Assembly: GCA_032622095.1 (NCBI GenBank)
Contig: CP136063.1
Coordinates: 219,745,982 to 219,809,981 of the forward strand
Length of the DNA stretch: 64,000 nt
Direction of reading: 5' to 3'
Source: Siphonodentalium dalli
Lineage: Eukaryota; Mollusca; Scaphopoda; Gadilida; Siphonodentaliidae
Position 1 is the stretch's first letter. The number at the start of each line of letters is the position of its first letter. Made by a program: the position numbers and the translations under genes. Under the pieces are notes generated by a model. The model searched no databases. It was given only the letters and a program-made list of their open reading frames with translations, and was not told the DNA's origin. Positions 1-64,000 of the stretch are shown here, one piece after another.

Positions 1-203
1 ATTTTTTTATGAACTGAGGCAGGAAATATTATTATAGAATATTACAATGTTCAGGTTTGGTGTGTTCACTGTTCAGGTGTGGTGTGTGTTTATTTTTTAT
101 TGAAAATCTATCTTTTGAAACACTTTTCAGTGATGTTTCTTCAATGTACTAGTCTCTCTAGTCTTGAGATTGTCTCAATAGTCTTTGATTTTCTTGTTTT
201 CAG

Positions 204-312
204 GAGTGAGCTTCCTACAGAACAACATGAAGGGCTGAAGAATAAAATTCTAGAGAAGATTATTGAATATGCACGAGGTCCGAAGATAGTCTTGACCAGG
301 TTGGCCGTTGCT
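204..312 (+). CDS. IPO13: IPO13 exon a (N-terminal HEAT region)
   Basis: The exon encodes SELPTEQHEGLK and, near its end, GPKIVLTRLAVA, matching the segment after IPO13's N-terminal importin-beta domain. The first base G completes a split codon; TG|G, the conserved Trp before S-E/D-I/L-P, is expected. It ends on a complete codon before donor GTAAGT at 313. Its last 30 bases are the exonic part of the 47-bp array that follows. Confidence 0.92.
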
Positions 313-3300
313 GTAAGTAGACCCTCTTTAAGATAGTCTTGGCCAGGTTGGCCGTTGCTGTAAGTAGACTCTCTTTAAGATAGTTTTGACCAGGGTGGCC
401 GTTGCTGTAAGTAGACTCTCTTTAAGATAGTGTTGACCAGGTTGGCCGTTGCTGTAAGTAGACCTTCTTTAAGATAGGTTAGACCAGGTTGGCCGTTGCT
501 GTAAGTAGACCCTCTTTAAGATAGGTTAGACCAGGTTGGCCGTTGCTGTAAGTAGACCCTCTTTAAGATAGTCTTGACCAGGTTGGCCGTTGCTGTAAGT
601 AGACCCTCTTTAAGATAGTCTTGACCAGGTTGGCCGTTGCTGTAAGTAGACCCTCTTTAAGATAGGTTAGACCAGGTTGGCCGTTGCTGTAAGTAGACCC
701 TCTTTAAGATAGTCTTGACCAGGTTGGCCGTTGCTGTAAGTAGACCCTCTTTAAGATAGTTTTGACCAGGTTGGCCATTGCTGTAAGTGAACGCACGTTA
801 ATTCTCACATCTCCCAGGGCTCAAACAAGCTTGAGTATAAGGTGCCTGTCATTTGCGGAATAAGGTCCCCAGAGGGTGAATTTAGTGATGCTATCCCGCA
901 TATCAGGCTAGCATCACCAAGTTCACCCTCTGGGGACCTCATTCTGCATAGGAGATATAGACTCGGATTGAAGTTCCCAAATGGTGAATGTTGTGATGTA
1001 CATCCATTGGGAACCTCAATTATGCAATGAGTCGTCTACCAATTTGGGGATTTTGAGAAACTAAACTAAAAAATGAATAGAATCTATGTGAAGAAGTTTC
1101 TATAGAAATTTGATAATAAAGAAAATTTCCAGAGATGATGAGGCCTAAGCAGAATGAGGTCCTCAGAGGGTGAATTTAGTGATTCTAGCCCTCTATGCGG
1201 GATAACATCACTAAATTCACCCTCTGTGGACCTCATTCTGCAAATGACAGGGGCACACAAAACTCAGACTTGGGCTCAAAATGTACAACTGTCACTGACA
1301 AATCATTATACCCCCCCCCCCCCCCCCCCCCCAAGGAGATGTTATGCTGTCATCTTGGATTTCACATTTGAATCCATCGGCACGTCATGCAGCTGGCAGC
1401 CATCTTGGATTTTACTCTTTGCATCACTAAATACTTCAGCACACCCTGCAGATGGAATTTTTCATCCAATTGATCTGAAACTTTGTGTGGCTCTTCAGGT
1501 TGATCTCTGCTTTGCTTAAACAATTAAACTTCCACATTCCTTATCACTCCATTGACTATGTATGATATTATCCCCTCTCCAAGTTGAGCTACAGTGTCAT
1601 TGAGGCAACCATACTTCGATGTAAACCAGTATTATCCCTACCAATTTCACCAGCTGGTTTACGTTGAAGGAAACTTGGATAATCATCTTAGGTCGTGTTT
1701 GAATGATCTGCTCACGAGGTAGCATGAAGGGAACAAGATCCTCATGTAACAGGTTTTGTTTCTTCTCAAGTTACGGCCAGTAGAGTTTAAAATAGATCTA
1801 TCATGTATCTCCGTCATCTTAAAGCGTTTGCGAGCATACTCTCTTTTTTTGATGAACCACAATGAGATGAAGGATATCCACGTGCATTTGGTTTTATCAG
1901 TCAATGCAGGCCAGATTAAAGCATCTTTCAAATTAACCATCTCAGAAAATTAACTCTTTCGTGACGGGAGCTGCGCTGACGCAACATTAAAGACCCTGTG
2001 CCTATGCATTATCTTATCGTGAGTCAACCATAGGTCGCCTTACATGTTTTAGAGAATGCATTGGCCTAACAATTTTTTATAATTTTTTCTTTTATTCTTT
2101 ATCAATTTTATCACTTTTTATCATTTTTTTGTACATTCTTTAACAATTTTGTGATTTTTTATGATTTTTTCTTACATTCTTAAAAAAATATTTCTTACAT
2201 ATGGTCGACTTGCATATATAAGAGAATGCATTAGCACAGGGTCTTTAATGTTGCGCCAGCGCAGCGCCCGTCATGAAAGGGTTGAATGTTATTTGGAATG
2301 CTAATAGACCGAGATTGGTGGAAAGATACTGACTGGTATTTTTATCAGAGTTATTGGCCTTGTTGGAAATAGCAAGATTTGCCATCTTAGCTTCATACTT
2401 ACAGTAATGTCCTAAATAATCAACCCCTTAACCACAGCAGAATTAAGGGAAATTTTTCAGGATTTAGTCGGAAATATGGCTTGCTGCCATTCATCAGAAA
2501 GCTCTTGGTGAGAGCTTTCCGATGAATGAATGGCAACAAGCTATACCGGTATTTCCGACTAAATCCTAACAAATTTCCCATAATTCTGCTGTGGTTAAAG
2601 GGTCATCACTGTAACATTGTTACTCAAGTACCAACAGTTGAATTTGAATATCTTTGGAATAGTGATAATGGGTTTTATCCATTGATTTCCTCAGAGTTAT
2701 GGACCTTTACTGTGCTTGCTTTTTAGTTATTCATTTTGTCAATTTATATTATTCATAACTCTCCATGAATGGAGGAAATAAAGATATATATATGCTTACA
2801 TTCTATAACACGGTATCTTATTTCAGATGTCTGCTTACATTCTATAACACGGTATCTTATTTAAGATGGCTGCTTACATTCTATAACACGGTATCTTATT
2901 TCAGATGGCTGCTTACATTCTATAACACGGTATCTTATTTCAGATGGCTGCTTACATTCTATAACACGGTATCTTATTTCAGATGGCTGCTTACATTCTC
3001 AAAACAATGCCAGAACTGTGGCCTGAACCAATCAACACACTTATTTCAACATTCCAGCAGGATTCAAACATCCACTTAGAGGTGAGTACTGTGCTTATAG
3101 ATTTTTATCACATAATTAGCCCCTAAACCCAACCTCATATTTTTAGTTAGTCCAAGTCTTCTCGTACTAAAGCCGGCTAAGATATCGGGATGGAGGTGCC
3201 GGTCTTTAGTCCGAGTTCCAGGCCCATGCATTCCTTTGACAGGACTTAAGCGTTAGTGATCCGCTCAAATAAAACCACAATTATATGAAATAAAATATCA

Positions 3301-6300
3301 CAATTGCTACAATAAACGGATAGTTTCCGCAGAAGACATGCTATTTTATCTGAAACCCACATCGGTTGTGAATTGAAAGCGGTAATTTAATGTGAAAAGA
3401 AACATTTGCCGCAGTGTTTACATATTTTTTAAAGTATGCGAACTCAGTTGACCTTGCGAACTGCGTTCGGCATTTTCCGTTGAAAATATTCCGTAGATTT
3501 TGGACAACAACGCAAATTACGATGAATTCTCCATTGTAATCGTAATTATGTGTGTCAATAAATAAAATAATAAATAGATTAATTAAACATTGGAGATATA
3601 AATGTAATACACTAAATAAATGAACCTTAAGTTTGAAAAGTCCCACTAAAACGGAAGAACTATATTTCGAAACTGTGTGATTCGGTTCTCCGATTATTTT
3701 ATCAACACAGATGTCAAATGCACATCACGCATGGCAAGTCAGACACAAGAGTTCTAATTTGCTCCAATTTTGACAAGTTGCTTGCGAAAATTGTCAACAA
3801 AACTACCGTTCTGATCCTCCATTATGTCATTAAGTTTTTAGTGCGGGAATTGTTCTGAAAGCACATAGAAAACTGGACTTTCGGGCGATCGGTTTTCGCT
3901 ATTTTTGTTCGGAAAACCCGCGCTATATATAGAAACGGAAAGTAGAATTAGTAGAACAAACAGCGGATTATGCCGAACTTATTCGGACCACTTCGGCTTT
4001 CGGTTAAAATGTAAACAAACAGAGAAACAAATCGATGTGTGTGGCAATCAACCGGAATATTCTATGTGTAATTTAACATTAAAGTTAGATTATTATACAC
4101 CATTATGACCATAAGATGTAAGCCTTTCCGATGCATATAGCATCATGTATTGATTTGCTAGGTAAATCCAGTAAAATACACCACAAATTCCCGCCACAGA
4201 TCGTGGGCGTAAGTCGTGTCAAAGGATTGGTATACAAGCGGTCTTGGACTAAAGACCAGCATCGCCATCCCAATATCTTAGCTGGTTTTAGTACAAGAAG
4301 ACTTGGACTAATTTTTAGTAAGACACACGTGTATTATCATCATGCGCAGTGACGTAATAGCTTAGTGCAATTATGTTGATTCAATGCCGGAACTTTATTA
4401 TTATGTTAATTAGAATATAATTATGATATTCAATTTTTGTTGGATTATTTAGTGTTGACTGCGAGATAAACATGGGTGATTATGGTGGTTGAAAAATTTT
4501 GTCAACATCAAAAGCACATTTACTATTTTTGTCTTGAAGGTGTTTTTACTTCCTCTTTTGTTGTGATAAATAAATAAATATTAATTTTGTTTAACCCCAG
4601 CTGTTTCGATATCATTTTTCCTTGCTAAAATGTGATTATGTGATAAAATGGATCTCAAATTATATACAAAATGTATTAACCTCTTCCACTAAATTTGATT
4701 CGACCCTTGCTAAAACTAGGCTCGATTCAAATTTAGTGCACTCGGTTTATAGAATTGTGACTTATTGGAGATCCTCTATATATAGACCTTGATCAGGGTT
4801 TCCGCTAGGTGTTGTATCAACCCATATACCATAGGTCGCCTCGCATATATAAGAGAATGCATTGGCCTAACCCAAAACAAAAAAAACAAAACAAAAACAA
4901 AAACAAATCATTTTTTGAATTTTTAGGGCACTCTACAGACCATAAATTAGGGCCGATGAGATCGGCCCCTGGCACTAAAAGGGTTAATCATGCAATTTGG
5001 TTCTGAAAGCTCAATAAAAAATGTGTCAATGTTACTTTATTCCTGAATTTTGACGAACTAAAACACATGGAATCTTTATCAACTAACTTTTTATGTACAT
5101 ATGTTTGGGAAATAATTGCCGCTGGGTTACTAAAATTAAATCCAGAGCTAGCCAACTCAGAGGTGGAATGCTTCATTGGTTTTGGCCCTATAAAAAAAAT
5201 AATCCTACTGGGGAAAATTCCAGTCCATCAATCAGCTGCGAATATCTAATAGTAATTAGTCAATCAGTCGATAATTTAAGCTCAAGTTCTGAACATGATG
5301 AATGAAAATACATCTAACTGAATGAGTCAATGCTCTTCTTTGTCAAGTCTGAGTCCAGTATGCCTATCATTTGGAGAATGAGGTCCCCAGAGGGTGAATT
5401 TAGTGACGCTGTCCCGCATAGCAGGCTAGCATCACTAAATTCACCCTCTGGGGACCTCATTCTGTTTAGGCCTCATATTCTCTGGAAAGTTTCTTAATTA
5501 TCAAATTTCTACAGAAACTTCTTCACATAGAGGTTTAGTTTAGTTTCTCTATATCCCCAATTGGCAGATGACACATTGCATAATCGAGGTTCCCACAATA
5601 TTCACCATTTGGAAACTTATATCTGAGAAACTGAGTCTATGTCTCCCATAGCAGATGAGGCCATGCAGACTGAGGTCCCAAGAGGGTGAATTTGGAGACG
5701 CTAGCCCTCAATCCTTGTTCATTGTGGTAAATTTATTATCATTTGTATGGATCCTCCCACTTTAATATGAGATATTGTTTCGTGTATGGATTATGCCATA
5801 ATGTCTGATTGTACAGTGTGAACAATCTATATGTTCTGAATTAATTTTATAGGATGTCAAGCGGTGCCAAGTTCTATTGGAATTACTCACTGTGTTGCCA
5901 GAAGAGGTTAGTACAAATTTGAATTTTTAAAACAAACTGTCAAAATAATGGTGCTATATTACATGCAATTTAAAAAATGTTTGTATTTTACTGTGCCTAC
6001 CTAATATTTGATTGAATGCGACAAAATGCAGGTTGTGTGACCAAAGTGAATCACAACAAAATACATATCAAAGAGAATTAACACCACAATTTAACTACTA
6101 CTCACTTTCTCATTTGCCTACATAAAGTCTGCTTAACAAACATTAAGCAAGTCTGAGTTTAGTGTTCCTGTCATTTGCAGAATGATGTCCCCAGAGTGTG
6201 AATTTGGTGATGCTATACCGCATAGCGAGCTAGCATCACTAAATTCACCTTCTGGGTACCTCATTCTGCTTAGGCTTCATCTTCTCTGGTAAGTTTCTTT

Positions 6301-9300
6301 ATTATCAAACATTCTATATAAACTTCTTGATATATGTTATATTTGTTATTTAGTTTGGCAGAAGACACATTGCATAAACGAGGTTCCCAGCTAGTAGCTG
6401 ATAATTGCGAAATTACTTCAAAGTTTGTGCACAATGTATAATATTTTGACTTCATTGTTTCAGTTCTTCAGTAGTAATTTAACGCAGTATAGACGAGGGG
6501 TTCTACGTAATGAGCTACATAAAGGCATTTCTACAAGTAGGTATTGTTATGTTGTTAGGCCCACATTTCTACAAGTAGGTATTGTTATTATGTTAGGCCC
6601 ACATTTCTACAAGTAGGTATTGTTATGATGTTAAGCCCACATTTCTACAAGTAGATATTGTTATGATGTTTGGCCCACATTTTTACAAGTAGGTATTGCT
6701 ATGATGTTAGGCCAATAACAAATATTTATTCTCAGGCACCTCCCTCGTAATCTGAAGAGGGCCTCACTCGTTTAATTCCACTGATTCCATTACCCTTTCT
6801 TGACGGGAGCTGTGCTGGTGCAGCATTAAAGATCCTGTGCCAGTACATTTTCTTATATATTCGAGTCTCCCATAGGGAGAATGCACTGGCTTACAAGGTC
6901 AAGGTAAATATTGTTAGGCCAATGTATTCTCTTATATATGTGAGGCTCCCTATGGGAGACTGGGAGACTCGCATATATAAGAGAATACATTGGCACATTG
7001 TTTTTCGCAAAATTTCTTGAAGATCCAGTCATAGAAGGGTTAAAGGGATACAAGGCACTCGCAGTAGCTAGATGTTCCAAAAATATAAAAGTCTGTTAAA
7101 CACATCACCACTAAGAAGAACATGGAGATAAACTTTGTTCTTATATTCATACAGTGATTTGTCAACAAACATCACTAATCCTTCAAATATTATAGCCTAA
7201 GGCCAAAAAAAAGATTTTTGATTCTCAGACAATGCTGCCCGGTTTGGACCATTTTATTACGATTTTGGATTTCAAGTTTTCACCGTAGTTGTAAACAGTA
7301 ACACGAAAATAGGATATTGTCACTCAGAAATTAGTTATGTTTCAAATATCGAATAGGAGCTAAATACAAAGGTGTATGTGTGTGTATTCAACAAAAGACC
7401 ACATGCAACGATAACTATCATGTACATTGTCACCACAGGCTGTCCAAACCCCCAAGTTTATTGGTCAAATGTGTTGAAATATTTTGGCAAAAAGTAGGAG
7501 GTTGGATATTGAATGAGTCATCCGCCAACCTGACCTTTGCGACCATTGCACAGTAAAACACTGCAAAGTATTTCCAACCTTGCTTTTGCTATCGAAGGCA
7601 CGCCAGCCACCTCCCAAAAAATGATGGCTAAAACCATCTATATACAACACATTGTATACCTGTAGTTACTATAGTATGGATGGATAGATAAATATAGATA
7701 TACCACTTGTTTCTTACAAACGTCTCTCACCTCTCTTGAATTATTTAACGTAATTCTCGGAACCAATTGATTACTCTCTATCAGCCCTCATAATAATTGG
7801 CTACGACAATCAGCAATGCCGAAGCCATTTGCTGAAGTAAACTGGGCCATGGCAAAGGATTGCCATAACAGATTGCTGAAGCCAAACAATCTGAATTTAA
7901 AGGGCTGCTCAAAAGAGAAAGAATTTACTGATTATTCCAGATTATTCTGGTGACTAATCAAATGAAACAAGGCATGGTAACAACATAGACAGTTGGAAGC
8001 AAAGTTTGATTCAATGATTGTTCAATTGAATTTTTTTATTTTGCCACATGTATTTGTTTTTTTTTGCAAATTTGGCAAGTGGCAGCGCGAACTCTGATCT
8101 CTGATGTGATTCTTGTTTTAATTGACAGTTCTTCCTTTACTACAAAGTTTGATGACACCTCAGTCACCCTTTGAAGTTTATAGAGAAGCTTTGAAGTGTT
8201 TCTCCAGCTGGGTCGAGTTCGGATGTCCGTTGGTGGAAAGCGAACAGGCCATACTACAAGTCTTTCAATCTCTACAGAATGATGAACTATTTGAGAATGC
8301 TGTTGATACCCTCGTTAATGTCTTCTCACATCCTGAGTCACATAGGTGAGGTATAAATGATGAACTGTTTGAAAATGCTGTAGATAAAGTCATCAAAGTC
8401 AATATACAATTACATGAAATTCTGAAGTATTGATGCAGAAGAAAATTGCGAATTTTTGGGCTGTATAAAGTGTGGACCTGGGATGGGGTGTGAAATGGTA
8501 ATGCTTTACCTTGTACAGTAATCGACCAATCCCTGGTGTGGACAAGCGTCATTTTATTATACCCCCTTTAAAAAAAAAAAGGGGGGGCATACTGTTTTGC
8601 ACCCATCCGTCCATGTGTCATACCGTATGTCTGTCCATACGACTGTCTGATGTCTGTTCATGTCATAACTTGAACAGTAGTGCTCTGATTTCAATTAAAT
8701 TTGTTATGGATGTTCAATACTATGAGGACATTCAATGATGTGTTCAATAATTTTGTTTTGGTTTTTCGTTCTATAGTTATTCATCTTTGTTTACATGAAA
8801 ATGCAGATATTTTGGGTCCATTTGTCTGAGTATCAGTCATGTTTTGTAGATATGCCCTCAATAGGCAGTATGCCACAAGGGGATATGCACCGGACGACAG
8901 TCCATCTCGTGTTTCATATGTTAAGATGTATTTCTTTGTTTATTCAGATATTCTATCACAATACAAAAACTTCTTCCACAAGTTCTTAAAATGGTTGATC
9001 TCCTAAAGAAAGCTATTGATGAGACTGACAGGGTGAGTTCTGTATAAGCTATTTATGAAACTGACAGGGTGAGTTCTGTATAAGCTATTGATGAGACTGA
9101 CAGGGTGAGTTATGTATAAGCTATTGATGAGACTGACAGGGTGAGTTATGTATAAGCTATTGATGAGACTGACAGGGTGAGTTCTGTATAAGCTATTGAT
9201 GAGATTGACAGGGTGAGTTCTGTATAAGCTATTGATGAGACTGACAGGGTGAGTTCTGTATAAGCTATTGATGAGACTGACAGGGTGAGTTCTGTATAAG

Positions 9301-12300
9301 CTATTGATGAGACTGACAGGGTGAGTTCTATATAAGCTATTGATGAGACTGACAGGGTGAGTTCTGTATAAGCTATTGATGAGACTGACAGGGTGAGTTC
9401 TGTATAAGCTATTGATGAGACTGACAGGGTGAGTTCTGTATAAGCTATTGATGAGACTGACAGGGTGAGTTCTGTATAAGCTATTGATGAGACTGACAGG
9501 GTGAGTTCTGTATAAGCTATCGATGATACTGACAGGGTGAGTTATGTATAAGCTATTGATGAGACTGACAGGGTGAGTTATGTATAAGCTATTGATGAGA
9601 CTGACAGGGTGAGTTATGTATAAGCTATTGATGAGATTGACAGGGTGAGTTCTATATAAGCTATTGATGAGACTGACAGGGTGAGTTATGTATAAGCTAT
9701 TGATGAGATTGACAGGGTGAGTTCATGATAAGCTATTGATGAGACTGACAGGGTGAGTTATGTATAAGCTATTGATGAGACTGACAGGGTGAGTTATGTA
9801 TAAGCTATTGATGAGACTGACAGGGTGAGTTATGTATAAGCTATTGATGAGACTGACAGGGTGAGTTATGTATAAGCTATTGATGAGATTGACAGGGTGA
9901 GTTCTATATAAGCTATTGATGAGACTGACAGGGTGAGTTATGTATAAGCTATTGATGAGATTGACAGGGTGAGTTCATGATAAGCTATTGATGAGACTGA
10001 CAGGGTGAGTTATGTATAAGCTATTGATGAGACTGACAGGGTGAGTTATGTATAAGCTATTGATGAGACTGACAGGGTGAGTTATGTATAAGCTATTGAT
10101 GATATTGACAGGGTGAGTTCACGATAAGCTATTGATGAGACTGACAGGGTGAGTTCTGTATAAGCTATTGATGAGACTGACAGGGTGAGTTATGTATAAG
10201 CTATTGATGAGATTGACAGGGTGAGTTCATGATAAGCTATTGATGAGACTGACAGGGTGAGTTATGTATAAGCTATTGATGAGACTGACAGGGTGAGTTA
10301 TGTATAAGCTATTGATGAGATTGACAGGGTGAGTTCATGATAAGCTATTGATGAGACTGACAGGGTGAGTTATGTATAAGCTATTGATGAGACTGACAGG
10401 GTGAGTTCTGTATAAGCTATTGATGAGACTGACAGGGTGAGTTATGTATAAGCTATTGATGAGACTGACAGGGTGAGTTATGTATAAGCTATTGATGAGA
10501 TTGACAGGGTGAGTTCATGATAAGCTATTGATGAGACTGACAGGGTGAGTTCTATATAAGCTATTGATGAGATTGACAGTGTGAGTTCTGTATAAGCTAT
10601 TGATGAGACTGACAGGGTGAGTTATGTATAAGCTATTGATGAGACTGACAGGGTGAGTTATGTATAAGCTATTGATGAGACTGACAGGGTGAGTTATGTA
10701 TAAGCTATTGATGAGATTGACAGGGTGAGTTCATGATAAGCTATTGATGAGACTGACAGGGTGAGTTATGTATAAGCTATTGATGAGACTGACAGGGTGA
10801 GTTATGTATAAGCTATTGATGAGACTGACAGGGTGAGTTATGTATAAGCTATTGATGAGACTGACAGGGTGAGTTATGTATAAGCTATTGATGAGACTGA
10901 CAGGGTGAGTTATGTATAAGCTATTGATGAGATTGACAGGGTGAGTTCTATATAAGCTATTGATGAGACTGACAGGGTGAGTTATGTATAAGCTATTGAT
11001 GAGATTGACAGGGTGAGTTCATGATAAGCTATTGATGAGACTGACAGGGTGAGTTATGTATAAGCTATTGATGAGACTGACAGGGTGAGTTATGTATAAG
11101 CTATTGATGAGATTGACAGGGTGAGTTCTATATAAGCTATTGATGAGACTGACAGGGTGAGTTATGTATAAGCTATTGATGAGATTGACAGGGTGAGTTC
11201 ATGATAAGCTATTGATGAGACTGACAGGGTGAGTTCTGTATAAGCTATCGATGATACTGACAGGGTGAGTTATGTATAAGCTACTGATGAGACTGACAGG
11301 GTGAGTTATGTATAAGCTATTGATGAGACTGACAGGGTGAGTTCTGTATAAGCTATTGATGAGACTGACAGGGTGAGTTCTGTATAAGCTATTGATGAGA
11401 CTGACAGGGTGAGTTCTGTATAAGCTATTGATGAGACTGACAGGGTGAGTTCTGTATAAGCTATTGATGAGACTGACAGGGTGAGTTATGTATAAGCTAT
11501 TGATGAGACTGACAGGGTGAGTTATGTATAAGCTATTGATGAGACTGACAGGGTGAGTTCTGTATAAGCTATTGATGAGACTGACAGGGTGAGTTCTGTA
11601 TAAGCTATTGATGAGACTGACAGGGTGAGTTATGTATAAGATATTGATGAGACTGACAGGGTGAGTTCTGTATAAGCTATTGATGAGACTGACAGGGTGA
11701 GTTCTGTATAAGCTATTGATGAGACTGACAGGGTGAGTTATGTATAAGCTATTGATGAGACTGACAGGGTGAGTTCTGTATAAGCTATCGATGAGACTGA
11801 CAGGGTGAGTTCTGTATAAGCTATTGATGAGACTGACAGGGTGAGTTCTGTATAAGCTATTGATGAGACTGACAGGGTGAGTTCTGTATAAGCTATTGAT
11901 GAGACTGACAGGGTGAGTTCTGTATAAGCTATTGATGAGACTGACAGGGTGAGTTCTGTATAAGCTATCGATGAGACTGACAGGGTGAGTTATGTATAAG
12001 CTATTGATGAGACTGACAGGGTGAGTTATGTATAAGCTATTGATGAGACTGACAGGGTGAGTTCTGTATAAGCTATTGATGAGACTGACAGGGTGAGTTC
12101 TGTATAAACTATTGATGAGACTGGCAGGGTGAGTTCTGTATAAGCTACTGATGAGACTGACAGGCTAGCCTGAGATTAGTGTGCCTGTCATTTGCAGAAT
12201 GAGGTCCCCAGAGGGTGAATTTAGGGTGAACATTTTCATGAAATGATGGGTAGTTACCTGATTCCCATTCTTTTAGGTAGGTTCGATAATTAGGAGTAAA

Positions 12301-15300
12301 ACTTACCCTGTTTTGTTGGATATTCTGGAATTGTAGCATCAAAACAGTTTGTGAACAAGCAGGCGAGTTCACAAACTGTTCTCATGCTCAAGTTCCTGAT
12401 TATCCAATGAAACGTTTATCTCTTTTGTAATTCAATCCACCGAAATAATTTTAAGTAACTGTAAGAAAGACAATTTTTATCGACATTACATGCTATGAAT
12501 TGAGATATCCTTTTTTTCGTTGATCAAATCTCTGGGTATGTTTCTTGTGGTTACCTGTGACAACACACAGAACAACTTCCTGCTAACCGTGTCTATAGTA
12601 AATAACATTCCAGTTGACTTGATTATGCGACTCATGGCAGCACGGTGACATATTTTATGTGCATTGTCATTGGCGCTGTGCTCCATTAAAAAAATTGTTG
12701 CCTGATCAGCGGCTGAAACTAGCTCTTGGTCAATTAGAATGCGTGTTAACATCAATTTTAATGTCTGGTTTCCGAACATTGCCTACAACTTTTTTCACTA
12801 AGTTGCAAAAAGTATTTAGTATTTATCACTAATTTTTCAATAAATGTAAAGCAGCCATGCCCACTATGGTAATTGTATGCAGATATCTTTATCTGTATAT
12901 CAATTTTAATGTCTGATTTACGAACGTTGCCTGCAACTTTTTTCACTAAGTTGCAAAAAAATAAAACATTTAATAGTATACTTAAATCTGAAAAAAACTC
13001 AAACATGTAGACATTCTAACTACATTGTATTTATCACTAACTTTTCAATAAATGTAAAGCAGCCATGCCCACTATGTTATTTGTATGCAAAGATATCTTT
13101 ATCTGTAACTTGGAACACACATCGAGGTAATACGAAATTAACCTACAAGAAAGTGTCGGAAAACTGAAATAACATGTATTTCACAAATCATGTAAAATTT
13201 CACAAGATTTGCTATTTTCTGAATATTGGTTGATTAGAAACTTTTTATATTTTTTGTTCATGAATCGGGAGGCTGATGTCCTGAATCACACACCAGCGTT
13301 ATCGACTTCCAATCATATCTCGAATATTCGCAGTGCTGTAATATTTGATCTTAATGGGAGAATCCATTCAGTAATTAAAGTGTTGTAAATATATCTAAAG
13401 AATTTATTATATTTTTGCATTTTTTTTCCGGTATATTCTATATTTTTCACAAAAAATCGTACATTTTTCCATGTTTTTAGTAGCACAAAAATCAAAGTAT
13501 AGTGAAAAAAATACATGTAGTCCAAAATGACCATTTTGGCAGTGACCAGGGTCTTTAACGGTATATGATTACATTTTTTCAGGAGAATGCACATGGAGTC
13601 TGCCGAGTTGTGGTATCAGTTGCAGAAAACCACACAAAGTTATTAGTCGATAGCTTACTGACGGCCGATGAGCAAATGAGGAATACTGTTCTGTCTCTAG
13701 TCAAAATGGTTCTGGTAAGATTTGTACCAAAATAATATATTTGAAAAACCTCCTGAGCAAATCTTGAGATAACTGCAGAATGAGGTCCCCAGAGGGTGAA
13801 TTTAGTGATGCTATCCCACATAGCGGGCTAGCATCACCTTCTTCACCCTTTGGGGACCTCATTATGCATGGCCTCATTTGCTATGAGAGACCTAGACTCA
13901 TATTTAAATTCCCAGATGGTGAAGAAGGTGATATGCACCCATTGGGCACCTTGATTATACATTGTGTCATCTGCCAATTTAGGGATATAGAGAAACTAAA
14001 CTAAGAAAGAAAAAGGGATCCTCAATACATCTTTAAAGGGGGACTGTACACTAAATCCGGCCATTTATGGGACCATCTCCTATTATACTCAACAGTGTAT
14101 ATGCAACAAATAAACGAATTTGCACCATGGATGAGTGCAAAATACTCTCATGTGCTCTGAACGGCACGAACAACTTGGTAATTATAATGAAAATGAGTTA
14201 ATGACTCAAGCCATAACCTCATTTTCATTATAATTACCATGTTGTTTTACATCGTTCATAAAGTAAAAGTGTATTTTGCACTCGCCCATGGCTCAAATTC
14301 ATTCATTTGTTACATAGATCCTGTTGAATATATAATAGGAGGTGGTCCCATAAATGGCTGGATTTAGTGCACAGTCCCCCTTTAAAGCAAACATGCTTCA
14401 CTTTCCAGATACTAACAACATGTGTAACATATATCTCTATGGCAGACAACCCAAATTAATGTCAACAGATCACAATAAATTATCTCACAGTTGAGCTTTA
14501 TATATCAGTGCTGTTTAATAAAATTTCTATAGTTTTCATGTGAGATAAAATATTTTGATAGCAGATGTTCTCAAACCTTAATAAAAGGATAATTTTTATA
14601 CCCGAAAAATTATTTTTGGGAGATTATAGAAATGTCCTCCTTCCATCCATCCGTCCGTTTGTCAATTTGTGTGTACATGCACACATTATGGGTACCTTCT
14701 TTGTGTAATCAACTTCTCCCACTGTTTCGAATATAGAGAACTGAAACTTTAAGATATTGTGACCAATATATTAATATATTGCTGATGTGCAACTTTATAT
14801 GGATGACGTAAAATATTGTTTTTCACCGATGTATTCCCTTTTCTTGACTTGGAAATATTTGTTCCATTTTTAGTTTCGGTACCTTCATTATGTAATCAAC
14901 TTCTCCCACAATTTCAAATGTAGAGATTTGAAACTTTAGGATATTGTTACCCATATATGGAGTTATTCTCCTTCTTAACTCAGAAAACTTTTTACAATTC
15001 TATTTTCAAATTTACTATATTTTAAGTAAAAAAACTGCATCTTGAACAGATGAGAAGTTACCACTTTAATTTACTTCATTGAAAAGGTGACATGGAAACG
15101 ATAGCGTAAAACTAATTAAATTTTTTGACAGGATTGTACTGCGATTCCTGGCCATTATCCAGTCGACGAGAACTGTAGTGATCTGACCTTCACCTTTTGG
15201 TATGTGCTTCAGGTATGTCTCATTTCTCAAATTGGTTTACACTAAGTCCAAAAAAAAATTAATGATTTGTTTCTCAGACATCCCTATTCTTTTGTCGTTT

Positions 15301-18300
15301 GATATTCAATTGCATAAATCACATATGTTTTGAATGTTTGCCCCTGATGTTGGCTGATATTCAGAATGCCTTTTTTCGCAATTTTTCCTTGACCATGTCT
15401 GGTTTTCATTCTATATAAATTGGAGTAGTGTCACAATTTGTCCTTGATTATGACTGATATTTATTGAAATGTGTTTTGAAATTGTTTGAAATTTATTTTT
15501 GATGTTTTCTAATTTCATGATATGATTCTCATACTTTTTTGTCAATTTTCCATGATATTGGTCGAATATTTATCCATTTCATAAATTTCATTTACTTGAC
15601 AACTTCTGCTTGGCGTTGGCAGATTTTCAGTCATGTAATTTTCATTTGTCATGGTTGTCATGGTGACTGTAATAAGTTTTCACTGTTCCAGGATGAATTG
15701 GGATCTTTGGAGCCACCTAAATATTACTCTTTGTTACCAGTATTCCAGCCTCTATATCTCTCTCTGATAGAGATTCTACTCATCAAAGTCCAGTATCCAC
15801 TTGACACAGAGCACGACTCCTGGTCATCAGGTATGGGTTTAATACACTATATTATAATTATACCCCATGTAACGACTCCAGTATCCGATCGACACAGAGC
15901 ACGACTCCTGGTCATCAGGTATGGGTTACACTATATTATAATTATACCCCCCGTAATGACTCCAGTATCCGATCGACACAGAGCACGACTCCTGGTCATC
16001 AGGTATGGGTTACACTATATTATAATTATACCCCCCGTAATGACTCCAGTATCCGATCGACACAGAGCACGACTCCTGGTCATCGGGTATGGGTTACACT
16101 ATGTTATAATTATACCCCCCGTAATGACTCCAGTATCCGATCGACACAGAGCACGACTCCTGGTCATCAGGTATGGGTTACACTATATTATAATTATACC
16201 CCCCGTAACGACTCCAGTATCCGATCGACACAGAGCACGACTCCTGGTCATCAGGTATGGGTTACACTATATTATAATTATACCCCCCGTAATGACTCCA
16301 GTATCCGATCGACACAGAGCACGACTCCTGGTCATCAGGTATGGGTTACACTATATTATAATTATACCCCCCATAATGACTCCAGTATCCGATCGACACA
16401 GAGCACGACTCCTGGTCATCAGGTATGGGTTACACTATATTATAATTATACCCCCCGTAATGACTCCAGTATCCGATCGACACAGAGCACGACTCCTGGT
16501 CATCAGGTATGGGTTACACTATATTATAATTATACCCCCCGTAATGACTCCAGTATCCGATCGACACAGAGCACGACTCCTGGTCATCAGGTATGGGTTA
16601 CACTATATTATAATTATACCCCCCGTAATGACTCCAGTATCCGATCGACACAGAGCACGACTCCTGGTCATCAGGTATGGGTTACACTATATTATAATTG
16701 TACCCCCGTAATGACTCCAGTATCCGATCGACACAGAGCACGACTCCTGGTCATCAGGTATGGGTTACACTATATTATAATTATACCCCCCGTAATGACT
16801 CCAGTATCCGATCGACACAGAGCATGACTCCTGGTCATCAGGTATGGGTTACACTATATTATAATTATACCCCCCCGTAATGACTCCAGTATCCTATCGA
16901 CACAGAGCACGACTCCTGGTCATCAGGTATGGGTTACACTATATTATAATTATACCCCCCGTAATGACTCCAGTATCCGATCGACACAGAGCACGACTCC
17001 TGGTCATCAGGTATGGGTTACACTATATTATAATTATACCCCCCGTAATGACTCCAGTATCCGATCGACACAGAGCACGACTCCTGGTCATCAGGTATGG
17101 GTTACATTACATTTTCCTGGGAGGCCATGAATAGTCTTTAATATTGGCTTATATGTGGCAAACAAACCTGGATATAATATGTCTGACATTTGGTCCCCAG
17201 AGGTTGAATTTACTGATTCTACCCCGCACAGCAAGCTAGTGTCACCAAATTCATCCTCTGGGGATCTCATTCTGCTTAGGCTTCATCTGCTATGGGAGAC
17301 CAAGACTCCAATTTAAGTTCCCAGATGGTGAAGATGGCGATGTGCAGCTAATGGGCATCTCGATTATGGATTGTGTCATCTGCGAATTTGGGGATATAGA
17401 GAAACTAAAGAAGTTTCTAAAGAAACCGAAAAACTTGATAATATTTAATAATAAAGATATTTCAGAGAAGATGAGGCCTAAGCTAAGCACAATGATGTCC
17501 GAAGAGGATGGATTTAGTGATGCTATCCCGCTATGCAGGGTAGTGTCACTGAAATCACCCTCTAGGGGACCTCATTCTGCCAATTTCAGGCACCATATTT
17601 TCAGTCCTCCAACCTTCTATCACATATAGATATCACATATGGATATCACATATAGATGTGAACAACAAACTCAAATGGTCGACAGCCAAAAAGAAGGCAA
17701 TCATCCTCCATTTAAGAATAGATATGTATTTTGTTAATAATTTGTCTGTTTTTCGGACTATCCATTTGCACAGATGTTGAAGACTTGGGTTATAGATCTT
17801 TTTAATTTAGTACCAATATTCATTTATGTTATCAGGTAAACTTTCAAACAAGTGTCAAATGCTATTGTTCACATTTTCCATTCTGTAGTTATTCTTCTTT
17901 GTTTATCTGCACCCCATCCAATTGGCGCAACCTCTTGATATTATTCAGTTTTCACTATATCTTCTTAGTATCCCTCTAAATTTTCTAAACTAAATTGCCT
18001 CGAAATTGGCAATTTTATTCTATGGCAGTACATCGCTGTAGATAGATGTGAATTCACATGGCACACCTATGGCATTGTTCCATAAACGGGATTATACCCT
18101 GCTACATTCAAAATTTATTATCTGTTAACTCATCTTATCTTCGAATTCATTTGTCAGTCAATGATGATTGACACTGAGAACAATGTGATAGCCTTCAATG
18201 ATTGCCAGTTGGTGGAAAATACCCAACTTTGTCAGCAAGATAATGAGAATATTGCGAGCTAGTTATTTATTGGCTGCATGACTTCAATTGAATTTATGAT

Positions 18301-21300
18301 TGTGTGGAATTCAAATGGTTTTATAATTTAGAAAATATATTGTACCAGCTGATGTGCACGACTTCATCCGGGCTATTTAGGAATTTCTTTTTGATCGCCT
18401 CCATCTGGGCAGAATATACGGCGTCTGGACAAACTATTGTTCGATCAGTCCAGAAACATGACTATGAGCGATGTCAATTTCAAGGATACGGTCGCACATG
18501 AAATTGGACCTGCCCGTATTGTTCCTAGGATCAAAGTAGGCCTACATACCAAATTTGAGAGGATCGGTCAAGGTCCAGAAACATGCCTGTATGAGCATAT
18601 ATGAGCGAGGTCAAGGACACGGTCGCACGTGAATTGGACCCGCCCATATTGTTCCTGTGTTCAATGTAGGCCTACATACCAGATTTGAGTCGGATCAGTC
18701 GAGCAGTTTTTGAGTCTATAACACACATACATACACACAGACAGACAGACAGACAGACAGAAGTTCCAAAATATATAATAGATTATTATTAGTGTATAGT
18801 TACGGCCTTCTAGAACAACTGCTTGCTGTAGTTGAATGAAGATTCTACAGCTTTTTAAACGCCATTTGCCTCTTGTCATGGTTAATTTCAAAGGCTGACT
18901 GTCTCTTCCATTTGTCATTTTGCTCACTCATCAACTGAAATATGTTTAATAATTTGATGCTTTTGAACCTGAATAAAAAGCATGACAGGTTTTGTGAAAA
19001 GTCAGCCCAGAAACTCCAATATATCTATAACCAGGGTTCATACTCAAAATGAAAAGTGCTTAAATTTTGGTCCACACCTTTAAACGTGCTTAAATAGATT
19101 TCTTCCTTTAAAAGTATAAAAAATCAACCACTATCCTTAAAAAGTCCTTTAATTCTGCACAAAATGGTTTGCATGGGTCAATTTATTGGAAATCTTCAAA
19201 TCGATATTAAAATTGTTGTTATTCTATTACTATAAATGACAATCCGGATTTCCCACCTCTGCAAAACATCATCAGTGTATGTGGTCACTTGCCGGCATGT
19301 GCAGTCTCAACCAATAGTGCAGATTAACACGTTTCTTTCATGAAAAATGCCTGCCAGAAAATGCATTTTTCATATTTGGGGGAAAAAATATGAATGGATG
19401 AGAGCTGTGAAAGGAAAAAAGTATAAAGAAGAGTGTTCACTATGCAAGACGGAGATAGACGTGAGTTCTGGAGTTCATTTCACCATTTTGAACAGTAAAC
19501 TGACAGAGTGATGTGTTTATTGTAGATTTCGATAGTAAAATAGTCCTTAAAAACTATTAAACCAGTCCTCAAAAAGTGCGTAAAAAGTGCTTAAAACTGA
19601 TTCCCAGGAACGAGTGTCAACCCTGCCTGAAAAGCCTGAGTTTAGTTTGTATGTCATTTGCAGAATGAACTGCACAGAGCCTGGCAGAGGGTGAATTTAG
19701 TGACGCTATCCTGCATAGCTGGCTAGCATCACCAAATTCACCCTCTGGGGACCTCTATCACGCATAGTGGGCTAACATCACCAAATTCACCCTCTGGGGA
19801 CTTCATTCTGCTTAGGCCTCATCTTCTCTGGAAAGTTTCTTTGTTATCAAATTTCTATAGAAACGTCTTCACATAGATTCTATTTCTTTTTTTCCATTTT
19901 GGAAATTCAATCTGAGTCTCTGTCTCTCCTAGCAGATGTGGCCATGCAGAATGAGGTCCCAGGAAGGTGAATTTAGTGATGCTAGCCACTGTATTGATAG
20001 TGTCACTAAATTCACCCTCTGGGAACCTCATTCTGCAAATGACAGGCACACTAAACTCAGGCTTGCTGCCCGATAATAGTGCTAACATTTTCACAGCACT
20101 GCATACTAGTCTTTGATCATTATGGTCGCTTAGTGCTGACACTAAGATTTATATTTTCAGAAGAAAAAGAGCAGTTTAGGTGCTACAGACAGGATATAGG
20201 AGATAGCATGGTATGTTTCATCTGCTCATTGTTTGTGTTTTGTTGTGAACAAATTCTCATTTCTTATTGAAATGTCCATGTATCACATGGAATGGCACAT
20301 TGAGATGTTCCTCAGATCTAGCTGAAAAATCGGTCCTAATTTCTCGGGGAGAGCTTTCCGATGAATGGCAACAAGCCATATTTCCGACTAAATCCTGAAA
20401 AGTTACCCATAATTCCTCTGTGTTTAAGGAGTCGATTATTTAGAGCGTTACTGTACTATTGAACTTTTTGTGCAAGTCATAAATTGCATAACACTTCCAT
20501 GACTGGAGCTTCCTGAAATTTTGTAAAAACTCAACGCCAATGTCAATTCCTATTTGGAGCCTCGCATATATAAGAGAATAAATTGCCCTAACAGTGTTTA
20601 CCCTGACCTTGTAAGCCAGTGCATTCTCTTATATAGGCTCCTATGGGAGAATCGCATATATAAGAGAATGCGCTGGCACAGGATCTTTAATGCGGCACCA
20701 ACGCAGCTCCTGTCATGAAAGGGTTAATAAAATCACCTTGATGCTCATGCACATTGCATTTTATTTTATGGCTCTATTAAAAGAATATCTTGTGTCTTTC
20801 AATTTTTATACACCTGTATGAAAAAATGGTACATTTTATGTATTTAGTCCGTCAACATTTTGGTTTCCGGATGATAACTTGAGTTTGGATTATGATAAAT
20901 TGAGTTTGGATTTGATCACAACTAAACTTTTGACTTTGCAAACTTTGCGTATTAAGCCACGCTTGGCAGTGTTCTTGTTTTTCCTAAAGTGAATTTATGA
21001 AGATGCATTTTATCTATCTACATGTACAATTTCAGATGTATGCTTACCATATCCTACGGGAGCCTTTGTTAGGGCATTTGTGCAATGGTTTGGCAACAAT
21101 AGTACGGAGTGTCCGAAATGGAGAGGAGGTGCGGTGGCAGGTATGTTATTAAGCCTGCAAATAATGTGTCTTACATATATGCAGAATGAGGTCCCCAGAG
21201 GATGAATTTAGTGACACTATCCCGCACAGTGGGCTAGCATCACCAAATTCAAAGACCTTATCTTTTGGGAAGTATGTATAGTCTTAAATTAACATTGTTT

Positions 21301-24300
21301 TAGTTACTTTTCCCCTTCTGTTTAGTTTCTTTATCCCCTCATTTGCAGAAGATAAATTGCATAATCTTGGGTGACTAATGGGTGAACATCACCAACTTCG
21401 ACAGGGGAACTTCAATCTGATCGTAGGTCTACCATAGCAGTTGAGGCATAAGTAGAAAGAAGGTTAATTTGGTGATGCTAGCCCACTGTGCGGGATAGCA
21501 TCACTAAATTTACCCTCTGGGGATTTCATTCTGCAAATGACAGACGCACTTTATGCAGGCTTGTATGTTATTAAAATATAGATAACACTAAGACCATATA
21601 AAGTAATCTTTCTTCTTTTTGTTCAAAGTCCATACAGGCATTACTTTTCATTTTTAAAGGGTTTTGTAAGGAATATTTGTTTAAACGTTACATTTGCAAA
21701 TGTTGCCTTCCAGAAATAAAACTTTGCATACATGAAATGAGGATAAATGAGCTCAAAGGTGAATACTAACATCCCTTCTCATACCTTCCAGCTGATAGAA
21801 GCTATCTTCTTCCTGTTTGGCTCGGTGGCTGAGAGCATTGATTTAGAAGAAAGCACAAGTATGCCCGTGTTACTGAGCATGTTACCGCAGATTCCATTCA
21901 ACAACATACGACTCATATCAACAGCACTCTATATGATCGGTGAGTTTATACGAGTCTGTGTTACTGAGACATACAAATCATATCTACAGCACTCTACATG
22001 ATCGGTGAGTTTATACAAGTCCGTGTTACTGAGACATACAAATCATATCTACAGCACTCTATATGATCGGTGAGTTTATACGAGTCCGTGTTACTGAGAC
22101 ATACAAATCATATCTACAGCACTCTATATGATCGGTGAGTTTATACGAGTCTGTGTTACTGAGACATACAAATCATATCTACAGCACTCTATATGATCGG
22201 TGAGTTTATAGGAGTCTGTGTTACTGAGACATACGACTCATATCTACAGCACTCTATATGATCGGTGAGTTTATACGAGTCTGTGTTACTGAGACATACG
22301 ACTCATATCAATAGCACTCTATATGATCGGTGAGTTTATTCGAGTGTGTTACTGAGACATACAAATCATATCTACAGCACTCTATATGATCGGTGAGTTT
22401 ATAGGAGTCTGTTACTGAGACATACAAATCATATCTACAGCACTCTATATGATCGGTGAGTTTATAGGAGTCTGTGTTACTGAGACATACGACTCATATC
22501 AATAGCACTCTATATGATCGGTGAGTTTATAGGAGTCTGTGTTACTGAGACATACGACTCATATCAATAGCACTCTATATGATCGGTGAGTTTATGCGAG
22601 TCCGTGTTACTGAGACATACGACTCATATCTACAGCACTCTATATGATCGGTGAGTTTATACGAGTCTGTGTTACTGAGACATACAAATCATATCTACAG
22701 CACTCTATATGATCGGTGAGTTTATACGAGTCTGTTACTGAGACATACAAATCATATCAACAGCACTCTATATGATCGGTGAGTTTATTCGAGTCTGTGT
22801 TACTGAGACATACAAATCATATCTACAGCACTCTATATGATCGGTGAGTTTATACGAGTCTGTGTTACTGAGACATACAAATCATATCTACAGCACTCTA
22901 TATGATCGGTGAGTTTATACGAGTCTGTGTTACTGAGACATACAAATCATATCTACAGCACTCTATATGATCGGTGAGTTTATACGAGTCTGTGTTACTG
23001 AGACATACAAATCATATCTACAGCACTCTATATGATCGGTGAGTTTATACGAGTCTGTGTTACTGAGACATACAAATCATATCTACAGCACTCTACATGA
23101 TCGGTGAGTTTATAGGAGTCTGTGTTACTGAGACATACAAATCATATCTACAGCACTCTATATGATCGGTGAGTTTATAGGAGTCTGTGATACTGAGACA
23201 TACAAATCATATCTACAGCACTCTATATGATCGGTGAGTTTATACGAGTCTGTGTTACTGAGACATACAAATCATATCTACAGCACTCTACATGATCGGT
23301 GAGTTTATACGAGTCTGTGTTACTGAGACATACAAATCATATCTACAGCACTCTACATGATCGGTGAGTTTATAGGAGTCTGTGTTACTGAGACATACAA
23401 ATCATATCTACAGCACTCTATATGATCGGTGAGTTTATACGAGTCTGTGTTACTGAGACATACAAATCATATCAACAGCACTCTATATGATCGGTGAGTT
23501 TATACGAGTCCGTGTTACTGAGACATACAAATCATATCTACAGCACTCTATATGATCGGTGAGTTTATACGAGTCTGTGTTACTGAGACATACAAATCAT
23601 ATCTACAGCACTTTATATGATCGGTGAGTTTATACGAGTCTGTGTTACTGAGACATACAAATCATATCTACAGCACTCTATATGATCGGTGAGTTTATAC
23701 GAGTGTGTTACTGAGACATACAAATCATATCTACAGCACTCTATATGATCGGTGAGTTTATACGAGTCCGTGTTACTGAGACATACAAATCATATCAACA
23801 GCACTCTATATGATCGGTGAGTTTATAGGAGTCTGTGTTACTGAGACATACAAATCATATCTACAGCACTCTACATGATCGGTGAGTTTATAGGAGTCTG
23901 TGTTACTGAGACATACAAATCATATCTACAGCACTCTATATGATCGGTGAGTTTATACGAGTCTGTGTTACTGAGACATACAAATCATATCTACAGCACT
24001 CTATATGATCGGTGAGTTTATACGAGTCTGTGTTACTGAGACATACAAATCATATCTACAGCACTCTATATGATCGGTGAGTTTATACGAGTCTGTGTTA
24101 CTGAGACATACAAATCATATCTACAGCACTCTATATGATCGGTGAGTTTTGTCCACACGGGCCTGTAAAAACTCAAATTTTATTCATTCCCTTTGATATA
24201 TAATGTCCTAACTTAGTAATTTGGCCGTGTTTTGATTTTGAAATCGGGAATGATATTTTAACAATATTCAAACACATTACCTATAGATTGACGATGTTGG

Positions 24301-27300
24301 TTGATATTCGATATATTAGACTTGCTCAACAATATCTTCATCAAATTTGAAAACTGGTTAGCTCCGCCTGTTTTGGGCGCCGTTACGGTCCTTAATTAGT
24401 TTATATCTCCGTCAAATATATCTTGGACACTGAATGAACTAATGGTTATATATTTCTTGCTTGCAAGATCATAGAAGTCGTTCTAAAAATCGGTACGAAG
24501 TACCTACAGTACGTCGCGCACTGTCAAACCTAAACAACTTTACCTCTGGACCAATCGTATGAGTCCTTTCGCTATAGAAGCGAATGACAAGTAAGTTTAC
24601 GATCCTTTTATTTCTTCTACGTCGCAAGATAAGTCGCATCTTTCATCTGTTCATTTTTAATGAACGTTCTCTTTACGATATTGCGAACGACACCACGCAG
24701 TTTCCTAATTTCGTGCACTACGCACGTGTTTTCCAATTTTCGGAATTCGGTTTTACAATTGTTCAACAATCTTTTATTCTACAATACTGTCTTTATAATG
24801 ACAGTGGTCTGTGGGTGGATAATTTCATTAACAAATATTTCAATTTTGTTTTGTTTACGAGAATCACTTCAAACAAATATCGTTTTTTACATAAAACAAT
24901 AAACCGATGCTCTTTCGAGTCATTCGGGATTTTTTAACACTGCACAGGATGCAATATTGTGTTGGCGTCTACACTAAGCTCCAGTTTGGAGTTTGGTCCC
25001 TGACAAAATCCTATCCAAATGTATTGGAATTAATAATTTCCAATATTTTACATTACAATATTTTACAATAATTTTCCTCACAGATGCTAGATAAAATATC
25101 TCTTCTCTCTACATTGAACGTAAGGCTCAATGCTTTTACGATGAAACGTTGATACAGCCGATATTCGATTACCATTTTCAGCTGCGATTACTCTGAGTTC
25201 TTTATTTCGGATGTCGGAAAGTACCGGACATCTTTGGATACCCTGTTTTACAGTTTAATCACCAACGGACAGGTTAACGATCGTTGATCGTGCAAAGATA
25301 TTTGTAACGCATTGTGCTCATTACTCATTACCGGCATTCCTTCCCACGAGACAGGAGCAATTGCTCTCGCACCTGTATGCACTCGCAATTTTCTATTCAT
25401 GGGTGTTCACCATTTGCACTCGTCCACCTGGTCACAATGTTGGTGGTCACTATAATTGTTGGATCAATATTGAAATATGTGAAGATATATTTAGAACATT
25501 TCCCATCTCCGTTAATTTATTGGCATGTGAAAGTGTCACTGGACTTGGGTATATCACACAATGACCTTTGATTTGAGATAACCCCAACTTACAATTATAT
25601 TACCGGTGCAATTACACCCGTCTACAAAACTGTATTTTTGTCATGGGAAGGACTGTCTCGATTGTTTCTGATACAAATTATCATTTTATGCACATGCGAA
25701 TATTATGCACTACTTCCACTGTCCTTGCTATTAGATACGCTTCATCGATTCTAATCTCTTATTGACTATCGATTATCAAGATCAATGATCGTGGCACCTC
25801 TACTGACGTGGCACCTTCTCTTGCTTCCTCCATTAACTTGGAGCCTCTGCTGGAGTCTGTTGCTGGACAAGCCTCCTCCCTCTGGGTCGCGGCCTCCTGT
25901 ATCCCTATTATTCACTTGTTTTCTTTCCTCTACCAGTGTGGCCTTGCTTCGTACGGTTTCTGGCCTCTTTTGGGCTCCTAGGCCAGAACTTCGACTTAGT
26001 TTCCTTTCCGAGGCTCTGGAAATTTTGCCTCGTCAAACCAGGTGACCTGGTCGGGATACTTGCCCCTTCCCCCCCCCCCATCTCCTTGACGGACGGTGCT
26101 GTTCGGAGACGAGGACGTGCTGTCACAACATCCCCTGGATTTGGCAGCGTTTGATGCGTGTCCGAGTTCGCCATGCCCATCCGAGAGTGCCTTCCATGAG
26201 GGTTATTTCGGATGGGTCAGTCCTTCTGTCTTAGGATAACAATTACGCACAATTTTGCATGCATTACCAGCACAATACTAACAGCACAGAACAAGGAAGA
26301 GAAAACGTGGCCTTTCTCTTGCTTCCTCCATTAACTTGGAGCCTCCGCTGGAGTCGGTTGCTGGATATGCCTCCTCCTTATTGGTCGTGGCCTCCTGAGC
26401 CATCCGCAGAGAAGTATGCCTGTTTTCCACAACCGAAGGACTGGATGGGGCCCACATATCAAGAACAAACACCAACGTGTGGCGATTTTCCTCTGCCAAC
26501 CAGCACAATACTAACAGCACAGAACAAGGAAGAGAAAACGTGGCCCTTCTCTTGCTTTCTCCATTAACTTGGAGCCTCCGCTGGAGTCGGTTGCTGGACA
26601 TGCCTCCTCCTTATTGGTCGCGGCCTCCTGAGCCATCCGCAGAGAAGTACGCCTGTTTTCCACAACCGAAGGACTGGATGGGGCCCACATATCAAGAACA
26701 AACACGTCCGTCTGTTAGTGGTCGTGCCTCCTCTATTTGTAGTCGCGGCTTCCACAACCTTCGCAGAGACGGTCATCAATGGATTTTCCTCTGCCAACTC
26801 GGTACAGCCTGCGCTGCAGGCTCGGAGTCTGTTGGTGGTCATGCCTCCTCTATTTGTAGTCGCGGCTTCCACAACCTTCGCAGCGACGAGCAACGATGGA
26901 TGTTCTGCAGCAGCTACCGCTGGTCCTGCCTCAGTCCATCCAGGTTCATGCTGTCACGGCACATACCGGTTTTTCCGAATCCTTTCTTGCCTTGGCTACC
27001 TCATTGTTCCTTGTCGCCAACAAGTTGCACTCATTCGACTGAGTGTTTAGTGCAATATTACCTCCGTTCTTTGTACTTTGAGATTTCCTCTGTCAGTTTG
27101 CTTGCTGCCATATCCCATTGCTCTGGCTACGTTCCACAATCAGGAACTGCTCCTGAATAAGTTTATTTCGCCTCCATTATCACCTCCCTTCTTATCCCGT
27201 CGGGGTATTCCAGGTGTTGTTGAGACCTGTCTTTCTAGTTTCGGGCCTTCAAATCTGTTCGATTTTTATTCAACGATTAGGCCGCTTTTATGAGACTAAA

Positions 27301-30300
27301 CTAGACGTATTATGGACTTGATCGTGTGTGTGAACCTGATAAGTTAGTATGTGGGTGCTATATCTCACAGGGGACTTTAGCGTTCTACTCACTTTGCCGA
27401 ACATATCATGAATATCGACCGTTCAGCTCCATAGACACTATCGTCTGAACTACGCTCGTTGGTGTCTATGCGTCCTGTATGTAGTCCATTTTGTTATAGT
27501 ATTTGTCACAGTACCGACTTTGACCACGAATATTTTCCAATTCTATGTTATCACTCTGGCCGAGTGTTTCACATAACTTGACAGGCGTGATTCTAATTCT
27601 AATCCGATTTACCGATTACCGATTCTCACCTTATTTGCGACATTTCACAATTATTGCCGTATGCCCATCGGTGCTTGATAATACCAGTTGTCGTGTTATC
27701 ACAGTTTGTGTAACTTTTCTGCTAACCTACGGTATGGGTTCCCTATACAACCACCTGACTAACGATAACTCAGTTCCACATTAATTTGAAACCATGCAGG
27801 CCTGTGCATTGCATCACAGATTGGCCGTATGATCAGACAGTGTTCCATTAGCGGTATCAGTTCCTCTCCTTGGTTGACCGTACACTTCAATTTCCAGTTA
27901 CTTGGCTTGGTGTACCGGAGGCAGGCACTCTTTCCGTCTTGGTCCCCTCCCTTATGTGTATGCTTTTTCTTTCCATGGACATTATTCCCAGTGCTCTGGA
28001 CATAATCAGCTCCACTCAGTCATGTTTTCCTGGTGTATCCCCGGTCCCCCCCCCCCCCCCCCCCCCCCATTGGATTGGTCTGGGCCCAACGGTTTCTCAT
28101 ATCTCCCCTGGGTCTCTCGGTCGGGCTCAAAATACTGTCAAGTTAGTCATACCGCACTGAGCATTGACTCATTTTGCGAGATCCATTATGAGCATTGATT
28201 CAGCGTTTCTGGGGGGGGGGGGGGTGGTGTGATAACCGTGTTTTCCCCTCGGTCCCCCTTTTGCATGTCTTGTGGGCCGGTCATCATCCTCTGGATGTCG
28301 TGCTAGTGCTGCTTCGTCCTCTATCTTCCTCGTGGCCTCCTCCTCTTCAAGAATTCTAATTATAACCATTAGTTCATTCAGTGTCCAAGATATATTTGAC
28401 GGAGATATAATATTTTTTTACCCAAAATATGTATCTCCTATAATAAATATCTTGGACACTGAACACAGTAAGGGCCCTCCCAGTTGGGATCAACATTCCC
28501 GCCCCGCGCACTCTGTCAAACGCATCAAACACACAGGAGGAAGAAATTAAAGGATCGTAAACTTACTTGTCATTCGCTTCTATAGTGAAAGGACTCATAC
28601 GATTGGTCCAGAGGTAAAGTTGTTTAGGTTTGACAGTGCGCGACGTACTGTAGGTACTTCGTACCGATTTTTAAAACGACTTCTATGATCTTGAAATATA
28701 TAACCATTAGTTCATTCAGTGTCCAAGATATTTATTATAGGAGATACATATTTTGGGTAAAAAAATATTATTTTTGTATATTTCAACAAATATAAACTGA
28801 TCTTGTTGATATTCAGTGTATGAGACTTGCTCAATAATATCTTGATCGAGTTTGAAAACCAGCCAGGTCCACATATTTTGGACAGAGTTACAGGCCTTAA
28901 TTAGTTCATTTTTGTTAATTTTGATCGCCATAGTACAATACATTGAACAAATATCAACTGATTTTGTTGATAACAGACTTGATCAACAATATCTTTATCG
29001 AGTTCGAAAACCAGCCAGGTCCGCCTTCTTTAGGCAGAATTACGGCACTTAACTCTTTCAACCTGGCAGCCCGCTAAAGCCGGCACGACGTAATTTACGT
29101 TCATCCCGGCAGCCCGCTTTACCGCGCATAAGCGCAATTGTCGGGAATAATACAATATTTCCAGAGATTTACAAATGATTTTATTGGTTAGCGACTTGTA
29201 TATCCTTTGGGTGATATTCGGTATCAATACTACTTTATTGGAGCGCACGAATACCTAGCATGTACGTCATTAAGAGAATTTCCGGGCCTAAATATAGACA
29301 GCACCTGTATGACGTCACGATTACTATTTTGGGGGTTTCCTAAAAATCGATGACGCAATATACTGCCGACAGGTGTGGTGTTTTGAGTCACATTTGATTT
29401 TGGTTTATTGTTAATCACAAAAACATACTGATAAGATTATTACCATTACGTTTATGAAATAAAGAAGATAATTTTGACATTTCTAACGATGTTTTATTTA
29501 TGGTATCCGTCTAATGTCTCCTATTTTCGACGCAATGTTACGGAAATCACCGTGCCGCACAACGGCGCGTCTTTAATAATAGATGCACGTACATATTATA
29601 AACATGACAATGATGACATCGACAATCATAATTATTTTGGGAATCCGATCAGGACATTGGCAGTTGTTTTATTTGGAATGTTACTCATAATTCCTCAACT
29701 TACTGACAAGTAAATCTCTGCGAGTCTAAACTTGCTAAATGTGGGAGTATATCTCTGTTTCGGTCAAATGGCATCTCTTAGGTGTACTAGCTAGGTTAGT
29801 GCTGGTCTGCTCTTGTTTTTGATAAAGCAATTATGTTCAATGAACCGATTGGTAAAACATTTGAAACCATGCAGGGTGTCATCACAACCACGTTTATACA
29901 CCACCAAGAATGACACATGCATGTACAGTGTATGTATTAGTGGAAAACATTGATATGTGAAGTGGATACCCCAGATACAGGTGATGCGTGCCACTATAGC
30001 ATATACTGGGGTTCAATGTCGCTTATCGGTTCTCACCTGCATACACCTGATATATCATTTAGATGGGAAACCATAACTGGTATATAACATAAATTGAAGG
30101 TCACTTGTTAACGATCATAAAACACACAATTTGCCGTACCCGACATCACTCTAAAGGTAGTGTTGCAGCAAAACATCAGGGACACAAAATTTTACTTAGC
30201 CAAGCTGATAATCCAGGGTTCTGAGACATCTGTATCTGTATATTCAGGGATGAAAGAGTTAATTAGATAATTTTTGTGACTTTTGATAGAATTATGGCTC

Positions 30301-33300
30301 TTAATTAGTTAATTTTTGTAACTTTTGATAGAATTACGGCCCTTAATTAGTTAATTTTTGTGACTTTTGATTGAATTACGGCCCTTAATTAGTTAATTTT
30401 TGTGACTTTTGATAGAATTACGGCCCTTAATTAGTAATTGTTGTGACTTTTGATAGAATTACGGCCCTTAATTTGTTAATTTTTGTGACTTTTGATAGAA
30501 CTATGGCCCTTAATTAGTCAATTTTTATGAGGTCTGTTTGCGGGGGAATATTTGGTATGTCTGACTTCCTCAAGTGTTGCATATAATAGCCAGTTACAAT
30601 TAATGCATTTTCACTCCATACCCTTGTTTGGCATAACTAACGCAACTCGACCCCGCATTTCTGATGTGATTCTTGATTCTTGTTTGTTATTGGCTCATCA
30701 CTAAACAATGATTTGATGCTTTCTGAATAAGCAAATATCTACTAGCAGGGTTTGTACTCAAAATGAAAGGTGCTTAAATTTCGACTCACTCAAGCCTGAG
30801 TTTAGTGTGCCTGTCATTTGCAGAATGAGAGGGTGAATTTAGTGACACTATCCCACATAGCGGGCTATGATTGAAGTTCCGAAATGGTGAATATTGTGAT
30901 GTACACCATTTGAGAACCTCAACTATGAAATGTGTCGTCTGCCAATTTGGGGATATAGAGGAACTAAACTAAAAAAGAAATAGAATCTAAGTGAAGGAGT
31001 TTCTATAGAAATTTGTTAATAAAGAAATTTTCCAGAGAAGATGAGGCCTAAGCAGAATGAGGTCCACAGAGAGTGAATTTAGTGATGCTAGCCCGCTGTG
31101 CTAGGACCTGATTCTGCAAATGACAGGCACACTAAACTCAGGCTTGGATCCACTCCTTTAAAAGTGCTTAAATATATTTCTTCCTTTAACCCTTTCAGTG
31201 CCAGGGCCGGTTTTTGTATCAACCCATATACCCTGTGCCAATGCATTCTCTTATATATGCGAGTCGACCATATGTTGCCTCGCATATATAAGAGAATGCA
31301 TTGGCCTAACAATTTTTTTTGTTTTTTTTTACAATTTTTTACAATTTTAATAATTTATTCTTATATTCTTTAACAGACTTATTTTGTAGGTTTAGGGCCG
31401 ATGAGATCGGCCCCTGGCACTCAAAGGGTTAAAAGTTAATTACTTAAAAATCAACCACTGTCCTTTATTTATAGGAAATCTCAAACATAAACTCGAAGCC
31501 GTGATTTCATTCAGCCGATATTAATAGTGTTGATATCGGTTACTATAAATAACAATCCAGATTTCCCACCTCCCCAAAATGTCATCAGTGTATGTGGTTA
31601 TTTGCCGGCGTGTGCAGTCTCAACCAATAGTGCAGTTGAACACATTTTCTTTGTGAAAATGCTTGCTGAAAAATGCATTTTTAATCACATTTGGGAGAAA
31701 AAGTATGAATAGATACGAGCTGTGAAAGGAAATAAGGATAAAGAAATAAAGAAGCATTTACTATACAAGGAGATAGTCATGAGTTCTTGAGTACATTTCA
31801 ACATTTTGAACACTGAGTACAAACAAGACAATAACATGAAATTTACACAATATTTATGATTGGTATAAGAACAAAGTTTGTCTATAATATCATATTCTCT
31901 CTGTTCATGGCAGTTTTAACAGATGTGACTATTTTAACAGCAATACCCACTGCCAATTCTTACCATATCTTTAAATCTGATTCCCAGGAAAGAGTGTGAC
32001 TGGGAACTAAAGATTGCTTATACGTTGTTTTTCATTTTATTTTAGGTTCGTTTGGGGAATGGATTAATTGTCATCCGTCTAATCTTGCATCTGTGATACC
32101 ACTGTTGCTCCAGGGTCTGGAGAACAGCGAGGTTGCCATGGCAGCAACCATGGCTCTAAAGGACATAACGAGGGAGACGCTGGATCATCTTCATCCGTTT
32201 GCCGACCAGATTCTCACGACAAGCAAGGTTAGTTGTATCGAATTCGGTTCCTTGAGATGGCTTTCTCATGACAAATTTTGAAACCGTTCCGGTAGCTTAT
32301 GCAGGATATTAATGATCTGTTGCTACAGTCAGTTTCACCCAGTTTAATGGTGTTTTATTAGATTATTATACCCCCACTTTCGAAGAAAATGGGGGGTATA
32401 CTGGATTGACTGCGTCTGTCCGTCCGTCCGTCACGCTTCGTCCGTCCGTCCGTCCATCCGACCTCATAACTTGAACAACTATGAACCGATTTCAATAATT
32501 TTTTGTATGCAATCTCCTTAGGATGGTCTCTCCGCATGATGCTAATTGCAGTTTGGTCCGATTTTCATGTTACACCTCTTTTTCGACTTATTTTGACTTA
32601 GAAAATTATGTCCGACTTAATAACTTTAACAAATATGAACCGATTTCAATAATTTTTGGTATACATACTTCTCACAATACCCTCTCTACATGATGTGGCT
32701 AGGGATTGGCTCAGACTGATTTTCGTAATATTACACCTCATTTTCGACTTATTTTGACTTAGAAAATTCTGTCTGACTTAATAACTTTAACAAATATGAA
32801 CCGATTTGAATAATTTTTTTTGTACAAGCTTCTTGTGACACCATATCGATATTATTAGTCAAAATCTTTTTGGTTGAGTTTACGGATAATGCGTGTTGAA
32901 TTTGCCACGGTGGGGGTATGCTAGCACTCGAGTGCACACCTCTTGTGTATACATGTTTTTTTGTCATTAAATTTGAGATCATTTCATTTGTGCCGGTTCA
33001 ATTTATTTAATCAGCGGTTGTGTAAAAATTGCAACTGTGGACCATGTGAAGAAAATTTAAATTTAGAATTTGTTTGTCCTGTCATGTCGGGGGGTAAAAC
33101 TAAAATCTACGGTTCTCATTTTACCATCGCGTCACAACAAACTCGTGCAATAACATTAACATGTTCACACACTTGTGTCTATTTATTGAATGTCATATGC
33201 TTCTCATATTATTTTAGAAATTCATCCCATTGTTAGTGCTCATACAATTTGATTTTCAGTCAATGATAGGATTGATTCACCCTTCAAGATATTGTTTGCC

Positions 33301-36300
33301 CTGCAGTGTTCGCGCTGGACCGAAAAATCTTGTGGCCGAAAGTTTAGCCAAATGAAAATTTTATTAGCCAAATGAAAAAAACTTTGGCCGAATGTTTTTT
33401 GGCCAAATTAAAAAAACTTTGTCCAAATTAAATCCTCATTTTCTCGGCGCTTCACAATTAATGACTAAAATATTTGTTTTAAACTTTATTTCTTACTCAG
33501 AATAAAAACGTAACTAAAACAACTTGAAAAACAATATTATACGAACATAGGTATGCGTTATTTCGCGCAGACAGATCAATTCATGTAAAACATTAATTGA
33601 AAATGCGGCGGGATTTCACATCCGACCATATGCAAAATGCCCGGTGAAAATCAGTCAGAAATTTTTCATCGCAGAGACGATGGACTGTTCTGCTTTGACT
33701 ATGGTTGTTACTTGTATTTCCTTCATATTTTTACTCTCCTTCAACATTTGTTCAAATGTACTATGGGAGTTGTTACCTGAAATGAAATTCACAAACAAGA
33801 AACTAACATTCTATATAATTATAATCACATAAATCCGCTAAACCAATTGTAATATTAACTGTATGTCGCTGATACCATGACGGTCCATAACTATTGCTTA
33901 TTGTAGTAAGATTATAACTGTTGAATATCTATTGACACATTACGTAACCATTTAGTTAAGAACTGCTCGCCTGTACTTCCAATTAAGGAACAATGCATTT
34001 AGGTATTTTATCTTACAGACTGCCTCATCTACAAAAATTTCATAACCAGTGTACAGATTAAACGTTTAGATGATTAGGCTGGTTAAATGTTAGAGCTTAC
34101 CCGTTGCTGTCTCGTGAAGTTTGTTATGTGCAGTGAATCTGAATGATGGATACTATTCCGACCCGCCAATTTATTGGATATTACAAAAACACTCCACAAA
34201 ACAACAGCGTCATCACTAGGTATTCACCTATTCATTGTGCTCACTGATAACAACTCTCTTCAAAGCATACATGTTTACATAGTCGGTGTTATCGACCGCC
34301 TATAAACAAACATCTGCATATTTATTGGACGGTTACAGAACGATATTTCCGAAGTACGAAATACTTTCGTCACCTAACTTCGTTTGTACTGTCGATCTAT
34401 TCAGCGCTTTTTAATTAGCTTGCGGCTCCATTCTTTCCGTCTCCATTTGGGGTAAAAAAAAGTTTGGCCAAAAGTTTAGCCAAATGAAATTTTTATTAGC
34501 CAAATTCGAAAAAGATTGGCCATTGGCCAATTTGGCCACCGACAGCGCAAACACTGTTGCCATGCATGAAAAATTGGACTCTGTCTTTGTTATTATGATA
34601 ATGATTATAAATATGAGCTGCAGTGTAAATGATTATTTTTTTCTGTTTATTTCAGCGAGTTCTTGATAGTAACACGTTGAAGGTATGTTTTTATTAGTAA
34701 TATTTACTGTATGGAATGAAGCACGAAATCTATGGTGCATTCTATACAAGACTGGAAATAGTGTGTCTGAGATTTGCAGAATGAGGTTCCCAGAGGGTGA
34801 ATTTAGTAATGCTACCCCGCACAGCAGGCTAGCATCACCATATTTACCCTCTGGGAACCTTATTCTGCTTAGGTCTCATCTTCTGGGAAGTATCTAACAT
34901 TGTTTTTAGTTACTTTTTCCCGTCTGTTCAGTTTCTACATCCCCTAATTTGCAGAAGATAAATTGCATAATCGAGGTGACTTATGGGTGAACATCACCAA
35001 CTTCAACTGGGGAGCAGTTGAGGCTAAGCAAATTGAGGTTCCCAGAGGGTGAATTTGGTGATGCTAGACCACTGTGCGGGGTAGCATCACTAAATTCACC
35101 CTCTAGAGACCTCATTCTGCAAATGTCAGACACACTATTTCCAGGCTTGATTCTTTATTACTTGACTCTAACAGAGCTTTCTACACATTAATTAAGTCAA
35201 ATAATAAAAATGTCTTGTTCTCAGGCATCTCCCTCATCACTCAGGCACCTACTTCGTCACTCAGGCACCTCCCTCGTCACAGAAAATTTCTTTAAAAAAA
35301 CCTTTTTTTCAATATTTTCTGATAAAATTATTGGTTTGAAAAACGAAAATGAATTTTGTTTATTTCTGGAGTATGTTTTCCAGATTTTAAGAAAAAATAA
35401 AATAAATAGTGCCCTCCCTCTGTTATTTCAAAATTGAGATCTAATTGCCTGAGAACACTGATATTTAGTGGGAGGAGCTTACAGTTGCTATGAGACAAGG
35501 TGTAGACGTAGTTTAATTAGTTTTACAGTGCTGCTTCCCTATATGCTATAATCTATTAATACACCTGAGATCATAACTAACCTTTTCGTCTTCATTTGTG
35601 GAAAATATGATGACTGTCACGCGTAATGAAAAACAGTGTTAAAATCATTGATCAACAATATTGCACGAATCTAAATTTCACTAGATTATGATTTGACAAC
35701 AAAAAAGTTGAAAACAGGGAATTTAACACTGACAAAGAATTCTCAATGCAGCAAGCGACGAGCTCAGTCTCTGATTGGTAGAAAATATCTGCTAATAATT
35801 ATTTGATTGACAGCTGTGGAAAGATCCTTGGAGGGATCTTGTCATATTTTTTTGTCACAGTCACAGCAAATATTTGTAAATTTTACCATCTTGAACCAAG
35901 CTGCTTGCTTGCCCGTCACACCGGTCCATGTCTAATGTGAACATTTAAAAAAAAATATGCCAGAAACCTGTCTTACTATGAACTTTTGAGTCATCAAACT
36001 CAATTAATTATTCACTATGGGTGCCATCCATACTACCAGTACTTATAATATATAATATATACTCACTTGTAACGTTAGCCACCCATACTACCAGTACTTA
36101 TAATATATAATATATACACACTTGTAACGTTAGCCACCCATACTACCAGTACTTATAATATATAATATATACATAATAATGGAACAAATATCAAAACACA
36201 GTTAAGTTATGGTTACTCAACCAATATTTCCTATAGTATCTGGATACTTATTATACCCCCACTTTCGAAGAAAATGGGGGGTATACGGGATTGACTGCTT

Positions 36301-39300
36301 CTGTCCGTCACACTTTCTCCCTCCGTGTGTCCGTCCGTCCGTCCGACCTCATAACTCGAACAACTATGAACCGATTTCAATAATTTTATGTATGCAATCT
36401 CCTTTAGACCGCCTATCCGCATGATGCTAATTGCGGTGCGGTCCGACTTTCTTTTTTTAAGTTACGCCTTACTTTTCGACTTATTTTGAAAATTCTGTCC
36501 GACTTAATAACTTTAACAAATATGAACCGATTTCAATAATTTTTGTTATACATGCTTCTCACAACACCCTCTCTACATGATGCGGCTCAGGGTTGGCTTG
36601 GACTGTTTTTCCTAACATTACACTTCATTTTCGACTTATTTTGACTTAGAAAATTTTGGGATTTTTTTTGTGTGGATGCTATCAAGTTAGGAAACACTCG
36701 ACAAAAGCCATCTTAGATGTTAAGGTTGCGTTTCATTTTCTACCCTTTTTGGGGTTTCTGCAATCATTCGAACAAATATGAACCAATTTGAATATTTTTT
36801 TCTGTACAAGCTTCTTGCGACACCATATCGATATTATTAATCCAAATTTGTCTTTAAAGTTAAAAATCTTTTTTGTTAGGTTTACGGATAATGCGGGTTG
36901 AATTTTCCACGGTGGGGGTATGCTAGCACGTGAGTGCACACCTCTTGTTTTTTGTGACCTGGCATGTATAAAACATTTGAAACATGCCTCATTGAGAATA
37001 AACAAATCACTTCTTTTATTCATTGATGCACTTGACAGCCTCATATTCACAGATTGATTCCATATTTTTCAGTCCAAAGACAGTGTTCGTCTCATGTCCT
37101 GCGTGGGGCAGGTTTTATCTGTGATGCCGTTTGATCAGATTATGCAATACTTAGACTCGATAGTCACTCCACATCTAGAGCAGCTCGACTTTTTAGCGAA
37201 GGCTGAGGTAAGATCAACAAATAAAAGGGGATAAGTACATGTGAAGGCATAATTGTACCCCCTATTAAAAACAAATGGGGGGTATACTGTTTTGCATCTG
37301 TCTGGGCAACCGTCCATGGGGTGGGGGCGGTATTACATCCGTCCATCCGATGTTTTCTAGGTCATAATGTGCTCGGATCTCAATGAAATTTGGTATGGGT
37401 GTTCACTACTATGAGGACATTCAATGGAGTGTTCAATTGTTTTGTTCGCGTTTTCCATTCTAGAGTTATTCATCTTTGTTTATCTGGAAATGTTGGATTT
37501 ATGCCTGTCCAAGCAGATATCTCCACCACCGGTTGTCATATCTCAATGAAATTAGTTATGGATGTTCACTACTATGAGGACATTCAATGCATCTTTGTTT
37601 ATCTAGAAATGTTGGGTTTTTTTCCTTTCAAGCAGGTATCTCAACCATATGTTGTCAGATCGTCATGAAATTTGGTATGAATGTTCACCACTATGAGGAC
37701 ATTCAATGGAGTGTTCAATCATTTTGTTCAGGTTTTGCGTTGTTGAGTTATTCTGAAAATGTTGATTGTTTTATCCGTCTGCCTGATTATCTCAGTCATA
37801 CGTTATAGGTATTCCAACACTAGACGGTATGTCACTTGGGGATATGCACCGGATGACAGTCCGTCTCTTGTTGTTCATATACTCATTGTCATAAAATTAC
37901 TGTGGATGTGGCATGGGTCTTTATTTGCTCAACTGGACAAAGTTTGAGCTATTGCCATGGGATGCCATCCCTTGTCAACAATTTCCTTTGGCACACCCTA
38001 CAGGCCGCATTCCTCATCAGATCATCACCAAACTTCATATTGATCTTTGGAATCACCTCTTAGATGGGAGCTATCAAATCTTTTCGGAATCCATCGGCAC
38101 ACCCTGCAGCCCACATTTATCAAAGAAATGTTTTGAAAAATTTCAGGTATGTATAGATTCACCTCTATCTATTGAAATTTACTGAATGTGAGTTTTTACT
38201 TTTTGGTTAAATCCTTTGGCACATCCTGTAACCAACATTTTCCATCCAATTATACCAACTTTTGATGAAAACTATAAAATTTGAAAAAATTTCAATAAAA
38301 ACCATGGCTGCCGGCAGCTGTCGTGGATGCTTATTATGCCTGCTTCCATTTTACAGGCACTTAACTAGAGCGGATTACGTTTATCTGACATGCCATATCC
38401 ATATTTCACATCTAGGTGTGATGAATTGATTCTGAGCTAAATTATTTTATTGTATGACTGGTTTTTTCCGCTAAAATATGGTATTTTTTGGTGATTTTTT
38501 CCACAGCATCGGAATCCAGTGTGGTTTTCCGATTCTATATCATGCTACTCTGAAACGAGAATGAGGCTGGTACACTTGCGGAACTATTTTCTATCTAAAT
38601 ATATTGCTGACTCGATTGTGCATTAGATTCTGATTATGTATATGCCAGTGTATTTGAATGTTGAAACTAATCACAGTTATTCACTTTCTTGTATCCTTCT
38701 GCGCATGATTACGAACGGAATTCCCTGTTGGGAGAAAATATAGTCCCACAATATGATCTATTACTAGCAGTTACTATGGGATAATGTTGGGTAATTGAGA
38801 AATTGTTGGCGAAATTTAAGTCGCAACAGTCATATAATAAACGTTTTTTTTAAAAGTGAAGTGCTATGGGCCATAGTATCATGTCTCGTTGACGAGGTCA
38901 GATCGCTGCATCAAACTTGCTGATCGTTTGATACAGTGATCTGACCTCGTCAACTCGGCATGAAACTATGGCCCATATCACTTCACTGTACCGACAATGT
39001 GTATGCAGACCCTCTCAAAATAAGTGTCCCTTTTAACGCGGTCCTCAATGTGGTCGTAACGCAGTTGTAACATCAACGCAACGCTGTCGTTCCGTTGATA
39101 ACGCGTTGATGGTACGTTACGACCGCATTGAAAATCAACGGACCGCATTGAAGTTTAACGCAAACCGCGTTTACGTTTAACGCAAACCACGTTTACATTA
39201 AACGCGTTGCGTTAAGGATCAATGCACACGCGAAGATTACAATCACCGTGCCGAAAAGTATACAGATGATGAGTCGCGTAAGTAGATTTTATACCATTCA

Positions 39301-42300
39301 ATTTTTGTTTTATTTATGATCACCTGTGACTAATTTAGTGTCATTTCCCCACTCTCCGAAAACCAAAAGTCACATATCTACGCATTCGTTGTTCCAAATC
39401 AGGCAATTTATTTGCAGCTTTTGACTGGTGTTAGGCTTTTTTATGATATATACAGGTACAATGAACACGTGTATCACAGGGAGCGGTCGTGTGGTTGTGT
39501 TTCCCAATGCATGGAGTAAAACACTACGCACGAATATATAAATGTCCGCTACAGAACTGTTGGAATATATGTACATGTCGATCATTGCAAACGGAACGAT
39601 GAATACATTTAATAGGCTTAGTAGCAGTAAATAAACCAGCATAACGTCAACTATAATAGTTAAAATGCGCAGTATAAGCATGACGTCTGTCGTTTCCCTG
39701 CACCAGTATGTCAGTCTCCGTTCAGGATGTGAATCTGACCAATTAGAAGATCAATTGTCAAATGTGGGTGGAGTTACAGAAAAATTATGTGGTGATAGTA
39801 TGTGTGTGGGTTTTTTTTATTTTTAGCCGGACGTTGAATTACCATACATATTTTGTCCGGCATCGGCGTTTGAAATCAAATGGGTACGCCATTATGTGTA
39901 GACTTGTGTTTTATTGTATGATGTACTTAGGCCTACATGTATAAGCAGAAATGACAACGAATTTCTGAGAATACTGTAAATAAATGTGTTAAAGGTAAAA
40001 TGCACAGGGGTCACGGAACTTTTTATTTTATTATATTATTTTTGATAAAATAATAAATAAAATGTTCCCGGACCACTGTGTGTAAAAGATATTATTGCAT
40101 GTTTATCTTGGTGTGGTTATTATGCATAACGCATGCCGTTTTATTCCTAATGTATCTACATGTACATGTATCATACCATGAACTTAAGATTTTTATAATT
40201 GACATATGAGGTTTTGATGGCCAGCTATCGGCTTTCAAGATTTTTTTTTTTACTCAATTGTTGTCAGCCTTGCAAAAATTCCAATTATCGCCTCTTATAA
40301 AGAGCGTCCATACTTCCGTTGAAACGTGGTAGGCAATAAAGAGCGTTTGAATTATGATAGTTTGTACTGGTTTTTAACATAAAACCATTGACATATGTAC
40401 ATATATCGATGGTTAAACGTGTGGACACTTTTGTGTGGTTTCGCGATGCATGTGACATAATAAGTGATGGTGACTATTTTAAAGTTTTCTTTTAACCCGA
40501 AATGCTAGAAAAACACAATTTTGTCTAATTTGGTATCAACTGCGTGGGACCGTGCTTGGATCTTCAAATTTATATGTTTTGTGTTTGAATATTTGATGAG
40601 GACAAATAAATCATTATTTCATCATCATGAAAGTAACACGACCTCATCGTGTGATCATTGCGTTGCACGTTGTCCACTAGCCAATCAAAACCGACGAAGT
40701 CATGACGGCACGTGTTCAATCGAGAATTCTGTGTTTGAATCACAGCGTATCAATTTCAACTTTGGGCCCAAGTTATTTTCTGTTTGTAAACACTGGCATG
40801 TGCGTTCTTTTATTAAGTAGAGTAAACATTTAATTAATTAAGAGTTAACTTAGTAACTTTGAGTGTAAATAAGGCGCATATAATAACAAAGAATTATTGC
40901 AGCAAGATCAAAGAATACCGGGGCCTCTGAGTGGAGTTTTTGTGCCCGGGAATTCCATGTATAAAACTGCTAACCCTCGGAGATCCCATGCTATACCGTA
41001 CCTGTATATTACTTAATCAATGCGGAGTTCATATTGTGCAATTTATTTTGCTACAAGATGAGTAAAGTGAAAGTTATTACAAAGGTAAATTGAAACTCTC
41101 TGATGCCGTGGGGTCACACAAAATTAAGCAGATTCGTTGAGCATGGAATGAGTAATGAGTGATTTATTTCGAAATATTGGAACAGTCTCAAACAAGCCCT
41201 TGATGAGCGGGAAATCAGTTACATTAACACCAGTTATTGCAGCCATAACATGAATTGATGATAAATGTAAAATATATCACCAAATATGCGTTAGATAGCT
41301 CTTTTGAACCTCCAAATTATGTATTAATGTATAGGTAATATGACACCATTTTCATAAAATAGACTGATAAATAAACAAATTATCGATGTTCAGGATTTAT
41401 AAAACAGACCCACCCAATAAAAAAAAAACAACAAAACAAATAAACAAAATTCGATTATTTCTTCCAAATGCAAGTACATGTAGTTAATGGTATGAGGAAT
41501 AATATGGATTTACAAAACACTAAATATCAAGGCTCAAAAATATGTATAAAGCAAAAGATACAAAGGGAAAGAAAAACACAATGTTTATGTAATACATGTA
41601 CATGTACACATATTCGACTATATGCCATCATCTCAAACTGATATCGTGATTTAGTTCCCATCATAGTTGAATAAATTCTTCCCGTTAAACATTCATTGCG
41701 TTTGGAAGCTTCGGGATTCACCGTAGACACGCCCCTATTGTATTTGAGTTCATTGACACCGCTGTCAATAATTCGCGGTAGGCCTTTGATCCGCGGCCTG
41801 TAAATAAAAATGACAAATAATTGGTTACCACGTCACAGCACTGCGTGATTTGCAGGTGTTGAAGAACACATGGATAATTAATATTTTAAATTATTTACAT
41901 CACTGTAGATCTGTTATCGAGTTATCATATCCTCACAAAGATTTCAATTGTTATCAGACCCTTGGCGTACAGATGTGATGCTGAATATTAAATATTCAAA
42001 AATTCATGTACATGTACATTGCGTGTAATTTGCGACGTGAACTCAAGAGTGTTTTGTTTGTTAGAAATCTCAATTGCATCTCTATTAATTCATGCAGTGC
42101 GATCAATGCGATCTTCATTTATTTATTAGCTTTTTCCAGAAAAATTCGAATGAAAATATAAAACATTTAACACCAATCAATCATGCATTATCCATGCCTC
42201 CCACCACGCCAAAAAAAAAATGTATTATGTTATCTCGACCGCTTTTGTTGCGTTGACTGTCATGCCGACCGCGTTATATTGCGTTTGACGGTTACCTCCA

Positions 42301-45300
42301 CCGCGTTGTGAAAAAAACATAACCGCATTGGAACAACGTTACGACCACGTTGCGTTGAGACGAGAACCGCATTGATGGTTAATTCTCAACGCGGTCTCAA
42401 TGCGGTTCCAACGCAGTCGAGGGGGACACTTATTTTGAGAAGGTCTGTATATTACTTGTATTTCATCCTTCTGTGTACTAAACATGTTACTTGTATTGTA
42501 GCCTTCACCTGGCGTGAAAGCAATGTTGCTGTTGAAGCTTAACATGTTGGGTCTGCTGTTTGCATCTCTCGACACTGACAGAGACTACGGGGACGACACA
42601 GATCCCGACTCACCAAAGAAACAGCCATCTCCACCTGGTCAACCAAAACCGGTACGAAATAACTGCAAAATTAGATATTATGTCCCTTAAATGGGTACTG
42701 TACTCTAAATCTTGGCCATTTTTTGGCCATCTACTTTATACTCAATATGATATATGCAACAAATGAATTAGTTTGAGCCCTGGATGATACATTCATTTAT
42801 AAATTCATTTTCATTATAATTACCATGTGTTTGTGTCATTCATAGAGTACATGAGTGTATTTTGCACTAATTCACAGCTCAAATTCATTCATTTGTTACA
42901 TATATTCTGTTGAGTATAAAAGGAGATGGTCCCATAAATAGCCGGATTTAGTGTACAGTACCCCTTTAGTGACTATAATAACAAATATTTGAAAAGTGTA
43001 AATGGCCCAAATAGTAAACTTAGAACCTATAAACTCTATAAAGATGTGTTCCCAATGGAACCATAGATGCTCTACCAACTGATGTTTCATTGAATGTTGA
43101 TTTCGTGGTTTGGCCAAACCACAAAATCAACACATTAAATAGACCCCCATGAATTATATTGATTTTACAGAATCTGAGAACTTGAGCATTTATTTTTAAG
43201 GGCCTAGTTATGCATATTTTATACGAAATTGGTACTATTTCCAACTCGGACCATAACTCTGGTTCTATTAGAGGCGAGTAATTTGAATTTAACTCTTCCA
43301 TGACTGGAGCTTCCTGAAATAATGCGAAAACCCTGTGCCAATGCATTCTCTTATATATGCGAGTCTCCCATAGGGAGCCTCGCATATATAAGAGAATACA
43401 TTGGCGTAACAATATTTACCTTGGCCTTGTAAGCCATTGTGTTCTCTTACATATGCAAGGTTCCCTATGGAAGACTCACATATATAAGAGAATACACTGT
43501 CACATGATCTTTAATGCTGCACCAGCACAACTCCCGTCATCAAAGCGTTAAGACATTGTTTCTCATTCAGGTGTTTGTGGTGCTTCAAAAAGTGCTGCCG
43601 ATGCTGAAAGGTTTACTCTTGAGGTGGATAGCTGATGCTCAAGTCGTTGAGGTAAGGACTTTCGCTTTCTGGTACCTATCGTATGGGCTATTGTTTATAT
43701 AGAGAATAATCACTTGATTGAACTGAAGTGGTGATGTGAAATAATTAATGAGAGGCAGGGACGTTGTACAAACACTAATTCGCTCAAGTGTTTTACAAAA
43801 AGTCCCTGAGTTGAATAAATTGTTTCATGTCACCAGCAAGCCTTGAAATAGTGTGTCTGTCATTTGCAGAATGAGGTCCCCAGAGGGTGAATTTAGTGAT
43901 GCTACCCCGCATAGCAGGCTAGCATCACCAAATTCACCCTCTGGGGACCTCATTCTGCTTACACCTCAGCAGAATGAGGTTCCCAGAGGGTGAATTTGGT
44001 GATGCTAGCCCGCTATGCGGGGTAGCATCATTAAATTCACCCTCTGGGGACCTCATTCTGCAAATGACAGGCTCACTATTTCAAGGCTTGCTGGTGACAT
44101 GAAACAATTTATTCAACTCAGGGACTTTTTGTAAAACACTTGAGCGAATTAGTGTTTGTACAACGTCCCTGCCTCTCATTAATGAATACATTTATGAATA
44201 CAGAACGCGCTAGTTAAAGTGACATAATTATCGTGTACAATCACTCAAAAATCAAGGTAAATCTTACATAGGAATGTAATAATTTAAATTAAATTTATTA
44301 TTTTTCATTATATTGAAAAAATACCACAAATTTCTTAACTGGATTAATATGGATGGAGAGAATATCATGAGTTAAAATTTGGTGACCTCGATGAAAGCCG
44401 ATCTTTTTTGGGGTTGTTCCATAGCCATGTCATCAATGTTGCGGACCCCATCATCTAGATATCTGCGAATAGTGGTTTTTGATCAAATCAAATTTCTAAC
44501 CAAATTGCTCTCAAAAAATTTGAAAACGAATTGAATATGAAATAGAATATTTCATAATCTTGCTCGCCTAAATGATACGATAAAGATATGTTTCCTTTTC
44601 CGCTGTGTGAATGATGGATCGACAATTAAAGACACAATTTCTTCAAAATATAACTAACAAACAATTAGAAAAATACACTTTTTGTGTGCAGTAAACAAAA
44701 ACTTCCGACATCATTATTGGGGAATTCCACATCGATTCAAAACGTGGAATAGGAGATGGACCATTGCAGAATTACGCTATCACGACTTTCTCAACTATAA
44801 AACGGGGGTTTGATTAAAGGGCTTTGACCTGCATTACAACTGCCACTGCAAGTCAAAACTGAGCAAACTCAATCAAATAATGAAAAGATAATGCATCAAA
44901 TAGCATGTATGCGATTTCACATGACATACCGTTTAACAGATTTGTGAAGTATATTGCCGTCGATCTCCAATTGAATGACCACAGAATAAATTGTAACTTA
45001 ACTGTTATATTTTGCGGTCGCGAAACAAGAGTGTTAGAACAGTTAACTAAAAACGACAGATTGTGAGGGTATCTACTTTTTATACTTCGCACTAGTTGTG
45101 AATGTTCAAATATTACCTGGTTTGGTATATTCGGAATTACTATTCATTGTTTCAAAGTCGAATCAAATATTGAGGTCGAATCGAATAACAAATCGAATAT
45201 TGAATATTTGCAGGGGCCTACCATCATCGCAATGATAGCTAGGCTGTTGGGATAGGTTCAATAATATAATACCTGTTACATGTTGTATATATTTTTTCTA

Positions 45301-48300
45301 GGCTGTATGTGATTTACTGAAGCGATCTCTTCGGACACTGATGGATGATTTTGCTCCGATGTCAGAAGACGTTACACAAATGATTCTCCAAATGTATCAG
45401 TCTGTACCGCATGCTTCCATTGTGGACTTAGCTCGACAAGTGAGTCTTATCAATTAATAAAGTATCACAAAATAAGAACAATTTATAGAGCAGAGCATAG
45501 GGTTGAATTAAGACATGGTAGCTTTTCTCTCTACTGTTAATCAGGGAGAGTAAGGAACCATTATTGTTGACATAACATTGCAAAAGTTTTCAAATTTTAT
45601 CAATATTTAAAGGTAAAAATATTAATTATTTGAGTCTCAGACATTTTTTTTTCTGAATCAATGAGGGAGGGAAGACTTAATTTTTATGTTTACCCATACC
45701 ATGTATGGTAAACATAGTGTCGTTGTCCGGATTGACCACTCGTCGTGCGTCCGTCCGTCCGTCTGTCCGTCCGTCTGTCTGTCTGTCCGTCCATAGACAC
45801 TTTACGTGTAATGCGATAACTCAAACATTTTTTACCTGATCAAAACCAAATGTTGTATATGGGGTTTTCAGCCCAAAATACAGATCGAGTTCGAATATGG
45901 GTTTGATCCGACTTTTTTTGACAGAGTTATGGCCCTTTTTCGACTTAGAATTCACGCATTCTGCCATAACTCAAACATTTTTTATCTGATCGGAACCAAA
46001 TTTGGTATGTGAGTTTCTCGGCCCAAAATACAGATCGAGTTCGAATATGGGTTTGATCCGACTTTTTATTACGGAGTTATGGCCCTTTTTCGACTTAGAA
46101 TTAATGAATTCTGCCATAACTCAAACATTTTTTATCTGATTGGAACCAAATTTGGTGTATGAGTTTCTCAGACCAACATACAGATTGATTTCGAATATGG
46201 GTTTGATCGGATTTTGTTTAATGGTGTTATGGTCCTTTGACATATGATTCACACATACATGTACTTCGATAAATCAACCATTTTTCATCTGATAGGAACC
46301 AAATTTGGTATGTGAGTTTCTCAACTCAAAATACAGAACGAGTTTGAATATGGGTTAGATCCAATTTGTTATACCAGAGATATGGCCCTTTTTAAACTAA
46401 GAATTATCCAGATTATAACCCAAGTAACTTACAATTAATGAATACCTGCTTCTCTGTGAGCAAGATAAAAGACAATATAGTTTATTGCTTTGAGAGTTAT
46501 TTATAGCCCTCATATGTTAGGTCTGTATAAGAGACACAGTGAATTATTGGATAAATTGATTTAGCTATCTTTTTAACCACAACTTAGCCAGGTGAATTTA
46601 TTTAACTAGACCAATGGAGCTCTCTAAGTCCTTGGATGATGGGACTACATTGGATCAAACAGGGCAGAGATAGGTGATTTAACCCCTTTTACCCATTCCA
46701 TGTCTTTTAACCTTTTCCATTAAATAAATAATTATATTATTTTGATATCTCACATGGCAATTTGCAACAACATGAATAGAACTGCTCACACTATGATAGT
46801 GGTGACAGGCTCTAGAGTTTAGATGTTATATTAACCCTTCTATATTGACTCATACATTCCAATAATTTGTGTTATTACTGGTTATTATGTACATTTGTCA
46901 TATACTACTTTAGATCATAACAGTATACTCTATAATTCAACATTAAAAGATTATGATTCTGATCTTAACAATTTACTATCGCCAAGGGATGGGTTAAACA
47001 TCTGCCGATCGTGATCGGCCTCTCGTTTTATTTCCGATGACCAGGGATGTGATTATATAATTCCAGTGCCAAGTGCTACGCCATCTCATGAGAAATTAGT
47101 TAGCAATACCCGTAACAACTTTAGATCAGCAGAGATCGACGCCACTCTAGGTAGTGACATTTCCTATTTTCGTGATTTGTTTAGCGTTTGGTATTCAACC
47201 CCAATAAATTTGACAAACGCGGTGCAAAGGAATCATTGAGTGAGGCTGTGTCTGAGAATCAAATAATATTTTTTAGCCTAACATTTTTTCCATATCCTAT
47301 AAAAAGCTAACAAAAATATATATTTTAAATAGTGTTGCATCTAATACTATGCAATATACAAACCTATTTTGTCTCATTAAGTCGCCAAAAGTTTGAAACA
47401 AGGATGTGGTATTCTCCGTGAAATTGTCTGCGCTCAGATTTACGTCATGTACCCACCATAGTATCAACATCAATTCAATGCAAATGTGCATTAATCATTT
47501 CGGATAATACTTTTGTTTCAAGGCACGGATGGCTTTCATTATAGGTTATAATTTAGAAATAACAGTTAATATGCTAATAGTATAGTATAATATGAATCCG
47601 ATATTATCCACAAAACAAACTTTGTGTGAGCCGAGCGTTTGTTTATACAGCACGTAAATAGTGAGTGAATAGCAAAACACTCAACACTGTGGCAATTCTT
47701 TTAGGACAGTGATTCACGGTGACCCATCCAACACCGAAATTTTGAGAGGCGAGGATTAGTGAGCGCTATACCGGTATGTTGTAAACAACTTGGTAGCATT
47801 TCTAACCAAAGTTCACTAGTGGGGTCTCCCCGGTGTTGAGTGTTTTGCTTATCACATACTCTTTGCATACTGTTTGTTTACATAACACAGAGTACTAACA
47901 TGACAATAACATGCAATTTACTCGATATTTATGATTGGTACAAGAACAAAGTTTGTCTACAATATAATATTCTTTCTGTTTATGGTGGTTTTAACAGATG
48001 TGACTATTTTAACAGCAACACCCATCACCAACACTTACTGTATCTTTAATGCTAACACTGGTAGTCATACATTTATCATTTAACATTTCAGATAATACTT
48101 ATGTTTAGTGCTAACACTGGTCAGTCAGAAATGCAACCAGAACCAAAGAATAAATTATTACTGTGTGCTATCTGTGATAGAAGTCTGCAGCTCTTTCAGG
48201 GAGGTGAGCTTACTGCTGAAGCATGCAAATAGTGTGTCTGTCATTTGCAGAATGAGGTTCCCAGAGGGGGAATTTAGTGATGATGATGGGCTAGCATTAG

Positions 48301-51300
48301 CAAATTCACCTTCTTGAACCTCATTCTGCTTAGGCCTCAACTGTTATAGGAGACCTGTGATCAGATTGAAGTTCCACAGTTGAAGGTGGTGATGTTCACC
48401 CGTTAGTCACCTCGATTATGCATTTTTTCTTCTGCGAATTAGGGGATATAGAAACTTCCTAGAAGGAAAAGAGTAAATAAAACAACCTTAATTTGAGACT
48501 ATAGATACTTCCCTGAAGATGATGCCTAAGCTGAATGAGGTCCCCATAGGCTGAATTTGGTGATGATAGCCTGCTATGCGAGATATCATCACTAAATTCA
48601 CCCTCTAGGTTGTTACTGCTACACTCACAGCATATAATAAATTGGGTGTATTCAAAACTATGTTCTTTGGTAGCCAGGGTTACCGCTAGAGGGTCAGTCG
48701 GTCCCTATCTTTTGGGGTCCCTTTCCCCCAGCCACATTTCCCCTCTGAAATAGCTTGATGACTACATCACCTGTGTATCTCCCACTTTATAATAAAACCA
48801 ACTCGGAATGATAAACTAAAAGAAGTTTATTTTCCAATGTTGACCACTAGTGAACAGTAATACTTTTCAAGGATACACACATCATTAGTTATTGCCTTGT
48901 TTTGAAATATATCGAAGTGAACATCACCAAAAATTGTGTTTTATGCTGCCGAGTTATGTTGCCATTACCGTGCCAAATAAAACATATAAGAAATGACTGG
49001 AAGATCAATTGGTATCATTGGATTTTGACTGGTAGAGTGAATAAATAAATAAAGTGTGTGAATACCAAAGGGGTTAATTACTCTGCCAGTCCAAACTAAC
49101 GACCCCGATCAATCTCCCAGTCATTCCTCATAATCATGTACCAGTATAGTTTATTAGAACATCTAACAGTTTTCTGCACTACCAAAATTGTTGCATATAA
49201 CATAGTGTTCAAACATCTCCCAATAACAATATGCAGTGAGCGCGTGCATATAATCGGCTTGAAGTGAGGATGGCGGTTTATCACTTTTTATGCAGTGGCA
49301 AGCCTTGAAATAGCATGTCTGTCATTTGCAGAATGAGGTCCCCAGAGGGTGAATTTGGTGATGCTAGCGCGCTATGCGGGGTAGCATCACTAAATTCACC
49401 CTCTGGGAACCTCATTCTGCAAATGACAGACACTATTTCAAGGCTTGTGCAGTTATTGCTTGATGTACCTTGGAAATGTTCGTGTAAACTGTATTTTGAT
49501 TTGTACTGATTCTTACAGGCGATAATTGTGTGAATGTATAGGGTGTGTGATTATATTGCTATGAGGCTACCCCATTTTTTTCATGTAAACCTCAGGTTGT
49601 CAAAATTTAATCACAGTGTTGGAGAATGTTCATTTGCTGCAATATTGTTATGAATGCATTGTGGCTGTGAACTGAGGTATGCGATCCCAAAGTTTCCACG
49701 GAAACAGGGAAATAGTGCATTTGGTACAATCAAATTTAACTATCATAGTTTAATGATTGTTTGGTAACATTTTTCTTTGGAGTATCTGTACCTATCAATT
49801 GCTGTAGGAACTGTGCCACTTTAGAGGGCGTGGTTGACAAAAGTTTTGTCTATGCAATAAAATACAATTTTGATTTATGTTGATTGTTCTGTTTCAGACG
49901 TGAAGGAGCATACAGACATTATTGAGTCTTTCATGACGTTACTCTCTCAAGTAAGTTGATAAATTAATATAGTGTGTAGAACGTCAGACATTATTCAGTC
50001 TTTCATGACGTTACTCTCTCAAGTAAGTTGATAAATTAATATATTGTGTAGAACGTCAGACATTATTCAGTCTTTCATAATGTTACTCTCTCAAGTAAGT
50101 TGATAAATTAATATATTGTGTAGAACGTCAGACATTATTCAGTCTTTCATAATGTTACTCTCTCAAGTAAGTTGATAAATTAATATAGTGTGTAGAACGT
50201 CAGACATTATTCAGTCTTTCATAATGTTACTCTCTCAAGTAAGTTGATAAATTAATATATTGTGTAGAACGTCAGACATTATGCAGTCTTTCATAATGTT
50301 ACTCTCTCAAGTAAGTTGATAAATTAATATATTGTGTAGAACGTCAGACATTATGCAGTCTTTCATGATGTTACTCTCTCAAGTAAGTTGATAAATTAAT
50401 ATATTGTGTAGAACGTCAAATATTATTGAGTCTTTCATGATGTTACTCTCTCAAGTAAGTTGATAAATTAATATATTGTGTAGAACGTCAGACATTATTC
50501 AGTCTTTCATCATGTTACTCTCTCAAGTAAGTTGATAAATTAATATATTGTGTAGAACGTCAGACATTATTGAGTCTTTCATGACGTTACTCTCTCAAGT
50601 AAGTTGATAAATTAATATATTGTGTAGAACGTCAGACATTATTCAGTCTTTCATGATGTTACTCTCTCAAGTAAGTTGATAAATTAATATATTGTGTAGA
50701 ATGTCAAACATTATTGAGTCTTTCATGATGTTACTCTCTCAAGTAAGTGGATAAATTAATATATTGTGTAGAACGTCAGCTTTTTTTATCACAGCACAAC
50801 AACCCTTGGGTGAATGATATTTCATAGAGACAGATACGCTGTTTGGCATGTTTAAATTGGAAAAATCACATAAATAACTTGGGGGTAAAACATCAAAAAC
50901 ACAACTTTGTATGGCCTTAAATCAGTGTGTCATTAATTAATGAAAAACTGAGAATATCTTCATCAAAGATATCTTGTACACTGAACTGAAGCTCGGTTTC
51001 TAACAGAGCAAACAATGGCTAGGCATTATGACGATTGAAAATTTGTATGAATAATATGCGATTTATCTTGCTATAAACAGCAGAAGAAAGAAAGAGGAAG
51101 ATCTTACCTCATTGTTCCCTTTATAAGGAAATAGCGGCACGTGGTTAGTGAGAACTAATTTTGATTGACAAGTGCGCGAAAACGTACCATAGGTATTTTG
51201 TACCATTTCATTACCTATGATTATATTTTTTAAAATCTTCTGTGATATGCTAAGCATGAACGATAACCAATAGTTCAGTGTCCGAGATAATTATTAGGAG

Positions 51301-54300
51301 ATATATATTTTGTTAAGAAAATATAATTTTTATATGAGTAGATATGACAGTCATTACGACCGCTACACTGGCAGCTGTCAAATCATCATGACCACTACAC
51401 TGACGACAACTACACTGGTGACCACTATACTGGCGACTGTCATTACGACCACTACACTGGCGACTGTAGAATTATTATGACCACTACACTGGCAGCTGTC
51501 ATTATGACCACTACACTGGCGGGTGTCTTACAACCAATACACTGTCGGCTGTCATTACAACCACTACACTGCCAGCCACTACACTGACGACTGCTACACT
51601 GGTGACCACTACACTGGCGGCTCTCATTACAACCACTACACTGGAGGCTGTCATTACGACCACTACACTGGAGGCTGTCATTATGACCACTACACTTGCA
51701 GCGACTACACTGGCGACCACTACACTGGTGACCATTCCGCTGGTGGCCTCTACTGGCAGCCACTACTGGTGGCCACTACACTGGTGGCCAGTACTTTTGG
51801 CCACTACACTGGTGGCCACTACTGGCGACCAGTACACTGATGGCCACTATTGGCAGCCACTACTGGTGGCCACTATACTGGCGGCCACCACTGGCGGCCA
51901 CTACTGGTGGCCACTACACTGGTGGCCACTACACTGGTGGCCACTACACTGGTGAACACTACACTGGTGAACACTACACTGGCGGCCACTACTGGCAGCC
52001 AAAACTGGTAGCCACTACACTGGCGGCCACTACACTGGCGGCTGCAAAATTTGTTATAAATGTAAGGATTGGGGTCAAGCCTTGAAATAATTATTGTCAC
52101 AGTGCCTGTCAAAATGACAGACACCAAATGGATGGTGGCTTTCATTTTCTGGGCGATGTCTGTCAAAATTATGTGCTGTCATTTGTTCTCATATCTTATT
52201 TTATGTGATAAATAATGCTTCAATACCATGTAAAATAATCTCATGTGAGCTTAAAAAGTTACTCTCAGTGCTACTGCTGCCATCATGCTTTGTTTTTAAT
52301 AGAAACATTACTTCATCAATGACCGCCTAACAGCATTAACCAACTAAGCCAGAATTTAGTAGTATCCTATCAGGCTATCATCCCCTCCGGTAACCCCCCC
52401 CCCCACCCTTAATAAGAAATAAAATGCAAAATCATGGCATTATGCGATAGCGTTAGCATAATTCTGGCTCCATAATCTGGAACTGGTTAAAATATTTTGT
52501 TACATCTTACATGTTTATGATCATTTTCTTCAAATTTCTTGACAAGATACAACATTTCTAGTTGGACTTGGATATAGGATATTGAAATATGGTGAGATGC
52601 AGTATCTGCATTTTAAGTGGGTAACAACCCTCTTCTTCTCTGCCTCGAATTGCAACCACCGAACATCGGAACAAGATTGTGCTCCAGCAATTCGGAAATC
52701 CATTTGTGAACTGTGGGTCACTTTTACTGTTCGACCAGTGATCCCCCGTTTCATTATTCATGTAATTAAATTCTGCTTCAAACTGCCGTACATCTATCGT
52801 ACTGCTGGACTAGTGGACTAGTAGTATAAGCATTTTTTATTTCTTAATTCTTATTTTAAATATCGTATGCATGACCTTGATTTAAAACGGAAGTGCTAAA
52901 AGGTTACCGGTAAGCCAATAATTACGAACCGCACTTTAAACGAACCGAAACGAAACTTCCGAGTGGATGACGCGATTAAAGTACAACGCGTTATGCCGTT
53001 ATCTGATATAGCCGTACGAAACTATGCAATAAATTCATGTATCTAAGTGAACCTTCAGACGACCACGATTCAATCGTAAGTGGAAGGATTTTCGTCGTAG
53101 GAAGTAACAGGAAGATGGAGTGCGCATGCTCACGTCTAAATCGTAGAACAAAAAATAATATCAGACAGTGTTTGATTTTAGATGCGATATCGTGGCGTAT
53201 CCTTGGTTACATCCACTTGCGACGTAATCGCAGCCGTGTGTATGTAAAAATCGTAGCTGGAAATGGTTGTAGGGTAGTCAATCACATGCTTTAGAACAAC
53301 CTACGATAGAATAATGCACGTGACATCGCAATCGTCTGAACAAACTATCCACGATCTCGTCGGGCCCGATCCCTCCACTTACGATGTGTATCGTGGTCGT
53401 CTGAAGGTACACTAATAGTTTTCTTTGATCCAGATTTGCAAAAATAATTTGTCAGAAATGTCTTATCCAGTAATATTTTATCTGATGGGAGTTGAAATAT
53501 TCTGTCGGACAAAATGTCCGACCAGATGCAAATTGTGTCGGTCAAAGCTGGTTTGGTGGCTGTCATTGACCGTGAGCGACCACTTATTTCAAGGCTTGAT
53601 TGGGGTTAACTCTTTTGATAAATCTTGTTTCAGATACTGAAGAAAACGAAAAGCTTGCTAACAGATGGGAGCATAAATCTTCATGGCTTATTTCATGCTG
53701 GTATGTTATATACTAAATATCAGTGGCTTATTTCATGCTGGTATGTTATGTTTTAAATATCAATGGCTTATTTCATGAGAGTATGTGTTATGCTTTAATC
53801 TCTAAGACTTGAGTTCACATGTTACTGGCAAGACGTGCAATATTTACAAAGTGCTAAGTGTGTTATTAATCTACATATCAATGGCTTATTTCATGCTACT
53901 ATGCTAACACTTTCTTTGTGCAAACAAAGTGTCACTACTTCGCTAACAATAATAAAATTACCAGGATCAACAAACAGGTGTAACCAACAAGGATGATTAA
54001 TTAAGAAGTTTACAGTAAACCACAACTCTTTCAGCATACAATTTGGAGATGTCAAGAAAACGCTAATATCTCTTAATTAACTCTGTGCTGATGGTTTCAC
54101 TGCAGTGTCCGGTCCCGCCTCATTTCCAGTAAAAACTTACACAAGGTAGCCCTCATCTGTTCATCCATGTATCCGTCAGCAATTTCCTTTTGCATGTATT
54201 ACAATTACAATCAACAGTTTTCATCTGATTCATTCCAAACTTCATATTAATCTTCGGGGTCACCTCTAGATGGTATTTATCATATTGTTCAAATTTTTTT

Positions 54301-57300
54301 TTTCAAAAATAGCTGTCAGTGGCCATCTTGAATTCATCGGCACACCCTGCAGTGCACATTTATTGGGGGAAATGTTACGAAAATTTACAGGCATATTTAG
54401 GATCACTTCCAGATGTGAACTGTTAAATTTGAATAATGTTCGATAAAAAACATGGCTGCTGACAGCCTTCTTAGATTTTACTCTTTGCATGACTAAGTCC
54501 TTCGGCACACCCTATAACCAACATTTTCCACAGATTGATCCCAAACTTCATACAGATCTTCTGGTTGACTTTTTGATGAGAGCTATTGAATTGAAAGATG
54601 CCAGCAGCCATCTTGGAATTTACGCTTTCCATTAATAAATCCGTTGGCATGCCCTACAAGCAACATTTTTCATCTGATTCATCCCAAACTTCATGTGACT
54701 CTCTGGGTTCACCTCTAGTATTACTTAAACATTTCAACTTTCCACATTCATTTTTTGACTGTAATTTATGACATGATCCCCTCTCCAAGTTGAGCTACAG
54801 TGTCATTGCCACTTTCATTTATAACATGACTACTTTCATTGTCATTTTATACTCAGGTATCATTGGAATGAGTCTTCCAGAACACTTAACAGTGAAGGCT
54901 TCCTGCTTATTTCTTGTAAGTATTAATATTAACCCTTTCAGTGCCAAGTCCGATTTTTGTATCAACCCATATTTCCTTGATCATTTTTCAAATTTATTGA
55001 TTATAATAATGTGATACATTGATGGAAAATGTATCACATTATTATAATCAATAAATTTGAAAAATGATCAAGGAAATATGGGTTGATACAAAAATCGGAC
55101 TTGGCACTGAAAGGGTTAAGGCTTAACTTAACACCCTTTTCAGATAGCCTGAACTTATTTTCATTGCTTACTCTCATGTTTTACAGGACTTATAAGAAAG
55201 CCGCACAAGCCTGGAAATAGTGCGTCTCTCATTTGCAAAATGAGGTTCCCAGTGGGTGAATTTAGTGACGCTATCCCACATGGCAGGCTAGCGTCATGAA
55301 ATTCACCCTCTGGGAACTTCATTCTGTTGAGGCCTCAACTGCTATGGGAGACCTAGGATCAGATTGAAGTTCCCCAGTCGAAGTTGGTGATGATGTTCAC
55401 CCATTAGTCACCTCAATTTAGCATTTCAGCTTGTACAAAACTGTGCTGCTAGGATTGTTACCAAAACAAAGAAATTTGATAACATCACTCCAATTTTAGC
55501 TAAATTACACTGGCTTCCCGTTGAGCAGAGGATCCATTTTAAGGTCTTGCTTTTCACTTATAAGTGTTTAAATAATCTGGCACCATCGTACTTGTCGGAT
55601 CTCATTCAGCGCTATCAACCCGTCAGACCCCTCAGGTCTGCCAAGGCAAATCAACTTGTCTATAAACCTGGGGATCTGGTTACATGCGGCGATCGCGCTT
55701 TTTCTGTGGCTGGCCCAAAGCTGTGGAATCTACTTCCTGATCACTTAAGGATTCCTCAAACCATAAATGAGTTCAAATCCGCACTTAAAACCCACCTGTT
55801 TGAAGTGGCATTTGGTCCTCGGCCCACATTGCGTAAAGTTAAGAAATAGCCGCAGTTTATGTTGTATATCTGTATTGTGTTGTATATGTTTTATGTGTAT
55901 ATTGTTAAGTCCGAGAGCACATTTGTGGAGTCGTGACTATAAACCTTATTATTATTATTATTATTATTTTATCTTCTGCAAATTAGGTTATATAGAAACT
56001 GAACAAAAGGGAAAAAGTAACAAAAAACAATGTTAATTTGAGACTATAGATACTTACCAGAATATGAGGTCTAAGCATCACTAAATTCACCCTCTGGGGA
56101 CCTCATTCTGCAAATGACAAGACACACTATTTCAAGGCTTGAAGCCACGCAAATTTCACACATTGGCAAATTTCAAAGCTTGGTATCCATGCCTGAATTT
56201 AATGTGTCTAACATTTGCAGAATAAGGTCCCCAGAGTGTGAATTTAGTGATGCTATCCCACACAGCGTGTTAGCATCACCAAATTCACCCTCTGGGGACC
56301 TCATTCTCCTCAGTCCTCATCTTTTAGGAAATATTTAGTTTCAAATTAACATTGTTAAATGCATAATCGAGGTAACATCACCAACTTCAACTGGGGAACT
56401 TCAATCTTATCCCAGGTCTCCAATAGCAGATGAGGCCTAAGCAGAATGAGGTCCCCAGAGGGTGAATTTAGTGATGCTATCCCACACAGCGTGTTAGCAT
56501 CACCAAATTTACCAGCTGGGGACCTCATTCTGCTTAGGCATCATCTTCTAGGAAATATCTAGTCTCAAATTAACATTGTTAAATGCGTAATCGAGGTAAC
56601 ATCACCAACTTCAACTGGGGAACTTCAATCTGATCCCAGGTCTCCAATAGCAGATGAGGCCTAAGCAGAATGAGGTCCCCCGAGGGTGAATTTGTTGATG
56701 CTATCCTGCCATGCGGGAAAGCGTCACTAAATTCACCCTCTGGGAACCTTATTCAGCAAATGTCAGACACTCTAAATTCAGACTTGCTGGTATGCTGACA
56801 TGTATGTCCAATTTCAGAGTAATTAATATTGTAATGAATGACGTGTATGACATATACTAGCAGCGGGCACCATGAACAATATTTACTTTCTATGTAAACT
56901 GATGAAAAAAATAGCCCAAAAAATTTGTTTCACAATAGTATCGGCTTGATGCTATCTGGTAATGTTTAGACAGAATACCAAACATACCTTTCCTTACTCC
57001 CTTGTCTGATTTTGTGTTGGAATATATTTTTCTGATTAAATTAACAGTTCAGTATTATTGATTGTTTTCTATTCTCAGATTTGTAACTTGTATTTTGTAG
57101 TTGTAAATCTGGTGGACGGAAGTAGAGGTGCCACGATTATTGATTTTGATAATCGATAATCGGTCATCAATAATCAATTATAATCGATTAATCGTACCTA
57201 ATATCAATAATAGTGGAAGTATTCCGTAATATGGCCTATTGGCTGGGTGTTGGTTAAAAAATTCGGCTGATGTAATTTTTACGTTAATAATGTGCACCAT

Positions 57301-59393: not shown

Positions 59394-59409
59394 CATAGAA
59401 TTTTGACTA

Positions 59410-59655
59410 TTAAGAGCATATGCTAGTTTATTTTTAAAACAAGTTGATTCCTTATTTGTTCCAAATACTCAGTTGTTTTCTATAACAGTCTGACCAAAGT
59501 TGCCAGTCGGAGGTTCGTGGAATACACTAGTCGATACATCTAGGAGAATCCTTCGACTGACAACTTTGGTCAGAATGTTAGAGCAAACAACTGTGAGTTT
59601 GGACACAAATGAGGTATCAGCTCATTTGAAAAATAGTAAAGCATATGCTCGCAAC
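59410..59655. mobile_element. Foldback element about 17 bp after a donor
   Basis: AGAGCATATGCTAGTTTATT mirrored by AAAGCATATGCTC, with an inner stronger hairpin (TCTGACCAAAGTTGCCAGTC against GACTGACAACTTTGGTCAG). Class unknown. Confidence 0.7.
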
Positions 59656-59853
59656 TGCCAAAATACTATATGATATGTCATACCATAGTTTATTACCTTT
59701 TTCCTCGTTTCTGGTCACGTTTGTGATCGCCTCGGCCATTTTGAATGTGTGATACTCATCAACTTGAAACCATGTGATTACCCACCGTGACTACATGCAT
59801 GTATATATGTCACCGTCTTTGGTTAACATATTGAACATCACTAAGGCTTTCTG

Positions 59854-61260
59854 TAGGGGTGCCATGATTAATCATATAATCAATGAACCGTTGATAAAGC
59901 TGATAATCGATTACCATTTCCATTGTCGATTAATCTGCATTATTTATTTCGACGTCGGAAAATGACGGGTATTATTGAATACCTTGTTTGTTTTACACAG
60001 TTTAATCTACAACCGAAGGGTTAACAACCTTTGATCGTGTATCAATGAGATTCCGAATACATAAGTACTATTACCTTATGTTGCAAACATTTGGCAGTTC
60101 ATTTGATGATGCGACATGCTTACTCTTCGGGACATTGTATATTCTACAAATTGGCGGCACTGCAGCTTCGAACATATGGCGACATCATTGTATATTTATA
60201 CTTGAAAGGCGGCACTATGTCTTTGAAATGTGCTGACTGTCACCGTGTTCAATGAAGTTGAATGAACTGAATGCACCCGCCCTTGAATCTGATTGGACCA
60301 ATGGAGAGTTGATTGACATTCTCTGGAAACCAGGGAACCTACGCAATTTTAGTCAGCGATGTTCTCCGCGATGTCATTTGCGAGTATACTTAGTTTGCAT
60401 AAGTATACGTAGATATTACTAGTACAGGCTATCACATATCATGTGATGAATGCTGAATGAAACTCGATATTATCAAATACATAACTTGTTCTGAGTCCTG
60501 CAATTTGCGGGTGGGGGCACACCTTTGTGATTGTTATCCATGCTCTGGAAGTTTGATGAAACTGTGTTTGGTTATTCATAACACTGAAATTAATCGCTAC
60601 GTTCGTTCTAATGAACTCACAAATATTATAACATCGCCGAGAACTGTGCTGGTATTGATTTCATTGTGTTCATTGGTCATTAACAGTGGTTTATCATGCA
60701 CTTTATTAATGTAAAATTACATCAGCCGATGCCTCAAACAACCAGCGACCGTGCAGTTAACCCTTTACCCAACAAACCGGCCAAAACCGGCCAAATAAAG
60801 CTTCAACAGCCTAAAATATCTTCGGTCTGTCTCAATAGAACCATACAAATATGGATATCATTGGAACCGGCTCCTTGACCACATTGTGATAGTTACAGTT
60901 ATGCCCTGTGCCAATGCATTCTCTTATATATGCGAGTCGACCATAGGTCGCCTCGCATATATAAGAGAATGCATTGGCCTTTTACCATTTTTTCTTACAT
61001 TCTTTAACAATTTTATAATTTTTAATGTGTTAAGCCAATGCATTCTCTTATATATGCGAGGCGACCTATGGTCGACTCGCATATATAAGAGAATGCATTG
61101 GCACAGGGCCCTTCTGTTGGGTAAAGGGTTAACCAGCACCCAGCCAATAGGCTATATTACGGAATACTTCCACTGATGTTATCAGGTATGATTAATCGAT
61201 TTTAGTCGATTATTGACAACCGATTATCGATTATCAAAATCAATAATCGTGGCACCTCTA
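59854..61260. mobile_element. hAT-like TAGxGGTGCC element, 1.4 kb, perfect 8-bp duplication
   Basis: TAGGGGTGCCATGATTAATC at the left, AATCGTGGCACCTCTA at the right; perfect 8-bp direct repeat GCTTTCTG (59846-59853 and 61261-61268). It shares interior text with 57240-57600. It contains a nested TTAA MITE. No transposase domain is recognised. Confidence 0.88.
60757..61132. mobile_element. TTAA piggyBac-like MITE nested in the hAT element
   Basis: TTAA-CCCTTTACCCAACA ... TGTTGGGTAAAGGG-TTAA, with two interior hairpins of CAATGCATTCTCTTATATAT and complement. It inserted after the hAT element did. Confidence 0.9.
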
Positions 61261-61268
61261 GCTTTCTG

Positions 61269-61842
61269 TAATAATCTATCCAGTCATGGAAAAATGGTAC
61301 TGGGTCATGGAGAAGTCCGGAATTCATTCTCAAAAACGTGTACGAATCCCTGTAATATACCCATAGCACAGCCCTTTAGATTCCCCTAATCTGGACACAC
61401 CCGGATGGCCACAGTCCCACTGGGCCAATGGTGAGAACATTTTGAAATTTGACATCAAAAGAAGCAATTTACTCATATCTGAGGGCTCATTTCCTGCTAA
61501 AACAAGAGCACGCCATCGGCGTGGCATAATACGCCTGTTTCTGGAGTAGAGTGGGGCATGTAGACAGAACCCATATTTGAACTTGATCTGTATACCAAAT
61601 TTGGTTCAGTTCACATGATTCAATCTAAGGTTATCATCCGGAAACCGCAAATCAGGTAAAATTCAAGTAGAAAAAGGGGCATAACTCAGTCAAAATCATG
61701 CGGACGAAACCCATATTTGAACTTGATCTGTATTTTGGTGTGGTACAAAAGCAGACGGATGATGGATGGACAACCAATTTACATAATACGACCGTTTTTT
61801 CAAACGGGCGTATAAAAAAACATTGTAAAATTCTCTTTTTAT
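61269..61842. repeat. Dispersed repeat, reverse-oriented P-like
   Basis: 61500-61835 runs from AAGAGCACGCCATCGGCGTG to ACGACCGTTTTTTCAAACGG with two units of CCCATATTTGAACTTGATCT (61570, 61709), the complement of the ATGGGTTTGATC units of repeat P. Non-coding. Confidence 0.65.
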
Positions 61843-62380
61843 GTTTACCCATACCATAGTATGGTAAACATAGTGTCGTTGTCCGGATTGACCACTCGTC
61901 GTTAGTCCGTCCATCCGTATGTCTGTCTGTCTGTAGACACTTTACGCATGGTGCGATAACTGAAATATTTTCTATCTGATCGGAACCAAATTTTGTATAT
62001 GAATTTCTCAGCACCAAATACAGATCGAGTTCGAATATGGGTTTGATCCGAGTTTATTTTAGGGAGTTATGGCCCTTTTTCAACTTAGAATTCATGCATG
62101 CTGCCATAACTAAAAAAATTCATCTGACCGTAACCAAATTTGGTATGCGAGTTGCTCAGCCCAAAATACATATCGAGTTCGAATATGGGTTTGATCCGAT
62201 ATTTTTTAATGGAGTTATGGCCCTTTTTCAACTTAGAATTCATGCATGCTTCAATCAATCAACAATTTTTCAACTGATAGGAACCAAATTTTGTATGTGA
62301 GTTTCCCAACTCAAAATACAAATCGAGTTTGAATATGGGTTTGATCTGATATTTTTTAATGGAGTTATGGTCTTTTGATT
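61843..62380. repeat. Dispersed repeat P, copy 2
   Basis: Hairpin GTTTACCCATACCATAGTAT(GGTAAAC), GTTGTCCGGATTGACCACTC, then three ~148-bp units with GAGTTATGGCCCTTTTTCAA. Confidence 0.8.
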
Positions 62381-62995
62381 ATTTTATTCATCGCTAAAAT
62401 ATATCAAAGATACCCAGTTTGCACTGTCCAAATAGAATCTAATAAATCAGGTTTGAAATTGTCTTCTCACACAGAGATAGTATCCAGTTACAATGCCATG
62501 AAGTTGTCTCTCTCTTGTATTGAGTTAATTAACTGCTAGGAGATGTTGGCCATATCAGATATACTTTATACTCTATAAAGTATCTCTGGCCATATGATGA
62601 GATATCATATATGGAATGTTTATACTATTATATTTTATATGCATGGTTATTTAAATTTCATCTTAAAGGCATAATCTGGTTTCATTGTTTAATAGCATTA
62701 CTATTGGAGATTAATAATGTGATTGTCTTTAGTAGATTTGTTGGAATTTTGTTGGTTGCATGGGAAGACAACTTTGGTTTTCAAACTTTAAAAAACTTGA
62801 GAGCTCTGTATCAGTCTATGAGAACAAAATTGTTCATAACACTTTTAGAACTGTAGGTCTAGTTTGTTTTATCTATATATTAATGGATAGCTTTTTCGAC
62901 ATTGATTTCAATTGATTACAAATGTGAATTGAAATATTAAAGGGGCACACCAGGTGTGATATATTTTTCTTGTACTCTGCATGAGATAAAACTTT
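62381..62995. other. Intron or 3' flank, nothing recognised
   Basis: AT-rich. An 81-codon open frame at 62611-62856 has no family resemblance and AT-driven composition; I do not call it a gene. Confidence 0.5.
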
Positions 62996-63235
62996 TTATG
63001 TGTACCTATACCATAGTATGGTACACATAGTGTCAATGTCCGGATTGACCACTCGTCTGTCCGTCCGTCTATTTCTGCCTGTAGACACTTTATGCATAAT
63101 GCGCGATAACTCTGACATTTTCTATTTGATCGGAACCAAATTTTGTATATAGGTTTCTCAGCCCAAAATACAGTTCGAGTACGAATATGGGTTCGTTCAG
63201 ATTTATTTTAAAGGAGTTATGACCCTTTTTTTTTT
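62996..63235. repeat. Dispersed repeat P, truncated copy 3
   Basis: TATGTGTACCTATACCATAG and GTCCGGATTGACCACTCGTC, then one unit and a poly-T stretch. Confidence 0.75.
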
Positions 63236-64000
63236 TAATTTGAAATTTAGATTTTTCAAATTTTTTTTAGACTGAATTTCCTCGCTCAATTCAACATGCA
63301 AAATATATTGAAAAACTTTTATAATAATAAAAAAAATATTTAATTAAAAACAAATTTGTCATTGACACTAATTTGTTTTAGTTGTATACCATTAATTAGG
63401 TGTTGTGTCCTGTTTTGAAAATATGAAGATTTTATTGCAATAGTTGCATGTAATATAATGATATCAATAAATTGCCATTTGAAGTTGTGAACAACCAATA
63501 TCCAGAGGATATGAGAGTACCTTTAATAGATGTCATTCCAAGCGAAATCTGTTATTATTTGAGTGATGACATATGTTACAGAGCTCCAGGGGGTGGTTGT
63601 ATAAAGGTAAAGATAAACAACCTGCTACCTGGATAATTGTTTATCCTATCTGTCAAATTGATTGATGGCTAAACCATTGGATCTCACAGTGAGAGGTCCT
63701 TGTGTGAATAGGGACAGAGTTATGAGATTTAAAACGACTCCTCCCCCACCCCAAATACTTTAACCCCTTCTTAAGACAAATTATTTGAGCTTTTGATTTT
63801 AAGTTAGGTACTGATATATGTATTACTGTGATCATATCTTTGACCAATTATCAGTTATAGCTAATCGCTAGCTCTAAGGTATGGGTTAAACATCTGCCGA
63901 TCGTGATCGGCCTCTCGTTTACTTGGATAATATATTTTGATGTTTTCATGAATCTGGGAATTTTCAAATATAATATGATATAAATCTCACATTTACTCTA
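63236..64000. other. Right edge of window, no gene seen
   Basis: AT-rich. 63882-63925 repeats the GCCGATC-GT-GATCGGC hairpin motif of 46985. No candidate for the last IPO13 exon could be defended. Confidence 0.5.

Follow-up and report, generated by a model that had tools for sequence, protein, structure and literature searches.

Minisatellites that lie across exon–intron borders are known from amphioxus, where a 2002 report is said to have given them the name 'mirages'. Mirages are minisatellite-like tandem duplications of the border itself, with units of 10–160 bp and splice signals in many of the copies; they occur in Adh3, the globin genes BflGb6 and BflGb9, troponin C and PGBD5, and were verified by their authors through re-sequencing or trace data (PMC3087553, PMC3902484). 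Length instability and somatic instability have been reported for the lancelet mirages, and the authors of the globin study regard the underlying mechanism as unclear.

Tandem duplication also features in models of intron gain; in the Rogers model, and in Gao and Lynch 2009, an intron is gained by tandem duplication across AGGT (as presented in PMC3087553). Fill-in synthesis by Pol alpha-primase at breaks yields small tandem duplications (PMC8355091), and intronic repeats have been described in earthworm metallothionein (PMC12783039).

The stretch of DNA analysed here, referred to as the window, comprises 64,000 nucleotides of the scaphopod mollusc Siphonodentalium dalli (C3:219745982-219809981), from an assembly of 2,226,750,531 bases (2.23 Gb) in 9 contigs. 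It carries most of a gene for importin-13 (IPO13) on the forward (+) strand, at 204..59083. With the human protein as bait, and with borders set from homology, reading frame and the GT-AG rule rather than from RNA, 23 exons were modelled: E1 (204-312), E2 (2983-3081), E3 (5853-5906), E4 (6464-6536), E5 (8129-8345), E6 (8948-9032), E7 (13583-13714), E8 (15132-15212), E9 (15692-15830), E10 (20161-20210), E11 (21036-21140), E12 (21792-21939), E13 (32046-32227), E14 (37073-37207), E15 (42502-42651), E16 (43571-43651), E17 (45302-45439), E18 (48092-48203), E19 (49898-49950), E20 (53634-53700), E21 (54857-54915), E22 (58078-58167) and E23 (58902-59083), all on the + strand. All introns of this model are GT-AG, and the joined exons give a single open frame of 846 amino acids. 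E1 matches solved importin-13 structures. Among the matches listed, the highest-ranking named relatives are molluscs, with 48-58% identity for the first 22. Upstream of the window, L037 has two further exons of the gene (about 161-283 and 2371-2430); downstream of it, L038 has the last one (4224-4337). TRF found a junction array on none of these three.

Within the window, TRF and the exon model together identify ten arrays that span IPO13 junctions, eight of them at donors and two at acceptors, all on the + strand. The donor arrays are those of E1 (283..788; 47-bp unit, 10.8 copies), E4 (6526..6713; 38 bp, 4.9 copies), E6 (9010..12164; 36 bp, 87.6 copies, with GT kept in each unit), E9 (15789..17113; 84 bp, 15.7 copies), E12 (21904..24149; 65 bp, 34.7 copies), E19 (49913..50779; 72 bp, 12.0 copies), E20 (53683..53777; 40 bp, 2.4 copies) and E23 (59052..59155; 42 bp, 2.4 copies). 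At the acceptors, E2 has a 39-bp array of 5.3 copies (2793..2999), and E23 is preceded by two duplications, 48 bp x2 and 135 bp x2, with four copies of the exon start (58561..58967). In addition, the donor end of E5 has a degenerate duplicate 78 bp further on (8278/8356), the pair extending over approximately 8278..8400 (+). The intact exon copy is the first in the donor arrays and the last in the acceptor arrays, and copies within an array are mutually diverged.

The original prediction, that arrays span exon–intron borders, reach into the intron and preserve a single intact copy of the exon, describes all ten. Its count of nine arrays with at least three units is too high by TRF, which gives seven; when every exon-edge copy is counted, E20 has three and the E23 acceptor four, while the E23 donor has two exact copies. 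The further statement that only three comparable arrays avoid exons does not agree with the data: among minisatellites of period 20-150 with at least 2.3 copies (n=16), seven lie away from junctions. A 30-bp array of 38 copies and 84% identity in the upstream part of the gene (L037 8794-9900) touches no exon found, so that long arrays also arise away from junctions.

These arrays are 'mirage' minisatellites, a structure known from amphioxus. In both cases the repeat units span the exon–intron border (ten arrays in IPO13 and 13 in the sample of other genes described below), the authentic copy is kept, and both 5' and 3' borders are affected (19 donors and four acceptors in the mollusc). Normal splicing of the mRNA in spite of the decoy copies, as expected of an amphioxus-type mirage, is inferred for the mollusc from the open frame of IPO13. 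This single frame runs through the exon-nearest splice sites and needs them, because use of any other copy would put repeat units into the message. The mollusc arrays differ from the lancelet ones in host lineage, in reaching up to 88 units, and in having a measured excess at junctions, a donor bias and a defined footprint. What is new is the occurrence, in a mollusc, of very long arrays, of an excess that extends beyond one gene, of a donor bias with a consistent footprint, of a contrast in homogeneity, and of a weak excess of units whose length is a multiple of 3; no earlier report of mollusc mirages, of such long arrays, or of the junction excess, donor bias, footprint or homogeneity contrast was found in the open-access literature subset. 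The structure itself had accordingly been published when it was claimed that no described process targets tandem amplification to splice sites, although the claim stands in so far as a splice-site-targeting process is not established in that literature.

Resemblance to the other systems is more limited. Intron gain of the Rogers type likewise involves tandem duplication with splice signals, but there the duplicated piece becomes the intron, whereas the IPO13 arrays fill part of longer introns; the E1 array, for example, accounts for 506 bp of the 2670-bp intron 1. Pol alpha-primase fill-in likewise produces short tandem duplications, and the abstract of PMC8355091 makes no tie to splice sites. 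Introner-like mobile elements were also considered and rejected, since on inspection each unit bears the end of its own exon, and unit lengths and consensus sequences differ.

How far the position of the arrays exceeds chance can be estimated within IPO13. A junction falls inside nine of the 16 arrays, compared with 0.63 expected for a randomly placed founder unit, and the maximum reached in 20,000 such shuffles was six. Shuffling of whole arrays gives 3.7 expected and p=0.00095, and the predicted association with junctions is upheld under both schemes. This bears on a reading in which nothing is targeted: duplications would occur anywhere, exonic ones would be removed, and those at junctions would survive by use of the exon-nearest splice site. 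Such a process should leave few arrays at junctions, because duplications within introns are tolerated too, and its expectation is that of the random founder, about 0.63 of 16.

As IPO13 had been selected for its arrays, exons of other genes were sampled from the same genome. Pfam models for Xpo1, kinesin, CCT chaperonin, adaptin and cullin were searched, and the matches were read as 3-kb loci or short stretches. After removal of six apparent segmental duplicates from 125 matches (second copies, recognised from position and score alone: L043, L051, L053, L056, L063 and L069), the remaining 119 and 20 cullin loci gave 139 exon matches from five families; these are heads of match lists or hand-picked lower ranks rather than a random draw of exons, and their borders were placed by eye from the Pfam matches and splice consensus, without RNA. 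Thirteen spanning arrays with at least 1.9 copies were found among them (L035, L060, L064, L074, L082, L092, L106, L108, L114, L118, L121, L127 and L135), against 3.15 expected (p=3e-5); at a threshold of at least 2.3 copies, ten were found against 1.63 (p=8e-6). An array at L106 (52-227) that only abuts its acceptor is not tallied as spanning. Nor is L015, which has no junction array; its kinesin-like match contains stop codons and a 31-bp exact duplication (x2; 1540-1601), and may represent a degenerate copy or a frame that was read wrongly.

The expectation derives from the array density 100-1400 bp away from the matches in 59 long loci (15 arrays in 153 kb), and presumes two junctions per match and a 60-bp founder; founders of 50 or 80 bp change it to 1.36 or 2.17 at the higher threshold. 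L017 was also kept in this background; its array is the same as the L035 one, and the density is raised accordingly. Most of the excess is carried by the short loci (eight spanning arrays against 0.94 expected), where arrays starting far from the exon can be hidden. The long loci alone, with two against 0.69, show no significant excess; they are the best-scoring matches, some lie in long open frames, and match ends there may not be exon ends. IPO13 is richer in spanning arrays than the sample: nine of its 26 exons have one, compared with 13 of the 139 matches (Fisher p=0.002), although IPO13 had been picked for its odd look.

The sample supports the view that splice-junction minisatellites are not confined to IPO13, and with it the original idea of repeated, independent births. 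For untargeted duplication with later tolerance, the sample adds a second shortfall (1.63 expected, ten seen), and we consider that reading improbable. An assembly artefact, or chance in a single gene, is extremely unlikely. Minisatellites are indeed hard to assemble and IPO13 was chosen as odd-looking; against this, the assembly has only nine contigs, unrelated units occur at junctions of several gene families, the copies within arrays have diverged, and the lancelet cases were re-sequenced or trace-checked by their authors. The measured excess argues for a splice-site-targeting process, without proving it, and suggests that working splice sites attract tandem-duplication mutation.

A general excess of arrays near exons was rejected as its source. 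In the 42 kb lying 20-200 bp from 117 matches, one array with at least 2.3 copies was found where about four were expected from the background, and this lone array has the same unit as the junction array of L064; the test is weaker than the main count because short stretches conceal some arrays. A donor-like DNA motif was rejected as well: a donor-like hexamer on the sense strand is present in two of 29 arrays away from junctions, compared with 0.94 expected, so few that the bare motif is not the cause. L017 and L018 were left out of the near-exon, identity and motif tests, and the second L064 block is included among the 30 'other' arrays of the identity test (see below) and absent from the 29 used for frame and motif.

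The anatomy of the units gives a more specific picture. Over 19 donor arrays from IPO13 and the sample, the exon part of the unit measures 11-72 nt (median 33) and the intron part 8-42 nt (median 17); the exon part is the longer (p=0.006). The junction is unevenly placed within the unit (P=0.001 for the mean and 0.002 for the spread), judged against random junction positions with at least one exon base and at least six intron bases. An impression from the ten IPO13 arrays that the junction is central in the unit (p=0.00025) gave way, over the 19 donor arrays, to an uneven, exon-weighted placement. Donors outnumber acceptors among the spanning arrays by 19 to four (p=0.0026). Acceptor copies should need more intron, as the pyrimidine tract and branch point must be included; the intron part is 22 bases in the E2 unit and 69 in the longer of the E23 duplications. 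Donors would then predominate because acceptor units need more intron than a whole 5' splice site, and a minimum of intron bases is expected at donors because a unit with less intron would leave the first copy lacking its 5' splice site. Tolerance by splicing can account for this donor bias, for the eight-base minimum and for the intact exon copy. It does not predict the exon-weighted footprint or the homogeneity contrast, and survival alone does not explain why arrays seldom start just inside the intron.

Unit lengths divisible by 3 occur in 13 of the 23 spanning arrays (p=0.019), compared with eight of 29 other arrays (Fisher p=0.048); this test was conceived after the lengths had been seen, and the excess is weak. 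Such lengths may be favoured by occasional splicing at decoys. If the excess holds, it would mean that such use occurs and that in-frame units are less costly.

Junction arrays are also more homogeneous than others, with a median identity of 96% (19 arrays) compared with 85% (30 arrays; p=0.0016), with no difference in copy number (p=0.30); the comparison preceded the cullin loci, and its 19 junction arrays include L106 52-227, which only abuts an exon. Junction arrays are thus younger or more strongly homogenised, and gene conversion could be an alternative source of the homogeneity.

This contrast is relevant to a further explanation, in which births are even and arrays tied to exons persist for longer or keep their homogeneity. 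The exon would hold its own copy constant and selection would remove any deletion that runs into it, or the decoys themselves would be maintained. The exon edge would provide a stable founder copy, and some conservation data are consistent with this: no changed GT or AG was found in the seven longer IPO13 arrays, and a 14-nt window around the decoy donor varies less than the remainder of the unit in 15 donor arrays (P=0.005), a result compatible with selection on decoys. In the same 15 arrays, the result is borderline for a 9-nt window (P=0.06); taken alone, the six intron bases show no special conservation (P=0.34). Over 18 arrays, seven of 456 decoy splice dinucleotide cells are changed, a proportion not below that of randomly chosen dinucleotides (P=0.39), and special conservation of decoy GT or AG is not upheld; within the IPO13 arrays, exon parts of decoys are not consistently better conserved than intron parts. 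Longer persistence, moreover, predicts older and more diverged arrays, and the greater homogeneity of junction arrays speaks against mere longer survival. Overall, this explanation appears rather unlikely. Five of the seven changed cells come from a single array in a kinesin gene (L039 1517-2660; 65 bp, 17.6 copies), the unit of which contains GGTGAGTAG; judged by flanking Pfam matches, it lies within an intron and is probably not a junction array.

The reading we prefer, and to which we give about an even chance, is that these mirage minisatellites stem from a duplication hot spot linked to splice sites and are then filtered by splicing. An array would be born when a segment lying across a working junction, usually a 5' splice site, and typically reaching from about -33 to +17, is duplicated locally in tandem; it would grow by slippage or unequal exchange. 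The excess and the homogeneity together suggest that what is raised at working splice sites is the birth of arrays and not their survival. Polymerase pauses and R-loops occur at 5' splice sites; a paused polymerase or an R-loop there may lead to transcription- or splicing-linked breaks, the overhangs of which could be filled in and joined to give the duplication, a step put forward as a proposal only. Splicing would then filter the survivors, in that a donor unit would have to keep the whole 5' splice site; the smallest intron part seen is 8 nt.

A bolder version is advanced more tentatively and has somewhat less than an even prospect of being right. Here, working 5' splice sites of this mollusc, and probably of lancelets too, would be germline duplication hot spots, with the -33 to +17 segment marked by transcription or splicing, several percent of junctions seeded, and the spliceosome reliably taking the first of up to 88 donors. 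If splice sites do seed duplications, splicing or transcription would shape germline mutation at exon edges, which would be relevant to intron gain, to variation at exon edges and to errors in gene models. The arrays also represent natural tests of splice-site choice, in which the first donor appears to be taken and up to 88 near-identical ones passed over.

Predicted importin-13 proteins of other animals, including lancelets and a clam, apparently hold such copies already. Among the best 120 of 357 matched proteins, five have an internal repeat of at least eight residues, and these five include Lamellibrachia and Polyodon. A 1400-aa prediction from Branchiostoma lanceolatum (P0038 181-680) contains many repeats from the acceptor orthologous to that of E5, most of them starting with V or F, as a junction-split codon would give. 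In B. belcheri (P0056 358-407) the start of the exon orthologous to E9 is repeated, and in Mercenaria mercenaria (P0029 268-336) the start of the E7 exon is repeated together with apparent translated intron. From their protein sequences, the lancelet and Mercenaria repeats look like acceptor arrays annotated as coding. As the orthologous junctions differ, IPO13 seems to have been hit at different junctions in different lineages.

Other repeats are also present in and near the window. One is a short palindromic element (GAGGTCCCCAGAGGGTGAATTTAGTGATG, or the reverse complement of this), with 21 matches on the + strand and 16 on the - strand of the window at no more than four mismatches, at 862, 1156, 5380, 5672, 6184, 12201, 13782, 19953, 21188, 31059, 43873 and 56224, among others. 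It is also found in L027, L039, L059, L068 and L086, and has the look of an abundant repeat of MITE or SINE type. Repeats of roughly 150 bp occur as three to four diverged tandem copies at 45812-46406 and 61946-62370; the two sets are related to each other and are probably part of a dispersed repeat family, and similar repeats of 150-170 bp are found in L040, L047, L050, L059 and L061. Finally, an open frame of 151 amino acids lies at 55394-55849, which we take to resemble the C terminus of a reverse transcriptase from a non-LTR retrotransposon.
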